From Elusimicrobia bacterium RIFCSPLOWO2_02_FULL_39_32 (lineage in GTDB: Bacteria > Elusimicrobiota > Elusimicrobia > 2-02-FULL-39-32): a stretch of 64,000 nt of DNA. Positions 1 through 64,000 of this stretch are shown here, piece after piece. The notes below the pieces were generated by a model. The model was not told where the DNA came from, did no database searches, and worked only from the letters and a program-made list of their open reading frames with translations. Within the stretch, counting starts at the first letter, position 1. Each line of letters starts with the position of its first letter. The stretch is taken from positions 310,001 through 374,000 of the forward strand of contig MGUU01000016.1 of the NCBI GenBank assembly GCA_001800135.1, given 5' to 3'. Made by a program: the position numbers and the translations under genes.

Positions 1-3000
1 CAAATAGGTCTAAAGTTCTTAATGAACTTTGCCAAGGGCCAATCTGGCAAAACCCTTCTTCTTAAGATAAGATTAGAATCCATAATGCCGCTTTTATGAA
101 AAGGTAAAGGTTTTCCTTTATAACTTTTATTTGCAGCGCTTTCTTGCATCATGGCGCTGTACATTTTAACCCCATCGCTTAACAATTCTGAGCCCTGTCT
201 TCTAAAATCATGTTTATTATTTATGAGTGAAAGAATATGAGACTCAATCTGCTGCAAAGTAATGCGTCTGCCATCTTTTGCCGCTTGAATGCTCAATGCC
301 TCATTGGTGTCTCCTATAATCAGGCTGGATAAACCATTTAAACCGTTTTGAGCTCTGGTTCTAGGATTCTTGACTATGGAACCATTTTTTTCTTCAATTC
401 GTAGATTCATCAGATTTACAAAACTAAAAATCGCTTGATCTTCAGGAGTTAAAAACTCATTGGTTCTAACTTTATTCTTTTTAGCTCTTTCAATTCTTAT
501 CCCTTTTTTCACAATTTCAGTCCAACTATCTAGCCAACCCTGTTTAGCTAAAAGATTTGAGATAGAATAAACTAAGTGGAAATCTTTATAAATCGTAGTT
601 TTAATCGCTCCAAGCAACTTATCTAAATCAAGTTCTTCCTCTCCCGGTTGGAGCTCATGGCCAACTAATTTTCTACTTAAATCGAATTTTCCTCTGGTCG
701 TGCCATTATTTTCTACCATTCCGTATAATAAAGGAAAGTCCACCAATCCTTCTCCATCCCAAAAAAGAGCATCGTAAGTCTTAGACAAATGGCGGTGAAG
801 ATCTACCCAGAGAACAGACAAACTCCAAGGTCCATTGCGGTTTGGATTAGAAAAATAGTGTATTTCATTAATTTCAAGCCCTTGCAAAAGTCTGGCTCTG
901 GCATCCAGCCCATTTCTTCTGCGGATCGTTTCATTTAAAACTGTTGTGCGCAATAAGGGATCCGCCTCAATCTCGTACCTTCTATTAATAATTTCAATGT
1001 AAGATTCATTCACCGCAACCTTTACTGTGCGCTTGCTCATGTCTAATTGATCTTCGTACTCTTTAAATACTTCATTGATGCGGCGGTCTAATTCTTGGTT
1101 GGAAACTTTAGAATTTTCATGTAAAAGTCCATCTTTCTCCATTCTCTGAAACACGCGATTGACAAAAGATTCTACAGTTCCTTCTGCTTCTATCGGGTAA
1201 TCTTTCCAACGTTTGATTACAGTTTGTAAAGCCATTTCCCAAACACGAGCTAATTGCGTGGGAGTGACTTTGTACTTATTGTGCTGCAAAAATCTAGTTC
1301 TTTGCACAATTTCGTTCCATGCGATTTTTCTTCTTTCTATTGGATTCGTTAGGATAATGCCGGTTCTTTTAAAATATCGTTCATTCGCAAATTGTTCAAC
1401 TAAGGGAGGAGCAGGCAGTTTGGAACTAGAGTCTAGTAAATTAAAATGTTTTGGAATATCAGACCTAAATTTTTGCAAACCGCTTATCTTTTGCGCGCCT
1501 TGACCTGTGGTTCTTCTGCCAGAAATATGCGCGGCATGAGACAAATAGCCGGCAACATAACCTTGACCAAGCTGCCCCAAATTATTCTCTATTTGAAAAG
1601 AATATAATAAGGAATCAGTTAATTCTGATTCAGGAATTTCTGGAATCCATTTTAGTCCTGGGAGGAGCTCTAGTTTTCCTTTGGCCTTCATGTCCATATA
1701 AAATTGGTTATTCCCCTCCCGCATTTCTCTAAAAGTCTCAAAATGATCAATCAGCACATACCATTGATAGGCTAATTGAATTTGCGGGGTAGCGCTGTTA
1801 TAGGATGGAAAACGCCTTGCCGCAACTTTAATTAAAAGCTCTCTTTGTTGCTCATTTTTAACAGGACTTGCGGCAGGAGATGGCGCTGCAGGAATAGGCG
1901 ATGGAGTAGCTGTAACTGAAGGAGTAGCTATAACTGAAGGAGTGGCGCTAGCGGTAGTTGAAAGTCCGTTTTGAGCCATAACGCGCGCCAAGCGCGCGAT
2001 TCTAGTTGCATTCACCTGCACCCAAAGGTTAGCATAGAGATTTCTTTCAGAAGGATCTCCTTGGGCTATGGCTTGCAAATCCACACCCATCACTCTTAGC
2101 TGTTGAACTAAGTTCCGCATTTGGTCTGCTTTCCCGCCTTGGACAATTTCAGGATTTAAAATTTCCTGTAAAGCTGGTTCAACGATACTTAAGATAATTC
2201 TTTTTTCTTCTAAAGTAGCAGGCTCTATAAAGGCTGAACTAAAAATTTGATCCGCAACAAAATTTTGAGTTTGCAATCTTTCTAATTGTTCCTCATTCCT
2301 AAATTTATTTTCCTGATCCCAAAGATTAGCTTCCAAACCAACCTGAAATTCCTCAACTTTCCGCAGCCTAATTCTATTTTGATAAACCTGCGCAATAGCA
2401 TCGCCTTTAAATTCTGCGCTGTCCCAAAAACTATTGGCATAATCCAGCCCTAACATGCGAATCACATCTTGCACGCTCATATGATTTTTTAAAGCATAGC
2501 CGGTTAAACGATTGACATAGGCTCTTTCCTTATCTATGTCAATGGCATATAGAAAAGGGCTGGCAATAGTTGCTGCATGCTCCGCTGGTTCCATGGCGCC
2601 TTGCACTCTTACAGAAGGCACATACGGAATCTTTCTTAAAATAATTAAAGGTATTGCGCTCATGTCTCTGGCAGTTTTTAAAGCCCGGCTATTGGGATCT
2701 CGAAAACGACTTACAGGAAGTTTAGAAAGGTTTTGAGATAATTCCTGTTCTAAGTTGTTGCTGAATTCCAAAAAGGTTTGCACATTTTCCGCGCTTGGCT
2801 CTTCTCCCCACTCTTCCAAAGTTCCTTTTGTGCCAACAGCTAAGTTTTCAAATTGTTTTGTATCTAAAATATCCTGAGCTGCTTTTACCTTATTCCAATT
2901 TCTATTAATCTTATCCCAATATTCAATGCGCATGGTCTCTTCCTGAGTTTTGCCAGTTGTATCTCTAGCGTCTGAAAGCATTCTGATCCGCGCCATTTCC

Positions 3001-6000
3001 GGCAGTTCCACAAAACTTAAAATAAAAGGATATTCTCTATACTTCACCACATCCGGCACATGCCATAAGGTTTGAATGCGGCTTAAATATCCGCCAATAA
3101 ACTGAAACGCTCCCATAATGCTCTGATAAACAGTATTAAAGAAAGCGTTTTTCTGAGAGTCTCTGCCAGCTTCTCTCATCATTAAAGCGCGTTCTCTGTG
3201 ATTGGCTAAAATAGAAAGTTCCTCTGGATAAGACTCTGCCATGCGCATCACATTTTCCCGCTTTGGTTCTGTGCCTGTAAATTGCTGATTTAAAGGTAAT
3301 GGGTAGGTTACTGGAAATTCTTCCAAAGGTTCAAGCTGATCTAATTCAGTTAAAATTTTTGCAGGCAGACCTTTTAATTTTCCAATTTTTTCTCCTTTAG
3401 GTCCATCCCGAATTAAAAGAATTGGACTATGAAGCGCATCCACCATGGCGATAAGAGAAATCAAATCATCTCTATTCCTTGTATATAAATCTGCCCGAGT
3501 TAACATTCTTCTTTGCACCTGATCTAAATGGTATTTCTGTTCTTCTTCTAATACCCCGGCTCCGGTCACAGTTCTTTGGGCTTTGCCATATGCAACTAAA
3601 ATATTTTGAATAGCTTGCCGAAAACCATTTGGAGTAGGAGAAGGAGTTGTTATGGGAGTAGGAATAGGGGTAGGAAGAGCAAATACGGATTTAGCCAGCA
3701 CAGAACCAAACATGGTTAAAGCAAGAAGAGCGCTTGTGACTCTTATAATAGCAACTTGACGTCCGCCTCCGGGAGCAGCTCCTGGGATGTGAATGATACC
3801 ACCTCCACCGGCTCCAGTTCCACCACCTGTTCCGGGAGCGCCGCCTCCAGGGGCACCACCTGCTCCGCCAGCTCCTCCAGTGCCACCTCCACCCGCACCA
3901 CCGCCGGGCGCACCGCCGCCAGGAGTACCACCACCAGCTCCAGGGGCACCACCTGCTCCAGTTCCACCACCACCTGCTCCTCCCGCACCGCCTGCTCCAC
4001 CACCTGTGCCAGAAGATCGGGGTCTTCTAACAGTAGCATCCCAAATACTAAAAGCAATAAATCCCAATCCCACAATTAACAAAAATAAACTGATTACTGA
4101 AGAGTTAGAAGCTCTTTCTCCCCACATCTGGTAATGGTTAATTCCATACCAACCTGACCAAGTCAAATAAATGCCTAAACCAAATACAAACAGATGTTCC
4201 CAAATAGATGCTCTTACAGGAGAAGGAGCTCTTGTATCTACCGTAGAATTTGTAAGATTTTGAATGATCCATTGATTGCCGCCAATCAGATTAGCCAAAA
4301 AAGAAACTATCCCGATACCTAAAGAAATTGAAAACCATACGCTATTTGGGCTAAAGAAAGTAGCTAAAGGAAGCCAAGTTACAAAAGCAATAGCTCCTTG
4401 CCAAAAACCTGTCCATAAATTTGGCCGTTGCGCGCTTAAATAAACACCTAAAGCTGAGCCAATAATATGCGCTGCGAAAATAGGAAAAGCTCTTTTAATT
4501 AAATCCGCATTAGGAAAATGCAAACCTAAAATTAAGGGAATCGCAATGCCTAACAAAAAGATAAAGATAAAAAATGGGAATCCTCCTCTGCCCTGTTCAT
4601 CTTGGCCAAAACGGTGACCAGCATTTTGATAAAGAGAAACAGAATCATCATAAAACATATCCATTTTAATCTGCGGAATCCAAACAGCTGCTTTACCCGT
4701 AATATCTTCCACATAACTGATTAAAGTGATCCAAGGCAAAAGAATAATATCCATTAAATAGATATTGGCTAAAGCTAGTTCCATAATGCCAATCACAAAA
4801 TTTTTTCCAGCATCTACCGTATTCCGCCATACGATTCTAAAAGTTCCGGCAAAAATAGAGGTAACAAGAAGTGTGATAAATATGGCAGCAATGGTATAAG
4901 GAAGAGCTAAACTAAATAAATAACTTAAAGTAACTGTTGTCGCTAAAGCCACCATTCCAAAAATTCTTGCATAAAGAGGTATGGTGCGGCGAGGATTAGC
5001 AGGATCTCTGCTAGAAAAAAGAGTGAGAATTAAAGTGCCAAAAATCCCTTTTAAACCATTTTCTATAATGATCAAATAAAATTTAGAAATAATAATGTTA
5101 GAGAATATGCTAAAGACAAATATTCCTTCTGCAATCCAAGGAAGCTCCACTGGCAAAATCCCTAAAGCTGTGCCTAGAATTCGGATAAAAAGCCAAAAAC
5201 CAAAAGCCATGACTTGATAGTGAGAAAATAGAGCTTGTCCTGCGATCCATTTTTCTTGAATGCTGCCTCTGGTAAAGAAATCATAGGAAAGCCTAAAATC
5301 TCCTGAGCCCCAGCGTTTTTTCTGATATAAAGAAGAGATAAGACTGGGAGGAATATCTTCCATGATTTCAGCCATAGCATCAAAAAAAGGTTTAGCGCGT
5401 CTAGCTTCAAAAGTATCGTGGCTAAGATAATTAGGAATAGGCCTGCCTTCAACAATGACCCGCTTGGTATAAAGAGCTAAGAGATGCGCTTCTTTGCCAA
5501 AGTCCCCTGTTCTGCCAAAAGCAGTCTGAAAATCTTCCAAAGTCCAAATAAGGATTCTTCGCGCCTGAGCAGACATGTAATGGTACCAGCTTGCAATAGA
5601 ATGAATTCTTAGTTGAGGCATGACCATGGCAGATTCATTTAAACTAGGATAGAGTTTCCAATACCGTTCTTGCAAAACTGGATCTCTTTTAAAACGATCT
5701 AAAAACGCGCTCTTGGCAATAATTCTTCTTAATTCTCCTTCTCTGGAATAGTTTGCTCCATCATAAAGCACCACATGTTTAAATTTATTTTTGTTTGGAT
5801 TACTATAGGAATCATGGATCATTTGAACCCCAACCAATTCTCCAAAACGATCTCTTCCAATTAATCCTTCATTTTGCATGAGTTCTCGGATATCTTGATA
5901 CATTTGATAGGTGTGAGGCCGATCTTCTGTAAATTCATTTATTAAATCTCCATTTTGATCCAGATCATGCAACCCTATGTAAAGAGGTTCATCAGGATTA

Positions 6001-9000
6001 CGAGAAAATTTATTTTTTGGACCCCAGAGAGTTGGATTAGTAAAGGTTTTAGCTCGGGTTTCTCCCATAGCAACTAAATGCATGTCATGGTATGCGAAAA
6101 GTTTTTTACCAATGGTACTCCAGCGTTTAGCAAAAACAAAATTTCTTCTATAAGCATCAATCTGATCTTGGTTGAAACCTTTACCTGATAATATAGTGTC
6201 CAACTCACCCCCGGGCCCTGCATATCTTTGAAAAGCCTCAATTTCTAATTCAGTGACTCTTCTGCGTATATTTTTCGGGTTAACTGGATCATTCACAGGA
6301 TCAATGCCGCAGCTCATGTAAACAAAAGTAATATTCCCATTTGGATCATAATTATTTTTAAAGGATTCAAACCACCATCTTAGCTGCTCTTCAATGGTTG
6401 CCATGGTAACAGCTTCATCCAAATTTCCATTCTTATCTAAAAATGGTTCTACTCTAACCGTAGTAAGGGCTAAGGTTCTATCTGTATCGGAAATTCCATT
6501 ATTCTCAAAATCTTCCTCAATCTCTTCAGAAGGAATTTTAGGAGTTGGGCTGAGCGAGCGAACAATAAATCCTGTAATCAATCTGGCTGGGGTTAGATTA
6601 ACTAAAGGTAAAGGAATGGTTTGTAAAACCAAGAAAATCCAAGAAGAAAAATCACCTATGGGAATTTTAGTGGAAATGGTGTAAGTAATTAAAAAGGTTA
6701 AAGTTAAAGAGATCATGATCTGCAGGAAAATATAGAGTAAAGGAAGCACAGCATACCTCCATGTCCAATAGAGCTCGCGTAAAAACGTTCTTCTTGGCCC
6801 CGGAGGAGGCAAACCAGTGGCTGGATCTAGATAAGTAGTGTCATCTCTTAATTTAGCTACTAAAGGATCAGTATCATCAAAATAATCTGTTCTATTAGTG
6901 CCATGAGGATTTTCTACTCCATAAGATTCATCAGTTGTTTTTTGAAATTCAAGCGCTCTAAAACGAGCAAATTGAATATCTGCCAAAATTTTAACTGGAG
7001 TAAAAGTTAAGATGGTGCCAACCACTCCAATAATAAAAGCCCAGATCACTTTGGTGGATCCCTTAGTGGACAAATCTATGAGATCTATTCTAGCGCCTAA
7101 ATGTAAAAAGGATAAAACAGTATTGATCCCATAAACCATTGGATTCACAATCCAGGAAACAAAGAACTGCATAAACCCTGTAGAAATCGTCTGCATCAAA
7201 ATATTGTCAAAACCAAGAGGGATAAGCCAAATTCCAATGATCATGTAAAAAATCCCTACCATGGCTGTGACACTAAAGAAATAGTAAAGCGGGTGAAGTT
7301 TTTTTAATCGTTCAGAGGTTCGAATCGCCCTAAAAAAATAAAAGAAGCTGGCAAAGGAAGAAAAAATAAGCAAGACCAGCGCGATTGGGCTGGGTAAAAT
7401 CGGTAAAAAGAAAAGAGGGGTTCCTGTAAATGAATGCAAGTTCCATAAAGCGATTAAATACCATAGTGCTCCCGCAAGAAAGTGACCGCCTAAACTAAAA
7501 GGTAAAGCAGGACCTGAACCTTTTTTATGCTTAGCTTGTTCAATAGTTTGAATTGCCCAGTTGAACTTGTCTGTTTCAGGACTTACGCTAACCCTGCTTT
7601 CTTCAACTGCTTCATTTATGGCTTCATCATACCCTTGAGAGACAAGTCGTTCAGTGCTGCCTGGAATATGCGGCAGATGATTTTTTAATGCGCTTATAGA
7701 ACGTTCTGATTCTAAAAAAAGATCCCCTGAAAAATAAGCTAAAGCTTCTGCAATTTTCATACGATACATCTCTTTAAGATTTCTGGAGACTCTAGTTCTT
7801 TCTGCTTGTAAAGCTCTAGTTTCTTCTTCTAAAGCGCTAATTAAAACTTGAACCGATCTAGGATCCTTTAACCTTATTAAAACATCTATGGCGGAAATTT
7901 TAACTAATGAATCAGGATCTTGTAAGGCTTTGCTAGCCAATTCAAAAGTGTTTGGATCTTGATATTGAGCTGAAGCAGTTACTGCTCTAGAACGAATATA
8001 GCTGCGGCTGTCCCCTAAAAGTAACCCTAATTTATTTTTAACTAGAGTGTCTGTATTGGGGGTTCTAAAATAAGTTAAAGTTTCTAAAATAGGATCAAGT
8101 AAACTTGTATCTTTTGAAAGTTCAACTAAATCTCGCACTACTTTTTCACTTGTATCGGGTCTAACATTAGGATATCTTCTTAGGGCAACAAGCGCTTCTT
8201 CCCTCACAGTTCTTTCCACTCTAACACCAGCTGTTGCCACATTTAAAAACCCAAGAGCCATCAAGTCTGAATTCGCTCCTAATTTAACCAGTCTTTTTAC
8301 CGCGTTTCTTCTAACCTCTGGTTCATTGCTCTTTAAGAGTTCCCAATAAGATTCTATGATCTGCTTTCTTTCAACTCCTAATTCTTTTTCTAAAACTAGT
8401 CCCAGTTTTTTGTGCACATTAGTAAAACGATCATTTATCAATAATTTTATTAGAATCTTTTTACCTTCTTCTCTGATTGCTTCATCTGCTTTGCTCAACT
8501 CCACAACTTTATCTATCGCGCTCCCTCGCACAATTCTGGAAAGCCAATATTTACCGTAAAAAACTTTTTGAATCTCCCCAAGATCAGTTTCATTCCATAC
8601 ATTTCTGCTAATCCGAACATCTCTAACTATTTTCACACTAGAGCCAATAATAAGAGTAACCGCGGCTACGCCTAAAATGGCAATAAGGATGTAACCCCAA
8701 AATAAATTAGAAATAACTTGCATGTCTATGAGATCGGATAAAATTAGAGTGATCTGAGACCAGCTAAAAGTCTGACTATCTGCCATTGGGGTTTGTAAAT
8801 CAAAAGGTAAAAACCCGGCAGGAAACGCAAATGCCGCGCTAGCTGCAAATAGAGAAGTAAAAAATAGTCCTATGCCGATAGTCGCGGGTTTTGCTATCTT
8901 TAAGAAAACCAAAAGAGCAAAAAGAGGCTCATAGACAAATACTATAAGACGATGTAAGGTAGAATAAATAAAATGGTTGTTGAGGAAGGAGGCAGGGAGC

Positions 9001-12000
9001 CTTGAAGTGCGAAGGAGTTGGTCCACGCTGATTCTAAACCTTTCCCGATCTAGTATCTGCTTTAATACCCCAGCATCTTTAATTTTACCTTCGTGAATTG
9101 GATCTACCTCTCCTCTAGTATCCGCATCTTGCACGATTGATGTAGAATCCGCAATGACTCTATCAGCTTTGTCATGAAGAGTTTTTAAAGTTTCATTTGG
9201 AGCAATCCCACCTACAAGCTCTGCGATCCAGCTTCTTACTTCAATGTCATAACGGTTATTTGTTGCATCAAAACGAACTTGAGCCTCTATGTTTTCAGGA
9301 TCAACCGCTTTTCCTTTTTTCATAACAGTTAAGATTGTTACTTTAGTAGCAGGTGCCCCAGCTCTTAAGGTATTGAGCCGTATAGCGCCAAGACCAATGA
9401 TAAACAAAATTGCAGCCACGCCTAGAACGCTAAAAAGGGAATATGCGAATTGTAATGTTGGGTCAACTGCAAGTATAGGAGTTAGAGGAGTTAAAGGAGC
9501 GCTCCATGCTACACTATAAAAATCCGGCAGAAGAGTTAATGTGCCTACTAAAAGTAAGACCACTCCAACTTTAATAACAGAACTGCCTATAGTAGCTGCT
9601 TTATCTTTTATGGTTATCTTATTAATTGTGCCCGGTCTAGTTGGCTTATTCGGCTGTGGTAAAATATTTCGAGCCATAGGACTCCCCTTTGTAGAAACTT
9701 TTGCGCGAGCTTCAATGCCTCTTTCTTTTGCGATTTGACGCAGAGCTTCCTCAAAATGTTTTCCACCTTCAGCTCTTAAAACTTCTAATTCTTGCCTAAT
9801 CCCTTCATCTCTAAAATTCCAACCTATCTCAAGGGGTTGAGGTTTTTCTTCTTCTTGAATATTCATCAAGCGCATTATAAGTTTGAGCCCAGTCTGAGCC
9901 ATACGACCTAAAAGATTTGTTTGAGGTTCCTGAACAGGAATAAGTAAAGCTGTTGGAGATGCGCTTTTAGTTTTTTCCACTGCCCGTAAATCTAACCTGC
10001 CTGTATTTTGACGATTCTGTGATAAATTTACTGTGCCTCTAGGAAATTGCCTAACTGGTTCAACTCTAGATGGGCTTAACCTTCCGGTTTTGTCAAAAGC
10101 TAAATGAGAAGTGCGATCAGAAATATTTGGACGGGCTCCTCTAAAACGCTCTAAAGGAATGGTTCCTTGAGCAGCTACTTTTTGGTCTGGGACAGCTTCT
10201 AATCTTCTTGTTGGGCCAGCCCGAACTTTTTCTGTCTGCATAAGATCTAATTTAGATGTGCCAAGCAAACTTAAAACTCCTGTTTTTGCCGCGTGTACAA
10301 CTTCTCTTTCAACTACTGGTTTTAAAATAGATGTTTTAGCTGGCTGTGGCATCTCAGTTTCAAGGCTTGCAATTTTTAAAATTGCGGTTTTTGCTGCTCG
10401 AACCATTTCTCTTTCAACAAAAGGACTTACTAAAATTCTAGTGATTGATTGAACCAATTTCCCTGTTAACGACACTCTTGGAGTTGCCTGCGCTTCCTCT
10501 ATCTTCGGCAACTCTGCAGTCCCTACAGGTATTGCAGCTACTGTTTCTGGTTGAGTCAAAACTCCTGTTTGAGCTGCGCGCACAACTTCTCTTTCAACCA
10601 CTGCAGGACTTAAAACTGAAGTCTTTGCTGCGCGTGGAATTGCTCTCTCAGCAATCGCTGGTTTTAATGCTCCTGTTCCTAAAGAAGATAATCTAGAGGT
10701 TGAACCTTTTAATCCTCTTGCTGGCAGCCCTTGAGGAGTTTTAAATTCTAAACCTATAACTTTATCTTTTATAAATATTTTAAAAGAGCTTTCCAGTATT
10801 GAAAATAACGATCCCAAAATCATCAAAAATGGAATTCTAAAAATAGTTTGGGTCGTTTCTCTAGCAACATACTCCGCTCGTTTTTGTAACAGAACTGGCA
10901 ATATCCCGGTCTTTGAAGAATCTAATTTTCCTGTAAGAGCAGCTCTAGGAGTTTCTTTAGCTTCCTCTATATTTGGCAGCTTAGAAGTCCCCACAGGTAT
11001 TGAAGCTACTACTTCTGATTGAACCAAAACTCCTGTCTTAGCTGCAGCCGCAACCTCTCTTTCAACTACAGGTTTTAAAACAGATGTTTTTGCTGCTTGC
11101 GGTATTTCTTTTTCAGGAATTAGAGAAGCTAAAATTGATGTCTTTGCAGCTTCTGGAATTCTGCTCTCCGCTGCTGCAGGAGTTAAAATTGTTGTTTTCG
11201 CCGCGCTTGGAATGTCTCTTACTTCTTCTACCTGCGATAGTCTCCCTGTGCCAACAAGACTTAAAATTGCAGTCTTTGCTGCGCGCACCATTTCTCTCTC
11301 AACAAAAGGACTAACTAAAACTCTAGTGAGCGATTGAACCAATTTCCCTGTTAACGACACTCTTGGAGCTGCCTGCGCTTCCTCTATCTGCGGCAGCTTA
11401 GCAGTTCCTACAGGAAGTGAAGCTACTTCCTCTGATTGAGTTAAAATTCCTGTTTTAGCTGCGCGTGGAATTACTCTCTCAAGAATCGCTGGTTTTAAAG
11501 CTCCTGTTCTAGAAGAACCCAACTTGCCAGTACCAGATGCTTTGGGTGTTTCTATTGCTTCCTCTATCTGCGGCAGCTTTGCGGTCCCCACAGGTATTGA
11601 AGCTACTACTTCTGATTGAACCAAAACTCCTGTCTTAGCTGCAGCCGCAACCTCTCTTTCAACTACAGCAGGACTTAAAACTGAAGTCTTTGCTGCGCGT
11701 GGAATTGCTCTCTCAGCAATCGCTGGTTTTAATGCTCCTGTTCCTAAAGAAGATAATCTAGAGGTTGAACCTTTTAATCCTCTTGCTGGCAGCCCTTGAG
11801 GAGTTTTAAATTCTAAACCTATAACTTTATCTTTTATAAATATTTTAAAAGAGCTTTCCAGTATTGAAAATAACGATCCCAAAATCATCAAAAATGGAAT
11901 TCTAAAAATAGTTTGGGTCGTTTCTCTAGCAACATACTCCGCTCGTTTTTGTAACAGAACTGGCAATATCCCGGTCTTTGAAGAATCTAATTTTCCTGTA

Positions 12001-15000
12001 AGAGCAGCTCTAGGAGTTTCTTTAGCTTCCTCTATATTTGGCAGCTTAGAAGTCCCCACAGGTATTGAAGCTACTACTTCTGATTGAACCAAAACTCCTG
12101 TCTTAGCTGCAGCCGCAACCTCTCTTTCAACTACAGGTTTTAAAACAGATGTTTTTGCTGCTTGCGGTATTTCTTTTTCAGGAATTAGAGAAGCTAAAAT
12201 TGATGTCTTTGCAGCTTCTGGAATTCTGCTCTCCGCTGCTGCAGGAGTTAAAACTGTTGTTCCCGCCGCTCGTAGAATTCTTCTTGCAGGTATAGCTGGT
12301 TTTAATGCTCTTTTCCCTTTCCCTCTCTTAGAAGAACCTACCTTACCAGCGACAGATGCTTTTGGTGTTTCTCTGACTTCTTCCATCTGCAAAAGTCTAC
12401 TTGTGCCAACAAGATTTAAAATTGTAGTCTTAGCTGCTCGCACAACTTCTACTGCAGCTCTTTGAAAAGTTAAAATTCTGGTTCCAGAAGCGCTTAATTT
12501 ACCAGTACCAAATGCTTGAGCTATTTTTCTAGCTTCTTCTATTTGTGTAAGTTTTACAGTGCCACCTAAACTTAATACAGATGTTTTTACTGCTTGCGGT
12601 ATTTCTTTTTCAGGATTTGCTATTCTTAAAATTGTGGTGTTAGCTGCGCGTGGAATGGCTCTCTCAATGACTGCTGGTTGTAATACCCCTGTTCCTAAAG
12701 ATGATAATTTAGAAGTCGAACCTTTTAACCCTCTTGCTGGCAGTCCTTGAGGAGCTCTAAATCCTAAATCTATCCCTTCAACTTCTCTAAAAGGCCGTTC
12801 CAATATTGAAAGGAATCTCCCTAAAATAATTAAAAATAAAGAGCTAAAACTTGTTTGGTTTACTTCTCTGGCTATATAACCCATTCTCTCTCTTACATCT
12901 GGAAACTCAATGATCGGACTCCGCTGACCATGGGTAAATTGAGCAGCTGCAGGTTTAATAATGCCCATGCCAAACATCCGATCAGGACGAGTAACTCTAA
13001 CTGGTTTTATTATTCCAGATGGATCGCCTATTCTCTTTTGTTCTAATGTAACAAAAAAAGGTTTTTTGTATTTTTCAAAACTGCCAATTTCAAATCCAAA
13101 ATCTAATTTTAATTTTCTGGAAAGATCTTTTAAGGCTTCTGCTTGTCTCTCAATTTCAACTCCTGGAAGAGATATTTTGCCGCTCAAAATATTTTCTAGA
13201 TTAAGCAACATGTAACCGCTCTTACTTATCTCTTCATAAATAGCTTGGCCGATCTTGTCATCTAAACCAAAAACTGACCAATTCTTTCTTAACAATTCCT
13301 CTTCTAACTTTTCAACACCTATTTTTTCTCTATCTTCCATTAATTGTTCATGCTTTAAATCTACCTTAAAATTAAAATCTGCCTCTAATCTTCTAGCTAA
13401 ATAATCTCTAGCTTCTTGTTGACGATCTTGACTAACTCCGGGAATTCTAATTTTTCCAAAAATAATCTTTTCCAAAATATTCTTTTCTTTACCTTCCTTT
13501 GAATTTTGTATTAAATTCATTACACCTTCATCTACTGGAGTCCCAATGCCAAGGGCTTTAGCATTTCCATTTCTTAATTCCTTAATTAAATCTGCTATAT
13601 TTTTTATTGTTTCTCTTTCTTCTAACAACATCGCTTCTTTTTTCCTTAAAATAAAAGCTATGCCAATTCCTCCAGCTGCAATTCCCAATGAAGCAAGAAA
13701 TATCGCATTTCCTATTGCTGAATCTCCCAATGATCCTCCTACTATTCGCGATATAGGTATTAACATCATTCCTAAAGTTGTTCCAAATATCCCAAATCCT
13801 CCGCCTGTATCTATTCCTTTAAATCCGTAGTTCTCTCTTAATACCTTCCTCACCTCATTCCGTGCCTCTACCTGCTCCTCTTCCCTTACACCAGGTATCT
13901 TCATCCTGCCACTCATCACCCTGCTCAATATCCTCTTCTCCTCCCCATCTCTCCCTTTCCTTAATAACTCCATCACCCCCTCATCCACTGGACTCCCTAC
14001 CCTCAATACATTCCTCCCTCCCTTCATCTCCCTTATAAAATATTCTATCTCCCTTATCTCATAATTAAAATTCTTGTGCACCACCCTGCCTAAATCATTC
14101 CTCACTGCCTTCATGTATTTAATATCCAAACCAACTATATCTCTATCCCCTCTTATTATCTCTTCTAAACTCTGCAACCGATCTACTCCACTATTTATAA
14201 TTGTTGTCATTATTAATTCATTTACCAATGGCTCAAATCCAAATATCACCTCATCCTCTGCTGCTAAAGCTCCTCTTAATCCTTTTTCATTCCGCTCCCA
14301 TTCCCCTTTATTCCCCTTCATAACCATATCCTCTGCCTTCACTACTTCTGGCTCCTTTAATAAGTCAATTCCAAAACGTCCTCGTATCTTACTCAATAAC
14401 TCCTCTCTCGCCTCTCCTTGATACTCTGACTCTACTCCAGGAATCTCTATCTCTCCTCTGCCCATCCTCTTTAAATTCTCATACCGATCCCCACCTAAAC
14501 CAATAAGCTCTTGCATGATCCCTTCATTCAAACTCCCCATCCCAAATATCTCTTTATCCCCTGCCTCTAACGCTCTCCTCAAACCCTCCTCGCTCTTCTC
14601 CCATCCAACTACTCTGGGAGTTGATACTGCTGCCACTGGAGTTGCTTTCCCTCCTCCAAATAAATTCTTAACTCTATCTGCAAAACGAGTAAATATACTC
14701 CCTGTTCCTGATACTGCTGGAGTTACTGGAACTCCTGCTGATGCTGATGGCGCTGGTGTTGCTGTTGGTGTTGGAGTTGGAGTTGGAGTTGGAGTTGGAG
14801 TTGGGGGTGCAGTCGGAGTTCCTCCGCTCGCTGATGGCGCTGGTGTTGCCGCTGGCACTGCTGGACTTGCTCCACTCGCTGCCGGCGCAGGCGTTGTTGG
14901 AGCTGCTACTGGCGCTGCTTGCGGTGTTGCTGTCGGCGCTGGCGTTGCTGCTGAACTTCCTGATGCAGTCGTTGCAGTCCCTGCGCCTCCTTTAGTTTTC

Positions 15001-18000
15001 TTCTTCCGAGCAAGATATACCCACAAACTTACTCCTCCTGTAAATACTCCCAATGCTGCTACCAATATACTGTTCCCTAATACAGGATCTACCATTAACG
15101 GCACAAACCCTTGCGTTAACAATGATGGCGGTATCAATATAAAAGCTAATGCAACTGACCCTAATATCCCTCCTAATCCTCCGCCTGTGATGATCCCGCT
15201 GGATTTTTGCTTCTCTGCCTTAAAACCATATACATTTTCTAACAGTTGAGATAATGCGGCAATATATAGTTTTAATTGATTAGGAGTGATTTCAATTTTC
15301 CCAAGATCTGGCAGCTCTTTTTCTCCATTAATAATTTTCCCTAAAGTTTTAAATTCATTGTGCATCCCTTCCTCTCTCACAGATTTTAAGACTCTTGCAT
15401 CCAAAGCGCTGTCTATGCCAACTTCTCTAGGATGGCCTCTACGCAACAAATTTAATAGACGATCTAAAGCTCTACGGCTGCCTGGAATTAAAAGACCATA
15501 TTGATTCTCTATTCTTAAAGAAACAGCATAAAAATATTCTTCTAATTCCTGCTCATTCACATTGCTACTTACAACATTGCGTTCTTGCATGCTAAAAATA
15601 GAAGACAAATATTTAAACCGCTCTGTCTCTGATCTTATGGATTCCAAAATTTGATTTCTGAATCCTGATTCTGGGAATAAAGCTAAGAAAGCAGGGTTCA
15701 TTTCATTTAAATCTTGAATAAATTTTTCTTTCCTATTTCTATTAACCTGAGCTTGAGATAAAACATCCTGAGAAGAATCAACTTTTAACTCTTCTAATAA
15801 ATCTATATTAAAACGCTGATTGATTCTGTTCAGTAACTCAGCCCGAGCATCTTCCTGATACTCCCTCTCCACACCAGGAATCTCTATCTCTCCTCTTCCC
15901 ATGCTCTTTAAATTCTCATACCGATCCCCGCCTAAACCAATAAGCTCCTGCATGATCCCTTCATTCAAACTCCCCATCCCAAACATCTCTCTATCTCCTG
16001 CCGCTAATCCCTCTCTCAATCCCTCTTCATTCCTATTCCATACCCTCCTCCCTTCATTTACTGGGGCTGGAGATGGAGATGGGGATGGAGATACTTCCCC
16101 CACACTACCAAACAAACTCCTTATTCTATCCGCAAATCTGCTAAATATACTCCCTGATTCTGATACTGCTGGAACTGCTCCTACTCCTTCTGAATCAGTT
16201 GCTTGGCTAAAACCATACAAGTTATTAAGAGACTCTGTTACTGAAACTGCTGGCGCCACTCCTCTAGAGTTCGAGGATGGGGATGGGGCTGCTGCTCCTT
16301 TATTTACATTTTCATCTGATTTATCTACTCTCCCCTGACTCCCTCCCACTATAACTAATTTTTTCTCTCCTGCTGCTTGATCCGCTTTCCCTTTATCTTC
16401 AATATTTAACACTACTCCTGCCCCGCTTCTTCCTAAAACTGTTGCTGCTGCTTTACCTGCTGCTCCATTAACCCCTGGAACTGTGGTCACTGCCCCGCCT
16501 GCAGCCGCTGCTGGAGTCCGCGTTAATGTCTGCGTTCCTCCCACTGCAGGCGCTGATGGACTTGCTGGTGAAGGCGCTGCTTGAGTGGCTGGAGTTCCAG
16601 CTACTGATCCACCTACATTCTGATCTGAATTTAAAGAACCTCCTCTTACTGTTTCTCTAACCTCCTCATCTCTTCCTTCCCTAATAAGAGCTGCCAACCA
16701 TGTGCTGAATGCAGCTAATATCGGACGTATCCTACCTTGAGAAATAGCCCTGGTCTCATAATCCACTATCCCAATTTCTTCCGGAACTCCTGCTTGATCA
16801 ATATCATCTACATCCTCATCCTCTTCTTCATCTATTGAAACAGTTCTTTCTCTTCTTAAAAAATTAAGAAGAATCACGCCGATAATGGGTAAAAATCCAA
16901 AGAAAATCCACATTCCTATATTACGCATTTGAGAAATTTTTAAATTCCAGGTTAATTCCTTTAAAGTAGGTTTTAATATTTTCTCTGCCCGCTGCTTAGA
17001 ACTTTTTAGATTTCTATCTAATTGAGACTCGGTCTCTGCTAATAAGGAAGAAAGTTCAGATCTTAAACTTTGATTTTCAATAGTTTGTAAATTAATTCTC
17101 TTTGCAAGCGCCTTTGAACTATTCACAATCATTTCCAATTCCTGAATTCTTAATCTAGTCTCATCTTGAATTAGCTGCATTCGGTCTTTAAAATCTTCAA
17201 CATCTATGGCCCACAACTCTTTGATTTGATTCATCTCATCTTCTAAAGCTGACACACGATTGTGCACAATTCGAGTAAGCGCTATTCCTCTTAAATAATC
17301 CGCTAAATCCGGAGCTATTTTTTGAATCTCAAGCTGGGCTTTGAACAGCTTGTCAGACTCTTTCTTTGTAGTTTCTACAGAGGAAAGAGTAGTCTCTAGC
17401 TCGTTTATATTAAGTTCCAATGAACGATTTTCTGCTGTTAAATGATTCAAAGCATTTTCAGTTTCTTTTTTCATTAAGGTTAAAGTTTCATCCCCTTCCG
17501 GGATCTTTGTAATTTCAGGAGGAAACTTATTTTTAATTTTTTGATCTGCATTATTCTTAACTTGCGCTGCGGTCGTTAAATTAGAACGAAGCTTCGCTAT
17601 CTCATTTTGCAATTCTATTTCAAGCTGCGCCAAATCTTTAATTTTATTTTTTAACGCTTTTATTTGCGGGAATTTTCCGGACTGAACAGAACTCCAAAGC
17701 CCTTGTAGAATTTTAACTTCTTCCTGATACTGTTTATTTTTTGATTTAACCTTATCAAAATTTTCTTTAGAACCTTCAGTTGCATTCTTAATCTGCATTC
17801 TTAAATTTTCAATTTCTATGACAATACGGGAAAGCCCAATGCGTGGATCATTGGTAATGGATAACACTTGTAAAAGCGGATAAGGATCAATGGCAGTAGA
17901 GTCGGACCGTCTTAACTCAAAATGAAGGTGCGGGGCTGTATTTTCTGGGTGAGGATGGAGATTGTGAGAAATTAAAAGACCAGTCTGAACTGGATCATTT

Positions 18001-21000
18001 TCCATAACCACTGGATTTGCTAAATGACGATAAACTGTTTGATAATGAGAATAGCTTGCGCCAAGATCAACTGTAACATGAATGCCGGAATTAGGCACGC
18101 TCACCACTTTAGTTACCTGTCCGCTCATCAGGGCAATGACCGGAGCATCTGAACCGGAAAAAATATCAATTCCTTCATGCAGACCATTGTGCGCTGCATC
18201 TGCAATACCCCAGCTCCCAGGATCAAAATCCGCGTTATAAGCAACCTGAATCTTAGTGATGGAAGCTACATTATAGCCCTGATTCATGCGAATGTTCGAA
18301 GGAGGCACATTAAAAGGAAAACGACCGCTGGCTATTAAACTCCTAATGACCAAAACATCTTCAACGTTATAAGAAAATCTGGAATTACGGATAAGATCAT
18401 CTAAGAGTTTTACTTTTTCTGCTTCTAAATCTTGCGCTGCTTTAACCATGGCGCTAATCACTTCGCTGCCAGATGCTTGAGGCAAAATCTGATCCAACGC
18501 ATTAAATGGCTGGCTTGGAGTATTCACAACTGTGGGAGCTGGAGCAGGTTCTTGAGTAGGAACTTGACTCTCAGGTTGTCTAGTAAGCGGTTGAAAACTA
18601 AAAAAACCAAAATTAGATATTGGCGGAGGAGTTTGCATGGCGCTTGCCGCAACAGATGGAGCTATAAAACGGCTGTTCTTTTTTTGGACTTGAGGCGGCT
18701 GAGAAAATATAGAAAAGAGTGTGGTAACTCCTATTAAAAATAAAATAATTCTTTTTGGATTTCCTAAAACGCTAAAAACAATGGGTGAGAAACCTATCAT
18801 GCCTCCAACAACTATTTGCTGAGATTGCATATGAGACTGCATTATTGTGCCAATAGATGGGCTCATAGAAGCTAAAACAGCCACAACAAAAAGCGCTGCC
18901 AGACTAGCAACAGCCACAATTTGTGAAAATATTTTTTGTTTTAAGGTGGGGAGCGCAACAACTTCTTTTTTAAGCGGCTGAGGAGAGGCTTTATTTAATT
19001 GTTTTGGACCTGCTCTTTCTGGAGGAACTTTTCTTTGAATATTAGAGTATGGCCAAACTTCTTTAGAATAAGGCTCTAATCTTTCGCTATCTTCTTTTTT
19101 TGCTTTCCTAAAACTAAGATGGCCCGCTCTCTCCATCCCGGTTTGCAGCCAAAAACTTAATCCGGAAAAAATGCGCACAACCCCTTCTTCGCCAAAGCTG
19201 CCGGGCTTAGATCTTAAAGTTCCCATGGCTTTTTCAATTGCGTTCTCAAATTCCACAGAAACTAAATGAGGCATGGGTTCAAAATCTGAACTTTCAACTA
19301 AAAAATTAACTCTGGAAAATTCTCCCTGATACGCGCCTAAAAGGATCTTAGTACCTTTATCTTCAACAGGACCTACAAAAAACAATTTGTTCTTAATAAT
19401 GTCCATTACTTTTTCCACTGCTTCTGCCAGCTCTTGATCCTCTGCATGAATATTGTTTTCTAACTCCCCTTTTAACTCTTCTAATTTTTTAGTGTAACTT
19501 TCTATTAAGGAAGCGTACTTTATTTTTTCTATTCCTTTGCCCTTATCGCTCTTATCTTTTTTCTCCTGCTTCTGGGCTCTTTCAAAAGAAAGTTTTGGAC
19601 GAATTACAATATAAGGCACCCCTTTATCTCTTAAAAGCTTCATCATGCCAGCAGTATGAAAACCACCTGCAATTAAAACCACTCTTTCCTCATTCAATTC
19701 TTTTACTTTTTCCAAGGTCTTCTCCACCATGGTTTGGTCTCTTTTAAAAGCAAGTCTGTAATAGCCTTCTTGTAAATATCTCATTTGGGCATAGGTGGGT
19801 GTTTGAGCTCGACTAATTTTAGAGGGCTGGTGAGTTTGGCTTACTTCAATCTTTAAATCTTTTTCTTTTTGACGAACAAAATTTTCAATCTCCTTCCAAC
19901 CTAAGACTTTACCGCTAAAATTTTTTAAATCCCCTTTTTTAACTGTTTGTCTGTAATCTTCCCAATCTGTAGGGGAAAGTTTCTCATCCCAAAACTTAGT
20001 TTCTATTCTTAAACCCCTGTCCACCTCCACTAATTTTTTTAGTTTTTCATCCTGACCGGCAAAACTTAAAAATACATTTTTCTCTAATTTTATAATCTCA
20101 TCGCTAAGTTTTTCTGTTTTAATTGCGCTATATTTTTTAAGATAATTCACATAGATTTTTATTTGGGGTAGATCCCGATTGTGGGCTTGGGCTAGGTTAA
20201 TAATCCCTTCATAAAAACGCTCTCCGCTGATCTTGCCCAGACGATAGCTTAAACTTACCTGTCCTAGCTGAGCTAGGCTGGATTTATCTAACTTATCTTC
20301 TAGAAAAATAAGTAATTTTTTTCTTTCTTCTTCTATTCCTTCTTTGGTAAATTGCGCTTCTAGTTTAACCATCTCCTCTAAGCTGGTTAAATTTGGATAA
20401 TCTTGATTCTTCCAGTTTTGAGGATCAGCTTTTAGTAAATAAGAGAAATATTCTTTTAAAGGAATTTTCTGACTGTCAAAATTTCTGCTGACATGATCTA
20501 ATTCTAAAAGTTTTCTGGGATAAATCTTTCGCTTAATCGCATCCAGCCTAAAACTTAATTTTTCCAACTCTTCTAACAAGTTTTTTCTATCCCTATCAAT
20601 CACCTCTCTGGCTTTGGCATTCGCTTCATAAAGCTCTTTTTCTTCCACGCCATAAATCTTTAGCTTGCCAGGCCCCATCATAATAGCCAGATATTCTTCA
20701 CCTGTAATCTCTCCCTCCTGGAGCAAACGTTCTGCCATTTCCTTTTTCAAATTTTCATCAGGGAATACGCTAATCCATTCAGGGCTCACCCTTCCCCACG
20801 CGCCTTCCACGCAGACTAAAAGCGGCTGAAGAGAAGCTGCTTCTTTGCTTTCAGGATTTCCAGAATGGATAATTTTTAATATTTCACTCGCATTTTTTTG
20901 CGCGTCATAAACTCCGTGAGCGTCTTGAATATGGATCACCAATGGGGGCTGTTCAGCCAAATTTGGGATTCCGCCCCAAGCTTCAACCACAGTTCCTAAA

Positions 21001-21263
21001 TCCTCTGGTATTTCAATGCCTGAAGCTATGCCTAACTCTTTAATTCTTTCTTTTTCTTCCGAACTTTTATCTGTTTTTTTAAGAGCCTCTGCCACCTTTT
21101 CCTTTTTCTCTGTCATTACATCCACTGCTTTTTTTCTTTCATCCCAGATAGAAGCTTCAGCATAGGGAGGAACAACAATAGAAAATAAAAGAGCCCCCAG
21201 CACACAGATCGCTGTGCTCTCTAACCAATTTCTATTTTTCTTTTCTATCCAGAAACGAATCAT
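1..21263 (-). CDS. Giant exported mosaic protein with TraB/ChaN-like, M23 peptidase, repeat and GT2 glycosyltransferase domains (3' partial)
   Basis: No in-frame stop was found from the ATG at 21263 to the window edge, giving at least 7,087 codons. A GAGGGA ribosome site lies 6 nt upstream, and the start overlaps the stop of the preceding gene (TAATG). Order by residue: signal peptide 1-33 ending PPYAEA; TraB/ChaN-like domain with HIQDAH (about 115), VEG (about 152) and AGGFH (about 533); two membrane segments near 770-850; M23 peptidase with H1029xxxD1033 and H1112-L-H1114; coiled coil 1130-1435; membrane segment about 1460; Pro/Ser/Ala linkers; IPGV helical repeats 1730-2700; AAKT repeats 2840-3750; HEAT-like repeats 4250-4520; membrane segments; GT2 domain with SHDxxEA and QKKRW (about 5280-5325), resembling OpgH/NdvB glucan synthases; membrane segments to 5720; Gly-rich linker 5748-5828; an unassigned helical tail. 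Cell-envelope work (wall cleavage, glucan synthesis) is inferred. The product may be processed. Confidence 0.93.
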   Translation of the reverse strand, partial: MIRFWIEKKNRNWLESTAICVLGALLFSIVVPPYAEASIWDERKKAVDVMTEKKEKVAEALKKTDKSSEEKERIKELGIASGIEIPEDLGTVVEAWGGIPNLAEQPPLVIHIQDAHGVYDAQKNASEILKIIHSGNPESKEAASLQPLLVCVEGAWGRVSPEWISVFPDENLKKEMAERLLQEGEITGEEYLAIMMGPGKLKIYGVEEKELYEANAKAREVIDRDRKNLLEELEKLSFRLDAIKRKIYPRKLLELDHVSRNFDSQKIPLKEYFSYLLKADPQNWKNQDYPNLTSLEEMVKLEAQFTKEGIEEERKKLLIFLEDKLDKSSLAQLGQVSLSYRLGKISGERFYEGIINLAQAHNRDLPQIKIYVNYLKKYSAIKTEKLSDEIIKLEKNVFLSFAGQDEKLKKLVEVDRGLRIETKFWDEKLSPTDWEDYRQTVKKGDLKNFSGKVLGWKEIENFVRQKEKDLKIEVSQTHQPSKISRAQTPTYAQMRYLQEGYYRLAFKRDQTMVEKTLEKVKELNEERVVLIAGGFHTAGMMKLLRDKGVPYIVIRPKLSFERAQKQEKKDKSDKGKGIEKIKYASLIESYTKKLEELKGELENNIHAEDQELAEAVEKVMDIIKNKLFFVGPVEDKGTKILLGAYQGEFSRVNFLVESSDFEPMPHLVSVEFENAIEKAMGTLRSKPGSFGEEGVVRIFSGLSFWLQTGMERAGHLSFRKAKKEDSERLEPYSKEVWPYSNIQRKVPPERAGPKQLNKASPQPLKKEVVALPTLKQKIFSQIVAVASLAALFVVAVLASMSPSIGTIMQSHMQSQQIVVGGMIGFSPIVFSVLGNPKRIILFLIGVTTLFSIFSQPPQVQKKNSRFIAPSVAASAMQTPPPISNFGFFSFQPLTRQPESQVPTQEPAPAPTVVNTPSQPFNALDQILPQASGSEVISAMVKAAQDLEAEKVKLLDDLIRNSRFSYNVEDVLVIRSLIASGRFPFNVPPSNIRMNQGYNVASITKIQVAYNADFDPGSWGIADAAHNGLHEGIDIFSGSDAPVIALMSGQVTKVVSVPNSGIHVTVDLGASYSHYQTVYRHLANPVVMENDPVQTGLLISHNLHPHPENTAPHLHFELRRSDSTAIDPYPLLQVLSITNDPRIGLSRIVIEIENLRMQIKNATEGSKENFDKVKSKNKQYQEEVKILQGLWSSVQSGKFPQIKALKNKIKDLAQLEIELQNEIAKLRSNLTTAAQVKNNADQKIKNKFPPEITKIPEGDETLTLMKKETENALNHLTAENRSLELNINELETTLSSVETTKKESDKLFKAQLEIQKIAPDLADYLRGIALTRIVHNRVSALEDEMNQIKELWAIDVEDFKDRMQLIQDETRLRIQELEMIVNSSKALAKRINLQTIENQSLRSELSSLLAETESQLDRNLKSSKQRAEKILKPTLKELTWNLKISQMRNIGMWIFFGFLPIIGVILLNFLRRERTVSIDEEEDEDVDDIDQAGVPEEIGIVDYETRAISQGRIRPILAAFSTWLAALIREGRDEEVRETVRGGSLNSDQNVGGSVAGTPATQAAPSPASPSAPAVGGTQTLTRTPAAAAGGAVTTVPGVNGAAGKAAATVLGRSGAGVVLNIEDKGKADQAAGEKKLVIVGGSQGRVDKSDENVNKGAAAPSPSSNSRGVAPAVSVTESLNNLYGFSQATDSEGVGAVPAVSESGSIFSRFADRIRSLFGSVGEVSPSPSPSPAPVNEGRRVWNRNEEGLREGLAAGDREMFGMGSLNEGIMQELIGLGGDRYENLKSMGRGEIEIPGVEREYQEDARAELLNRINQRFNIDLLEELKVDSSQDVLSQAQVNRNRKEKFIQDLNEMNPAFLALFPESGFRNQILESIRSETERFKYLSSIFSMQERNVVSSNVNEQELEEYFYAVSLRIENQYGLLIPGSRRALDRLLNLLRRGHPREVGIDSALDARVLKSVREEGMHNEFKTLGKIINGEKELPDLGKIEITPNQLKLYIAALSQLLENVYGFKAEKQKSSGIITGGGLGGILGSVALAFILIPPSLLTQGFVPLMVDPVLGNSILVAALGVFTGGVSLWVYLARKKKTKGGAGTATTASGSSAATPAPTATPQAAPVAAPTTPAPAASGASPAVPAATPAPSASGGTPTAPPTPTPTPTPTPTPTATPAPSASAGVPVTPAVSGTGSIFTRFADRVKNLFGGGKATPVAAVSTPRVVGWEKSEEGLRRALEAGDKEIFGMGSLNEGIMQELIGLGGDRYENLKRMGRGEIEIPGVESEYQGEAREELLSKIRGRFGIDLLKEPEVVKAEDMVMKGNKGEWERNEKGLRGALAAEDEVIFGFEPLVNELIMTTIINSGVDRLQSLEEIIRGDRDIVGLDIKYMKAVRNDLGRVVHKNFNYEIREIEYFIREMKGGRNVLRVGSPVDEGVMELLRKGRDGEEKRILSRVMSGRMKIPGVREEEQVEARNEVRKVLRENYGFKGIDTGGGFGIFGTTLGMMLIPISRIVGGSLGDSAIGNAIFLASLGIAAGGIGIAFILRKKEAMLLEERETIKNIADLIKELRNGNAKALGIGTPVDEGVMNLIQNSKEGKEKNILEKIIFGKIRIPGVSQDRQQEARDYLARRLEADFNFKVDLKHEQLMEDREKIGVEKLEEELLRKNWSVFGLDDKIGQAIYEEISKSGYMLLNLENILSGKISLPGVEIERQAEALKDLSRKLKLDFGFEIGSFEKYKKPFFVTLEQKRIGDPSGIIKPVRVTRPDRMFGMGIIKPAAAQFTHGQRSPIIEFPDVRERMGYIAREVNQTSFSSLFLIILGRFLSILERPFREVEGIDLGFRAPQGLPARGLKGSTSKLSSLGTGVLQPAVIERAIPRAANTTILRIANPEKEIPQAVKTSVLSLGGTVKLTQIEEARKIAQAFGTGKLSASGTRILTFQRAAVEVVRAAKTTILNLVGTSRLLQMEEVRETPKASVAGKVGSSKRGKGKRALKPAIPARRILRAAGTTVLTPAAAESRIPEAAKTSILASLIPEKEIPQAAKTSVLKPVVEREVAAAAKTGVLVQSEVVASIPVGTSKLPNIEEAKETPRAALTGKLDSSKTGILPVLLQKRAEYVARETTQTIFRIPFLMILGSLFSILESSFKIFIKDKVIGLEFKTPQGLPARGLKGSTSRLSSLGTGALKPAIAERAIPRAAKTSVLSPAVVEREVAAAAKTGVLVQSEVVASIPVGTAKLPQIEEAIETPKASGTGKLGSSRTGALKPAILERVIPRAAKTGILTQSEEVASLPVGTAKLPQIEEAQAAPRVSLTGKLVQSLTRVLVSPFVEREMVRAAKTAILSLVGTGRLSQVEEVRDIPSAAKTTILTPAAAESRIPEAAKTSILASLIPEKEIPQAAKTSVLKPVVEREVAAAAKTGVLVQSEVVASIPVGTSKLPNIEEAKETPRAALTGKLDSSKTGILPVLLQKRAEYVARETTQTIFRIPFLMILGSLFSILESSFKIFIKDKVIGLEFKTPQGLPARGLKGSTSRLSSLGTGALKPAIAERAIPRAAKTSVLSPAVVEREVVRAAQTGVLTQPETVAAIPVGTAELPKIEEAQATPRVSLTGKLVQSITRILVSPFVEREMVRAAKTAILKIASLETEMPQPAKTSILKPVVEREVVHAAKTGVLSLLGTSKLDLMQTEKVRAGPTRRLEAVPDQKVAAQGTIPLERFRGARPNISDRTSHLAFDKTGRLSPSRVEPVRQFPRGTVNLSQNRQNTGRLDLRAVEKTKSASPTALLIPVQEPQTNLLGRMAQTGLKLIMRLMNIQEEEKPQPLEIGWNFRDEGIRQELEVLRAEGGKHFEEALRQIAKERGIEARAKVSTKGSPMARNILPQPNKPTRPGTINKITIKDKAATIGSSVIKVGVVLLLVGTLTLLPDFYSVAWSAPLTPLTPILAVDPTLQFAYSLFSVLGVAAILFIIGLGAIRLNTLRAGAPATKVTILTVMKKGKAVDPENIEAQVRFDATNNRYDIEVRSWIAELVGGIAPNETLKTLHDKADRVIADSTSIVQDADTRGEVDPIHEGKIKDAGVLKQILDRERFRISVDQLLRTSRLPASFLNNHFIYSTLHRLIVFVYEPLFALLVFLKIAKPATIGIGLFFTSLFAASAAFAFPAGFLPFDLQTPMADSQTFSWSQITLILSDLIDMQVISNLFWGYILIAILGVAAVTLIIGSSVKIVRDVRISRNVWNETDLGEIQKVFYGKYWLSRIVRGSAIDKVVELSKADEAIREEGKKILIKLLINDRFTNVHKKLGLVLEKELGVERKQIIESYWELLKSNEPEVRRNAVKRLVKLGANSDLMALGFLNVATAGVRVERTVREEALVALRRYPNVRPDTSEKVVRDLVELSKDTSLLDPILETLTYFRTPNTDTLVKNKLGLLLGDSRSYIRSRAVTASAQYQDPNTFELASKALQDPDSLVKISAIDVLIRLKDPRSVQVLISALEEETRALQAERTRVSRNLKEMYRMKIAEALAYFSGDLFLESERSISALKNHLPHIPGSTERLVSQGYDEAINEAVEESRVSVSPETDKFNWAIQTIEQAKHKKGSGPALPFSLGGHFLAGALWYLIALWNLHSFTGTPLFFLPILPSPIALVLLIFSSFASFFYFFRAIRTSERLKKLHPLYYFFSVTAMVGIFYMIIGIWLIPLGFDNILMQTISTGFMQFFVSWIVNPMVYGINTVLSFLHLGARIDLIDLSTKGSTKVIWAFIIGVVGTILTFTPVKILADIQFARFRALEFQKTTDESYGVENPHGTNRTDYFDDTDPLVAKLRDDTTYLDPATGLPPPGPRRTFLRELYWTWRYAVLPLLYIFLQIMISLTLTFLITYTISTKIPIGDFSSWIFLVLQTIPLPLVNLTPARLITGFIVRSLSPTPKIPSEEIEEDFENNGISDTDRTLALTTVRVEPFLDKNGNLDEAVTMATIEEQLRWWFESFKNNYDPNGNITFVYMSCGIDPVNDPVNPKNIRRRVTELEIEAFQRYAGPGGELDTILSGKGFNQDQIDAYRRNFVFAKRWSTIGKKLFAYHDMHLVAMGETRAKTFTNPTLWGPKNKFSRNPDEPLYIGLHDLDQNGDLINEFTEDRPHTYQMYQDIRELMQNEGLIGRDRFGELVGVQMIHDSYSNPNKNKFKHVVLYDGANYSREGELRRIIAKSAFLDRFKRDPVLQERYWKLYPSLNESAMVMPQLRIHSIASWYHYMSAQARRILIWTLEDFQTAFGRTGDFGKEAHLLALYTKRVIVEGRPIPNYLSHDTFEARRAKPFFDAMAEIMEDIPPSLISSLYQKKRWGSGDFRLSYDFFTRGSIQEKWIAGQALFSHYQVMAFGFWLFIRILGTALGILPVELPWIAEGIFVFSIFSNIIISKFYLIIIENGLKGIFGTLILTLFSSRDPANPRRTIPLYARIFGMVALATTVTLSYLFSLALPYTIAAIFITLLVTSIFAGTFRIVWRNTVDAGKNFVIGIMELALANIYLMDIILLPWITLISYVEDITGKAAVWIPQIKMDMFYDDSVSLYQNAGHRFGQDEQGRGGFPFFIFIFLLGIAIPLILGLHFPNADLIKRAFPIFAAHIIGSALGVYLSAQRPNLWTGFWQGAIAFVTWLPLATFFSPNSVWFSISLGIGIVSFLANLIGGNQWIIQNLTNSTVDTRAPSPVRASIWEHLFVFGLGIYLTWSGWYGINHYQMWGERASNSSVISLFLLIVGLGFIAFSIWDATVRRPRSSGTGGGAGGAGGAGGGGTGAGGAPGAGGGTPGGGAPGGGAGGGGTGGAGGAGGAPGGGAPGTGGGTGAGGGGIIHIPGAAPGGGRQVAIIRVTSALLALTMFGSVLAKSVFALPTPIPTPITTPSPTPNGFRQAIQNILVAYGKAQRTVTGAGVLEEEQKYHLDQVQRRMLTRADLYTRNRDDLISLIAMVDALHSPILLIRDGPKGEKIGKLKGLPAKILTELDQLEPLEEFPVTYPLPLNQQFTGTEPKRENVMRMAESYPEELSILANHRERALMMREAGRDSQKNAFFNTVYQSIMGAFQFIGGYLSRIQTLWHVPDVVKYREYPFILSFVELPEMARIRMLSDARDTTGKTQEETMRIEYWDKINRNWNKVKAAQDILDTKQFENLAVGTKGTLEEWGEEPSAENVQTFLEFSNNLEQELSQNLSKLPVSRFRDPNSRALKTARDMSAIPLIILRKIPYVPSVRVQGAMEPAEHAATIASPFLYAIDIDKERAYVNRLTGYALKNHMSVQDVIRMLGLDYANSFWDSAEFKGDAIAQVYQNRIRLRKVEEFQVGLEANLWDQENKFRNEEQLERLQTQNFVADQIFSSAFIEPATLEEKRIILSIVEPALQEILNPEIVQGGKADQMRNLVQQLRVMGVDLQAIAQGDPSERNLYANLWVQVNATRIARLARVMAQNGLSTTASATPSVIATPSVTATPSPIPAAPSPAASPVKNEQQRELLIKVAARRFPSYNSATPQIQLAYQWYVLIDHFETFREMREGNNQFYMDMKAKGKLELLPGLKWIPEIPESELTDSLLYSFQIENNLGQLGQGYVAGYLSHAAHISGRRTTGQGAQKISGLQKFRSDIPKHFNLLDSSSKLPAPPLVEQFANERYFKRTGIILTNPIERRKIAWNEIVQRTRFLQHNKYKVTPTQLARVWEMALQTVIKRWKDYPIEAEGTVESFVNRVFQRMEKDGLLHENSKVSNQELDRRINEVFKEYEDQLDMSKRTVKVAVNESYIEIINRRYEIEADPLLRTTVLNETIRRRNGLDARARLLQGLEINEIHYFSNPNRNGPWSLSVLWVDLHRHLSKTYDALFWDGEGLVDFPLLYGMVENNGTTRGKFDLSRKLVGHELQPGEEELDLDKLLGAIKTTIYKDFHLVYSISNLLAKQGWLDSWTEIVKKGIRIERAKKNKVRTNEFLTPEDQAIFSFVNLMNLRIEEKNGSIVKNPRTRAQNGLNGLSSLIIGDTNEALSIQAAKDGRRITLQQIESHILSLINNKHDFRRQGSELLSDGVKMYSAMMQESAANKSYKGKPLPFHKSGIMDSNLILRRRVLPDWPLAKFIKNFRPI
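3778..4020 (-). repeat. Gly-rich low-complexity linker in the giant protein
   Basis: In the reading frame of the giant gene this stretch encodes about 80 residues that are almost only Gly, with Ala, Pro and Thr (GAGGAGG-, GTGG- and APGG-type runs). It follows the membrane segments after the glycosyltransferase and precedes another hydrophobic segment and a Pro/Thr linker. The antisense strand reads as Pro/Ala-rich or Ser/Thr-rich open frames. These are by-products of the biased composition, not genes. A flexible spacer is the likely role. Confidence 0.75.
10603..11188. repeat. Exact 586-bp internal direct repeat, copy A
   Basis: Read base by base, 10603-11188 is identical to 11668-12253. The shift of 1,065 bp is exactly 355 codons, so the frame of the giant gene is kept. 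Identity stops sharply at both ends, against partly similar AAKT-repeat DNA. Perfect identity, including third codon positions, indicates a very recent unequal exchange or gene conversion, or an assembly artefact. Confidence 0.9.
11668..12253. repeat. Exact 586-bp internal direct repeat, copy B
   Basis: This is the second copy of the block at 10603-11188, in the same orientation and reading frame. It encodes several AAKT-type repeat units plus a short hydrophobic stretch that occurs a third time, diverged, near 12790-12870. That third copy shows the unit has been duplicated more than once. Confidence 0.9.
13080..16070 (-). repeat. Helical repeats of about 60-100 residues with an IPGV core
   Basis: The giant-gene frame repeats a unit with an acidic start such as G(S/T)(P/L)(V/N)EG(V/I)M, then a helix, then G(K/R)-x-x-IPGV, then a charged helix of the R-(Q)-x-x-A-R-x-x-L type. 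At least five units can be read, near 13150, 13470, 13900, 14450 and 15880. Two copies (about 14415-14605 and 15852-16042, shift 1,437 bp or 479 codons) are roughly 90% identical in DNA. Two-helix hydrophobic hairpins (GGGxGxxG-type, near 13620-13820 and 15030-15210) lie between units. Confidence 0.7.
14700..14995 (-). repeat. Pro/Thr/Ala-rich linker with a (PT)n tract
   Basis: In the giant-gene frame this codes for Pro-, Thr-, Ala- and Ser-rich sequence with a run of alternating Pro-Thr at about 14764-14807, built from a hexanucleotide tandem repeat (GGAGTT on the plus strand). Such tracts are typical extracellular linkers. The tandem DNA repeat makes its length likely to vary by slippage in 6-bp (2-codon) steps, which keeps the frame. 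Confidence 0.75.
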
Positions 21264-22015
21264 TATTTTCCCTCTATTAAAAAGAAAATCACCCCAAGGA
21301 TATTCTTTGGAGTGACTTTCAGTTCAACCTGGCTCAGCGCGTTTATGATAATGCTAGCAGGATCTTCCTCAGAGAAATTAAACTGATGAGTATTGATCCC
21401 CTTAAAATTTTCAACTGGCAATTGTGACTGACTTTGCTTAAATTGGACTAAAACCATTATTGCTTTAAGCTCAAATCTAAACTTTTTATTAACCCAGCTG
21501 GCAAGAGAACTTTTCCATGGGAAAAAACGCAGCTTATGAAAACCATTGGCCTGTAAAAAATTTTTCCAGACCCAAGTTTTTAAATCATAAATCTCAAGAT
21601 TAAAATTATAAAAATTAGAGGTTTTAATATGTTTTGCGGCATGAGATCCAAACTCTTGAACCTCTTTGCCCTGAGGTCTTAAAGAATCTTTGGATTTTTT
21701 TAAATTCTTTTTTAAAGCTTCCTGTACCCACATCTGCAGCAAGTTGCCTTCTGACAACATCCGCTCAATGGCGCCTTTGCTTGCCACCTCAATCACTTTG
21801 CTAGAGCTAAAGAAAAGTTTCTGCCAATGATTAGCTTTTAAACATTTTTTCCAAATTCCGGGATTTAGGATATAGGCCATCTTTGAAATTGCTACAGGGG
21901 CGAAATTGGTTTGCTGAATGGAACCTGAGACCACCACAATTTGCGTGAATCCGTTATTTAATCCGCTAAAATGAAAAAAAGAAACCAGCGTTAACAAACG
22001 TAACATCTTATTCAT
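21263..22015 (-). CDS. Small protein of unknown function, translationally coupled to the giant gene
   Basis: About 250 residues; I do not recognise the family. The N-terminus (MNKMLRLLTLVSFFHFSG) looks like a signal peptide or membrane anchor, and the remainder is rich in Lys, Phe and Trp. The TAA stop overlaps the ATG of the 21-kb gene (TAATG), so the two are probably co-transcribed and translationally coupled. The open frame extends to 22129, but that upstream start lies inside the promoter (-35 at 22124-22129, -10 at 22097-22102). I chose ATG 22015, which has AAGGGA about 9 nt upstream. ATG 22024, or a leaderless ATG at 22090 just after the -10, are alternatives. It does not end in Gln-Gln, unlike the giants. 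Confidence 0.6.
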   Translation of the reverse strand: MNKMLRLLTLVSFFHFSGLNNGFTQIVVVSGSIQQTNFAPVAISKMAYILNPGIWKKCLKANHWQKLFFSSSKVIEVASKGAIERMLSEGNLLQMWVQEALKKNLKKSKDSLRPQGKEVQEFGSHAAKHIKTSNFYNFNLEIYDLKTWVWKNFLQANGFHKLRFFPWKSSLASWVNKKFRFELKAIMVLVQFKQSQSQLPVENFKGINTHQFNFSEEDPASIIINALSQVELKVTPKNILGVIFFLIEGK

Positions 22016-22096
22016 TAACGCCATTCCCTTTTTCTGTTTTTTTAACCCACGATTCATAATATTTATCATACCCTTTGATTCTATTTTCATAATTGG

Positions 22097-22152
22097 AATA
22101 TACCAGAAAATGAAAAAACTATTCTTCAATTTTTTGTAACATTTTTGTAACT
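22097..22152 (-). promoter_or_regulatory. Giant-gene type promoter with tandem TGTTACA boxes (unit 21263/22015)
   Basis: On the minus strand two boxes, GTTACAA and TGTTACA, sit at 22146-22152 and 22135-22141, exactly 11 bp apart. They are followed by AAAAAA, TTGAAG (22124-22129), a 21-bp spacer and TATATT (22097-22102). The same order occurs upstream of three other giant-type genes. The long spacer fits an activator-dependent promoter; the activator is unknown. Confidence 0.6.
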
Positions 22153-22228
22153 TTTTCTATCCCGCCTCCCCCATCCCTAGCATCCTTTTTCAAGCTCTAA
22201 CCCAATGGAAGTTTAGCTGACAAACCAG

Positions 22229-22276
22229 AAACTTTTCTTAAACTTTTTGTAACAAATTTGTAACAGAAATGTAACA
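22229..22276 (-). promoter_or_regulatory. Second array of three TGTTACA boxes, 11-bp period, possibly a decayed promoter
   Basis: Three perfect TGTTACA heptamers (plus-strand tgtaaca) lie at 22248-22254, 22259-22265 and 22270-22276, each exactly 11 bp apart, followed by AAAAAGTTTAAGAAAAG. That trailer closely matches the one at 29309-29332, but no TATATT follows at the usual distance. It may be an upstream activator array for the promoter at 22097 or the remains of an older one. It lies in the 335-bp gap between two giant genes. Confidence 0.5.
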
Positions 22277-22350
22277 GATTTCAGCCCCCCCATGAGGAAA
22301 AATGACACCCAATATCGAAGCTAAACTTAAAAATCCCCGGAAGCTTTAGC

Positions 22351-25300
22351 TTACTGCTGAATTAATAGCACCAGAGACTCTTTCACATCATCCGTAATCT
22401 CCTGTAAATTTCTGGCAACTCTACCCTCTGTAGCAGATACCAATTCAATGATATTAATCAAAGTCTGATGATTAAAACTTTCAATCCAACGATTAAAATT
22501 ATCCGTAAGGATATGAATCGGCCGTCCTACCAACCCCTGGTTCTTAAGCTCTTCAACCACGAAATCTGCGCGAATCCTGTTTTCCGTTCCCTGATCATCC
22601 AGAATCCAGATTAGACGATTTAACTGTTCCCTTTCTAAATAGTTGCTCAGGAAGGTCTTAGCTTGATCCAAACTACTTTGAGAATTCGCGGATAAAGCCA
22701 GCTCTTTGATTGTCCCTTGTTTTAAACCAAACGCTAACCTTTTCAGAACCATCTGAATCCACAAAGAATCAAGGTTGCTCACATCCAGGACAAATATCCC
22801 TTGAAGCTCAAATATGCTCTTTTTCTCTTTGAACCGTTCTTCTTTGGAAAGCGTGGCCCAACGAGCTAACCCATATCCTTTTATAAAAGCATCCCTGATT
22901 TTTTCCCGCTTAGCTTGATTATTTTGCGCACGAAAGAGTTCAATCCATTGAATAAAATTAAACAAATTTGATTTTTCTTCCACATCCATAACAATCCTTC
23001 TATCCATTTTTTCCAATAGATAACTCTTTTTTATTGCAGGAAAAATTTTAAACTGAGCATTGGGCAATGCGCTCTTTAAAGATCGAAGAACCATTGCTTG
23101 GCCCTTGGCATCTTTGCGGCTAAGAAGTTCTAATATCCCTGCAATTTTGGCAATCGAGATAGAATCACTGGAATTAGAAAAAACTGCTTTTTCAGTTTTT
23201 TCTGATTTTAAAAATTCTTTTAATTCATTTAAAATTTTAGGATCTTGAGAATATCGAACTTCTCTTGTTAAAAGTTCCTCAGAAAAAGTTGCAATCTCTT
23301 TAGTTTGATTTTGAGGAATCTGTTTTAAAAAATAGAATGATAGAGCTAATCCTAGAAACACAACTCCTATAACAATCAGCATAGGAACTAAAAGTCCTAT
23401 AGGGATAGGAAAAATTTGCGCTGGTTTTAAAATAGCTTGAGGAATAGTTCCGGAGAGGTTCATAGCATATCCATGAGGAGCAAAACCCAATATGGTTCCT
23501 AAAGCGGCAAATGGAGCAAAGAATCCAACAAATGAAGAAGTTTTATTGGAATTTTTTATTTTTTTGATCCAGGCGATCAAAACTCCAGCTAACAATCCAA
23601 AATAGATTCCTAGAGCCAAAGATGGTAAGGCTGATTTTTTCCCTAAAGCTGGACGATGCGAAATTGGAGCAGGTGGATAAGGTGGGGGTGGTTTAAGGGT
23701 TGGGGTTGGAGGTGGATTGGGAAGCAGGGTTGGAGTACCTGGAGGTGGATTTGAGATGATCTCTTCCTTGAGTTTTAAAATCCCTGGAGTCACTAAATCC
23801 GCTGTTAGGATATATTCTAAAAGATCGCCAATCAAAATTTTATTTCCTTCGTAAGTCTCAAGAGTGATCCAAACCTGTTCATTAGTCAGCGTATGTTCAA
23901 TCTCCTCTTCTCTTAATTCCTCCACATTCTTACCTAACTTGGCTGCTGTAAGTTTTTTCTTTGCATCCAAAAATTCAGCAGGAGTTTTTGTCCAACCCTT
24001 GGTAGAAAGAAATCTTAAAGAACTAAGAACTTGCCATTTTTCTGCTTTACTTAAATCTGGATATTGAACAATGGGGATATTTCTAGCTCCTCTTACACCC
24101 ACTGCCTGTATTCTGATATAGGGGTCCACAATTCCAGTTGACTGCCACATATTGTTTTCTGGTCTAACAGTCAATGCAGTCGCTCTTTTTGCAGGTTTTG
24201 CGTCCCAAATCATAGGATATTTCTTACGTCCTCTTTCCACGATTTGGTCTATCGTCTGTTTATGCCCTTTTTTGCTTTCTCTTAAAGCCATCCTAAGCTC
24301 TTCAATAAACTCTTGCTCATTTTGTTCTGGACTTTTATAAATATTGATTACATATCTGGGAGTAAAAAAAGCTACTGCATCATTAAACCAATAAGAACTT
24401 TCAGGATTAGTAATTCCTTTTTCACGATAAGTTGCCGCAATATTGGGATGTTCAGCTAGCTGGTGGTCTTGGGTGGGAGTATCAGTCATTACAATCAGAT
24501 CTCCTCCTTTTTGACCTGGAGATCGAGGTGAAACCTCTGGCTGAAAATCTAATTCTCTTTTTAAAAAAAGACCTAATAACTCTAGCCAAACTTTATCAAA
24601 CTTAGCTGCAGAATTATCCACATTTCTTACAAAAGCCCATCTTTTTTTGCTATCGGCCATGTGCAGCAGCTCTCCGCTTCTAACCAATTCATGAAAATAG
24701 TCTCCATGTCCCCAAGGATCTCGCTCACCTTTAAAAATGATAGCCTCTTCATCACCTGCTCTAAATTTTTCTTGAACTGCTTTTGCATGATCCAAAGCCC
24801 TTTGATGACTTTGATCATCTGGAAATTTTCCCCTTGCTTTTTCTACATCCGCTACGGGCGCAAAAAATTTAATTCTTAAAGGGGCATAAAAAAAACGTAT
24901 TTTTTGTTTCAGACCATATCCTTTCTGAGCCTGAATTAATCTAATATGTTCAGCTCGATAACCCCAGTTATTGATCAAAGCAATATCATTTTTCCATACA
25001 GCCCCAGCGCCATGAGCTAACTCTTGATTTTCAGATTCACGCGCCTCTCTTTCTAAACCTTCAAATAAACGAAACAGGTTAAAACCAAAAAGATCCAGAT
25101 AAGTAAAGACTCTGCCATCTTGATCTTTTCCAATAGGCACTGCGGCTTTAGATCTTATCTCAGGAACTATAATTGTAACAATAGGATTAGTTTTACTATA
25201 GTTCATTTCATGAATTAAAGATTGAACTTCCCGCGGGACTTCCGCTGGATTCATTCTGGAACTAGCGCCTCCAGCTAACATGGAAATGTATCCCTCCCCT

Positions 25301-28300
25301 TTTAATAAAGATTCTATCCCTAATCTTTCTAATTCCAATCTTTCCTGATCAGAAAGTTGATTGATATCTAAAACATCCTCTTCTCTGCTAGGTCTAAAAT
25401 CCCTGAGAATGGAGGTGGTTCTTAACTCTTCCCTCCAATATTTTACCCCCCACTTTAAATCAAAATTATTAGCCTTATCCTCAACTTGGGCTAGTTCTAA
25501 AAATTTATCTGCTAATGTATCATCTCTATAATATCCTTCATTCAGACGATCTGCCCAGTAATTTAAATCAAGGAATGATAAACCGGTCTCATCTTTGATT
25601 CTGTATCTTTTATCCCTAGCGATTTCTCTTACCTTTTGCATTGCTTCAAACTTTCTTCTAAGAGCATACTCACTTACACCTTGACTAAGATATAAAAGAA
25701 TATCCTCATCTTTTAAAGAATAGGCATAAGAATTCGGTTCAAAAAGAGCATATTCTGCAGCTATAGAACGAACTGTAATTTCATTAGGGACAGGATTTTC
25801 TGATCTTGGTCTTATTCTCAATTGATATCTAGTTCTATATGTTTCCCTACTGTCTTGTCTTGCTCGACCTACCTTAAAAAACTCTTTTATTGCATCCGGT
25901 GTCCTCTCACCTAAAGTGAGTTGATCTGCCCAGTAAGTTAACTGATCTCGTGGACTTAAATTAGTTGGAAAATCAATGTGATACCTTATTTCACTGGCCC
26001 AATTTCGAATAGTGGTACGGGCATTGAACTCTGCTTTTAACTGCGCAACAGTAAACTCTGGATCAACCCAATAATCTAAATCCTCATATCCAAAACTATA
26101 GGTGTAAGGAAAATGATCATATATTCTGCCTCCTCCTACATAAAATAATTTATATCTTTCTATCATCTCTTTTACCAATTTTAATCTTGCATGCATTTGG
26201 GAAATTCCCATCCCATATTTTTCTGACAACTTTGCCATCTGACTTAATCTTTTCTCTAAGGTTGGGACGTCTATCCATTTGCATTGTGTCTCGAATTGAC
26301 TTAGTTCACGGCATATCTCCATTACTTGATCATCGCTCAATCCATAGAGAACTGCTAACTTTGAAAGATTCTTTAATGCTTGATTAATCATTGACCTAGC
26401 CTCATTTTCTTTGTCTTTTCCTCCACCTGATTCTCCACTATATCCACTATCACTTTCACCACCAGCTTCACTGTTGCTCCCAGTTCCACTGTCGCTTCCT
26501 CCACCTGTTCTTCCACCAGATCCACTACCACTTTCACTTCCACTATCGCTACCACTCCCATCCCCGCTAGCGCTACTGCTACCACTCCCTCCAGAGGCTC
26601 CTCCGCCTATACCAAAAGCCCCTGTAAAAAAGGCCGCGGAAAGTAAAGCAGCTTTAGCAATTTTTAAGAATCTAACAGACCCTTTTTTAACAAATTTTCT
26701 TGCTTCAAGGAAAAAAATTAAATTTGAATGAGGTTCAACTTCTGCTACAGCAAAAAAATCTCCAATTTCTGTTTCTCCAGAAAGCAAGTTCTTATACTTT
26801 TGTTTAAATAGCTTAAGGCTCTTGAGAGTTGCTTCTGGATCTTTTACAAGATTTTTCTTAAGGAGATCATTTCCTTTGCGAGGAGTCCAGACCTTATAAA
26901 TTTTTCCTTTGTATTGGACTTGTTCGCTATAGACTTCTCCTTGCCACTTTCCCTTGGGATTCCATCTTGGTCGAGAGACTCCCAAATCCTTACCTTTTGA
27001 AGCAATTAGCGCCCTGCCCACCACATCAAAAATACCTTTAATTGCGTTCCGGACTTCAGGAAAGCCAAAATCTGCTGCGCTGCCTAACCCTTGAGAGCGG
27101 GGAATAGAAAGTTTTTCAGGCAAGAACAATTTCTCTAAAGGAAGAAGCTCTCTTTTGAAGCTATAAAGCGGATGTGCCTCTCTTTCCAAACCAGTCAGCT
27201 CCATTCTTGGACGGATGGTAAGATAAGATAGTCCTTTTTCTTTTAACTCATTTTCTATGCCCAAACTATGATAACCGCCGGCAACTAAAACAGTAACCTT
27301 ACATTTTTTCTCAAGCATTCTCTGCATCAGTTTTTGAACAAAGATCTTGTTTCTCTCCTCTGAACATCTGCTAAATCGAATCGCGTTTTTTAAAAAAGGG
27401 GTTATTTTTTTTGCAGGCTGAGTGGCGTTAGCCGAGAATGGCTTTACCATCTTTTGTCCGTGATGAGCATAGTAAAAAATCTCTGGAAAGAGATCTCCGT
27501 CTTCTTTAAAAAATGAATCTTCCAAAAGATTAGTTTCAACAATAATCTCATGGATTCTCTTATCAATTTTAGTTATCTCTTTTTCTCTTTTTTTATATTG
27601 ATGGTAATCTTCTGGGCTTAATTTATAATCCAATGCAATTTCTAATAATTGGAAATCTTGATCTAGATTAAGAAGGAGAGTCTGAACTGGATTCTGATCA
27701 GACACTGCTTTTTTAAGAAACGATTCTTCTAATTTTTTAAGCTCTTTAAAAAGTTGTTCTTTATCTATGCTTTCTACGACTAAAAGATACTCAATATATT
27801 TTTCTAATTCAGGATTAATTTTTAACTTTGCCTGATCCAATTTTTCTTTTAAAAAGCCATAAAATTCACTCTGCTCTATTTTCCCTAGCCTAGTGAGCAA
27901 GCTGTACTCTAACAGTTCAGTGATCTCTTGATCTAAAAGTTTTTGAGATAAGGCCATTAATAAAACTTGCTGCTCTTTCTCTACCCTTTTAAAATCTAAA
28001 TTTTTTTCTTGACTCCATGCTTTTAAAAATTTCTGAACATTAGAAAAAACGAATGAGCCCTGCTCGATTTGCAATCTCTTATCTCTTGTATCTTTAGATT
28101 TCTGATGACTCAGTTGATCTCCTAGGCTATGTCCCAATGCTTTTTGCCCTTGAGATCGCTGGAAGGTAGAATGAGATTCTAAATATTGGACCCATTCCCC
28201 AAGATTTCTCTCCCCGTTTTTAAATTGCGTTTTCCAAACATCAAATTCCTTCAACTGTGAACTATAAAGTTTCTCTTTTAAGAATGAGATTTTCGCGTTT

Positions 28301-29187
28301 AAACCTTTAAGCCATTTCTCTAGTTCTTTAGCCCTTCTTAAATTCTTTTTAAAACTACTCACCTGTTCTAAATATTTATTTTTATCTTCTACTCCGTAAA
28401 ATTCAACTTCCGTCCTTTCCCTACCTAAACCTGCTAATTCCACGCCAGTTAAGAGTCCTTGTTTCAAAAGATAGTCTGCAAGTCCCAACAAAGTTTTTTG
28501 ATCTGGATAGTGGCGATATCTTTCAATCCCCTTTAGTTTTCCTTGAGAGCCTTCTACTCCTACAAGATCCACTCCGAAATCCATCAAACCTTTGAGTAAA
28601 GAAGCGATATTTTTCTGTACAGCATAGATGTCATGAACATCTTGGATGTGAATGATCAGAGGCGCCTCAACTTCTATTTTTCCCTGAAGTGGGCTTGAGA
28701 TTTTTCCTTTCGCAAAATGAACCCTTACAATTTCACCGTAACGTTGGATTTCATCCCTCATTTTATGAGGAATACCTAAAGATTCCTTTAAACTCTTTTT
28801 ACCATAACGCTTTTCTTCTATTTTCTCTAAAAGTTGTCCTAGATGTTCTTGAGAGATTTTATGTCCGTCTTCCCTTTGAATTTTGGGAAGCGATTCTTCT
28901 AGATTTAAATCTACCCCATCTCTACCTGCCAAATTTAAAGAAAAAGACGAAAAATTTTTCTGATCTAAATTTATTCCCCCAGCGCCTTTTGGGTTTAGAG
29001 AAAGAGAAGCTAGTTGCATGGGCTCTTTTACTCTCTTAAACTCATCCACATTTTTTTTACGCTCCTGCCAAAAAGAGGCTTCTGCGTACGGAACGCTTAA
29101 AACGCTGAATAAAAATAAAAAAGCAACCACGATTGTGGTTGCTTTTTTATAAGATTTGCGTTGTTTAGAAGTCCAGAACTTGATCAT
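22351..29187 (-). CDS. Giant exported protein: TraB/ChaN-like domain plus UDP-sugar pyrophosphorylase-like domain
   Basis: 2,278 residues from ATG 29187, which has AGAGGA 6 nt upstream and restores the shared signal peptide (MIKFW...PYAEA, residues 1-37). An earlier in-frame start at 29247 lacks these features. Residues about 180-640 carry HIQDVH, VEGSQG and AGGYH, the spaced pattern of the N-terminus of the 21-kb gene. A Ser/Gly/Asp-rich linker lies near 875-930. About 1290-1850 resembles UDPGP-family nucleotidyltransferases: LAGGASSRM loop, KAAVPIG, WGHGDYFHELVRSG and RNVDN. A Pro-rich linker and three or four membrane segments follow (about 1850-1980). The last ~150 residues form the shared C-terminal module (FVLDVSNLDSL, about 2132) ending IQQ. 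A cytosolic nucleotide-sugar enzyme fold behind an export signal is odd; substrate and activity are unknown. Confidence 0.9.
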   Translation of the reverse strand: MIKFWTSKQRKSYKKATTIVVAFLFLFSVLSVPYAEASFWQERKKNVDEFKRVKEPMQLASLSLNPKGAGGINLDQKNFSSFSLNLAGRDGVDLNLEESLPKIQREDGHKISQEHLGQLLEKIEEKRYGKKSLKESLGIPHKMRDEIQRYGEIVRVHFAKGKISSPLQGKIEVEAPLIIHIQDVHDIYAVQKNIASLLKGLMDFGVDLVGVEGSQGKLKGIERYRHYPDQKTLLGLADYLLKQGLLTGVELAGLGRERTEVEFYGVEDKNKYLEQVSSFKKNLRRAKELEKWLKGLNAKISFLKEKLYSSQLKEFDVWKTQFKNGERNLGEWVQYLESHSTFQRSQGQKALGHSLGDQLSHQKSKDTRDKRLQIEQGSFVFSNVQKFLKAWSQEKNLDFKRVEKEQQVLLMALSQKLLDQEITELLEYSLLTRLGKIEQSEFYGFLKEKLDQAKLKINPELEKYIEYLLVVESIDKEQLFKELKKLEESFLKKAVSDQNPVQTLLLNLDQDFQLLEIALDYKLSPEDYHQYKKREKEITKIDKRIHEIIVETNLLEDSFFKEDGDLFPEIFYYAHHGQKMVKPFSANATQPAKKITPFLKNAIRFSRCSEERNKIFVQKLMQRMLEKKCKVTVLVAGGYHSLGIENELKEKGLSYLTIRPRMELTGLEREAHPLYSFKRELLPLEKLFLPEKLSIPRSQGLGSAADFGFPEVRNAIKGIFDVVGRALIASKGKDLGVSRPRWNPKGKWQGEVYSEQVQYKGKIYKVWTPRKGNDLLKKNLVKDPEATLKSLKLFKQKYKNLLSGETEIGDFFAVAEVEPHSNLIFFLEARKFVKKGSVRFLKIAKAALLSAAFFTGAFGIGGGASGGSGSSSASGDGSGSDSGSESGSGSGGRTGGGSDSGTGSNSEAGGESDSGYSGESGGGKDKENEARSMINQALKNLSKLAVLYGLSDDQVMEICRELSQFETQCKWIDVPTLEKRLSQMAKLSEKYGMGISQMHARLKLVKEMIERYKLFYVGGGRIYDHFPYTYSFGYEDLDYWVDPEFTVAQLKAEFNARTTIRNWASEIRYHIDFPTNLSPRDQLTYWADQLTLGERTPDAIKEFFKVGRARQDSRETYRTRYQLRIRPRSENPVPNEITVRSIAAEYALFEPNSYAYSLKDEDILLYLSQGVSEYALRRKFEAMQKVREIARDKRYRIKDETGLSFLDLNYWADRLNEGYYRDDTLADKFLELAQVEDKANNFDLKWGVKYWREELRTTSILRDFRPSREEDVLDINQLSDQERLELERLGIESLLKGEGYISMLAGGASSRMNPAEVPREVQSLIHEMNYSKTNPIVTIIVPEIRSKAAVPIGKDQDGRVFTYLDLFGFNLFRLFEGLEREARESENQELAHGAGAVWKNDIALINNWGYRAEHIRLIQAQKGYGLKQKIRFFYAPLRIKFFAPVADVEKARGKFPDDQSHQRALDHAKAVQEKFRAGDEEAIIFKGERDPWGHGDYFHELVRSGELLHMADSKKRWAFVRNVDNSAAKFDKVWLELLGLFLKRELDFQPEVSPRSPGQKGGDLIVMTDTPTQDHQLAEHPNIAATYREKGITNPESSYWFNDAVAFFTPRYVINIYKSPEQNEQEFIEELRMALRESKKGHKQTIDQIVERGRKKYPMIWDAKPAKRATALTVRPENNMWQSTGIVDPYIRIQAVGVRGARNIPIVQYPDLSKAEKWQVLSSLRFLSTKGWTKTPAEFLDAKKKLTAAKLGKNVEELREEEIEHTLTNEQVWITLETYEGNKILIGDLLEYILTADLVTPGILKLKEEIISNPPPGTPTLLPNPPPTPTLKPPPPYPPAPISHRPALGKKSALPSLALGIYFGLLAGVLIAWIKKIKNSNKTSSFVGFFAPFAALGTILGFAPHGYAMNLSGTIPQAILKPAQIFPIPIGLLVPMLIVIGVVFLGLALSFYFLKQIPQNQTKEIATFSEELLTREVRYSQDPKILNELKEFLKSEKTEKAVFSNSSDSISIAKIAGILELLSRKDAKGQAMVLRSLKSALPNAQFKIFPAIKKSYLLEKMDRRIVMDVEEKSNLFNFIQWIELFRAQNNQAKREKIRDAFIKGYGLARWATLSKEERFKEKKSIFELQGIFVLDVSNLDSLWIQMVLKRLAFGLKQGTIKELALSANSQSSLDQAKTFLSNYLEREQLNRLIWILDDQGTENRIRADFVVEELKNQGLVGRPIHILTDNFNRWIESFNHQTLINIIELVSATEGRVARNLQEITDDVKESLVLLIQQ
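26400..26590 (-). repeat. Ser/Gly/Asp-rich low-complexity linker
   Basis: In the 22351-29187 frame this encodes a run dominated by Gly and Ser with Asp and Glu (SGSDSGSES-like). It separates the TraB/ChaN-like N-terminal half from the pyrophosphorylase-like half and is probably disordered. Antisense open frames here, Pro/Leu-rich, are composition artefacts. Confidence 0.7.
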
Positions 29188-29296
29188 TTTTTCCTCTTTA
29201 CAACTACAATTTCCTTTCTTGGATTTTAAATGGGGGTATAATTCCAACGCGCATGTTCCGGAGAGTGGAACAATACGATCATTCCCCTAGTTGAAC

Positions 29297-29360
29297 AATA
29301 TAAAAAATTAAAGAAACTTTTCTTCAATTTTTTGTAACATTTTTGTAACAAAAATGTACA
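29297..29360 (-). promoter_or_regulatory. Giant-gene type promoter with three 11-bp-spaced boxes (gene 22351-29187)
   Basis: Minus-strand TGTACA (29355-29360), TGTTACA (29344-29350) and TGTTACA (29333-29339) lie exactly 11 bp apart, followed by AAAAAATTGAAG, a 19-bp spacer and TATATT (29297-29302). This leaves a leader of about 100 nt before ATG 29187. The rest of the 306-bp gap (29188-29493) holds the AbiE promoter and nothing else I can identify. Confidence 0.65.
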
Positions 29361-29431
29361 TTTTCATACAGTTGTCCTTCCCCTGACCTTCCCCCGATAT
29401 TGTGGACACAGAGAAAAAAGAATTAAGGCGC

Positions 29432-29487
29432 TTGACTAATATCATATAAAATAGTTAATTGACAAATAAATCAATTAGTTATAATAT
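29432..29487 (+). promoter_or_regulatory. Promoter and candidate operator of the AbiE-like pair
   Basis: TTGACA at 29459-29464 is followed by TAATAT at 29482-29487 (17-bp spacer) or by an overlapping TATAAT at 29480-29485 (15 bp). An inverted repeat, TAATTGA (29456-29462) / TCAATTA (29471-29477), covers the -35 and is a plausible site for autorepression by the downstream AbiEi-like protein. The ATG at 29494 is only about 7 nt after the -10, so the mRNA is probably leaderless. Confidence 0.6.
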
Positions 29488-29493
29488 TAAGAC

Positions 29494-30267
29494 ATGCTAA
29501 CATTATCCTTTAAACTGCGAGAATTGTTTCACTTAAATTTACTGCGCCATTTGGGATTCCGTCTTTCTGGGCGCGCCTACGCGCTAAAAGGAGGGATATG
29601 TCTTCGTTTCTTTCACCATTCCCCTAGACTATCAGAGGATATGGATTTAGATATTTCATCACAGGTAAGAAAAGAAACGTTAGAAAATGCCGTGGATTCC
29701 ATTCTCCATAGCCGTTCCTTTCTCAGCCCTTTGATTCCAAGAGGCATTGTGGATATTAAAATACGCAAGCCAAAGCAAACAGAAACCACTCAAAGATGGA
29801 AATTTTTACTCATTTTAAGTAAGCAAATCGCTTTGCCGACAAAACTAGAATTTAGTCGTAGAAGAAAAGAGTTAACTTACTGTAAAGGAATCCCGGATCC
29901 TGAAATTCTAGCCCAATATCAGTTCTCTCCGTTCGCATCGCAGTATTACGATTCTGGTTCTATGGCAGAGCAGAAAATTTTTGCGCTTTCTTCTCCTTCG
30001 CGCAATGCGGTCAGGGATTTATTTGACCTTCACCACCTTTTTTTTAATATTCCTGTTCAACCGGAAAAGATGAACCACCTCAAAATTGAGGCAAAAAAAG
30101 AGATCGAACATGCTTATGAAAAAATATCTAAATTTTCATATGACGATTTTAAGGAACAGGTTCTTCCTTTTCTCACAGAAACCATGATCTCTCTTTACAA
30201 AGATAAAAATATTTATGAAGAGCTCAAATCAAAAGTTGAAGAGTTCCTCATCGAAAGATTGTCATGA
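29494..30267 (+). CDS. AbiEii/AbiGii-type nucleotidyltransferase toxin
   Basis: 257 residues. Residues about 25-55 read ALKGGICLRFF...RLSEDMDLDI, the GG/GS plus D-x-D signature of the AbiEii nucleotidyltransferase family (known AbiEii proteins act as toxins of type IV toxin/antitoxin and phage-exclusion systems). The core KxE and later FDLHHL/Ala-rich helices also fit. Length is within the family's short range. It overlaps the next gene by 4 bp (ATGA), so the two are coupled. The order is toxin first, the reverse of classical abiEi-abiEii. No Shine-Dalgarno is visible and the start nearly coincides with the predicted +1. With its partner it is the only plus-strand unit in the window, suggesting transfer. 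Confidence 0.85.
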   Translation: MLTLSFKLRELFHLNLLRHLGFRLSGRAYALKGGICLRFFHHSPRLSEDMDLDISSQVRKETLENAVDSILHSRSFLSPLIPRGIVDIKIRKPKQTETTQRWKFLLILSKQIALPTKLEFSRRRKELTYCKGIPDPEILAQYQFSPFASQYYDSGSMAEQKIFALSSPSRNAVRDLFDLHHLFFNIPVQPEKMNHLKIEAKKEIEHAYEKISKFSYDDFKEQVLPFLTETMISLYKDKNIYEELKSKVEEFLIERLS

Positions 30268-30881
30268 GAAAATCTGCCGTAGAATTATTAAAATTACTGC
30301 ATTCACACCAGCTTCGTATCTTCACAACCCTAGATATCTTGACCTTGACTGGAATGAATCGTCCAGCAGCAACTCAGGCTCTCTGCCGTTTGAAAAAACA
30401 ACAGCTCTTAAGTAGGGTTAAACGGGGAGTTTGGGTCAATAAGTTAATTGAGAATCATAATCCTTTTGAAATCGTTCCTTTCCTTAGGAGCCCATGGCCA
30501 TCTTATGTTTCGCTTCATAGCGCGCTTGCGGATCATGGATTAATAGAAGAAATCCCTCATGTTATCTATGCAGTTACATCGGCTAGCCCTAAAAATTATC
30601 AAACAGATATGGGAGAGTTTCATATTCATCATCTTCCAAAGCATCTTATGTGGGGTTATGAAATTAAACAGATGGGGCAGGGATCTTTTCCTATGGCAGA
30701 CCCTGAGAAAGCGTTTTTAGATATGGTCTATCTGGCTTTGGTTCCTCGCTCGCCTATTGAGTTAGTTCAGAAGAGAGGAAGAAAGTGGCGCTTAAATCTG
30801 CAAAAGTTAAGTGAATATGCGCGGAAGTTTAATTTTCCACCTTTAATCACCTACCTGACTAAAAACAATTTATTTAGATGA
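30264..30881 (+). CDS. AbiEi-type winged-helix antitoxin/regulator
   Basis: 205 residues. The N-terminal 60 residues form a winged-helix pattern (FTTLDILTLTGMNRPAATQALCRLKKQQLL) followed by a wing (RVKRGVWV). The C-terminal part has the YVSLHSALADHGLIEE and FPMADPEKAFLDM segments typical of AbiEi-like proteins, which act as antitoxins and autorepressors. It overlaps the toxin by 4 bp and ends tail to tail with the lipoprotein gene, sharing the last 12 bp (30870-30881). Confidence 0.8.
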   Translation: MRKSAVELLKLLHSHQLRIFTTLDILTLTGMNRPAATQALCRLKKQQLLSRVKRGVWVNKLIENHNPFEIVPFLRSPWPSYVSLHSALADHGLIEEIPHVIYAVTSASPKNYQTDMGEFHIHHLPKHLMWGYEIKQMGQGSFPMADPEKAFLDMVYLALVPRSPIELVQKRGRKWRLNLQKLSEYARKFNFPPLITYLTKNNLFR

Positions 30882-31418
30882 AGTGTCGAATTGAGAAAAG
30901 GCTTTTTGACGGACAAAATCTTTTAGTTCCGGAGCGATTTGCATTCCCCCGAGATTCTCTAAAACCCAATTAAGATCCAATTGAGCTAAAGAATAATAGG
31001 TATTTGTATCTGGGTCTATCCAGCGTTCTGTAATTAAAACCCCAAGCAGGCTCGCCTCGGAAACTGTGGTTTGAGAACGGGCAATATCTTTTTTCCCAGA
31101 AGAGTCCTGATACTCTTTAAAAATAGTGGTTGTAAAAACACCAAAAATTTTTGCAATCTCAGCTCGGGCATGATTATCCGCAGCTTCCACAGCTAAAGAC
31201 CTGTCGGAAATGGCTGATACAAAACCAACTCCGGCAAAAATTCTTTTGCCTGCATTTTGAGTTGTAATCCACCCTCCTCCTTTATTCACCCATTCCGGAG
31301 CGCTTTTAGGGGCAATGGTATGTTGTTTTGCCGCGCAGCCGCTCATCATTAAAGATGCAATTGCCAGCATTATAAATTTATAACTAAAATTCCGATCCGA
31401 CTTTTTCAAAGTTCTCAT
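30870..31418 (-). CDS. LPP20-family lipoprotein
   Basis: 182 residues with a lipoprotein signal (hydrophobic core, then LMMSGC with Cys28). PEWVNKGGGW and FAGVGFV followed by a helical segment AVEAADNHARAEIAKIF match the LPP20/FlgP lipoprotein pattern, in which SA/AA-rich helices precede a beta segment. Likely periplasmic-facing and attached to the inner or outer membrane. It is the third gene of a minus-strand unit and lies 15 bp after the preceding gene. It shares its last 12 bp with the convergent antitoxin gene. Function in this organism is unknown; in Vibrio, relatives work with FlgO and FlgT in the outer membrane. Confidence 0.75.
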   Translation of the reverse strand: MRTLKKSDRNFSYKFIMLAIASLMMSGCAAKQHTIAPKSAPEWVNKGGGWITTQNAGKRIFAGVGFVSAISDRSLAVEAADNHARAEIAKIFGVFTTTIFKEYQDSSGKKDIARSQTTVSEASLLGVLITERWIDPDTNTYYSLAQLDLNWVLENLGGMQIAPELKDFVRQKAFSQFDTSSK

Positions 31419-31433
31419 AAATTTTCTCCTATA

Positions 31434-32498
31434 TTATGGGTTGGCTTCCTCTAAAAATTGTTGCTCGTGTAAAATTAATTGATCCTTTAGAGCTTCTGCG
31501 GCGCTCTTGCCAGCCTCCTCTAAAGCGTTTAACGCAGATTGGTTTAATTCTCTATGGAACCCTTTAGCATTCACATGCGCGGAAGCAATGGTTTTACCAT
31601 CTCCCTTTTTCTGCACAGAGACATTGCCTTCAGCAGTATAAACTCGATTGCTAAGAACCAAACCGCCCTTCATTAAATATATTTCACCCACTATCTCCAA
31701 ACTTGGATTTTCCTTTTGCAGCACATAGCCAAAGGGAGAAAGAGCCCCCATAAAACTAGAATTAAAAGCCAAAGCTCCATTTTCCAAACCTGACACTTTC
31801 ACGGAAAGAGTAAAGCCTTTTAAAAGCTCCATGGTTTTTTGGATCTCATTTTGAAGAAGCGATTTAAGTTCATTGGTATCCTTAATTTGCCCCTCAAAAA
31901 ATTCCACATCTTCTCCTACACTCTCCAAAATTTTACTTGCCTGCTTCAACATTCTTATTCCCAGCCAGACTTTTCCCTCTAAGGAGGCTCTTTTCCCTCT
32001 TCCATAAAGTTCTAGCGCGCTTAAACTTTGAGATTTCTTATTTTTTAACTGTCTTTCTCTTTCTTCCCAAGCAGACCCTTTAGAATAGCTGGTTAATACA
32101 TACACATCATATTTTTCCAAAGAAAAATTTCTATCCAAACGAGTCGTTTTCTCAAAATACCAATCCACTAATTGAACTCCAAGCAAATTAGATTCACTCT
32201 TAGAGCGCAGCTGTCTGGAAAGATGTTTTTCTAATTCTGTTGTTTCTTCCTGAAACAGAGAGCGCACCTGTACACCCACAAATTGAGAAATTTTAGACAG
32301 AGCGTCTTTTATGGCTGATTCTTGCGCTGCTTGCAGAGAATCACAGCTAGAACAGAGTCCGACAAAATAAAGAAATTCTTGAGATTGAGGTGGCTTTTCT
32401 ATCCACACAGGTTTTATTTTGGAAGAAGATTCGCGAATCAGCTGAGGTTTGGGGGCACAAGAAGGAAGAATAAAAAAAAGAGTTAAAATGAAACCCAA
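31434..32498 (-). CDS. LPP20-like lipoprotein with extra C-terminal domain
   Basis: 354 residues from a TTG start (no ATG or GTG lies in frame between the preceding stop and this codon). The lipobox ILPSC places the lipidated Cys at 14. IKPVWIEKPP, FVGLCSS and AAQESAIKDALSKISQFVGVQV form an LPP20-like first half of about 150 residues. The second half (about 200-340) has alternating strands and helices (LSVKVSGLENG...) that I cannot assign. It lies 47 bp downstream of the CsgG-like gene and 15 bp upstream of the next lipoprotein, so it is the middle gene of the operon. Export and lipidation are well supported; the role is not. Confidence 0.7.
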   Translation of the reverse strand: MGFILTLFFILPSCAPKPQLIRESSSKIKPVWIEKPPQSQEFLYFVGLCSSCDSLQAAQESAIKDALSKISQFVGVQVRSLFQEETTELEKHLSRQLRSKSESNLLGVQLVDWYFEKTTRLDRNFSLEKYDVYVLTSYSKGSAWEERERQLKNKKSQSLSALELYGRGKRASLEGKVWLGIRMLKQASKILESVGEDVEFFEGQIKDTNELKSLLQNEIQKTMELLKGFTLSVKVSGLENGALAFNSSFMGALSPFGYVLQKENPSLEIVGEIYLMKGGLVLSNRVYTAEGNVSVQKKGDGKTIASAHVNAKGFHRELNQSALNALEEAGKSAAEALKDQLILHEQQFLEEANP

Positions 32499-32545
32499 AA
32501 ACTGAGATTGAATTGTGAAAGACGATGAAAAATTAAAAATTTTAA

Positions 32546-33562
32546 CTATTTAACCACCCCTTGATTTTTTAATTCCTTAAGGTCAGACTGCATTCTTTTA
32601 ACGTTTTCCTGTCCCTTTAAATAAGCGGGATCCGGCTTAAAAACATAGGCTTTCTTCATCGCTTCTAAAGCCTCATCATACTGACTTACACACTGATAGG
32701 CTAATCCCAAATTCCAATAAGCTTTTGCAATGGTTCCTGCTTTTATCTCAGGATTCATCTCTGCAGACTTGGTTGTATCTTTGAAAACTTTCATAGCATT
32801 CGGATAATCATTAATTTGCACATAGCGAATCCCTTGTTCTAGAGTAGGAAGAGCTCCATCTTTAGCAAAAGCAAGATATACGGTTTCGCTCCAAGGAATA
32901 ATCGCTTTTGTAAAAATATTAAGCCCTTCTTTTAAAGCACAAGATAAGATCGCCTCTTTATCTAAAGGTTCAGGAGTGGCGTCTTTAGCTGTGGTTTTAT
33001 TGGTGCAAACCCCTGAAATTTTTTTACTCTTAATGATTTCTCCTGTTTCCACAGAAACCACATCCATGCTGCCTGTCACTGTTCCTACCCCCTGGCGCTT
33101 ATAATATTTACAATCATAGTCCTCGTAAATTGTTTTCCCTTCAGAATCTTTTCCTTTAGCCCTTTTACATCTCGTATTTTCTGAGGTCATATCCTCATTA
33201 TATTTTCCTTCCACATGGCCTGTAAAAATAACCGCGCTAGATAGAAGTTTTCCTATTCTTAATCTTTTAGATGAATCTGCTAGATCTGAATGAGAAAGGG
33301 TTAATTCTCCTAATATTTGACGAAGTTGGCTGCGATCTACCACCTTAAACTGTTTCGCTTCCACAAGCGTTTCTTTTAAACCGCCTAAAAATCCTTGAGA
33401 CATGTCCCCAGTCATTTCACCAATTACCACCTGTTTATATGGGGACATGTTTACTTCTGCGGGATGCATGATTTGTACAGGAATTTTAACAGCAGTCGCG
33501 CAACCTATTAAGGAAGGCATCAAGAATAGCGCAAAGAAAAAATTTATTTGCCTCTTCTGCAT
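32546..33562 (-). CDS. CsgG-like lipoprotein with C-terminal TPRs
   Basis: 338 residues from ATG 33562, chosen because it puts a lipoprotein signal at the N-terminus (MPSLIGC, Cys21); a TTG at 33598 would add 12 residues. Residues about 40-200 follow the CsgG/LpoB-type fold: VVIGEMTGDMSQGF, FKVVDRSQLRQILGEL, AVIFTGHVEG and GSMDVVSVETGEII. The C-terminal third (about 225-330) contains TPR-like helices (AYWNLGLAYQCVSQYDEALEAMKKAYVF). CsgG-like proteins usually sit in or at the outer membrane. First gene of a three-lipoprotein operon, so the products may form one envelope complex (inference). Just upstream lies the truncated vapC. Confidence 0.78.
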   Translation of the reverse strand: MQKRQINFFFALFLMPSLIGCATAVKIPVQIMHPAEVNMSPYKQVVIGEMTGDMSQGFLGGLKETLVEAKQFKVVDRSQLRQILGELTLSHSDLADSSKRLRIGKLLSSAVIFTGHVEGKYNEDMTSENTRCKRAKGKDSEGKTIYEDYDCKYYKRQGVGTVTGSMDVVSVETGEIIKSKKISGVCTNKTTAKDATPEPLDKEAILSCALKEGLNIFTKAIIPWSETVYLAFAKDGALPTLEQGIRYVQINDYPNAMKVFKDTTKSAEMNPEIKAGTIAKAYWNLGLAYQCVSQYDEALEAMKKAYVFKPDPAYLKGQENVKRMQSDLKELKNQGVVK

Positions 33563-33609
33563 GGATAAAATTATCTCACTTTCCTCTCGTGGAGTCAATC
33601 CTGCCGTTT

Positions 33610-33708
33610 CTATAAATCCTCTGATATTATAAGCGCATTTTCATGGTGACTATCTTCTGAATTAAGCAGAGCAAAAATTGCGCTTGTATCTAACAAAATG
33701 CTAGCCAT
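33610..33708 (-). pseudogene. Truncated PIN-domain toxin (VapC-like), first 32 residues only
   Basis: The reading frame begins ASILLDTSAIFALLNSEDSHHENA, the standard first strand and helix of a PIN-domain ribonuclease with the first catalytic Asp, then runs into TAG after 32 residues. Full-length VapC is about 130 residues, so the other catalytic acids are missing. Its ATG overlaps the end of the upstream antitoxin gene by 8 bp, as in intact vapBC pairs. The lipoprotein operon begins 48 bp further on, so the 3' part was deleted or replaced. Confidence 0.75.
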
Positions 33709-33862
33709 GGACATGCCTGCTTAATTCTTTATCTAAATCTAATTTGCCAAGCCGAAAAGAACCAATCAAATTTTTCATCTGTTTTCCCGTATAGATACGA
33801 AGCGTTCGTTTCCCTACTGAACGTAATGCGTCTCGTATAGGTTCTCTAGACTCTAAACTCAT
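33701..33862 (-). CDS. VapB-like antitoxin, orphaned
   Basis: 53 residues (MSLESREPIRDALRSV...). Short, basic, and overlapping a truncated PIN-domain gene, which is the basis for the call. The sequence alone does not clearly show a known DNA-binding fold. It starts 17 bp after the HigA-like gene ends, so it may be read from the same transcript. It could remain as a solitary antitoxin or regulator after loss of the toxin. Confidence 0.55.
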   Translation of the reverse strand: MSLESREPIRDALRSVGKRTLRIYTGKQMKNLIGSFRLGKLDLDKELSRHVHG

Positions 33863-33878
33863 AGAACAACCTCTCCCT

Positions 33879-34220
33879 CTAAGCAGCGACTAATTTTTTA
33901 ATAACTGGGACAAATTGTTTTGCCTTCTTTTCAGATATACAAAGGGGAAAGAATTTTAATCCAAGCGCCTTGGCCATCTTTGAAATACGAGAAATGGATG
34001 CAGATTGTAGTCCTCCGCCTTTGAGGTCCCGCGAAATAGCGCTTTTTTGGGTATGGAGAACTTTAGCAAGATCGGTATATGTCCAGTGTCTTCGTTCCAA
34101 TGCATTGAGTATTTGTACTTCAAGCTGGAATGCCGGCCATGTTTCTTCGAAAAGTTTTTTAAATTCTGGATCATCCATTTCACGATCAGCGATCGTTTTA
34201 AATTTTCCTTTAGTTTTCAT
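33879..34220 (-). CDS. higA: HigA-type helix-turn-helix antitoxin
   Basis: 113 residues. An XRE-type helix-turn-helix lies at about 44-95: TYTDLAKVLHTQKSAISRDLKGGG...SISRISKMAKALGL. The N-terminal ~40 residues, with DDPEFKKLFEETWPAFQLE, match the HigA-like antitoxins paired with Gp49-like toxins. The start ATG 34220 is preceded by AGGAGAAAACC. The toxin gene is upstream, the HigBA order, separated by 103 bp that contain a large hairpin. The protein probably represses the promoter at 34761-34787. Confidence 0.8.
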   Translation of the reverse strand: MKTKGKFKTIADREMDDPEFKKLFEETWPAFQLEVQILNALERRHWTYTDLAKVLHTQKSAISRDLKGGGLQSASISRISKMAKALGLKFFPLCISEKKAKQFVPVIKKLVAA

Positions 34221-34257
34221 GGTTTTCTCCTATAACACATTAATGTACAACCATTCC

Positions 34258-34330
34258 TGACTGAGCTTCAGCGAAGAAATGCCGCTTCATTAAGAAGTTA
34301 TAAGAAAGCGGCTTCGCTGAAGCTCAGTCA
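34258..34330. repeat. Perfect 19-bp inverted repeat between higB and higA
   Basis: TGACTGAGCTTCAGCGAAG (34258-34276) is the exact reverse complement of 34312-34330, and inside it GCCGCTT (34281-34287) pairs with AAGCGGC (34306-34312). The result is one long, strong hairpin. It includes the last codons and the TGA stop of the toxin gene (34324-34326). No U-tract follows on the minus strand, so it is not a simple intrinsic terminator. It could limit read-through, protect an mRNA end, or be the footprint of a palindromic mobile repeat. Confidence 0.8.
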
Positions 34331-34743
34331 TAGTAAGTACCCTCCTTAACACGTTTCAAATAGTCTTGTTTGTAACGAATGGCAATTTTTAAACATTCCA
34401 AGTCCAATTTCGTCATTTGTTGTGAATGCTTGCGATAAGCGTTAGTGATAATAACCTTTGCTCCTGCAATTGTGAAGTTGAAAAACCGTTCATCCCGCGG
34501 CTTAAAAGCATAAATTTTATTTTCCTTGTTTTCTATACGATAGAGTGTTAATGGAAATAAAGTCCCGTACGCGGAATCGCAAAATAGTTTTACAATTTGC
34601 AAAAAACGCACTCTAGATTGAGTTGAGAGCTCTTTATAATATTCCAGTCCGGGAAGTTTACCATCTTCCGTATAATACCACTCTGCCGTAAAGTAACGGC
34701 CACTATAGTAAATAAAACCTTCTCTATTAGGAACTATTAACAT
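34324..34743 (-). CDS. higB: HigB / Gp49-like RelE-superfamily toxin
   Basis: 139 residues. GKLPGLEYYKELSTQSRVRFLQIVKLF, then YRIENKENKIYAFKPRDERFFNFTIAGAKVIITNAYRKHSQQMTK, then a helix ending RYKQDYLKR, reproduces the layout of phage-derived Gp49-like/HigB mRNA interferases. AAAAGGAGTT sits 6 nt before ATG 34743. The two C-terminal Tyr are encoded within the inter-gene hairpin. Paired with the HTH antitoxin downstream. Confidence 0.8.
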   Translation of the reverse strand: MLIVPNREGFIYYSGRYFTAEWYYTEDGKLPGLEYYKELSTQSRVRFLQIVKLFCDSAYGTLFPLTLYRIENKENKIYAFKPRDERFFNFTIAGAKVIITNAYRKHSQQMTKLDLECLKIAIRYKQDYLKRVKEGTYYD

Positions 34744-34760
34744 TTTAACTCCTTTTAGAG

Positions 34761-34787
34761 GTTAACATATATGTGAACTATTGTCAA
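34761..34787 (-). promoter_or_regulatory. higBA promoter with operator palindrome
   Basis: On the minus strand TTGACA (34782-34787) is followed by an imperfect 18-bp palindrome (34761-34778, GTTCACATATATGTTAAC, one mismatched pair) that fills the spacer and reaches the -10 region (TAACCT at 17 bp spacing). This is a standard position for an autorepressor operator, most likely bound by the HigA-like protein. A strong ribosome site follows. Confidence 0.55.
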
Positions 34788-34837
34788 GGCGGCGCCGGGA
34801 TGGCTAAAATGGAAAATTCTTATTTTCATTTTTAGAA

Positions 34838-36772
34838 CTATTTTCCCTTGATTAACTTTGCTTTTAAGATGTTGAGTTTATCTTTTACAGGGGCTGTTAG
34901 GTCAAGATTAAGAACTGTTTGATAAGCTTTAATCGCTTGGCTAAATCTTTTTTCCTGAGTATATAGATAAGCTAAATTAAGATGGGCTTCGACCCGTAAA
35001 GGTTCTAGTTCAATCGCTTGTTGAAAAGATTTTTCAGATTCCTCAAATTTCCTTAAATTTCCATAAATAATTCCTAAATTGTTATAAAGAGAATAATCTC
35101 CTCTAGAATTTGACCTTAATTTCAAAGCTCTTTCATAAAAAATTTGCGCTTTGGAAAAAAAATTGTTTTGAAAATAAAAAAAGGCTAGCGCTTTAAGAGC
35201 CTCTTTATTTTTTGGCTCTAAATCAATCGCTTTTAAATAAAAACCTTCTGCTAAAAGATCATTTTGCTCACTTAAAATCTTCCCAAGATTATAATACACC
35301 CCGCTAACATTAGGATTTAATTGCAATGCCATCTGAAAAGCCAACTTTGCCTTCTCCAATTCTTTATTTTCCGCATAAAGCATCCCAAGATTATTTAACG
35401 CCCTGTTATTACTTGGATAGAGTCTGACTGCCTCTTCCCAAATTTCTACAGGATTTCTGTACAACTGATTCCTTTTCCAAGTTAATCCTGAAAGTAAAAA
35501 AATATAAAGCAGTAAAAAAAGAACCCTAATTTTTACCTGTCCCAAGAATGAAACTAAGCCCAAACAAAGTCCCCATAAAGGCAGGTAGAGCCTTCTTTCT
35601 ACCATGGCATCATAGATAGGGAAAAAACTTGAGGTGGGAAGCAGTGTAATTACAAACCACAAAAGAGAAAATAGAAAAATTTTGTTCTTCTTAAAAACAG
35701 TTAATGCGGCAGTCCCTAAAAATAAATAAAAAACTAAAGAATAAATAACTTTTAAGTCCAGCAGGCTTTTTATAGGCAGAATAAAATGATCTATGCACTG
35801 GCCGTGTGGAAATAAAAAAAGTTTAAGATAGTTTAAGACCACAACAGTTTGAGTTAAAAAATAAGAATAAGCCGACCAGCTTTTCTCTATTCCCCCTCCC
35901 ATAAAGCCAATTTTTCCAAAATAATAGTGTCTAAATAGGATGTAGAGTATTAAAATGACCCAGTAAAATAAATGAGCACGCCAACGATTTATGAACTTTT
36001 TAAAATCAGAATTGCTTAAGAAAAAATAATCATATAAAAAAACAACTGCTGGCAAGGTCACTGCAATTTCTTTGGAAAAAAGAGCCAAGAAAAATGAAAG
36101 GTAGGAACTTAAAGAGAATAAACGATTTTTTTCAAAAGCTTTTACAAAAAGTAACAGGGAGAGTAAATAGAAAAAAGTTGCTAAACCATCTGAACGGTTA
36201 CTGATATAAGTAACTACTTCTGTTTGGAGAGGGTGGAGCGCAAAAATTAAAGTAACGCCTAAAGAAAAAATATTTCCTAAACTGCTCACTGAACGATCCC
36301 CTAAAATATTGTCTGAATCGCCGCCTGAATTGTTTTTGAGAGTGGTTGTTTTTAAATGTCCATTCGTAATCTCTTGGCTCAAGGAAATTGGTATTTTAAA
36401 AGTATCTCTGGAATAAAAAAATATTCTCTTTGTAAGAATAAAGATAAGGAGAGCGGTCAAGCTATGCAGCAAAACATTGAAAAGATGGTAAGTGAAGGGA
36501 TTGTTAGCCCCTAAAGCATAATTAAAGATAAAGGTTAAAAATAGAATAGGGCGGTGAGGAACGTTACGGTTGGCAAGAATCTGATCTGTGCGATAAAGCA
36601 GCTTTTGAGGAAGATGGTCCCAGTTTCTAATATCTGGATTTTGAACAATATTGCTCCAGTCATCAAAAATAAAAGGCGCATTAAGGGAATTGAGATAGAT
36701 AAAAAAAGGGAAAAAAAACGCTGCTAAGTTTATCCAGAAAAATAAAGAAGGCTTGTTAATCAAGGAATTCAT
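34838..36772 (-). CDS. TMTC-like membrane glycosyltransferase (GT-C fold) with TPRs
   Basis: 644 residues. The N-terminal ~420 residues hold about ten membrane segments. The first loop carries FDDWSNIVQNPDIRNW and HRPILFLTFIFNYALG...YHLFNVLLHSL, the signature of the DUF1736/TMTC group of O-mannosyltransferase-like proteins, where the acidic DD pair is in the catalytic loop. The C-terminal part (about 430-635) contains five or six TPRs (NNLGMLYAENKELEKAKLAFQMALQLNP and similar). Inner membrane; may glycosylate exported proteins such as the neighbouring giants (inference). A TATAAT lies at 36788-36793, 16 nt before ATG 36772. The gene follows the end of the next giant gene by 86 bp and is in the same direction. 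Confidence 0.8.
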   Translation of the reverse strand: MNSLINKPSLFFWINLAAFFFPFFIYLNSLNAPFIFDDWSNIVQNPDIRNWDHLPQKLLYRTDQILANRNVPHRPILFLTFIFNYALGANNPFTYHLFNVLLHSLTALLIFILTKRIFFYSRDTFKIPISLSQEITNGHLKTTTLKNNSGGDSDNILGDRSVSSLGNIFSLGVTLIFALHPLQTEVVTYISNRSDGLATFFYLLSLLLFVKAFEKNRLFSLSSYLSFFLALFSKEIAVTLPAVVFLYDYFFLSNSDFKKFINRWRAHLFYWVILILYILFRHYYFGKIGFMGGGIEKSWSAYSYFLTQTVVVLNYLKLFLFPHGQCIDHFILPIKSLLDLKVIYSLVFYLFLGTAALTVFKKNKIFLFSLLWFVITLLPTSSFFPIYDAMVERRLYLPLWGLCLGLVSFLGQVKIRVLFLLLYIFLLSGLTWKRNQLYRNPVEIWEEAVRLYPSNNRALNNLGMLYAENKELEKAKLAFQMALQLNPNVSGVYYNLGKILSEQNDLLAEGFYLKAIDLEPKNKEALKALAFFYFQNNFFSKAQIFYERALKLRSNSRGDYSLYNNLGIIYGNLRKFEESEKSFQQAIELEPLRVEAHLNLAYLYTQEKRFSQAIKAYQTVLNLDLTAPVKDKLNILKAKLIKGK

Positions 36773-36858
36773 TTTAATTAGAAATGAATTATAGCAAACT
36801 AGGTAACAAGCGCCTGATGAATTAGTTTAACCGAGATTATGCAGATATTCTAGGAGCA

Positions 36859-39800
36859 TTACTGTTGAACATGATATAACTTTAACTCAAGTCCTGTTTT
36901 TTCAACCTGCTCTACTAGATGGGTAAAACCTTCTCGCAGTTTCATGCGGCTGATCTCATTTAGATCCATGGAAGCAAACCCTTTCACCAGCTTTAAAAAC
37001 CCAGCCAGCTCTTTTCCATCAGCTTTAAATAAGATGTCCCATCCCACTTTAAGTGAATCCTCACTCCACCAACCTTCCCAATTTTTAGATTTTACTCGGA
37101 ACAATAAGAGATCAAAGGAATCCTCTCTTAAACCATTTTTTTCAACTAAAGATCTAAAATTAAATTTCCCTTGCGTCAGTTCCTGATAAAGCTGCGCAAC
37201 CTTTAAATCTTGAGAGACGATTCTAACTTTTCTTAAAAAACCTTCCACTTCTTCTTCATTTAAAGTTCCTTGATCTTGAACCAATACCAACTCTATCATT
37301 CTTCTTTCTTTTAGAGCAAAACCACTATTATTTTCTTCCATCTTTCTTCTCTGAAGCGATGCCGCCCCTTTAACATTTACACCATTCTCTTCTTCAAAGG
37401 ATTGAATAAACTCATTCAGTTTATCCGCTAACAGGGGTAAATCAAATACACTGATCACGATCCTTAAATTTCTATCTCCAATATTCTCTTTTACAGTTTG
37501 AACCCAGTCTGGTTTTAATATCTCAGGAGGAATCTGCTCATAAGATAAACCCATCCCTTTTGAAACCTGCTCAATAATAGCTTGAGTGCCATTCTCAAAT
37601 TTTTCAGACCGATCATTAAAATCATCTTTAAAGAATGAAAATCCTCTAAAAAGTTCTGTTTCTAAATGACCCGTGGCAGCGAAGTGACGGAAAAGAATTG
37701 AAAGTTCTCCTAAGAAACTGAACCTAAAAATATCATTTCTTAAAATAAAGACTAATTTAACAATTCCATAAAGATATTGTATTGGTTTTAAAAAATAGAG
37801 CAAGAAGTCTTTTAAAATAGGAGGGGTGCGCCGCGCAATTTGATGCTGATTGAGCCAAACTCGCCCCCCTTCCTGAGTCAACATCCAGGGAAGAATTAAA
37901 AGGTGAATCACAAAATTAAAAGCTCTATTGTCAAAACCTCTGACCCATCCCCGATTCAAAGTAATCCTATTTTTGCCTGAATCATAATAGGCGAGTCTCC
38001 AACCCATTTCTTGAGAACTTTTAATTTCCAGTTCCACCTGCGGATAATAAGACCTTATAAGGTTCAGCCAAAAAGGATCTACCTTATCCCCATTATTTTC
38101 ATTTCCCATTAAATAAACTATTAGATTTGAAAACCCAAGAGCTAAAAACGAAACAAACCAAATCAGAGGGAAAATAGAATCTGGCCAGATTAAAATAAGA
38201 ACTAAAGAAGCTGCCAAAGCAAAAACAGAGTGCCTTATATCTAGCGGCTCTTTCTTCTTCACAGGCTCCACAACCTCTTTCATGGCATCAACTTGGCTCA
38301 GCAACTCTCTTAAAACCTCTAATGAAGATGGTTCCTCCGGTGTAGGAACCTTAAGCTCTAAGACCATTTTAATTGAATCACTGAAATCTATTGAGTCTTG
38401 GGATAAAGCATTCATAGCGGGTAATAGACGACTCACTAGCTGCTTAAATTCAAGATAAACTTGCGGATTTTTATCAATCAGAATCGCAATATTAAACAAC
38501 TCTTCTATGAGCGCGGTTTTATTCACATTAACGTTAAATTTTCCCCGCCCCGCATAATCTAAAAAGTAAAGATATTCTTCAAAGTTTGTTGGAAAACTTT
38601 TGCTCCATTCATATTCATCAGGGTTACCGCTAAAAGCATTAGAGAATAGAGCCTTTGCCAATCTATAATCCTCATCTAGCTCATCCAATATCTTTTTAAA
38701 TTTCATTGCCTCACTAATATTCTTAAGAGCCAGTTCCTGCTTCATTTTCTTATAATGGGACTCATTTTTGTATCGCTCCTCAATACTTCGCAGAAGTTTT
38801 AAAAGTTCCTCAGCTTCTCTATCGTCCTTGGGAACAATGGTATTCATAATCTCATCATACTGCGCTATATCTTTTTCCGCAAAAAAGAGCAGTCCGGCTT
38901 GATCCGTGTATATAAAATGATCCACTGCTTTCCATGCTTCATCCTTTGTTAGTCCAACTGCGGGCTGGGTCAAAAAATTCATTAATTTTATTTGCAGTTC
39001 CATTCTCTCACTTCTGATTTTTTCCCAAAGCCTTGTTTCAGATTTTATTCTGTATTCTTCTTCTTGCTCAAACAATTGAGCAAGCTCATCTATCTTTTTA
39101 TGAGCTTCTTGAAAACTCAATCCAGACCTCATCAAGGCATGCAGCATCAGTTCCCTGGCAGCAAGCGCTTGAATCATTCTTTTTCTAATCTTTCTATCTA
39201 AACTGGCTAACCCCAGGGATAATTTTTTAGACAATAAAAAAAGCGCATGGTCGCTTTCTCCAAGCATTAAACGGGTTAAAAATGCTAGATAATAGTGATA
39301 AGAATCATCCTCCTTCTTAGTGACCCAAGTTTGATCCATTACCACTGGCCAAATAGTTTTCATGCCTAAGGTTGGATAGCGCTTTAGCTGCATTGCAAAC
39401 TCATTTTGCAGCTGTCTAGCTATTTTTTGAGCGCTTAAAGGCACAGCGTTCGCTTTCATTCTAAGCTGAGAAAAAGTTCTTTCAAAAAAAGCATTTAAGA
39501 AATAAGAAACAAATTTAGGATAAACTGAAACCACGGTTTGAACAACATCAAACGTAAAATTTTCATAAATACCTGTTACAGGAATAACGATTTCATCATT
39601 AAATCCTCTCACAAGAGGCAAAACAGAATTGAACGCGGCTTTTGCTTCAGAAGAAAAATCACCCTGCAAAAGCATCCAAATAAAATGTTCCGCTTCTCCC
39701 TGATGCAATGAGGTTACGATTGGATCATTTGAATCTTTTAAACTGCCTCCTACAATAAAATCAAGATAGCGCAAGGCAATGGCCTGCATGCTTAAACGCT

Positions 39801-42800
39801 GCTCTAATCTTTCTTCCCCATCTCTAACTATAGGATAAGCTCGTCCTTTAGGCGGCAAGCGCAATTCATAACCAAAACTGCCGTCTGACTTTTTCCCCCA
39901 AATAATTCGATGCCCTAACTCTCCAACATAATGGTCTCTCCTGCCAACAGACTTGCCAAACATGGCGGCTCCAATGCCTTGCAATCCGATTTTGACAAAA
40001 GTAGCTTCTCTGGTTACTTTTTTTATAGTTTTATTTTTTTTGTATCCAGAAACTTCAGCCAATAAACTGTTTACAACTTCAATGGACAGGATCGCGTTAA
40101 AACCATAACTATCTTTAAGGATGCCGAACAATTTTGAACTTAAATCCACTCCTCCATCCTGCACATAAGAAGGATCTTCAAAATCTTGAGGCCTAAAATA
40201 CTTAATATTATGGCTAAACACTTTTCTTTTACTTTTAACATGTCCTGACCACGCGATCTTTAAATTATGTATTTGATTCTTGGCTCTAGTTGTATCCATG
40301 TTTCTAGCTTTGGCAAACTCTTCCACTAAAGAATTGATTTCTTTCATTAAATAATAATAGACGAAAGTTCTAGCAGCCTCTGAATTTTTAATTTTCTTTC
40401 TTAAAATCTCTTTTTCTATTTCAGACCATAAGATAGATTTCCTTCCGGAAAAATCTTTTTCACGCAAAAAACCAGTTTGATCTAAAAGAGCGATCTCTAT
40501 TTCTTTGCTGCCGATGCTTAGAGCGATCTGGATTTCCTGCTGTTCAGGGATAAAAGCCAATAAACGATTCTCCTTGTTTTCATAAATTCTGCTGACTTTG
40601 ATTTTTCTAGGGATCATGGCCTTTTGAACTCCGCTCACTAAAAAATCCTCATTCATCAGCTCTCCAAGCGCAAATTCTTCTCCCCCTGCAAACAAATAAA
40701 TATTATTTTTAAATTCTTTGTCTGGAGTAGAATAACCATCCACAAAAGCCCTGAGCGCTTTTCCTAAATCCCCTGCAATTACTCGCAAAAATTGAATGGC
40801 GCGAGGATCTTTTGCTTTTAACTGTTGGCTGATCATTTTAAAAGTATTTTCTATCGCAGCCGGTTCACCTTTTTTTATTTTTTTTTGTTCAAAAAGCAAT
40901 CTAAAATTTTCCGGAACAGCCTGTCTCCCGCGATCAATTAACTCTTTCCTCTTGCTTTCATTTAAATTGACTTCCATAATTCCTATATCCTGTGTTTCTA
41001 TAGAAATCTCATTCCAATCTTGAGACTGCCTTTGGGCATTAATATCATGACTTTTAACTCTGGCAGCCAGCATGTCTAAAATAGTAGAACCTGTATCATT
41101 TAATTTAACCATCCAGTGAGTATCACCTAAGAAAATTTTTGCCACCTCATCTACCAGATCAGCATTCGATAAACCCAAAACAACGGTATCCTCCTCCTCT
41201 CCTTTAAAAATATCTATAGGACGGTTGCTTACAATCCCTCCGTCAGAAAAATAGTGTAAATCTCCATTGATTCGTATTGTGGGAGGGCGGTAGAAATAAG
41301 GAAAACTTGCGCTGGCTCTTACTGCTTTATAAACCTCAACTTCAGGGCTGTTTTTAGCGTTAAAAATAAAACGATCCCGGGTGGTAAGATCAGTAGCCAC
41401 AATATTTAAATCAATGCCCTGATCTAACAAATCTTGAAAAGTTGGATCTTTAATTTGGCCTGTGGATTCCGTATATTTTTCAAATATTATGTTTCTAACC
41501 CAATTTTCAAAATGAGTTCCTTCATAAAGTCCGGCTTGAGTGCTGAGCTTTAATTTACTTAAAATACCTGTAAACCATGTAGGACGAGACTTTCCATCTG
41601 TAAAAATACGAGGGTCAGTCTGTTCCATAATTTTTTCTAATTGTTTACCGGTATATCCCACAGCCAAAAAAGCAGCGCCTATGGCGCCTACAGAGGTTCC
41701 AGAAAAAGCTTTGAATCTAAATCCTTGCTTTTCTAACTCCTTAATTGCGCCAATATGAGCTAAACCTCTTACGCCTCCGCCTTCCAACACTAAATTTACA
41801 TACCTCACCCCGCCTAGTAATTCATCAAAATGAGTTCTTAAAGGCTGAGTACCCCTTATCAATAACGGCTGTGTTCCTTGAGTTCCTACCAGATCACCTG
41901 TGCCTCGATTCCTTTGCAGGGGTTGAGGATCAGGTTCTGCTGCTGCTCCTCCTCCTGCTCCTAAATTATTACCTGTTTCTGCATCTAAATCCGCTATTCC
42001 GGGCAAAAATCGTTCTCTTAATTCAATTTTTGCCAACTCCACTCCAGGCAAAGCCTCTATGGAATTTTCCAATTTTTTAACATCCACACCTTCAGGAACC
42101 TCTATATCCATGCTAAATTGAAGTTTTTCTCCGCTCGCTTTTCTAAGCCCGCTTCGGACCATTTTCATCCTAATTCTAAAAACAAGCTCTTCCCTCTCTA
42201 TTCTTTCTGTATCTGCCCTATTTGAATTTTCCAGATCACCATCTTCTCCTTCAGGGTTCTGAAGACTCTTTTCTATGATTGTTGTAAAACTAAGCCCTTT
42301 AACATTTATACCTACTTCTCCGGTTTTTTCAGTAATGTCATAAACTAAACCATTGCGATCAGAAGCGATCACATTTAACTTTCCTCTTTGTTTATTCAAG
42401 GCTCTATATTTAAGCCACTGCTCTTGAGTCACTTTAATATTCACTAAATTCTGAATCATTTCTGAAATAAGCGATTGAGTATCATGCGTCCCACGGAGAT
42501 GTTCGCCAGTTAATTGGAGAGTGATAATCTCATGACCTTGATTAGTTGTTTTAGTATGAATATCCACAATATTTCCGCAGGACCAAGTAATCCCGGCAAT
42601 TTGATGTAAGATACCTGGAATACTGTAATGCACTTTTATCACTAATTTTACCCTATGGTTATCGGAAGATTTATCGTAAGAGATGTTGTAATTCATTACT
42701 TCTATTGGCTCTTCAACCTTTAGATCCTTAATCCTTTGATTTACATTATAAAGATGAGAATTGGGCTGAAGGTTCATTTCTGGTTTAGTAAAATAAAGTT

Positions 42801-45800
42801 GCGCGCTGGAACGCTTGAATGGATCTTCAGGCGGAAGACTATTCCGATCTATGGGCCAAATAGAGCCAGTTTTCTCGTCAAATTTAAGCAAAAAATCCTT
42901 ATTCTCAATAGACTGAAACACCGCTTGAAAATTACTCTTAAAATCATTGCTCATTTGGACTCCAACATAGCTAAACTCTGGCCTGGTCCTTAATTCCATT
43001 TTAATCTCTTCTAAACGCTGCAACAATTTATAAAGCCAATGCGCGTTTTCTCCGCTCTCTCCTCTTAAAAAATCTGGTTGAGTCATTAACTTAATTTCTA
43101 TTCCGCCAAACTTGATATTGGTATAGACAAATTTTCCATCTTCCTTTTCTTTTCTTTTTACTTCCCATGCTCTATCTTCATCCACAGCCAATCCTATGTG
43201 AGCATGAGTAGGATCTAAAGTTCTCTTCCATTCTTTAACTCCAGGCTCTTTTCTATTCTCTCTTAAATTGATTTTATATTCACTGCTAGACCATGCTTTA
43301 TCCAAAGATTCCTGATCTGGAAACACAATCGCAACCCCAAGAAGATCACTCACCAAAATTCCTTTTATTGGATCTTTGGGCAATCCACCTTTACGGATCA
43401 CTTTATTAATGGTTTGAGGAGCTCCTTTAGGCCGCACCAAAACCTGAAGATAAGGAATCTCTCGCTCTTTTAAATAATTCTCAACATTCTTCTTCATGAT
43501 CTCAGCGTCTGCAACTTGCATAACTCTTAAGAACTTTTCATAATCCTCCTTGCCAATGATCTTAATTAAAGATGCGATTAAAAGCTCTGAAGCGATATCC
43601 TCTCTTAAAACTCTATCCGCAAGCGTTGCCCAGATCAGACGAATCTGCATCTGTATGTTGCTGGTGATTCTCTCGCTTTCTTCTTCCGGCGCTGTTTCTA
43701 ATGCATATAAACGATCTGCTAAAACCAAAAGCAAAGACTCTGGATCTCCAACCATTTTTAGGCTAAGGTCAATCTGATTCATTAGAGCGTCAGAAGGGCC
43801 TTTAACATCAATTGGAAAATCATAAGGAATCTGATTAACAGATCGCAAACGGTTTAAGCGTTCTACAATCTCATTTAAATCCTGATCTTTTAGTTCAAAA
43901 AAATCCACGCCTTTCATTTCCCGATTAATTAAACGTTTTATGCTTTCAGCGATCTCCTCTTTTGATCTTTCATCTTTAAATTGAATGCCATGCTTTTCCA
44001 ATAAATTGCTAATCCTTTCACTGGATTTAACTGGTTTTTCTTGCACAAGCTCTTTCATTAACTCTACAATAACCTCTTCTTCTTTTTTACCATCTTCCAA
44101 TGCGACTTTTGACTGTAAGAGTTCCTTAATCTTTTTGATGATCCTCTCGGAAAGTTTTTCTGTAGTTAATGAAACCGCTTTTTCTTTAAAATGCGCGTTC
44201 AATAAATCCTCTATTTGTTTTGCAGTCACTGGGCTGTCTTCTGGAAAATGTTTATGCAGCAAGGTAGCAAAAATCGTATTCGCAGAAGCTCCCCAACGGA
44301 AAAGCGAGATACTAAGCTCGCTCGCTTGGTCTTGATCCTCTTTTTTCTCATAAAATATCGTTGCCAGCTCTTTAAAAATTTTAGAGCTCCCTGTTTCCGC
44401 CTCCTGCTTAATCTCTTCCCAATGAAGATTTAATTCTTCAATTCTTCTTTTCTTATTCTCACGCAGCTCCTCTGGATTTCCAACCTCATCCTCCCCATGA
44501 GTGGATTCTGCCAGCGTTGTCCCATCCTCTAGCAATGACAAAATAGGAACGGATTGTGGCAATACTTCTACAGAATAAGCCAGATCAACTATTTCCGGCA
44601 TCTCCATCATTGGTTTTAATCTTCTCAGCAAATTCATCCAATAGACTAAAGGTAGGTAACGATCCATGGTCTCGCTATAATCTATGTACTTAGAAAAATC
44701 ATTCTGTTCTAAGGAATCTTTAATCAAAGATTCAAGACGATGAAGCGGTTCTGGATGACCTTTTTTCTCTAAGTATTTAATAATCTCGCGAATTCCCTTA
44801 GGAGGTTCTTTAAGCAAATCCTGCTTGCCTGTAATATCCATTGTGATGTATAATCCCTGCTCTCGACGACGCTCATTCTCAGCTATTTTTTTATAATGAC
44901 GCTTAAGTGATTTTTTAACTTCTGCCAAGGCAAGTGTGGCATGTTCATGCAAATTCTCCTGCATATTTTCTCCAACTCCAATTGAAACTCCAGACCCGCC
45001 TAACCCCTGAAAAATACGCGCGTAAGGAAGAGGCAAATTGTTTTCATAAACCCAAAGATTATATTTTTGATGTAATTTAATAGTTGCGGAAGTTGCAATT
45101 TTGACAAGATGCAACATGGGTTTAAAGAAAATTATAAGAATGACAATCCGTAAGAAAAGGTCAGGAACAAAACTAAGCGCTAAGAGCGGAGCAAAAGGGA
45201 GTAAATAAGGCGCTAAAAAGAAAAAGGATAGGAGTGTCAATACAGGCAAATCAATGATTAAAACTTTTACAACTGTTTTTAAAGAACTAAAAATTGACTT
45301 TATAGTCTGCAAACTGACAAAAGATTGAGGTAACGCATCTAACGGCTGGGTAACTCTAATTTTAAAATCTGATGTTAGGGCTTTTTGATAACGGGTTTCT
45401 CTTCTACCTTCAGCTGTTATAGCTACTAGCTGCAAAGGAAAAAAACTGCTTTGGATTGTCTCATTTATAAAATTAATAATTTCTTCTCTTAGTTCTGTTA
45501 GTTTTGTCTGCCAACTTTCACCAGATTTTTTTGCTCTTATAATCCATTTAACAGTTAAAACGCTAAAAGAATATAAAGGGTGAGCTAAGGCAAAGAAGCC
45601 TGTAGCCCAGACAAGCCCTGTCTTCACTAAATCCCAATCCCCTAAAATAAGACCTGCTCCCATGATGAGAAATCCAATAAGAGGAAACACTTTTGTCTCC
45701 CAAATCGGCTCTTTTTCAGTCACAGCAACCTTAAATTCTTCTGATTTTTCCCCGAACTTTTCTTTAAGGCTCAAGAAACGAATTGCTGCAACCCTATTGC

Positions 45801-46596
45801 GCTCAATCTTTAACCTTGAAAGAAAGGAAAATGGAACTCCATTCAAAAACTGTTTATCTTTAACAACCTCTCTGGTTCTGCGTGGATGAAACCCATGCAT
45901 CTGTCGTATGATTTTATTCTGAAAATCTGAGTCTGTAAGAGTATCTAGACGATCTAAAAGCTGCGCAAATTCTTTCTTTAAGCCTCCCATTTTATGAATA
46001 AAATCAGTTAAAGAATTCCTTTGTCTTAACTGACTTTTTGTGTCAATAGGAAGCGCCTGCGGAGATATTCTTTCCTTAGGCAAAGGAGTTTCCAGCTTTA
46101 AAGTTGAAAGAAGCATTCCAAGATTACCTTGACCAGCCATAAGCTGATCCATTTTCCGCATTGTGTTTTGAACTATAAACTCAAACGCTTTCTTTTTTTC
46201 TCCTTTATAAAATCCAATTTTATATTCTTTGTCATTTTTCACAAAAGGCTCGCTAAAAGACAAACCCTTCTTAATTTCTTTAATGATCTTATTAATTTGT
46301 TCCTCAATCTCTTTATCCTTATTTCCAATTTTAAAATCTTCAAGCCTTTCTGCGTACTGATCCAAAGCATGGAAAAATTTCTGAGAATCAAGCCCTGAAT
46401 CTGCGCCAAAATCCAGAGATTCCGCGCTTTCTGATTTTATCCGATTCATGGAGTCCAGATTAATCTTGGATTTGGGAACTCTTTTAGCTTCAGCAAAGGG
46501 AGGCAAAAGTGTGCTAAAAAGCAGAGAGCTTACAACAGTAACTGCCGCTATTTTTAAACAGTTTTGATTTTTTCTTTTTATCCAAAAACTAAACAT
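36859..46596 (-). CDS. Giant exported protein: RelA/SpoT-like module, ACT domains, patatin lipase, ROK-like domain
   Basis: 3,245 residues. Signal peptide 1-37 (MFSFWI...PPFAEA). Two or three membrane segments near 310-370 and 440-510. A RelA/SpoT-like region: degenerate HD half with LLHKHFPEDS (about 770; HD is changed to HK) and LADRLYAL (about 960; H lost), synthetase-like half with RPKGAPQTINKV (about 1060), GIEIKLMT and GENAHWLYKL (about 1185), then two ACT-like domains (about 1325 and 1415). Patatin-like phospholipase: GGGVRGLAHIG (about 1608), GTSVG nucleophile (about 1634), DGG (about 1785), so the Ser/Asp dyad looks intact. ROK/ASKHA-like domain with LSIGSKEIEIALLD (about 2030) and VGELGH (about 2226). 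Hydrophobic segments near 2700 and 2900, then the shared C-terminal module (ISVFDLPLL, about 3052) ending HVQQ. Lipase activity is plausible; (p)ppGpp hydrolysis is unlikely. No clear ribosome site. Confidence 0.92.
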   Translation of the reverse strand: MFSFWIKRKNQNCLKIAAVTVVSSLLFSTLLPPFAEAKRVPKSKINLDSMNRIKSESAESLDFGADSGLDSQKFFHALDQYAERLEDFKIGNKDKEIEEQINKIIKEIKKGLSFSEPFVKNDKEYKIGFYKGEKKKAFEFIVQNTMRKMDQLMAGQGNLGMLLSTLKLETPLPKERISPQALPIDTKSQLRQRNSLTDFIHKMGGLKKEFAQLLDRLDTLTDSDFQNKIIRQMHGFHPRRTREVVKDKQFLNGVPFSFLSRLKIERNRVAAIRFLSLKEKFGEKSEEFKVAVTEKEPIWETKVFPLIGFLIMGAGLILGDWDLVKTGLVWATGFFALAHPLYSFSVLTVKWIIRAKKSGESWQTKLTELREEIINFINETIQSSFFPLQLVAITAEGRRETRYQKALTSDFKIRVTQPLDALPQSFVSLQTIKSIFSSLKTVVKVLIIDLPVLTLLSFFFLAPYLLPFAPLLALSFVPDLFLRIVILIIFFKPMLHLVKIATSATIKLHQKYNLWVYENNLPLPYARIFQGLGGSGVSIGVGENMQENLHEHATLALAEVKKSLKRHYKKIAENERRREQGLYITMDITGKQDLLKEPPKGIREIIKYLEKKGHPEPLHRLESLIKDSLEQNDFSKYIDYSETMDRYLPLVYWMNLLRRLKPMMEMPEIVDLAYSVEVLPQSVPILSLLEDGTTLAESTHGEDEVGNPEELRENKKRRIEELNLHWEEIKQEAETGSSKIFKELATIFYEKKEDQDQASELSISLFRWGASANTIFATLLHKHFPEDSPVTAKQIEDLLNAHFKEKAVSLTTEKLSERIIKKIKELLQSKVALEDGKKEEEVIVELMKELVQEKPVKSSERISNLLEKHGIQFKDERSKEEIAESIKRLINREMKGVDFFELKDQDLNEIVERLNRLRSVNQIPYDFPIDVKGPSDALMNQIDLSLKMVGDPESLLLVLADRLYALETAPEEESERITSNIQMQIRLIWATLADRVLREDIASELLIASLIKIIGKEDYEKFLRVMQVADAEIMKKNVENYLKEREIPYLQVLVRPKGAPQTINKVIRKGGLPKDPIKGILVSDLLGVAIVFPDQESLDKAWSSSEYKINLRENRKEPGVKEWKRTLDPTHAHIGLAVDEDRAWEVKRKEKEDGKFVYTNIKFGGIEIKLMTQPDFLRGESGENAHWLYKLLQRLEEIKMELRTRPEFSYVGVQMSNDFKSNFQAVFQSIENKDFLLKFDEKTGSIWPIDRNSLPPEDPFKRSSAQLYFTKPEMNLQPNSHLYNVNQRIKDLKVEEPIEVMNYNISYDKSSDNHRVKLVIKVHYSIPGILHQIAGITWSCGNIVDIHTKTTNQGHEIITLQLTGEHLRGTHDTQSLISEMIQNLVNIKVTQEQWLKYRALNKQRGKLNVIASDRNGLVYDITEKTGEVGINVKGLSFTTIIEKSLQNPEGEDGDLENSNRADTERIEREELVFRIRMKMVRSGLRKASGEKLQFSMDIEVPEGVDVKKLENSIEALPGVELAKIELRERFLPGIADLDAETGNNLGAGGGAAAEPDPQPLQRNRGTGDLVGTQGTQPLLIRGTQPLRTHFDELLGGVRYVNLVLEGGGVRGLAHIGAIKELEKQGFRFKAFSGTSVGAIGAAFLAVGYTGKQLEKIMEQTDPRIFTDGKSRPTWFTGILSKLKLSTQAGLYEGTHFENWVRNIIFEKYTESTGQIKDPTFQDLLDQGIDLNIVATDLTTRDRFIFNAKNSPEVEVYKAVRASASFPYFYRPPTIRINGDLHYFSDGGIVSNRPIDIFKGEEEDTVVLGLSNADLVDEVAKIFLGDTHWMVKLNDTGSTILDMLAARVKSHDINAQRQSQDWNEISIETQDIGIMEVNLNESKRKELIDRGRQAVPENFRLLFEQKKIKKGEPAAIENTFKMISQQLKAKDPRAIQFLRVIAGDLGKALRAFVDGYSTPDKEFKNNIYLFAGGEEFALGELMNEDFLVSGVQKAMIPRKIKVSRIYENKENRLLAFIPEQQEIQIALSIGSKEIEIALLDQTGFLREKDFSGRKSILWSEIEKEILRKKIKNSEAARTFVYYYLMKEINSLVEEFAKARNMDTTRAKNQIHNLKIAWSGHVKSKRKVFSHNIKYFRPQDFEDPSYVQDGGVDLSSKLFGILKDSYGFNAILSIEVVNSLLAEVSGYKKNKTIKKVTREATFVKIGLQGIGAAMFGKSVGRRDHYVGELGHRIIWGKKSDGSFGYELRLPPKGRAYPIVRDGEERLEQRLSMQAIALRYLDFIVGGSLKDSNDPIVTSLHQGEAEHFIWMLLQGDFSSEAKAAFNSVLPLVRGFNDEIVIPVTGIYENFTFDVVQTVVSVYPKFVSYFLNAFFERTFSQLRMKANAVPLSAQKIARQLQNEFAMQLKRYPTLGMKTIWPVVMDQTWVTKKEDDSYHYYLAFLTRLMLGESDHALFLLSKKLSLGLASLDRKIRKRMIQALAARELMLHALMRSGLSFQEAHKKIDELAQLFEQEEEYRIKSETRLWEKIRSERMELQIKLMNFLTQPAVGLTKDEAWKAVDHFIYTDQAGLLFFAEKDIAQYDEIMNTIVPKDDREAEELLKLLRSIEERYKNESHYKKMKQELALKNISEAMKFKKILDELDEDYRLAKALFSNAFSGNPDEYEWSKSFPTNFEEYLYFLDYAGRGKFNVNVNKTALIEELFNIAILIDKNPQVYLEFKQLVSRLLPAMNALSQDSIDFSDSIKMVLELKVPTPEEPSSLEVLRELLSQVDAMKEVVEPVKKKEPLDIRHSVFALAASLVLILIWPDSIFPLIWFVSFLALGFSNLIVYLMGNENNGDKVDPFWLNLIRSYYPQVELEIKSSQEMGWRLAYYDSGKNRITLNRGWVRGFDNRAFNFVIHLLILPWMLTQEGGRVWLNQHQIARRTPPILKDFLLYFLKPIQYLYGIVKLVFILRNDIFRFSFLGELSILFRHFAATGHLETELFRGFSFFKDDFNDRSEKFENGTQAIIEQVSKGMGLSYEQIPPEILKPDWVQTVKENIGDRNLRIVISVFDLPLLADKLNEFIQSFEEENGVNVKGAASLQRRKMEENNSGFALKERRMIELVLVQDQGTLNEEEVEGFLRKVRIVSQDLKVAQLYQELTQGKFNFRSLVEKNGLREDSFDLLLFRVKSKNWEGWWSEDSLKVGWDILFKADGKELAGFLKLVKGFASMDLNEISRMKLREGFTHLVEQVEKTGLELKLYHVQQ

Positions 46597-46731
46597 TTAT
46601 GGTTATCATTCAACTTTAAATTTACTTAAGATGCCCTTCCTCTATTGATTTCTTGTAAACGATTGCAGATTAAATTAAATAGAATTCCTCTCCAAGAAGT
46701 TCAATAGAACAAACTCCCAAAAGATACCTAT

Positions 46732-46798
46732 AGTATAGACGATTTTGCCTAGTCTAGTCTCAAACTTTTTGTAAAAAATTTGTGACAATTTTGTAAAG
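46732..46798 (-). promoter_or_regulatory. Giant-gene type promoter with three 11-bp-spaced boxes (gene 36859-46596)
   Basis: Minus-strand boxes CTTTACA (46792-46798), TGTCACA (46781-46787) and TTTTACA (46770-46776) are spaced exactly 11 bp, then AAAAAGT, TTGAGA, a 20-bp spacer and TATACT (46732-46737). The leader is about 130 nt. The surrounding 365-bp gap (46597-46961) contains only this promoter and a small TTACGA/TCGTAA hairpin at 46929-46944, a weak candidate end for the relBE transcript. Confidence 0.65.
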
Positions 46799-46961
46799 TT
46801 TCATAAACCGTCCCGTCCCTCTTCTTGATAAGAATCATTCAAGGGGGACTTTAAAAATGGCTATCGAAAACATTTGTTTTCTAATGTAAACTTTAGTTAT
46901 GAAATCTAAAAAGTTTTGGATTTTCCGATTACGAGCAGTCGTAAAAGTTCTTTAAATTAAT

Positions 46962-47213
46962 TTAACGGTAAACTTCTTTGCGATGTTTGATGCGGTAAAG
47001 ATAAATCAGTTTATTTCGATCATCAATTCTATAAAGAGCTCTATAATTTCCTATTCGAACTCTATAACCCTCTTCATTTGTTAATTTAACAATCCCAATG
47101 GGTCTTGGGTCCTGTCTTAATTCTAGAAGTTTAGATTTAATTCGCTCAAAAAGAGGTGAGTCTAGTGAATCTAGATCCCTTTGCGCGGAAGGAAGAACTT
47201 TAAGCTGATACAC
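46962..47213 (-). CDS. relE: RelE/ParE-family toxin
   Basis: 83 residues: MYQLKVLPSAQRDLDSLD...RIKSKLLELRQDPRPIGIVKLTNEEGYRVRIGNYRALYRIDDRNKLIYLYRIKHRKEVYR. The helix pair, L-x-x-x-x-GYRVRIGNYRALY strands and a basic C-terminal RIKHRKEVYR with the final Tyr are typical of active RelE-type ribosome-dependent RNases. It overlaps the antitoxin gene by 14 bp, so translation is coupled. Confidence 0.88.
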   Translation of the reverse strand: MYQLKVLPSAQRDLDSLDSPLFERIKSKLLELRQDPRPIGIVKLTNEEGYRVRIGNYRALYRIDDRNKLIYLYRIKHRKEVYR

Positions 47214-47436
47214 TCTTCCTTAAATGTAAATATTCTTCAAAACTGATCGCTTTTTTTTCGTCTGCTCTTTGTTTTTTAAAGTCTAATAAATCTTCTTTTA
47301 GTTCTTCTTCTTCAATTCTATCTTGAAGGGCTTTTTCTACAAAAAAATTTTGTTTAATTCCATGTGAGTTACAAAAACTTCTAATTAATTCTGCCAGTTT
47401 TGAATCAATTCTTACTGCAAAAGTTGTTTTGGCCAT
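47200..47436 (-). CDS. relB: RelB-like ribbon-helix-helix antitoxin
   Basis: 78 residues. MAKTTFAVRIDSKLAELIRSFCNSHGIKQNFFVEKALQDRIEEEEL has the strand-helix-helix layout of a ribbon-helix-helix DNA-binding domain; the acidic, charged C-terminus would wrap the toxin. A near-ideal GGAGGTGA ribosome site lies 6 nt before ATG 47436. Upstream there is a consensus promoter overlapped by a long perfect palindrome, presumably the operator for autorepression. Confidence 0.82.
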   Translation of the reverse strand: MAKTTFAVRIDSKLAELIRSFCNSHGIKQNFFVEKALQDRIEEEELKEDLLDFKKQRADEKKAISFEEYLHLRKSVSA

Positions 47437-47458
47437 AAATTCACCTCCAATATATGTA

Positions 47459-47503
47459 AATATAGCAGGAAAAGATTATATTTGCAAGCAAATATAATCT
47501 TTT
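47459..47503 (-). promoter_or_regulatory. relBE promoter with a 34-bp perfect palindrome
   Basis: AAAAGATTATATTTGC (47470-47485) and its exact reverse complement (47488-47503) flank a 2-bp centre. The minus-strand -35 TTGCAA (47482-47487) is at the palindrome centre, and TATATT (47459-47464) follows with an ideal 17-bp spacer. The arrangement predicts that operator binding blocks RNA polymerase directly. Confidence 0.7.
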
Positions 47504-47518
47504 GAAACATTTCTCTAG

Positions 47519-47650
47519 CAACTACTACTGCGCTTCTAGGACAGTAACATCCTTTTGGGATTATTTCAGCGTAGAACTATACTTCTCAAACAATCTGCTT
47601 CTTTCTATCCGGTTCACCTGCTCTTGGAATAATTGCCTAAAAAAATTTAA
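47519..47650 (-). pseudogene. Decayed C-terminal fragment of a giant-family gene
   Basis: On the minus strand this encodes QEQVNRIERSRLFEKYSSTLK, stop, SQKDVTVLEAQ, stop. It aligns with the end of the 49067-53005 protein (PEEVSQIERSRLFEKYS... through VLDIQQ), and the underlying DNA matches closely (for example GATAGAAAGAAGCAGATT is shared). The rest of the gene is missing and an internal stop is present. It is the relic of another giant-family gene, now bounded by relBE and the ATPase gene. Confidence 0.75.
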
Positions 47651-47659
47651 TATATTCCA

Positions 47660-47818
47660 TCAGGGTTTAAGAACAAATGGGACTTTCACATAACAAGATT
47701 TTCTTAATTTTTCATTTTTAGGAAAAAATCTTAAATTAAAACTAATAAATTCTAGATAGTCGTCCATATCTAATTTTTTTGCGGCAGGAATTTTACCCTT
47801 AATAATCGGTAATTTCAA
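47660..47818 (-). CDS. Short ORF of unknown function (52 residues)
   Basis: TTG start 6 nt after the ATPase stop codon; the product begins with KLPIIKGKIPAAKKLDMDDYLEF and ends VPFVLKP. The compact, charged sequence and tight coupling to the AAA_14-type gene suggest a real small partner, perhaps an antitoxin-like protein, but no family is recognised and the ribosome site is weak. Directly downstream, in the same frame after one TGA, lies the giant-gene relic. Confidence 0.4.
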   Translation of the reverse strand: MKLPIIKGKIPAAKKLDMDDYLEFISFNLRFFPKNEKLRKSCYVKVPFVLKP

Positions 47819-47824
47819 TTCTTC

Positions 47825-48982
47825 TTATATTTCCGTAATTTCATGACAATTTTTATACGAAAGCACATGCGCTTTGGAACGCAACTGTTTATCTTCTCCT
47901 CCGTAAACTATATATTTTTTTATTAAATCGTGTGCGGCAATTCTTTCGAAATAATCTAATCCCCTAAAAAAGTCGGGCACAATGGTTTGTCCAGATTTGA
48001 TTTCAATCGCAACTGAACCCATGGGGGTTTGCGCTATAATATCCACTTCATTTCCGTTACTATCCCTAAAGAACGATAAATTGCTTTCACGGACTTTGTT
48101 AAATCTTCCTTTCAAAATATCGGCAACAATCATGTTCTCAAACAGAGATCCTTTCAAAGGGTCCCTCTCCACTTGAGAAATATTCTCAATTCCCAACAAG
48201 TAAGATGCCAGACCAACATCATAAAAGTACAGTTTAGACATTTTAATAATCCGTTTGTTAAAATTCTTGTGATAAGGTGGCAAACGAAAAATAATATAAC
48301 TAACCTCTAATAATGAAATCCATTCATGCGCTGTTTGATGAGATACCCCTGCCTCATTGCCCAATGAAGAAAGGTTCAATAACTGTCCTATCCGTCCTGC
48401 GCAGAGCTTTACAAAATTTTGAAATTTTAGCGCATCTTTTAAATGGATTAAATCTCGAATATCTCGTTCCACATAAGTTTGAAAATAAAAACTCATCGCT
48501 TCAAAAGGGTTCAAATTTTTATCATAAATTCTCGGATAAAAACCTTTTAACATCATTGCATTTGCCGATAAGGATTGATTCCCAAGTTCCCTAAATGAAA
48601 AGGGCAGCAGTTTAACCACAGCAACTCTGCCTGCAAGAGACTGGTTGATCTTGCTGGAGAGCAATAGATTTTGGCTGCCAGTCAAAATATACATGCCATT
48701 CCTATTTTTCTCATCAACAATGCCTTGAATATAAGCTATTAAATCTGGGGCTTTCTGTATTTCATCAAAAATTGCGCCATTCGGATACTTTGCCAAAAAA
48801 CCCTGTGGGTCTGAAATAGCATATTCCTTTACCGCTGGAGTTTCAAAAAGCACATAATCTTTTTTCGGAAAAACGAATTTGCAAAGAGTGGTTTTGCCTG
48901 ATTGTCTGGGACCTGTCACTAGAACGACAGGGTATTGATGGGCTAACTCTTTTAATTTATTGGATATCTCTCGTTTGATCAC
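47825..48982 (-). CDS. AAA_14 / DUF4143 ATPase
   Basis: 385 residues from GTG 48982. Walker A GPRQSGKTT lies near residue 24, Walker B GAIFDEIQKAP near 70, and sensor-like YILTGSQN near 98. The C-terminal DUF4143 half includes SFRELG, YVERDIRDL, FEAMSFYFQTY, KLYFYDVGLASYLLGI, and the nuclease-like EVDIIAQTPMGSVAIEIKSG with E-x-K. These proteins are widespread in uncultivated bacteria and archaea, often as mobile or defence-related genes of unknown role. A TTG at 49000 extends the frame but overlaps the -10, so GTG 48982 is preferred; the mRNA would be nearly leaderless. Confidence 0.85.
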   Translation of the reverse strand: MIKREISNKLKELAHQYPVVLVTGPRQSGKTTLCKFVFPKKDYVLFETPAVKEYAISDPQGFLAKYPNGAIFDEIQKAPDLIAYIQGIVDEKNRNGMYILTGSQNLLLSSKINQSLAGRVAVVKLLPFSFRELGNQSLSANAMMLKGFYPRIYDKNLNPFEAMSFYFQTYVERDIRDLIHLKDALKFQNFVKLCAGRIGQLLNLSSLGNEAGVSHQTAHEWISLLEVSYIIFRLPPYHKNFNKRIIKMSKLYFYDVGLASYLLGIENISQVERDPLKGSLFENMIVADILKGRFNKVRESNLSFFRDSNGNEVDIIAQTPMGSVAIEIKSGQTIVPDFFRGLDYFERIAAHDLIKKYIVYGGEDKQLRSKAHVLSYKNCHEITEI

Positions 48983-48988
48983 TTGAAT

Positions 48989-49039
48989 AGTATAACGCAA
49001 TTCTATGCAAATTGCAAGTTATAATTTAAAATTGCATAG
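48989..49039 (-). promoter_or_regulatory. Promoter of the AAA_14/DUF4143 gene with flanking inverted repeat
   Basis: Minus-strand TTGCAA (49012-49017), a 17-bp spacer and TATACT (48989-48994) form a near-consensus promoter. An 8-bp inverted repeat CTATGCAA (49003-49010) / TTGCATAG (49032-49039) brackets the -35 and could be an operator. The start codon lies about 7 nt beyond the -10. Confidence 0.55.
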
Positions 49040-49066
49040 TTTGCATTTAGCTGTTCCTCTAAGAAA

Positions 49067-52000
49067 CTACTGCTGAATGTCTAGAACTTCCGCATCTCCT
49101 CTTGATTCTTCAATCAGAACGCTGTACTTCTCAAATAATCTGCTTCTTTCTATCTGGCTCACCTCTTCTGGGGATAGTCCTTGAATGTTCTTTCTTACCC
49201 ACTCTGCAAGTTCATTCCCATCTACACTCAACACTATCCTTAAAACATCCCTAATTTCCCCTTCCCATCTCCACAACCCAAACCCATCTAAAAGTATCAC
49301 TGAGCTGCCATTAAAGTACCTTCTATGATTCTTAAATATCTTATCTAAATCAAATTTTCCATCTTCTAACTTTTCACTAATGATCTTTATCTGACTTCCT
49401 TTAAAAACTATTCCAGCTTTCCCTAATTCTCTTTTCAGCTCTTTCCTGCTCATCCATGCCTCATCTGTAACTACCACTAACTCCAAATTCTTCCCCTCTT
49501 CTTTCTCTTCCATATAACGCTTCACTGTGTGTATCAATGAGGGTAAATCCACAAAGTTCACCACCACCTTTGTAGAAGCTCCTCTTATATTCTGAGACAA
49601 TACATCCCAAAGTAAAGTACTTAACATCTGCCTGACCAGCGTGGTTTCCCCTAATGTTCTAGCCACTACTTCTACCGCCATCCCTAGTCTGCTTTCTGAA
49701 ACTCTATTCTCTTCCCTATCCTCTTTTCCCATATTCCTATTAAAATTATCTTTTTCTAACATGACACTACCTGTTTGATGCCCATCCATAAATCTTTTTA
49801 AATTTACATATAATGCGGATAAAACAAAAGCTGATGACGCCATGGTTAAAAACTCTATAAACCCATTCCCCACCACTAATCCCATTGCCAAACTATTTAG
49901 ATCTAATGCCACCCCAGCTCCTGCTTGAGACAAAACAGATCCTAGTCCAATTAATCCTGTGACAATAACCCCTGCAATGATCCCTCGTTGGCCATTCTCA
50001 GGATCCTCTCCCTTTGCTTGGCTCTCATCTTTAATACTATTTGGCTGAGGGCGTTGGAGAATACCTTTCCGTACCAGATGATCTCTCCACCCTAAAAATT
50101 TTAGAAAATCTTTTTCTTTAGAAATTCCCGTAACCCCATATTCTCTAGGGCCCAGTTTAACGTACATTTCATCCAATTCCTCTAAAGACATCTTTAAATC
50201 TTTCTGTAGGTTCTCCCTTAGCTCCTCTAACTGTTTAGGGGTTAATCTAAAATAACCATCTAATAAAGACTCATCCTCTTTTAAGTCTCTACCCTCGTCT
50301 ATCTCAAATTCACTTCTGTTCAATGAAGGCTCATCAGAAAAAGCCTTTATTATTATCATGCCGTTTGGAGATACTGCCCCGCCTACTCTAATTTTGGAAT
50401 CAATAACAAGTTGCAATACCTCTTTTCTAAACGCAGAAAATTGATGCAGATTCTCGCGAGCTCTTGTTTCTCTTAAATGATATGATTCGTTAATATGCTC
50501 CAACCATCTTGCCAATGCCAGATTATTTCGCATGCTAAACCCATTTTCAGGATTGGATTTCACTTCAATAAAATAAAATTTCTTTCTATTGTTCTCTTCT
50601 CTTACTGCTACAATATCTACGGCAAGTTGCAGCCTTTTAAAATCAATGGCTATTACCTTATACCCGCTCTTTTGCAGCTCATAAGCCCTATAAAGTTTTG
50701 CAATTATTTTTTTATCTTCAGGGTTCTGGTTTAAGCTCTCAATCACTCCCTTTATGCCCGGTACATTCCTAAACTCATGGATGATATCCAGTAATTCCTT
50801 GCCCTTGTCTTGCGATTGCATTAGTTTTCCTGCTAAACTTTTATAAGCCTCTAATGTCTTTCTCCCATACCACAACACAATATCTGCTCTTGCCCTTGCC
50901 ATCCTATTCTTAAAAGATACTGGTGTGGTTTCTGGTAAAGAATCCCCTCCCTTATGCTTTTCTTTAATTTCTAGTCGCGCTATCTCCTCCAATGCGATCT
51001 CTAAATTTTTAATTAAGCGCCATGGAAACTTCTTTAAAATATTATCGTCCTTCCAGTAATCCCTAATATGCTTTCTTAAAGCGCTTCTTAATATATTCCA
51101 TGATCTAGATCCGGGAGAAAATACAACTTCCTGCGCATTATCAAAACTATAGTTTTTCTCTTCCTGCAACCTTTGCTCTTCTAAATCAGTACTACTCTTC
51201 TCTCCTCCCTCATCCCCTGCAATCTCTTTGTAGGTTCCCTTCCACATTTTATTTCGCAAATCATAATAAACCTTTTTTATTGTTTCCCATGTCGCTAGTT
51301 TTCCTTCTTTCATCCATTCATATTGTAGTCTGCTTAAGCTCTCTCCAACCCCATTTAAAAATTCTTCCTGCGATTCCATCCTTAAAATCCTTCTAGCGCC
51401 CATGATTGTCATCTTTGTCAAGACCACTGTTGCAATTAATCTTTCTAAGCTCTTCCTCTCCTCTTCACTCATTTCAATTAACCTGTCCAGCAATCTCCTG
51501 TCTATTGCCAAAACTGACTTTTCTTCATACACCAATAGAAAGCCAGATAAGTAACTATCAAATCTTATTAAACCAGAATCTGGTTCCTCAGCTTCAACCC
51601 ATGACAACCCCTTGCCTTCATAAGCTATTACTTCTATATCTTTCCTCTCTATATATTTATAATTTTTCCCTCTTTCATTCTCAAAGAGGAGGGCAAACTC
51701 TTCCACTGCTCTCCTCTCGGCATCTGTAAACTCCTCAGGCTGCTTGCCATGCCTCTCTAAATAACTCTCCATATATTTTGAGAGAGTAACTGTTAAAGTA
51801 TCCATTCCTGCTTCACTATCCTGGTCGTGCCTTAACTGGATATCTACTGCTCTTTGGCCACTCTCCAAAAAATCATCCCCTAAATCATCTCTCCTATTTC
51901 CATAACGCGCCACGAAATCAATTTCATCATAAGAACTAATATCATGCTGACTATTGTTTCTCCACAACATCTTAATTAAATCATTCAATTTAACATGATC

Positions 52001-53005
52001 TGACGGCCCATGAAGAGTATATATCTCAGGAACTTCTACATCCGGATCATGAGATAGGCGATAAAGACTTCTGTTTAGAATCTCTCTTCTCTCTTGCGGG
52101 GTTAATTCATAAAAACTTTTTTCTTCAATTTTTCTCTTGTCTTTGGATTCTTCTGCAAGTTTCCATTTTTCAATCTTCTTTTTCATATAACTTTTTAAAT
52201 CTTTACCTATAAAAGATAGAATTGGGACCAAACGCTTAATCCCCCGAATTCCAATCCATAATACTAGAATGATCCCAACTCCCTTTAGGACAAATATCGT
52301 TCCTTCCATACTAATCCCTAAAGCTGTCATCGCGCTTTCCAGTTTTAATAACCAGAAAATTTCTCCATTACTATTGCCATCTGCCAATGCTGCTAAAGCA
52401 CCAAACAAATTGATTAATATCCCTATCCCAGCCACCTTTCCATACCAAGAGAACTTGCTATATCTATGTAACACACCCCCAAGCCCTTTGCCATTCACTG
52501 TTGCCAGAGAATCTGTAAAAATTGTTTCCAACATGCCTTTTATCCCTTTCATCCTTCTAATTTTCATCAATCCTCTGATCCTTTTACTCCACTTTTTTCT
52601 CTCCCACTTCTCCATCTCAATTATATTACTCCACTCCATCTCCCCATCATCTTTGATCTCTTCCTTCTCTCTAACATCCTTTAAACTCTTCCCATAGCCC
52701 TCAATCAATGCTCTGGATTCTTGAGAAGTCAACTTCGGAGAATTTAAAGCTATCCCTTTGGCTGCTTCTGCCAAGAAAAATCCATTCCCATGAGCTAATT
52801 TACTCTCCCTTCTTAATTTATCTCTCTCGCTCTTTATCTTAAATTTATATGCTTCAAGATTTATTCCGGACGACTCGCCTCGGCTGGATATAATCCTCCC
52901 TTGTGATTTAGCTTGGGCTATAGGACAGATCACTGTTGTAAATAACAAGGATTGAATGAGGATGACCGCTATGATTTGTTTTAATTGATATGTAAACGAT
53001 TTCAT
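49067..53005 (-). CDS. Giant-type exported protein with a PD-(D/E)XK-like motif
   Basis: 1,312 residues. A signal peptide (about 1-32, ending PIAQAKS) is followed by a charged region, two or three hydrophobic segments near 190-275, and long helical parts I cannot assign. Around residue 800 the sequence reads GYKVIAIDF...LAVDIVAVREENNRKKFYFIEVKS, with the spacing D-x(n)-E-x-K of PD-(D/E)XK nucleases (Asp in DIVAV, then E-V-K), preceded by a conserved-looking helix. Two hydrophobic segments follow near 1010-1065. The last ~165 residues start with VVVNFVDLPSL (about 1148), the shared C-terminal module, and end DIQQ. A nuclease effector is possible, but the motif is short and activity is unproven. 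Leader about 190 nt; no clear ribosome site. Confidence 0.88.
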   Translation of the reverse strand: MKSFTYQLKQIIAVILIQSLLFTTVICPIAQAKSQGRIISSRGESSGINLEAYKFKIKSERDKLRRESKLAHGNGFFLAEAAKGIALNSPKLTSQESRALIEGYGKSLKDVREKEEIKDDGEMEWSNIIEMEKWERKKWSKRIRGLMKIRRMKGIKGMLETIFTDSLATVNGKGLGGVLHRYSKFSWYGKVAGIGILINLFGALAALADGNSNGEIFWLLKLESAMTALGISMEGTIFVLKGVGIILVLWIGIRGIKRLVPILSFIGKDLKSYMKKKIEKWKLAEESKDKRKIEEKSFYELTPQERREILNRSLYRLSHDPDVEVPEIYTLHGPSDHVKLNDLIKMLWRNNSQHDISSYDEIDFVARYGNRRDDLGDDFLESGQRAVDIQLRHDQDSEAGMDTLTVTLSKYMESYLERHGKQPEEFTDAERRAVEEFALLFENERGKNYKYIERKDIEVIAYEGKGLSWVEAEEPDSGLIRFDSYLSGFLLVYEEKSVLAIDRRLLDRLIEMSEEERKSLERLIATVVLTKMTIMGARRILRMESQEEFLNGVGESLSRLQYEWMKEGKLATWETIKKVYYDLRNKMWKGTYKEIAGDEGGEKSSTDLEEQRLQEEKNYSFDNAQEVVFSPGSRSWNILRSALRKHIRDYWKDDNILKKFPWRLIKNLEIALEEIARLEIKEKHKGGDSLPETTPVSFKNRMARARADIVLWYGRKTLEAYKSLAGKLMQSQDKGKELLDIIHEFRNVPGIKGVIESLNQNPEDKKIIAKLYRAYELQKSGYKVIAIDFKRLQLAVDIVAVREENNRKKFYFIEVKSNPENGFSMRNNLALARWLEHINESYHLRETRARENLHQFSAFRKEVLQLVIDSKIRVGGAVSPNGMIIIKAFSDEPSLNRSEFEIDEGRDLKEDESLLDGYFRLTPKQLEELRENLQKDLKMSLEELDEMYVKLGPREYGVTGISKEKDFLKFLGWRDHLVRKGILQRPQPNSIKDESQAKGEDPENGQRGIIAGVIVTGLIGLGSVLSQAGAGVALDLNSLAMGLVVGNGFIEFLTMASSAFVLSALYVNLKRFMDGHQTGSVMLEKDNFNRNMGKEDREENRVSESRLGMAVEVVARTLGETTLVRQMLSTLLWDVLSQNIRGASTKVVVNFVDLPSLIHTVKRYMEEKEEGKNLELVVVTDEAWMSRKELKRELGKAGIVFKGSQIKIISEKLEDGKFDLDKIFKNHRRYFNGSSVILLDGFGLWRWEGEIRDVLRIVLSVDGNELAEWVRKNIQGLSPEEVSQIERSRLFEKYSVLIEESRGDAEVLDIQQ

Positions 53006-53047
53006 AATAAATAAAAAAATATACCCTAAATGAATGCCTTTATTTTT

Positions 53048-53138
53048 AACCCGACTTTTGCATTAGAAAATGAGAACCGAGACGAAAGATGACCTATATT
53101 TTTCGTCGAATTCCATTTTCTAATGCAAAAGTCGGGTT
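53048..53138. repeat. 25-bp perfect inverted repeat in the 5' leader of the 49067-53005 gene
   Basis: The 25 bases at 53048-53072 (AACCCGACTTTTGCATTAG and 6 more) are the exact reverse complement of 53114-53138. Inside the 41-bp loop GACGAAA (53081-53087) pairs with TTTCGTC (53101-53107). It lies between promoter and start codon, so the mRNA leader would carry a long hairpin. It could be a leader regulator or a small palindromic mobile repeat. No T-run follows. Confidence 0.8.
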
Positions 53139-53193
53139 TAATCCAAATATTAAATCTAACCGATTGAAAAAAATAGTCCAATCCATAAGATAC

Positions 53194-53259
53194 AATATAG
53201 AAGAATTTTGCCCTTTTGTCTTCAACTTTTTGTAAATTTTTTGTGACAAAAATGAAAAG
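53194..53259 (-). promoter_or_regulatory. Giant-gene type promoter with three 11-bp-spaced boxes (gene 49067-53005)
   Basis: Minus-strand boxes at 53253-53259 (CTTTTCA), 53242-53248 (TGTCACA) and 53231-53237 (ATTTACA) keep the exact 11-bp period. AAAAAG, TTGAAG (53220-53225), a 20-bp spacer and TATATT (53194-53199) follow. The spacer shares GGCAAAAT with the promoter at 46732. The 352-bp gap 53006-53357 holds this promoter and the leader hairpin; nothing else is seen. Confidence 0.65.
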
Positions 53260-53357
53260 TTTCATAAAGGAGGATTTGGGGGTTTAAAAACCCTCCAATG
53301 CTAATAAAAGAGAAATGGAAAACGATGAAAATTAAAAGTAGATAAGTTAAATGAAGG

Positions 53358-56300
53358 TTATTGCTGTCTGGAGAGGAGCTGTTTGGCTTTGGCAAAGAGC
53401 TCAAGATCGCTGGTAATTTCAATCACTTGGGTTTGAGAAACAATCTTTAAAATTCTTATCTGTAAATCTTTTCTTTTTCCTTTCTTAAAAACCATTTTCT
53501 CAGTATAGATGTCTAATGAGCCGACTTCTTTGTCTAGTTTATGAATTACTTTAAATAAAAGATCCAAATCAATGGAGCTGCCTTTAACCTTCTTTAATAC
53601 TTCTACCTCTTCCCTAACAATAATATGAACCCCTTTGAAGGCTAATAATGCGGGACTAATTCCATGAACATTAAGAACTTCAAGCTCCTCTCTAGTTTCC
53701 ACCAAAAGGAAATGAGCTCTTTTCTTTTTACCCTCTTCTATCTGTATGCGAGCAATTTTATTGGCTAAATGAACGTAGCCATTGGCTGAAAGTCCAGAGC
53801 CATAAAATAGTTCTCCGGGAATCTTATTTTTATCTGAAGGAATATTTGGCAGCTGCTCAATTTCATCCATAGAAAGTAGTTTCGAGGTTGAATTTATTTC
53901 AGCTCTTTTTTTGCCTAAATTCCAAATTTTTAAAGCGGCTTTTCTAGAAATTTTATAGGTTTCAAAAGTTTGCTCTATGGCTGCGTAAAGATCATTAAAT
54001 GAAATGTTTACCCCATCTAAATTTAAACCCAAATATTCAGCTTCTCCCCCATGCATCAGTAATCTTATAACTTCCACCTCAAATGAATCTTTCTCTTCTT
54101 GATTCTTAGCCTCATCCAATAGTTTTCTGTAATCTTCTAAAGAGGCGATTTGAACTGCTAATTCTTGCGCCGTTAAATGACCAATAACTGTTGGCAGAGA
54201 AGACAGATCAATGCTCTTTGCTGGGGTTATAGCCTCTGCGCTGGCAGCTCCTAAAGCAGCGGCTAAAGCTAAGACCTTAAGGCTTCTTAAGAAAAGTCTT
54301 CGTTTATCTGGATTTTGGTTGTTGTTTAATAAAGCGTCATACTCTTCTTCTATTTGGCTAAGAGGTTGAATTAAGTTCGGATGCTTTAATTTAGCTTTTG
54401 CTTCTACTTTCTTATACTCATTATCCAAGGTTGATTCTCTCTTATAAAAATCTATGACTAATTGAACCTCATCCATCACAACATTAATAATAATGGCTAG
54501 CAGATTAAATAAACCATGAACAATAGCGCCAATAAAAATCATGGGAAAAGCCAAAACAGGAAATAACCGTTTTACTAAATCAAAAACCTTCCCTTGACTT
54601 TCAGGCGCATAACTTAATCTTACCCCAAGCGCATAAGTCACGATTTCTAACAAAGAGCCTGCTAAATCGCCACCAATATGTTTTAAAGTTCCGCCAGAAT
54701 TTAGGAAATCTAAGCCAAAAGGAAGCCCTATGGCTGTACCAATCATAACTGCGGAAACAAATAAGAATGTGATCCCTAATTGGATTTGTTGAAAAGGGGT
54801 GAGATTTAGCTTTGCTTGGTGCTCTTGAAATAATTTAAAGGCTCTGAATGATTTTAGCGATTCATATGCCCCAGCAAAAAATATATTAATCACTGCGTTA
54901 GGAGCATTTTCCCAACCAAACTTATCCTTAAAAAATTTCCTGCCTTCATAATAGGTTTCTGGAAGTGTGCCAGTTGCTAAACCACGCTTTAAAGAACCTG
55001 TGGTGGGAGTTTTAATTTTTTCCGCAGCCGCAGCTGGAACTGCAAATAATCTTTTATCCAGATTTAAACGACTTAAAAATGTGCTAAAGATGTCGGAAAC
55101 CGTATGCACGGTGATGGGCAGTTTTGTATGAGTTTGTCTTTCAAAATCATGAATTGCTTTAGCGATATCTACAATCAAAATATGATTTTGCGCTGTTCTA
55201 GAATTAATGGAAAGATGTTGAAATATCTTTCCTCTCTCCATGCTATCCATTAAACTATTAAAAGCATTTATTAGTTCTAATTCCGCGGCTTCTGGCATTA
55301 AACCTTTTAAAGCGTGCATGGCTGCTGCTTTTGAAAGTTGCATTTTTAATTGCTCTATGTACTGATCTTTCCTAACAACTTCATCTTCTAAATGTAAATG
55401 TAAAACTAAATCTGCTAAAGGATCTACCAAAAATTTTTTAAGATTTGCATTCTGTTCAATGTTTTTTCCTATAAGCCTAACCATGGAAGGTTTGCCGCTC
55501 TTAAGAGCATCTAACATATTCATTAATTCCCTAAGACCCACGCCTTCTCCAACTCTCTCAGTAAACCAGACCTTATTAAACTGATCAGCTATGGCTTTTG
55601 CATCTGAAATAAAAACAATTTTATAACTCCCTTCTTTTTCTCCAGAGCCTGGAGCCTCCTGATCAATTGCGCCTTCTCCAATTTCTTGAAATGGAAGGTT
55701 ATCAACTAAAGGCAGAGGATAGCCACCCTCTGGAACTAAAGAATCAGCTTCTGAAGCAATGACAGGAACTGCTTCGGGTTTTCTTCCTGGACCAAGAATG
55801 GAGGCAATCACAAGAATAGCAGATACTACAACCACTACTGGCCAGCCCGCAGCCATTAAGCCAGATCCTATAACTTCGCTCCCAGTCAATGTTATGGCAT
55901 GTCCAGCTCCAGCAGAAAAAAGACCAACTAAAATAGCGGTAATTCCTATAGCCATGGTATCGCCAAACCTTTGCTGAACATTTCTTAAAGAATGGCTTGC
56001 CACATGAAAAAGATAAGCGCTGGAAGATGCGGTTAAGATAATTTTACCTATTGCATCCAATCCGCTAAAACCAAATGCGTGAGCGCTAAAGCTTAAGCCA
56101 ACTCCTAAGCCAACCAAAGTTGAAACCTTCATAAAATTTAAAGTTGTTTCTAACCATGCTCTTTGCTCTGCTGTTGGGTTATGAGTTTGGATGAAGCGAT
56201 CTAAAGCATTGCTGCTTAGCATGGCAGGCAATGTTTGGTTTGATTCTAAAAATCCAGAAAAAAATGTGGAGGTAACCCACCACTCTTTAGGAACTTGCAC

Positions 56301-59300
56301 TCCAAAAGTTTCAAAGAAATTCTCTACTGCTTTATAGGTTTTAGGCTGGGTAGCTTGCACCAACACGCTTGTAGAAGGATAATTTTTATCAATGACCGCT
56401 TCATAAAGTCTCCATAAATTTAAAGAAGCTCTTAAATTTTTATTGGGTATGGGAAAATCTTTTAGTTTAAGCGCGCTAAAAGTTTGATTCCCTTCTTTAA
56501 TTGCTTTTTGAAGAGCCTCCCCAATCTTTTTTAATTCACTTAAAGCATCCAGAACCGATTTAGAACCGCGAGAACGCAAAGTGATAATAGAGACTAGATT
56601 CACGATATTGATGACTTCCTCCGCATAATTTAATTTCTCCACATCCAACAATGAATTAATATCTCCCTTTAAACTTAAAATAGGAGCGATATAAGGTTGA
56701 ATAATATTTTTAAGAGAACTCACTTTAGCTTCAGGGCTTTCTTCACTCTTAACTAAATCAGCAATTTGAGAATTAAAATATCTTGATTTAGGATTTAATA
56801 AAGTTCTGGCTATGGTGTCCAAAGGATCCTTAACTTTTGGCTGAGCAAAAGCTGCCCTCTTTGCCGCTGGCTCAAAAGTAACGGATCTAATTCTATCTTG
56901 TTTTGGTCCCTGTTTTGCTTTTTGTTTCTCTTCATCTCTTTCTTTTTTCCACTCCCCAATCCAGCGATTAAATTTGTTCACTAACAACTCTTTTGTTTCT
57001 CTTGCTCCTTTTTTTTCTAAGATTAACTTCCCATCCCTTACTAAATCTCTCTTCTTTATAGCGATCTCTCTTAACACTTCAAACCCTTCTCTGGGGTTTA
57101 AATCCATAAATCTTGAATCAACCTTTATCAGTTCAAGCACAGGCAATAAATCTGCTTCATAATGGTCTGTATTTCCTAATTCCACTAAAATTTCAATAAG
57201 CCCAATCATCTCTTGATCATCCACTCCCGCAATAATCATTGGCTTCTCACTAGCTTGCAGCTCTATAAATTTGCCTATCGCATTCCCTAACACTGGTTTT
57301 GACACTGCTTTAGAAGGAGTTCCCAAAGGAGCAGCTCCAGCTTGTGAAACCGCACTATTTTCTTTTGCCAATTCTTCTTTTATCAATCTTTCAAATAATC
57401 TCCTAACTAAATGTAAATCAGCTTTTGCGCGCAGGTTAATCATAATCCCCAATCCTTGCGCTTCTTTCTCTTGCGCTTCTTTCTCTTGCGCAACTTTTTC
57501 TAAAGTATTAAATACCTTTCTAACTCCTAAAGATTTTAAAGAGGGGGCATAAACTAGGGTGAGTAAAATAAACATTTCATCATAATTAAATGAGCCTCGT
57601 AATCTTGCAACTGTTTGCACAAGTTTCATGATCCTTTCTTGATTAAGCTCTTGTAGAATATCTTCTTTATTCTCTTCCAGATCAAATGGATTTAGATTCA
57701 GATCTAAGTAACCGCTTAAATGTTCAATAAAATCATTGACCAGCTTTAGTTCTAAACGAGCTTGATCTCTAAGCTCTTGGGCGATCAAAATTTTCTGTGG
57801 ATCTGCTTGTAAAACTAAGGTTTGAACCACAGGAGACCGTATCGAATCTCTTAAGGAAGCCGAGGGAACAGCTTGAGAAAGTTCCACCATGGCTAAAAAA
57901 TTAGGATAAGTAGCTTCTGTTTCTATCTCTGCCCAACCGTCTGAAGTTCTATCTCTCACTCCTGATGGAACAAGCCCGGCAATACGATAAAGAAAATTTT
58001 GAATAATTTCTTCTGGACCATAGGATATAGATCCAATTTCCCCGCCTGTCAAATATCTCATGGTAATGGCTATGCCTCTTAAAGCTTCGTAGCAAAGCTT
58101 ATGCGGATTATCTTTTAGTAATCTGGGGTGCTCATCCACAAAATTTAATATTCTTGCAACGTGTTCTGGTTTTAAAAGTGGATCCACCTGATGAATAGCG
58201 CTAATCGCCTGCAAAAGCGCCTGGCGCTCTGATTCTTTATCTTTCCCAGCGGCAGTATAATAACCATGCCACAAACTATTTGAATATGGATTATTTTTGT
58301 TTAATAATCTTAAATAGGAATTAAAAGATTCAATTGGATTTTCTCTTGCCTTTAAAGAGGTAAGAACAAGAGGGTCCTCTGAAATCTTTTCAGTAAAATG
58401 CAAAAGCAAACCATCTTTTAAATTAAGATTCTTTTTAACTTTAACCGCATCTTCTGCTATTTTTCTAAGCAGCTCTAAAGCGATTTCCAAACCTTGATGG
58501 TCACTTAAAATTCTTAACTCTATGCTCCAAAAAATTCTTAAGATCTGACCCATAAACTCACCCACTTCATCAGGTGCAATCGCTTTTTCCATGCCAAGAA
58601 TTCTAATATTGGCAATGCTGGTAACAACTCTTTTTATTTCCGCTAAATGCATGGATCTAAATTCAGGAGGCAGACTCTGCAAATAGGCTGAATCAATATA
58701 TATATCTAGAATTTTACGACTCTCTTCCCAATTTCTTTCCCTAGCCTGTTGATCTGTGCCTTGAACAAATTTCGTAAGAGATTTTTTTCTAGCCTTTCTA
58801 TCTAGCTCATCCTGCTCTTCTATACCTAAATTCTTATTCCCATGATAAACTGCTGAAACAAATACAGTGACTAAAACAGCAAGAATGGAAAGGGGGCCGC
58901 TTGTAAATAATAAAATTAAATGAATGATTGGTATGGCAACTAAAGGGGAACGAGCAGTTTGTGTCGCGGCAAAAATCTTTTCTAAATCCCAAACCACTTT
59001 TTTAGTTTTAGGGTCAACCGCTCCAAATAATAGATGGCCTAGAAATAGACCACCATAAATAATCAAAGGATTTATTATTAAAGATAAAACCACATGGCTA
59101 TAACTTAAGAAATCCGCAGGAGGCACAACTGGCATTAAGCCTGTGTTAATCAGGATAACTACTCCAGCAAGGATGATAAATATATCCTCTAGGAAACCCC
59201 CTGTAGAAAGTCTCCTAAATCCAAAAAATCTATAATCTTGAGGTAAAAAAGACCATACAGCGCCCCATGCTCCGGGGACAAGGGCTAGTTTACTGGTTTG

Positions 59301-62300
59301 TCCTTTGGCTGCTAAAACTTTCTTGATTAAACTGTCTGTTTTTAAAGGAGGAGCATAGCGACCAAAAATAAAAGGGATAAACCTCCCATTTTTGTATTGA
59401 AAAGTCCCGATTTTAACCCCTTCTTTATTGATAATCTCACCCTCATCATTAATTGTGGATTGGTAGAGTTCATCAATATATTTTTTATCCCAACCTTTTT
59501 GCGCCATATTGATTGCAAGCGCGTGTATAATCTCTCCCTTACTCCACTCATTCCTAGAAACTCCTCTAGCCTGTTTAGCCGCCTTAAACGCAGGAATTAA
59601 TTTTCCATCTTGGCTAATAACATTCCCAATTATGTTTCCTTTTTCATCCACTATTGTATTTCTAACAACTCTGGCTCCTCGCAATAATCTCAGTTCAAAA
59701 TCATCTGTAAATTTATAGCCAATGGCCTTTGCATTAGATAGGATCTGAGCAATTAAAGGATTGCTTCCATACAAACTCTGAAGCTCTTTTTGCTTTTTCT
59801 CTATACCTTTTCTTAAAGCCTCTTTTTTAGCTAACCTATCTTTTTCTGCTTTTAAATCAAAAGATTTCATCATGATACCAACCGTAATACCACTGCCTAA
59901 AGCTAATAAAGGAACCCCAATCCAGACATTAAAAAAGGCAACAATCAGACCTATTCCAGCTAAAGCCATGCTGCCAATCATCAGAATAGAACTATATTTT
60001 TCAATGAGCTTATCTAAAACTGTATCTAATTCTGAATAAGCTCCTTTTCCTTTAACCTCGGAAACTTCACTCCCCTGACTCCTCCCTTCCCTATATTGTG
60101 AAACCGCTGCTTCCCAGCCAGAACTAAATTTAGCTTGATCTTGCGCCATTCTACCTACTAGCTCTGCTTCTTCAGCTTCATCTTTCTCATCTACAAACTG
60201 AACAATTCCTAAAGGCACATCTCTTCCACCCTCTTTTTGATCCCCGCTCATCTGAGGAGAGCGGGTAACAATATTTAGCCTTTCTTGAAAAACCGCTGTT
60301 CCTGCTGTTAAAGGAGCAAAAGGATTTTGAAGATTAAATTTCCCATGCTGCCAAACATTTGTAATATAAGATGGAACCAATCCTGCAACAAAAATAGCTC
60401 CTACAACTTTCCAACTAAAACGAAGCAACACATTTAAATCCACAACTTGCGCGCTAAAAAATGGAATGACAAAAAATAAAGCAACTATTAACCCGCCTAT
60501 AACTCCAGCCACAAATGCTTTTTGAGTTGCTTCCACGATTTTTTCAATTCCAGCTCTGCGAACCTCTAATTTTTCTGGAGTATCATTCTCATGCTTTGCT
60601 AAAAACCTTTCCCTCCCCATCTGATTGAAAGGCAATGAGATCCACATAAATTCCGGAGATTCCCACCAACGAGCAAATTTCTGCTCTATCCACTCCTTCT
60701 TCTTAACATCTTTAACAAGACCAAAAAAGGACAATAAATCATAAAATTTCCCGCCCCATACATAGGTGTCTATCCTTGTTAAAGAAGATTTGGACGATTT
60801 TCCCTGCTCTATTGCTAACCAGGATAATGCGTCTGGCTCTTTGACTAAAATTACAGCCTTTTCAATCAGCCCCCTTATCTCTTTCTCAATAGAATCTGAC
60901 AAGGATGAATCCCATCTCTCCGTTTCTGCGTATTTATAACCTAATGTTGGGAGCAGCATATTCAAAACGCTAAGGGTGTTTGTAATTACAAGATCTATGG
61001 GGAGACCTTCCAAAATATCTACAAGATCTTTAGAAAAATTTTCATTTATTGTGGCTGGAATTCCTTCAATTGAGTATGCCCACACATTTGTTTTCTGACT
61101 CTCTGTATACATCTGCTTAGATAAAGTTTCAAGTCCGAAATACTCAAGATCGTTTAATGTTCCCTTATCACGTTCTTTTTGAATCACATGGTGCAACACA
61201 GTCAATGCTTCTAAAATGCGTCTTAAAACCTTACGCCTGTTTCCTAAATTCAAATGAGTCAAAGAACTATGAAGCAAATTTACAACATGGACCAAATAGT
61301 GAAGATAACTTGGTTCTCCAAGAATCCCCTCCTCCCATTCACCCCAAATCAACACTCCAGAACCAAAAGCCGATAAGGGGACATTGAACAAATTTTCATC
61401 TTCGGATCCTGCCTCTACATCCATATCTTTGACCTTATTCATCACTCCAACTTTGGATGGAGAACCAATCCTGCCATGAACAATAGGAGCGACTCTCTCT
61501 CCTTTATCCATCTTTTCTTTAAGGGTTCGCAAACTGCTTTTATCAAGAGCAAACTTCTTTATACTCCCTGTTGCGCTGGGATCAATGACTAAAAGATCTA
61601 AATCAGTTGGCGGAGTTTTTTCTTCACCCCACAAAAAGCTACCGTAAGCGATAATTTTTGCATCTTTAGAGAGATTTAGATTCCCTGCATTTGAGCTCAC
61701 CATATCAGCGATCAAATCAATAGCCCCAGCAATTCTACGCGCGATCAGAAGTTTGTTTTCATAGTTGAGATTGTTCCAGTACCAGTTGTTTCTCTTCTTT
61801 TCAAGTTGCTCTAAGATATGCTCCAGACGTTTCTCTTTTAAGTTAAAATTTTTTCCAGAAAATCTAAATCCATGTACCCTTAAGTCCTGCATGATTTGCT
61901 TAGCTATGTTAAGGGATAATGTACTATCTGAAACAGTCTTTGACTGAGATTGGCCTAAAGGGAGGGTTGCTTTGCCCAAGACGATTTTGCCTTTTGAGCT
62001 CAACTTAAGCCAATCTACAAAAAAGTTGCCGGCAATATGTCCAGCAATTGCGCCTGAAATAATTGCAGCGAGATCAAATTCTTTAGTTGAAAGTTGAAAA
62101 AATTCCATTATTCCAGGCATCACAAAATAGCTGACCACTGAAACAATAGAGACCACAAAAGGAATGGTTAATTTTTGCTGTAAACTCATATCAGGCTGGC
62201 CAAAAATATGCAGGAAAACAAAAATGGAACGAGATATTATTAAACCAATAGGTCCTGTCAAAGCAAATGCAAGTAATGGAACACCAGTAAAAATCAGTTC

Positions 62301-64000
62301 CTCAATAATTGGCATGATCACATTTTCAAAGACTCTGTCGCTAAACCGCAAACCTAGCTTTGAAAGTGCGAATCTTAAAGGATTAGCGAGCCATTGAAGC
62401 ATGCCCTTGCCAACTAAATCCAAAGATCGCGTGGTCAAGACTTCTATTTTTCTGCTAGTTTGTAAGAGAGGTTGACTCTTTTTGCGCGCCGCCACCACCT
62501 CTGCATAAGCAACTAAAAATTCCGGATCCATGAAGAGCTCTCTAAATTTCTCCCCAGGTATCCTATACGCTCCTACCACTCCTTGGGCATAAATGTTTGC
62601 TGTTCTTTTGCCTGTAATGTGCGCCATCTCTCCAAAAAGATCCCCGCTCCTAAGAGTAAATTCCTGTTCAGTTCCTTGCCTTCCTGTAACAAGCGCTTTG
62701 CCTTCTACTAAAATATATACAGGCAATACTCCTTCTTCCTTAATAGAGACAATGGTTTCTCCATTTTCAAATAAAAGAGGCTCTCCTTCATGGCCTTCCA
62801 CAAGATCTGCTGTAGGGTTCTGGTCTAAATAGCGAATAATAGCGTCTAATATCCGCTTTTGATTTTCATCTGATTGTCTTTCTTTAAGAAGAGTTAATTC
62901 CTCAATGTAACTTTTATTTTTGTTCTCCTGTTCATTTTCCTTGCGGCTTTTTTCAGAATAAACTTTTTCAACAACGATTTCCTCTCCATTAAAACTTAAA
63001 CTTTTGTATGCCTTTTGCATCCTGACTAATTGGTAATCTTGCACCTCTTGTGGAATGAGCCTGTTAGAATCATTTAACACAACTTGAACCACCAATTTCC
63101 CATCTCTCTCCAGTACCCTTTGACTCTTTATCATTCCAGCAAAATGAGGAAAATTAGATTCATCAAAGGACTCGATATTATTTAAGATAAAGTCAAAATG
63201 ATCTTGTGATTTTTTAAGAGCTTCTGCTTCTGAAAGAGCTTGGGTTATCTGTAGATATAAAGCATAAGATGTTATCGCTGTTTGCTGTCCAGCCAAAAAG
63301 TTCCTCTTAATTTCATCTACAGCAGCTTTTCCTTGCTCAGCCATTTTTCTTAATAGCGCTATAAAGAAAGGATTATTGTGGTAAGCATAGAGACGTTTAT
63401 GAGCTTCTGCATCCAAATTATCCGCTAATCTAGCTAAAAAGTTAAGAATATCATGCTCCATACTGGCAGCTCTAAATTTATGCACCCCTGAACCCAAGGG
63501 TCCATCTTTTACATGTTCTTCATGATCAGCTCCATGATCCTTAATCACAAGTTTTAGATCTTCTAGCGCGTTGCTGCTTCCCTCACCATTAGGCTGCATA
63601 TTACTTAATCCAAACAGATCATCTAATTGGGAAACTAGGGTTGGTCCAATAACTCCTCCTGTAAGAGGAACATCAGCTAGAGTAACACCAAGATCCGTGT
63701 GGTATCCTTTTCCAGCTTTATAACCACTGACGCCATTGTTCTGTGCTATAAGATTCGCTTCCTCCATGGCTTGAGTTAAAATACCATACCCTATATCATG
63801 CAACCATGCAGATAACAAAGCTAATGATTGTCCAATATTTCCATAAGAATCATCCAAAGCCTTTCTAACGCCAGGAGAGCGAGAGATAATATTTTCTACT
63901 TCTCTTCTTACATTAAGGGAATGTTTAATGCTGTGCGGCACATAGGGAAGACGTAAGTCAGCCTCGTCTTGCAATAACAATAAATGGAAAATCGAGATTA
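53358..64000 (-). CDS. Giant mosaic protein: HD hydrolase, cNMP-binding, CPBP protease and nucleotidyltransferase domains (5' partial)
   Basis: At least 3,546 codons; the frame is open to the right edge, so the true start is outside. Counting from 63980: HD phosphohydrolase with H20, H61-D62 (SAWLHDIGYG) and LADNLDAEA (about 190); cyclic-nucleotide-binding domain about 395-480 (YILVEGKALV, GDLFGEMAHITGKRTA); membrane domain resembling CPBP/CAAX proteases with EELIFTG (about 557), FVFLHI and GHIAGNF (about 645); a pol-beta-type nucleotidyltransferase motif GSFLWGEEK...TDLDLLV (about 777); at least ten further membrane segments; long helical regions; an internal Tat-like signal (RRLFLRSLKVLALAAALGAASAEA in two parts, about 3222-3246); last ~300 residues soluble, ending SRQQ. 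The front end looks like a signalling or protease sensor cassette; the whole is unassigned. Confidence 0.92.
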   Translation of the reverse strand, partial: ISIFHLLLLQDEADLRLPYVPHSIKHSLNVRREVENIISRSPGVRKALDDSYGNIGQSLALLSAWLHDIGYGILTQAMEEANLIAQNNGVSGYKAGKGYHTDLGVTLADVPLTGGVIGPTLVSQLDDLFGLSNMQPNGEGSSNALEDLKLVIKDHGADHEEHVKDGPLGSGVHKFRAASMEHDILNFLARLADNLDAEAHKRLYAYHNNPFFIALLRKMAEQGKAAVDEIKRNFLAGQQTAITSYALYLQITQALSEAEALKKSQDHFDFILNNIESFDESNFPHFAGMIKSQRVLERDGKLVVQVVLNDSNRLIPQEVQDYQLVRMQKAYKSLSFNGEEIVVEKVYSEKSRKENEQENKNKSYIEELTLLKERQSDENQKRILDAIIRYLDQNPTADLVEGHEGEPLLFENGETIVSIKEEGVLPVYILVEGKALVTGRQGTEQEFTLRSGDLFGEMAHITGKRTANIYAQGVVGAYRIPGEKFRELFMDPEFLVAYAEVVAARKKSQPLLQTSRKIEVLTTRSLDLVGKGMLQWLANPLRFALSKLGLRFSDRVFENVIMPIIEELIFTGVPLLAFALTGPIGLIISRSIFVFLHIFGQPDMSLQQKLTIPFVVSIVSVVSYFVMPGIMEFFQLSTKEFDLAAIISGAIAGHIAGNFFVDWLKLSSKGKIVLGKATLPLGQSQSKTVSDSTLSLNIAKQIMQDLRVHGFRFSGKNFNLKEKRLEHILEQLEKKRNNWYWNNLNYENKLLIARRIAGAIDLIADMVSSNAGNLNLSKDAKIIAYGSFLWGEEKTPPTDLDLLVIDPSATGSIKKFALDKSSLRTLKEKMDKGERVAPIVHGRIGSPSKVGVMNKVKDMDVEAGSEDENLFNVPLSAFGSGVLIWGEWEEGILGEPSYLHYLVHVVNLLHSSLTHLNLGNRRKVLRRILEALTVLHHVIQKERDKGTLNDLEYFGLETLSKQMYTESQKTNVWAYSIEGIPATINENFSKDLVDILEGLPIDLVITNTLSVLNMLLPTLGYKYAETERWDSSLSDSIEKEIRGLIEKAVILVKEPDALSWLAIEQGKSSKSSLTRIDTYVWGGKFYDLLSFFGLVKDVKKKEWIEQKFARWWESPEFMWISLPFNQMGRERFLAKHENDTPEKLEVRRAGIEKIVEATQKAFVAGVIGGLIVALFFVIPFFSAQVVDLNVLLRFSWKVVGAIFVAGLVPSYITNVWQHGKFNLQNPFAPLTAGTAVFQERLNIVTRSPQMSGDQKEGGRDVPLGIVQFVDEKDEAEEAELVGRMAQDQAKFSSGWEAAVSQYREGRSQGSEVSEVKGKGAYSELDTVLDKLIEKYSSILMIGSMALAGIGLIVAFFNVWIGVPLLALGSGITVGIMMKSFDLKAEKDRLAKKEALRKGIEKKQKELQSLYGSNPLIAQILSNAKAIGYKFTDDFELRLLRGARVVRNTIVDEKGNIIGNVISQDGKLIPAFKAAKQARGVSRNEWSKGEIIHALAINMAQKGWDKKYIDELYQSTINDEGEIINKEGVKIGTFQYKNGRFIPFIFGRYAPPLKTDSLIKKVLAAKGQTSKLALVPGAWGAVWSFLPQDYRFFGFRRLSTGGFLEDIFIILAGVVILINTGLMPVVPPADFLSYSHVVLSLIINPLIIYGGLFLGHLLFGAVDPKTKKVVWDLEKIFAATQTARSPLVAIPIIHLILLFTSGPLSILAVLVTVFVSAVYHGNKNLGIEEQDELDRKARKKSLTKFVQGTDQQARERNWEESRKILDIYIDSAYLQSLPPEFRSMHLAEIKRVVTSIANIRILGMEKAIAPDEVGEFMGQILRIFWSIELRILSDHQGLEIALELLRKIAEDAVKVKKNLNLKDGLLLHFTEKISEDPLVLTSLKARENPIESFNSYLRLLNKNNPYSNSLWHGYYTAAGKDKESERQALLQAISAIHQVDPLLKPEHVARILNFVDEHPRLLKDNPHKLCYEALRGIAITMRYLTGGEIGSISYGPEEIIQNFLYRIAGLVPSGVRDRTSDGWAEIETEATYPNFLAMVELSQAVPSASLRDSIRSPVVQTLVLQADPQKILIAQELRDQARLELKLVNDFIEHLSGYLDLNLNPFDLEENKEDILQELNQERIMKLVQTVARLRGSFNYDEMFILLTLVYAPSLKSLGVRKVFNTLEKVAQEKEAQEKEAQGLGIMINLRAKADLHLVRRLFERLIKEELAKENSAVSQAGAAPLGTPSKAVSKPVLGNAIGKFIELQASEKPMIIAGVDDQEMIGLIEILVELGNTDHYEADLLPVLELIKVDSRFMDLNPREGFEVLREIAIKKRDLVRDGKLILEKKGARETKELLVNKFNRWIGEWKKERDEEKQKAKQGPKQDRIRSVTFEPAAKRAAFAQPKVKDPLDTIARTLLNPKSRYFNSQIADLVKSEESPEAKVSSLKNIIQPYIAPILSLKGDINSLLDVEKLNYAEEVINIVNLVSIITLRSRGSKSVLDALSELKKIGEALQKAIKEGNQTFSALKLKDFPIPNKNLRASLNLWRLYEAVIDKNYPSTSVLVQATQPKTYKAVENFFETFGVQVPKEWWVTSTFFSGFLESNQTLPAMLSSNALDRFIQTHNPTAEQRAWLETTLNFMKVSTLVGLGVGLSFSAHAFGFSGLDAIGKIILTASSSAYLFHVASHSLRNVQQRFGDTMAIGITAILVGLFSAGAGHAITLTGSEVIGSGLMAAGWPVVVVVSAILVIASILGPGRKPEAVPVIASEADSLVPEGGYPLPLVDNLPFQEIGEGAIDQEAPGSGEKEGSYKIVFISDAKAIADQFNKVWFTERVGEGVGLRELMNMLDALKSGKPSMVRLIGKNIEQNANLKKFLVDPLADLVLHLHLEDEVVRKDQYIEQLKMQLSKAAAMHALKGLMPEAAELELINAFNSLMDSMERGKIFQHLSINSRTAQNHILIVDIAKAIHDFERQTHTKLPITVHTVSDIFSTFLSRLNLDKRLFAVPAAAAEKIKTPTTGSLKRGLATGTLPETYYEGRKFFKDKFGWENAPNAVINIFFAGAYESLKSFRAFKLFQEHQAKLNLTPFQQIQLGITFLFVSAVMIGTAIGLPFGLDFLNSGGTLKHIGGDLAGSLLEIVTYALGVRLSYAPESQGKVFDLVKRLFPVLAFPMIFIGAIVHGLFNLLAIIINVVMDEVQLVIDFYKRESTLDNEYKKVEAKAKLKHPNLIQPLSQIEEEYDALLNNNQNPDKRRLFLRSLKVLALAAALGAASAEAITPAKSIDLSSLPTVIGHLTAQELAVQIASLEDYRKLLDEAKNQEEKDSFEVEVIRLLMHGGEAEYLGLNLDGVNISFNDLYAAIEQTFETYKISRKAALKIWNLGKKRAEINSTSKLLSMDEIEQLPNIPSDKNKIPGELFYGSGLSANGYVHLANKIARIQIEEGKKKRAHFLLVETREELEVLNVHGISPALLAFKGVHIIVREEVEVLKKVKGSSIDLDLLFKVIHKLDKEVGSLDIYTEKMVFKKGKRKDLQIRILKIVSQTQVIEITSDLELFAKAKQLLSRQQ

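Follow-up and report, generated by a model that had tools for sequence, protein, structure and literature searches.

A giant open reading frame in an Elusimicrobia genome belongs to a family with a shared N-terminal module and may encode an exported, membrane-embedded multi-enzyme

Results

Genes and features at the locus

The window analyzed here is a 64,000-nucleotide stretch from an Elusimicrobia genome of 2.52 Mb (27 contigs, 97% complete). Its left part is occupied by a minus-strand frame that the first-pass annotation had described as open for at least 7,087 codons. This frame is stop-free from the window edge to position 21263, and leftward extension, which had been proposed as a check, reached a stop 13.2 kb outside the window. 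The full frame is longer, with 11,471 stop-free codons over 34.4 kb (C16:296848-331263, covering the window and the neighboring stretch), which places it in the class of giant ORFs (single frames of more than 20 kb). The start codon is ATG, with a purine-rich stretch ahead of it. The preceding 288-aa ORF was ruled out as a general partner of giants, since the genome has only one paralogue, adjoining a 3512-aa giant.

The M23 peptidase and the glycosyltransferase-like region of the earlier domain list are both present in the frame (Table 1). That list had overlooked HEAT repeats, a glutamate dehydrogenase (GDH) domain beyond the window, and an N-terminal module shared with other giants. A simple hydropathy cut-off, rather than a topology prediction, gives about 38 TM-like segments. 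A sugar-processing domain was also considered around residues 8560-9720; it was rejected, as the alpha/alpha toroid was seen by eye only and has no Pfam match. Scanning of the window revealed no Rfam families or tRNAs.

Table 1. Coordinates of features in the window.
Feature	Position	Strand	Details
Giant ORF, window part	1..21263	-	ORF end 13,152 bases left of window (C16:296848)
Signal-like N-terminus	21150..21263	-	residues 1-38, followed by a W-x-ER(R/K) motif common to giants
Shared N-terminal module	19569..20981	-	residues 95-565; TIKI/ChaN-like positions D114, H116, E153, H536
M23 peptidase domain	17883..18182	-	residues 1028-1127; H1029, D1033, H1080, H1112, H1114
KTxxL repeat array	10224..12686	-	residues ~2860-3680; place of both frame breaks in G001
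HEAT repeats	7815..8366	-	residues ~4300-4483; Pfam
Divergent NdvB/GT84-like membrane glycosyltransferase region	4584..6506	-	residues 4920-5560; DGA at 5168-5170 replaces DxD
SHDTFEA	5403..5423	-	residues 5281-5287
QKKRW	5310..5324	-	residues 5314-5318
Preceding 288-aa ORF	21263..22129	-	1-base stop/start overlap with the giant
Neighboring giant, 2298 aa	22351..29247	-	same N-terminal module; UDPGP-like stretch
Neighboring giant, 3245 aa	36859..46596	-	shared signal segment; patatin domain
Neighboring ORF, 1312 aa	49067..53005	-	signal-like start; no Pfam match
Neighboring giant, 6540 aa	53358..64000, continuing right of window	-	same N-terminal module; PP2C and cNMP-binding domains

Further giants surround this frame. 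At C16:251802-283991, outside the window, lies a giant of 10,729 aa that carries PPDK/PEP-synthase domains together with a PGM-like stretch. The UDPGP and PGM matches in neighboring giants, all on the same strand, are only partial. Several smaller genes are found among the giants. An AbiEii toxin and an AbiEi-like antitoxin are encoded on the plus strand at window positions 29494-30881, between minus-strand giants, and occupy the same place in a sister-species genome (G001). Two LPP20-like lipoprotein ORFs and a CsgG/TPR ORF lie within the giant cluster at 30870-33598; these are possible outer-membrane partners of the giants. An AAA_14/DUF4143 ATPase ORF is located at 47825-49000, and G001 adds three related ORFs near by (385, 395, and 413 aa).

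The giant frame is under purifying selection

Codons of the source genome and G001 were aligned over residues 1-2868 and 3591-11471; the repeat array that separates these parts is not reliably alignable and was omitted. dN/dS was 0.26 for the first part and 0.16 for the second. When calculated per 400-codon bin, it ranged from 0.05 to 0.43. The lowest of the 27 values belongs to bin 5201-5600, where SHD and QKKRW are located; the bin covering residues 1-400, where the N-terminal module begins, has a dN/dS of 0.07. Since dN/dS is below 0.44 in every bin compared with the sister species, we conclude that the frame is translated. Position-specific GC is alike throughout the frame, terminator-like sites within it occur at shuffle level (18 vs. 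17.2), and promoter-like sites are fewer than in shuffles (27 vs. 40.8).

These data bear on the idea that the frame has no function and reads through genes that were fused or have decayed, remaining open by chance. The long stretches with few recognizable domains, and the degenerate GDH copies in neighboring giants, would fit such an origin. However, purifying selection acts on 27/27 bins, and we consider read-through highly improbable.

An M23 domain and a glycosyltransferase-like region share one frame in the source genome

The Pfam M23 model (PF01551) matches the giant with an E-value of 3.8e-13 and 49.9 bits (curated cut-off 28.7), and the nearest PDB entries are an M23 family peptidase and lysostaphin. 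The four metal-binding positions listed in the first-pass annotation (H1029, D1033, H1112, and H1114) are confirmed, with H1080 as an additional position. We take HxxxD and HxH to be the M23 metal ligands and H1080 to be the catalytic His. The metal ligands and catalytic His of lysostaphin and LytM are all found in the giant; unlike in these peptidases, the domain sits inside a chain of 11,471 residues, from residue 1028 on. The domain is wall-peptidase-like, and peptidoglycan cleavage is predicted. The glycosyltransferase motifs had been placed over 4,000 residues downstream of the peptidase, and SHDTFEA indeed starts 4,167 residues after H1114.

Between the two domains lies an array of KTxxL repeats, with 34 copies in residues 2781-3790, whereas 500 shuffles averaged 0.3. 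Among nine other ORFs of more than 1,000 aa in the region, seven have no copy and two have one each. The array in the source genome includes a pair of copies that are 96% identical over 731 bases and spaced 1,065 bases apart, a multiple of three. Because of this near-identical pair, the assembly is least certain here. A single frame is kept through the entire array.

The locus is colinear in G001 (C10:60905-95883) but is divided into three ORFs in three frames (2894, 798, and 8034 aa), with M23 in the first and the glycosyltransferase-like region and GDH in the third. Both breaks fall inside the array. A frameshift separating the two domains, which the first-pass annotation had named as evidence that would refute its proposal, is therefore present in a relative and absent from the source genome, and it lies in the least reliable part of the assembly. 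In a further genome, G004, the homologue of the glycosyltransferase-like region is not accompanied by M23 on its 7.4-kb contig. While the proposed fusion of peptidase and glycosyltransferase stands as one frame under purifying selection in the source genome, these comparisons do not support it as a general feature, and it appears not to be stable across the genus.

It is conceivable that the two regions are normally carried on separate proteins, as the three G001 ORFs suggest, and that the continuous frame reflects a local or assembly-dependent condition of the array, the part in which the two assemblies diverge most. We consider this unlikely. The source genome is in frame throughout the array, including the copy spacing divisible by three; moreover, the third G001 ORF has no signal-like start although it holds most of the TM spans, and array units are recognizable across both G001 breaks. 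The last two observations are consistent with the breaks in G001 being recent or due to assembly error.

The glycosyltransferase-like region is a probable divergent relative of NdvB

The first-pass annotation assigned a GT2 domain on the basis of SHDxxEA and QKKRW motifs. Both motifs are present, but the GT2 label is too strong: no Pfam glycosyltransferase model matches the giant even at an E-value of 10, and the position of the DxD motif reads DGA. In BLASTP searches, the region weakly matched three NdvB-like ORFs of the class (E-values 7e-5 to 5e-4), labelled NdvB-like by their GH94 and glycoamylase domains (two of the ORFs, L033 and L034, were scanned for these domains; L035 was left out of the scan). 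Comparison of alignments with hhalign gave a probability of 83.6 and an E-value of 8e-6 against the three ORFs, limited to 80 columns around SHD and RW. The G004 homologue is 32% identical over 1,123 aligned columns, and the nearest named relative, a groundwater Elusimicrobia bacterium (JACPBF010000009.1), is 95% identical over a 781-aa query from the region. A PDB profile search with the region returned nothing convincing, and its structure model is poor (mean pLDDT of 43 and 39 for models of the N-terminal module and the glycosyltransferase-like region, respectively).

We take SHD to be the catalytic Asp block, QKKRW to be the (Q/R)xxRW motif of GT2/NdvB type, and DxD to be the sugar-nucleotide site. 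The Asp block (SHD, 5281-5283) and (Q/R)xxRW (5314-5318) are retained in the giant. In contrast, DxD is replaced by DGA in the giant and by DGG in G004, compared with DAD, DTD, and DSD in the three NdvB-like ORFs. The region resembles NdvB-type cyclic glucan synthases (GT84 with glycoamylase and GH94) in its SHD...E and RW..GD blocks and in the TM spans that follow. It differs from them in having DGA for DxD and in not keeping the WERKRGKLEELN block; in addition, glycoamylase and GH94 Pfam domains, found in L033 and L034, have no match in the giant. By sequence, the region is probably related to NdvB-type glucan synthases, though divergent from them. Glucan synthesis is doubtful because the DxD site reads DGA, and with the same position altered in the G004 homologue our data do not support the active glucan synthase proposed earlier.

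Two other features of these proteins should be mentioned. A low-complexity Gly-rich linker lies behind the glycosyltransferase-like membrane region (residues ~5750-5830, window ~3774-4016). In G004, residues 42-117 of the homologous frame (L032, contig C104) resemble the glycogen-binding AMPK1_CBM family, just under the cut-off (E-value 6.7e-6), ahead of the glycosyltransferase-like homologue.

A common N-terminal module defines a family of giants

Six giants of the contig region have a common signal segment followed by a module of ~500 residues. A profile built from ten module copies was used to search the genome, and the 39 matches were grouped into frames. The module was found in 21 frames of 2,033 to 13,472 codons, with 11 of the 21 having at least 5,000; lengths are stop-to-stop, and contig ends may shorten some. 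Together these frames total 124,991 codons, or 14.9% of the genome. The longest of them, with 13,472 codons, is located at C16:113632-154047. Six further frames carry the signal segment alone. More widely, the module matches 20 of 196 genomes of the class and 68 of 340 of the phylum.

Copies of at least 350 residues numbered 45, of which 43 remained after dropping near-identical ones. Of these 43 distinct copies, 41 have the module start no more than 50 codons into the frame, and in all of them it starts within 116 codons; two copies match without the first ~150 profile positions yet start at 47 or 48. Thirty-six of the 43 were aligned. H116, Q122, N124, E153, G205, and R508 are invariant in the 36 aligned copies, H536 is kept in 35, and D114 in 34.

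The module has no family in Pfam or NCBIfam, and a PDB profile search with it gave nothing convincing; one match, between the helical part and a splicing factor (E-value 0.0008), was taken as chance. The best lead is ChaN (PF04187), which reached an E-value of 0.0042 at best in 3 of 36 members, below the Pfam cut-off, with other chance-level families scoring equal or better in single members. We searched 98 genomes of the class for ChaN, with a match also found in 1 of 14 control genomes. Full ChaN matches are ordinary ORFs of ~290-360 aa in other genomes. Weak matches below the cut-off are numerous inside frames of module-bearing genomes, mostly to the C-terminal half of ChaN, and all ten that were compared by coordinates overlap the module. 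Alignment of the module to twelve ChaN proteins with hhalign was weak (probability 3%, E-value 0.014, compared with 0.8 and 0.3 for unrelated controls) and paired a G-G-F-H stretch of the module with A-G-N-G-H of ChaN.

The TIKI site has been described as two His and two Glu (PMC6254334, in the portions consulted). In the module, D114-x-H116, E153, and a late H536 follow one another at places matching TIKI, with Asp as the first acid. The module is similar to the TIKI/ChaN/erythromycin-esterase superfamily in the order and spacing of the acid-x-His, the Glu, and the late Gly-rich His motif, and in its weak but recurrent ChaN matches. It is dissimilar in its first acid, its long helical insert, and its sub-cut-off score. 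The structure model of the module is of too low quality to show a parallel beta-sheet core such as the superfamily has. We refer to the module as TIKI-like, do not call it a member of the superfamily, and regard hydrolase activity as putative.

A complete GDH domain lies in the C-terminal part of the giant

The GDH domain is complete (residues ~10560-11021, outside the window). It is matched by both PF02812 and PF00208 (E-values 4e-49 and 3e-32), and its nearest PDB entry is the solved bacterial GDH 1b3b (E-value 8e-65). Alignment to 1b3b shows that the glycine-rich, catalytic Lys, and catalytic Asp motifs are kept (residues 10592-10968). A chance fusion in one assembly was ruled out, as G001 also has GDH and a single G004 frame joins the N-terminal module to GDH.

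The distribution of this domain is relevant to the possibility that the giants serve metabolic or envelope housekeeping in their own cell, gathering GDH, PPDK, UDPGP-like, and PGM-like enzymes on a scaffold in the membrane and acting on no other cell. Within the genome, a complete GDH match was obtained only in the giant, and GDH occurs in 4 of 9 family genomes, with the best match in each lying in a frame of 11491, 8039, 2635, or 1376 codons, the shortest of which spans its whole contig. PPDK is found in the 10,729-aa neighbor, with a partial match elsewhere, and UDPGP- and PGM-like stretches beside the NdvB-like region would be in keeping with a UDP-glucose route. On the other hand, these UDPGP and PGM matches are partial and the giants carry signal-like N-termini. 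Furthermore, the GDH pieces in two other giants (3512 and 6135 aa) look decayed from their sequence, and no GDH match was found in 5 of the 9 family genomes (73-95% complete). We therefore regard housekeeping as a rather unlikely role.

Discussion

Our preferred reading, which relies on sequence and to which we assign a probability of about 0.55, is that the giant is an exported, membrane-embedded multi-enzyme of a lineage-specific Elusimicrobia family. An envelope or surface location had been suggested before, and we consider it likely because wall-peptidase-like and membrane glycosyltransferase-like domains are combined, in a constrained frame, with a signal-like N-terminus and ~38 TM-like segments. 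The frame, the selection on it, its domains, and its place in the family are established here, whereas export, the topology described below, all enzyme activities, and contact with other cells are inferred. Support for the earlier suggestion covers the location and does not extend to an active glucan synthase.

Family members begin with the signal segment and the TIKI/ChaN-like, hydrolase-looking module; the membrane spans, repeats, and enzyme domains that follow differ from one member to the next. For the N-terminal part of the giant, a position beyond the inner membrane is expected; there, its TIKI-like and M23 domains would cut envelope protein or cross-links, belonging either to its own cell or to one in contact with it. 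The NdvB-derived region is strongly conserved and may be a modified synthase, a channel, or a scaffold; an ordinary glucan synthase is less likely because the sugar-nucleotide site is altered. Catalytic residues are retained in the GDH domain, which would depend on a compartment that supplies NAD(P). Such an enzyme is difficult to place in an exported protein.

Giant genes as a kind are already known. In the parts of the literature consulted, Omnitrophota giant ORFs such as the 39,678-aa protein of Velamenicoccus archaeovorus are described, with a role as coat or in predation proposed (PMC10066038); giant genes of up to 85,800 aa are reported from Omnitrophota, Elusimicrobia, and others (PMC12057145, citing West-Roberts et al. 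2023), and Elusimicrobiota are noted as rich in proteins of more than 5,000 aa (PMC11573180). As far as these sources describe them, the Omnitrophota ORFs share with the Elusimicrobia giant the very long single frame, many TM spans, few annotated domains, and a proposed surface or predation role; they come from another lineage. The giant genes of West-Roberts et al. 2023 (via PMC12057145) include Elusimicrobia, the same group, and wall degradation has been proposed for them. The portions consulted of PMC10066038, PMC12057145, PMC11573180, and PMC6254334 make no mention of a shared N-terminal module or of GDH within the chain (preprints are outside this scope). The shared TIKI-like head looks new, and the built-in GDH unusual.

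By analogy with these published proposals (PMC10066038, PMC12057145), the giant could be a surface weapon used in predation or host contact, with M23 opening the wall of another cell. The nearest PDB relatives of its M23 domain are consistent with this role. However, the M23 bin, with a dN/dS of 0.26, is not among the most constrained, and M23 is also present in four small ORFs of the genome. Predation by the giant is plausible, and we put it forward tentatively. Contact with other cells is also assumed in a self-processing delivery chain, in which, once exported, the TIKI-like head would cleave the chain itself or its targets, thereby placing enzymes such as GDH in or on another cell; we consider this improbable.

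The shared module has practical consequences. It offers a common handle for giant genes that otherwise have few recognizable domains, and so aids in finding and counting them. With its conserved catalytic-looking residues, it is also a single domain that can be expressed. If the module or the signal segment proves to work, the export and processing of giant proteins would become testable. Finally, the confinement of GDH to long frames in this family raises the question of where giant proteins act.

What the first reader, a model, noticed from the sequence alone, without database searches (positions are those of the whole stretch)
41230..44350. RelA/SpoT-like module fused to an intact patatin lipase in an exported giant protein
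The region keeps the order HD half, synthetase half and two ACT-like domains of long RelA/SpoT proteins, but the HD pair is HK and ADRLH is ADRLY, so hydrolysis is unlikely. It is followed within 300 residues by a patatin domain with oxyanion GGGxRG, GTSVG and DGG all present. Stringent-response enzymes are cytosolic; one in an exported protein could be an effector that perturbs a target cell. Some RelA-like toxins are known to be delivered to other bacteria, which makes an effector role conceivable.
Basis: partly seen in the sequence, partly recalled or inferred. Interest (0 to 1): 0.75.

Follow-up and report, generated by a model that had tools for sequence, protein, structure and literature searches.

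The report
Crippled RelA/SpoT module beside intact patatin
A 3245-residue envelope protein of an uncultured Elusimicrobiota bacterium carries a stringent-response enzyme module that has lost its hydrolase and acceptor sites but keeps its ATP-phosphate/metal site; the module recurs in other giant, apparently exported proteins of the phylum, which suggests a repurposed nucleotide-handling domain, fused here to an intact-looking lipase.

Summary
One ORF (36859-46596, minus strand, 3245 aa) of an Elusimicrobiota genome encodes a divergent long-RSH (RelA/SpoT) module (HD, SYNTH, TGS-like, ACT-like), then a patatin lipase with all motifs. Homology is firm: a profile of the module hits only RSH/SAS structures (best E 1.8e-19), and hhalign against canonical RSHs gives 99.5%. 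The hydrolase site is broken. The synthetase half is half-dead: the acceptor loop (PKxNxYQSLH) and an adenine-stacking Arg are gone, but donor residues R, K, K, D, E remain. The same module sits in giant ORFs of nine Elusimicrobiota genomes; seven divergent copies keep R, K, K, D in 7/7 and E in 6/7. dN/dS in the module is 0.07-0.16, as low as in the patatin, so it is functional and not a relic. The patatin neighbour occurs only in two species of one genus. Three relatives have a signal-like N-terminus and no other membrane segment, so the module is probably exported there; for the window protein topology is unsettled. The genome keeps a separate intact RSH. A ppGpp-making effector is not supported; a repurposed nucleotide/phosphate-binding module, or a pyrophosphokinase with another acceptor, is. 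New variant of a known kind.

The parts
36859..46596 (-). Giant ORF, 3245 aa, holding all parts below
   Evidence: dN/dS 0.213 over 3244 codons against same-genus G003
46486..46596 (-). N-terminal signal peptide-like segment (MFSFWIKRKNQNCLKIAAVTVVSSLLFSTLLPPFAEA)
   Evidence: sequence; similar N-termini in the 7087-aa and 2298-aa giants of the window and in G027
45631..45690 (-). Predicted membrane segment aa 303-322 (a weaker one follows at 328-348)
   Evidence: Kyte-Doolittle scan
45100..45285 (-). Predicted membrane hairpin aa 438-499
43447..44322 (-). Degenerate HD (hydrolase) half and linker helices of RSH, aa 759-1050; HD->HK, ADRLH->ADRLY, HP histidine absent
   Evidence: dN/dS 0.13
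42997..43449 (-). Divergent RSH synthetase half, aa 1050-1200; keeps R1055, K1057, K1065, D1084, E1167, H1186-W1187, Y1189; lacks Arg at D+5 and PKxNxYQSLH
   Evidence: dN/dS 0.10
42652..42999 (-). TGS-like remnant, aa 1200-1315
   Evidence: second domain; dN/dS 0.07
42007..42654 (-). Two ACT-like domains, aa 1315-1530
   Evidence: weak Pfam hits in the window protein, ACT_4 E=3e-7 in homologue G037
41797..42006 (-). Linker aa 1531-1600
   Evidence: dN/dS 0.41, relaxed compared with flanking domains
41206..41793 (-). Patatin-like phospholipase domain aa 1602-1797, oxyanion GGGVRG, GTSVG (Ser1635), DGG (Asp1785)
   Evidence: dN/dS 0.10
39655..40557 (-). Possible degenerate ROK/actin-like ATPase region aa 2014-2314 (GELGH motif); a lead only
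   Evidence: motif read by eye; no significant profile hit; low-confidence beta-beta-beta-alpha start in AF2
38101..38232 (-). Predicted membrane hairpin aa 2789-2832

Best explanation
The stretch derives from a long-RSH gene (HD-SYNTH-TGS-ACT) that became part of a giant envelope-protein lineage of Elusimicrobiota and was repurposed. It can no longer hydrolyse ppGpp and very likely cannot make it, because the guanine-acceptor loop is gone. It kept the triphosphate/metal half of the active site, so it most likely works as a nucleotide- or phosphate-binding regulatory or structural module of the giant protein. In this genus it sits in cis with an intact patatin phospholipase, which is the part most likely to do chemistry and may be gated by the RSH-ACT module, much as CapV phospholipases are gated by a nucleotide. 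Shown: homology, residue losses and retentions, purifying selection, recurrence, lineage-specific patatin. Inferred: ligand binding, gating of the lipase, location outside the cytoplasm.
For: RSH homology. A canonical RSH and a SAS exist elsewhere in the same genome, so the housekeeping role is covered. HD site broken in all giant-type members read. Donor residues R, K, K, D kept in 7/7 and E in 6/7 divergent copies, while the D+5 Arg is lost in 7/7 and the YQSLH motif in all; 5 of 8 donor positions are among the 9 conserved columns of 104 (hypergeometric P about 7e-5, approximate because the copies are aligned together with canonical RSHs and columns are not independent). Roles of the donor residues from FaRel2 (PMC11782079). 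dN/dS 0.07-0.16 in the module, 0.10 in the patatin, 0.41 in the linker. Patatin motifs complete.
Against: Retention of the catalytic Asp and Glu is more than mere binding needs and leaves catalysis open. The RSH module is not tied to a patatin in the other genomes, so gating a lipase cannot be its general role. No structure of useful confidence (mean pLDDT 37.8 and 32.1). ATP is scarce outside the cytoplasm, which fits poorly with an ATP-binding module there.
Confidence: 0.5

Rival explanations
1. The module is still a pyrophosphokinase, with ATP as donor and a new acceptor (another nucleotide, an RNA end or a protein), used as an exported effector or envelope enzyme.
For: Residues that hold the ATP triphosphate and Mg (R, K, K, D) and the Glu on beta5 are kept in nearly all copies; toxSAS enzymes show that the acceptor can change (PMC11782079); exported alarmone synthetases exist (PMC12691689); three relatives have a signal-like N-terminus and no other membrane segment; the G245 giant also carries a P-loop kinase with GQSGAGKS and a phosphoesterase with its motifs.
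Against: The Arg at D+5 that stacks adenine is lost in 7/7 and the Gln at E+2 in 6/7; the whole acceptor loop is gone; no immunity gene and no dedicated secretion system seen in the window.
Confidence: 0.22
2. A catalytically and ligand-dead scaffold: giant proteins of this phylum take up cytosolic enzyme folds as building blocks.
For: Giants here are mosaics (UDPGP-like, cNMP-binding, HEAT, M23); HD and acceptor sites are lost; the modules have different neighbours in different giants.
Against: Donor-site residues stand out as the conserved ones; low dN/dS is compatible with a scaffold but does not explain that pattern.
Confidence: 0.2
3. Cytoplasm-facing membrane protein: in the window protein the large domains lie inside and the module senses cytosolic nucleotides (this concerns location and is not exclusive of the other readings).
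For: Outer flanks of membrane hairpins in these giants are net positive (+1.05 against -0.05 background, n=22), which the positive-inside rule would put in the cytoplasm; an ATP site makes sense there.
Against: Signal-like N-terminus shared by the giants; relatives G294, G291 and G245 have one and no other membrane segment; the charge bias is weak.
Confidence: 0.25

Closest known systems
Long RSH proteins (Rel/RelA/SpoT)
   Same: Domain order HD, linker helices, SYNTH, TGS-like, ACT-like; detectable sequence homology; RxK...K, D, E and HWxY kept
   Different: No HD metal site, no acceptor loop, embedded in a 3245-aa membrane/envelope protein with a signal-like N-terminus
Exported alarmone synthetases (EAS; PMC12691689)
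   Same: RSH synthetase-family domain with an export-type signal
   Different: EAS described there are SYNTH-only proteins with an active site needed for toxicity; here a long-RSH-derived, HD-containing module without acceptor loop inside a giant protein
toxSAS / CapRel / Tas1 (PMC11782079, PMC9712102)
   Same: Divergent SYNTH domains, some with a changed acceptor
   Different: FaRel2 keeps the G-loop aromatic and the second adenine-stacking Arg, both lost here; no HD remnant in SAS proteins
Patatin-like phospholipases (PlpD, ExoU, VipD, CapV)
   Same: Oxyanion, GxSxG and DGG motifs; nearest solved relatives by sequence
   Different: Fused inside a giant protein after an RSH/ACT module
Giant proteins of Omnitrophota/Elusimicrobiota (PMC10066038, PMC11573180)
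   Same: Very long ORFs, often with many membrane segments and few annotated domains; Elusimicrobiota listed as enriched for huge proteins
   Different: I found no report of RSH modules in them in the papers I could search

Membership tests
Long RSH (Rel/RelA/SpoT) | Sequence homology across HD C-half, linker and SYNTH | tested here: met
Long RSH (Rel/RelA/SpoT) | HD hydrolase metal site (HD pair, ADRxH) | tested here: not met
   HK, ADRLY; broken in every giant-type copy read
Long RSH (Rel/RelA/SpoT) | Synthetase donor (ATP) site | tested here: inconclusive
   R, K, K, D, E kept; S70, R95 and Q147 equivalents lost in the window copy
Long RSH (Rel/RelA/SpoT) | Acceptor G-loop PKxNxYQSLH | tested here: not met
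Long RSH (Rel/RelA/SpoT) | ppGpp synthesis or hydrolysis | not testable with these tools
   needs an assay
Exported alarmone synthetase (EAS) | Sec signal peptide | tested here: inconclusive
   signal-like N-terminus by eye and hydropathy only, no SignalP; further membrane segments
Exported alarmone synthetase (EAS) | Intact SYNTH active site | tested here: not met
   acceptor loop and D+5 Arg lost
Patatin-like phospholipase (PF01734) | Pfam gathering score | tested here: met
   130.4 bits against cut-off 27.7, nearly the full model
Patatin-like phospholipase (PF01734) | GGGxRG, GxSxG, DGG/A motifs | tested here: met
Patatin-like phospholipase (PF01734) | Lipase activity | not testable with these tools
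   needs an assay

The most novel reading that the evidence does not exclude
A phylum-wide family of exported giant proteins carries a long-RSH-derived pyrophosphokinase with a changed acceptor, together with other nucleotide-handling enzymes (kinase, phosphoesterase), and uses them on nucleotides or RNA of neighbouring cells; in this genus a phospholipase is added.
Probability: 0.1. Interest if true: 0.9.

Novelty: new variant of a known kind. Interest (0 to 1): 0.58.

Why it matters
RSH enzymes are the hub of the stringent response and are treated as cytosolic. A recurrent, selectively maintained RSH module in apparently exported giant proteins, with the ATP-phosphate site kept and the acceptor site lost in seven divergent copies, is a specific lead to what the giant proteins of uncultured bacteria do, and it can be tested by expressing a domain of about 400-600 residues.

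Tried and rejected
AF2 with 4 sequences on aa 750-1560 gave mean pLDDT 37.8 and with 2 sequences on aa 1590-2370 gave 32.1; used only as weak support. ROK kinase for aa 2014-2314: proposed from the GELGH motif, not supported by the profile search, not claimed. Omnitrophota as source, my first guess from the giant ORFs: replaced by Elusimicrobiota. The L006 match (G117) is a chance hit on a polynucleotide-phosphorylase-like ORF. Tree of the synthetase region: the giant group separates from canonical RSHs, but branches are saturated, so a single origin is neither shown nor excluded. Relic/pseudogene: rejected by dN/dS. Literature search for an RSH-patatin fusion gave nothing relevant.

Full report
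What was checked. The finding lies in one ORF, window 36859-46596 minus strand, 3245 aa. The window is contig C16 310001-374000 of a 2.5-Mb genome. Elusimicrobiota are listed among bacterial phyla enriched in huge proteins (PMC11573180).

RSH module. Pfam sees only an HD_4 remnant and sub-threshold ACT hits, but profiles built from relatives settle homology. The first profile (A2) finds the canonical RSH in most genomes of the class, mostly at E 1e-8 to 1e-15, and RSH chains at the top of the PDB, E 1.3e-11. With eight giant-type sequences (A7) the best PDB match is Rel at 1.8e-19 and all 18 listed matches are RSH or SAS entries; hhalign against 13 canonical Elusimicrobiota RSHs gives 99.5% over 228 columns. 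An AF2 model of aa 750-1560 is of low confidence (mean pLDDT 37.8); its Foldseek top 32 PDB matches are nevertheless all of the Rel/RelA/SpoT/SAS group. I count that as weak support only.

Catalytic residues. Hydrolase: the HD pair is HK, ADRLH is ADRLY, and the upstream HP histidine is missing. At the HD pair, relatives have HK, YR, AG, CE or SG. Synthetase: roles are taken from FaRel2 (R64, K66, S70, K74 hold the triphosphate; D90 the Mg; R64 and R95 stack adenine; E145 and Q147 contact adenine; Y128 is the acceptor G-loop aromatic; PMC11782079). In seven divergent giant-type copies the R64, K66, K74 and D90 equivalents are kept in 7/7, E145 in 6/7, S70 in 5/7; R95 is lost in 7/7, Q147 in 6/7, and PKxNxYQSLH is lost in all. 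Only nine columns of 104 are conserved in at least six copies, and five of them are donor residues (P about 7e-5, approximate). So it is neither an ordinary synthetase nor a randomly decayed one.

Selection. Between the window and G003, dN/dS is 0.07-0.16 over the HD, SYNTH, TGS-like and ACT parts, 0.10 in the patatin, 0.41 in the linker between them, 0.21 overall. The module is under purifying selection and its boundaries look real.

Distribution. Giant-type modules were found in nine genomes: the window's own G000, and G003, G037, G029, G033 (cut by a contig end), G323 (cut by a contig end), G294, G291 and G245. They span families f1, f6, f20, f21 and f22, the last three outside the class of the window. 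The patatin and following region has its close relative only in G003, and Pfam finds no patatin in the other giants, as far as their contigs reach. The RSH-patatin fusion is thus a feature of one genus; the RSH module is not. The genome has its own canonical RSH (L008) and a SAS (L009).

Patatin. Nearly full-length Pfam match, all motifs, nearest solved sequences PlpD, ExoU, VipD and CapV. Activity is not shown.

Where is it? The ORF begins with a signal-like segment, and similar N-termini (FWIxKKNxNxL...LLFS...PFAEA) occur in other giants of the window and in G027. The ORF also has membrane segments near 303-348, 438-499 and 2789-2832. If 328-348 spans the membrane the module is outside, if not it is inside; charge bias at hairpin flanks weakly favours inside. 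In G294, G291 and G245 the only candidate membrane segment is the N-terminal one, so there export is the simplest reading. No signal-peptide predictor was available.

Mechanism. I judge a nucleotide/phosphate-binding, non-alarmone module most likely, possibly gating the patatin in this genus (0.5). A pyrophosphokinase with a new acceptor is the main rival (0.22). The G245 giant has a P-loop kinase (GQSGAGKS) and a phosphoesterase (SDLHG, GDxxDRG, GNHD) in the same chain as its RSH module, so intact nucleotide chemistry in such proteins is possible; why an exported protein should carry it is unexplained.

Prior art. Exported alarmone synthetases are known (PMC12691689) but the ones described are SYNTH-only and active; that study stopped its iterations to avoid large multidomain RSHs. 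I found no report of RSH modules in giant proteins in the papers I could search; the preprint on giant genes cited in PMC12057145 was not available to read.

Noticed in passing
window 46962-47436 (-): ParE-type toxin (Pfam E=1.3e-10) with an overlapping small antitoxin-like ORF directly upstream of the giant ORF.
   Followed up: partly
window 29494-30881 (+): AbiEii-like nucleotidyltransferase toxin followed by an AbiEi-like ORF: a second toxin-antitoxin pair between giant ORFs.
   Followed up: no
window 10503-12293 (-): Inside the 7087-aa ORF a 242-aa stretch is duplicated at 355-aa spacing with 93% identity.
   Followed up: partly
L077 6139-13236 (-): G245 giant (2366 aa) combines a signal-like N-terminus, a cytidylate-kinase-like domain with intact P-loop, a calcineurin-like phosphoesterase with intact motifs and the RSH module.
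   Followed up: partly
window 3-21263, 22351-29247, 36859-46596 (-): Giant ORFs share a similar N-terminal signal (FWIxKKNxNxL...LLFS...PPYAEAS); G027 has it too.
   Followed up: partly
window 31434-36772 (-): LPP20-like lipoprotein, CsgG-like protein and a TPR membrane protein lie downstream of the giant ORF; same order in G003.
   Followed up: no
L052 4929-8999 (+); L075; L076; L077: A recurring domain with a motif like IQDxH near the N-terminus of several Elusimicrobiota giants.
   Followed up: no

Follow-up and report, generated by a model that had tools for sequence, protein, structure and literature searches.

The HD, cyclic nucleotide-binding (cNMP), CPBP-like and nucleotidyltransferase-like (NTase-like) domains reported from this DNA lie on a single giant protein, here called giant ORF A, and with moderate confidence we regard them as parts of an exchangeable core within a riboswitch-controlled, membrane-embedded giant signalling protein. 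The window (64,000 nucleotides; contig C16:310001-374000) comes from G000, a 2.52-Mb, 97% complete groundwater Elusimicrobia genome.

Extent and domains of the gene

Addition of the neighbouring DNA recovered the missing 5′ end 9 kb beyond the window edge, giving an ORF of 6,540 aa with an ATG start (C16:363358-382980, minus strand). In the window it is a single uninterrupted minus-strand frame, from 53358 to 63998 and beyond. All four motif sets fall inside window 61500-64000 and are held by this one open frame, as the earlier note had stated; its placing of them in the first 800 visible residues does not carry over to the full protein, where they start near residue 3,000 of 6,540 and reach to about 3,800. 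Residue numbers refer to the full protein throughout. The features, in window coordinates, are as follows.

53358..64000, minus strand: in-window part of giant ORF A, continuing to window-equivalent 72980
53358..60692, minus strand: C-terminal scaffold, residues 4097-6540, with hydrophobic segments and ending ...LLSRQQ; identity to the ortholog 85% (protein) and 88.5% (DNA)
60693..64000 and on to window-equivalent 66195, minus strand: swapped core block, ORF nt 6786-12288, without nucleotide match to the ortholog
61563..61673, minus strand: nucleotidyltransferase-like motif, residues 3770-3806; PF01909 15.1 bits, cut-off 21
62025..62324, minus strand: CPBP/Rce1-like membrane domain, residues 3553-3652; PF02517 24.3 bits, cut-off 22.4
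62529..62771, minus strand: cyclic nucleotide-binding domain, residues 3404-3484; PF00027 43 bits
63291..63983, minus strand: HD domain, residues about 3000-3230; HDIG 18.5 bits, PF01966 16.3 bits, ligands invariant in paralog B

The protein begins with a signal-like N-terminus and a region termed the N-cap (residues 1-680), for which no match was found in the PDB. A ChaN/Tiki identity for the N-cap came from one member only, as a weak match (E 0.007), and is not relied on. There follow a PP2C phosphatase (residues about 1085-1320; PF00481, 53 bits), a GGDEF module, a second stretch assigned as GGDEF-like by eye alone, the HD, cNMP, CPBP and NTase-like parts, and the C-terminal scaffold. By hydropathy, hydrophobic segments separate the soluble parts.

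On sequence grounds, assignment of the cNMP domain is solid: its score exceeds the PF00027 cut-off of 27.5 bits, the phosphate cassette includes the previously noted GDLFGE core (at 3446) together with KRTAN at 3458, and in the PDB the domain resembles the PKA regulatory subunit and SthK. The H/HD/D residues described as intact are likewise present (H3016/H3020, H3061-D3062, H3094, H3149, and D3187), and alignment of the catalytic residues reveals that every metal ligand is invariant in a paralogous giant, B, to which the HD block is 54% identical; this identity, with all ligands kept, argues that the block is more than a chance resemblance. Both profiles fall below their curated cut-offs (16.3 versus 22 bits in Pfam, 18.5 versus 27.6 for HDIG), and the domain is therefore called HD-like by its residues only. 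The presence of a PKA/SthK-type cNMP domain and an HD domain on one chain agrees with the suggestion that signalling-type domains are combined here.

The remaining two assignments survive in part. The CPBP domain passes its cut-off on a tight segment (17.8 bits on the long chain) and possesses EE 3560-3561, H3591, and H3648/N3652; in the EExxxR motif, which reads EELIFT, both Glu residues are kept and Arg is replaced by Thr, and protease activity is not claimed. The pol-beta NTase retains its motif (GS 3780-3781, DLD 3793-3795), and with an NTP_transf_2 (PF01909) match under the cut-off its identity is only suggestive. GlnD-like proteins join an NTase and an HD domain on one chain, and DUF294-like proteins a cNMP domain and an NTase, in both cases at ordinary length and in another domain order; since the NTase match here is sub-threshold, membership in neither group is claimed. 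A predicted structure of the HD-to-NTase block, built from two sequences only, was too poor for use (pLDDT 34), and a PDB sequence search with HD and NTase returned no credible relative. In paralog B the FGE of the cNMP domain is lost, and the CPBP and NTase parts fail to align to giant ORF A.

Judging from a structural model, the likelier nucleotide maker of giant ORF A is the GGDEF module, which is situated at residues 2270-2560, upstream of the HD domain and outside the window. It possesses SGGDEF at 2366-2371 and the metal-binding residues D2305/D2307, and G-x-D-E is invariant across six homologous modules. With E values of up to 10 allowed, Pfam assigned the tight segment to no family. 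The six homologous modules together gave an AlphaFold model (pLDDT 73) that matched GGDEF domains in Foldseek with a probability of 1.00 and TM of 0.61-0.73, and the rows shown by VIA-align were GGDEF proteins, the best being DosC, with Z 15.3 and an rmsd of 2.5 across 157 residues; at the level of the model, the fold of a divergent GGDEF domain is thus confirmed. The module shares this fold, the metal Asp and GGDE with DosC, PleD, and GacA (canonical and Hypr GGDEF proteins), from which it differs in lying below Pfam detection and within giant chains that reach 13,470 aa; it is a putative cyclase. Among 294 genomes of the phylum, its homologs were found in long ORFs only; the shortest, of 1,047 aa, lies at a contig end, and the others span 1,847-13,472 aa. 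Motif alignment reveals that the Asp position governing diguanylate cyclase specificity is N in giant ORF A and S/T/G in its relatives, GGDE or GADE being kept; in neither GacA nor giant ORF A is the GacA-type position 348 an Asp. Hypr GGDEF enzymes, in which the specificity position is changed likewise, can make cGAMP (PMC6456294), and because of this shared replacement the product of the module may differ from the ligand of the riboswitch.

The proposal that HD, cNMP, CPBP and NTase form a functional cassette of their own is not supported: the NTase is weak, the GGDEF module is the likelier maker, none of the other genomes searched had the same domain order, and the block is absent from the sister ortholog. 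Nor were the four parts found elsewhere in the genome of the sister species, G001. Relatives might instead have carried independent short genes, as the earlier note had considered, and no stand-alone short homologs of HD and NTase were found in the 294 genomes. A hint at defence can be made specific as a CBASS-like sensor in which a single chain would unite cyclase, sensor and effector; an NTase-like motif accompanied on the chain by cNMP and CPBP-like domains would suit it. We consider this highly improbable. No PADLOC model matched the window part of the gene, the two matches upstream of it are marginal (E above 0.002), the NTase is sub-threshold, no defence genes were recognised beside the gene, and the gene is one of some 21 related giants whose enzymes vary.

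Core exchange between sister species

The ortholog of giant ORF A in G001 encodes 5,781 aa. DNA identity between the two is 88.65% to ORF position 6785, nil inside the block, and 88.47% from 12289 to the end; the corresponding protein identities on the two sides of the core are 87% and 85%. The 5.5-kb core of giant ORF A holds the GGDEF, HD, cNMP, CPBP and NTase-like parts, and the sister ortholog, from which this whole block is absent, has in its place an unrelated 3.1-kb block with a kinase-like segment and another GGDEF. The sole similarity inside the core is 28% between the two GGDEF modules. The kinase-like assignment, made by eye, concerns the segment MPKDIHAGNFIL...IDLGE; at 32% it aligns with residues 4020-4331 of paralog B, near the ABC1 kinase match of that protein. 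By this comparison the four-domain order is private to G000, since the core was replaced in the ortholog between flanks that are 88-89% identical, the scaffold, cap and riboswitch being conserved. In a further giant, C, there is a block of about 1,450 aa that its own ortholog lacks. A foreign origin of the core was considered on the basis of composition and set aside, its GC being the same as that of the flanks; codon-distance figures, with few counts behind them, were disregarded.

Both genomes are metagenome assemblies, and some G001 copies of these genes are broken, which would fit an assembly artefact or a decaying fusion of unrelated genes. To this explanation we give almost no credence: the frame stays open for 6,540 codons in one assembly and 5,781 in the other, dN/dS in the flanks is 0.11-0.23, GC does not differ between core and flanks, and a paralog of the HD block exists elsewhere in G000. 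We favour a core that would be a replaceable block within a giant scaffold, with a constant N-terminal cap and a presumably membrane-crossing scaffold common to giant ORF A and its ortholog. In G000 this core would comprise a GGDEF domain probably making a cyclic dinucleotide, a putative HD hydrolase, a cyclic nucleotide sensor, a CPBP-like membrane domain and a weak NTase-like part, and in the sister species a kinase-like domain and a different GGDEF; the probable task of such a core is to produce, detect or remove nucleotide messengers.

The riboswitch and its predicted switching logic

Giant ORF A is preceded by a c-di-GMP-I riboswitch (RF01051; 73.6 bits, cut-off 35), the aptamer of which ends 102 nt ahead of the ATG and is followed by a terminator with a U-tract (-17.3 kcal/mol). 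The aptamer strand CTACAAGACT perfectly complements AGTCTTGTAG of the terminator arm over 10 nt, and a complement as long occurred in 12 of 2,000 dinucleotide shuffles. This pairing is part of the minimum-energy fold and is unchanged in the G001 ortholog. Because an aptamer segment pairs with the terminator arm, the predicted direction is OFF: binding of c-di-GMP would fold the aptamer, the folded aptamer would free the terminator arm, and transcription would stop, such that high c-di-GMP is expected to turn the gene off. The encoded cyclase would then feed back on its own riboswitch. Counting against the OFF reading is Bc2, a well-studied c-di-GMP-I switch that precedes the collagen adhesion protein, a surface protein, of Bacillus thuringiensis (PMC4933901). 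Both leaders combine RF01051, an intrinsic terminator and a large gene; whereas Bc2 has been shown experimentally to be an ON switch (PMC4933901), the pairing in giant ORF A predicts OFF and its gene encodes a GGDEF domain.

Other giants vary in this respect. In giant D (G000:C25:147871-158703) a different aptamer strand, TAAGGGCAAA, complements the terminator arm (49 of 2,000 shuffles), and in giant C a 9-nt match is not significant (434 of 2,000). In paralog B and several G001 giants the ATG is located a few nucleotides past the aptamer and no terminator is evident, from which we surmise that control there may be translational. Giant D, itself riboswitch-preceded, also contains a SLOG/LSDAT nucleotide-sensor domain (113 bits).

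The family of giants and its meaning

G000 encodes about 21 N-cap giants of 2,033-13,470 aa, which together come to some 125,000 aa and take up close to 15% of the genome. When named genomes were scanned for the N-terminal module of giant ORF A, it turned up mainly in Elusimicrobia, many of them from groundwater, and then in Omnitrophota. An Omnitrophota host was considered and rejected, the sister genome being an Elusimicrobia MAG. Six c-di-GMP-I aptamers were found in G000, one of them under the family cut-off, and four of the six precede N-cap giants (6,540, 6,992, 13,470, and 3,610 aa), an association with a chance of about 1e-7 for about 21 giants among an assumed 2,000 genes. Seven of the ten aptamers in G001 precede N-cap genes, some of which are broken or cut by contig ends, and the riboswitch also lies ahead of an N-cap gene at two further loci, in the MAGs JACPSV and nzgw210. 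The other N-cap loci scanned in Elusimicrobia and Omnitrophota possess no riboswitch at the gathering threshold.

Several individual loci may be recorded here. The 13,470-aa protein is a single ORF behind its riboswitch (G000:C16:113629-154041), with a GGDEF module near the C-terminus. The window itself contains two further N-cap giants, one of 11,471 aa that runs out of the window (1-21263) and one of 2,298 aa with a UDPGP domain (22351-29247), for neither of which was a riboswitch detected in the window; a 3,245-aa ORF at 36859-46596, with a patatin phospholipase and a sub-threshold HD_4, ends in VQQ and is without an N-cap. Two G000 aptamers before non-giant genes (C13:58655-58783 and C13:100263-100339) read AGC where the consensus is GGC. 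An A at that place (position 20 by our reading) marks cGAMP-type GEMM-Ib riboswitches in Geobacter, and a Bacillus c-di-GMP switch may likewise have A at the same position.

The C-termini of the giants are also alike. Directly before the stop codon, [QNS][AQ] is found in 19 of the 20 N-cap giants read in G000 and in 3 of 105 small genes (Fisher p 2e-18, a value that overstates the case since the motif was defined on the same giants and some tails are near-copies). The tails seen are IQQ, IQA, QQQ, SSA, INA, and FQA, that of giant ORF A being at window 53358-53420; the G001 giants agree with this ending, and several Omnitrophota N-cap ORFs end in TAA or SAA. Our guess is that this tag could be a sorting or proteolytic processing signal.

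Giant proteins of Elusimicrobiota and Omnitrophota have already been published (PMC11573180, PMC10066038, PMC12057145) and, as far as the accessible text of these papers goes, resemble giant ORF A in being encoded by single ORFs of great length, with several hydrophobic segments and few domains that can be recognised. They are there connected with adhesion or predation; that text mentions neither a riboswitch nor a C-terminal tag, nor the exchange of a core on a conserved scaffold, and, in contrast to these proteins, the core of giant ORF A carries nucleotide-signalling domains. Giant ORF A might itself be a surface or envelope protein for attachment or predation, with a core that is largely structural or decayed and signalling not its main role. 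Its signal-like N-terminus and many hydrophobic segments would fit, as would the attachment or predation proposed for Omnitrophota giants (PMC10066038, PMC12057145). In other families of the class Elusimicrobia, moreover, the same riboswitch class is often ahead of outer-membrane-type proteins and, at several of the loci, ahead of repeat-rich giants about 6,000 aa long. We judge this unlikely, as the GGDEF, cNMP and HD domains keep their key residues and are normally cytosolic, and Pfam found no adhesin or carbohydrate-binding domain in the chain. As a separate observation, five genomes (G003, G010, G047, G049, and G057; loci L041, L051, L061, L063, and L070) show a c-di-GMP-I riboswitch, a short gene and then a repeat-rich ORF, and these ORFs are of about 5,800-6,400 aa and mutually related.

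Beyond the reading of giant ORF A as a signalling protein with an exchangeable core, it is possible, and we propose it tentatively, that these genes form a lineage-specific set of polymorphic giants, with a constant cap and scaffold, a C-terminal [QNS][AQ] sorting or processing tag, in-frame cores exchanged between sister species and making or sensing cyclic dinucleotides, and a subset under cyclic-dinucleotide riboswitches. In the literature searched, with preprints outside the search, nothing was found that joins Omnitrophota with c-di-GMP riboswitches or that describes giant genes controlled by such riboswitches; papers on Elusimicrobia and riboswitches were, judged by title, on other subjects; and nothing was found on c-di-GMP riboswitch control, core swapping or the shared [QNS][AQ] C-terminus of Elusimicrobia giants.

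The functions of the giants of Elusimicrobia and Omnitrophota are poorly understood. A readable riboswitch terminator gives an indication of when some of them are produced and of the messenger to seek, and a GGDEF domain with a confirmed fold provides a first testable activity for such proteins. The exchange of cores on a conserved scaffold suggests that the giants are platforms for exchangeable modules, and, should the C-terminal tag that they have in common be a signal, it would point to a single route of export, anchoring or processing used by all of them.
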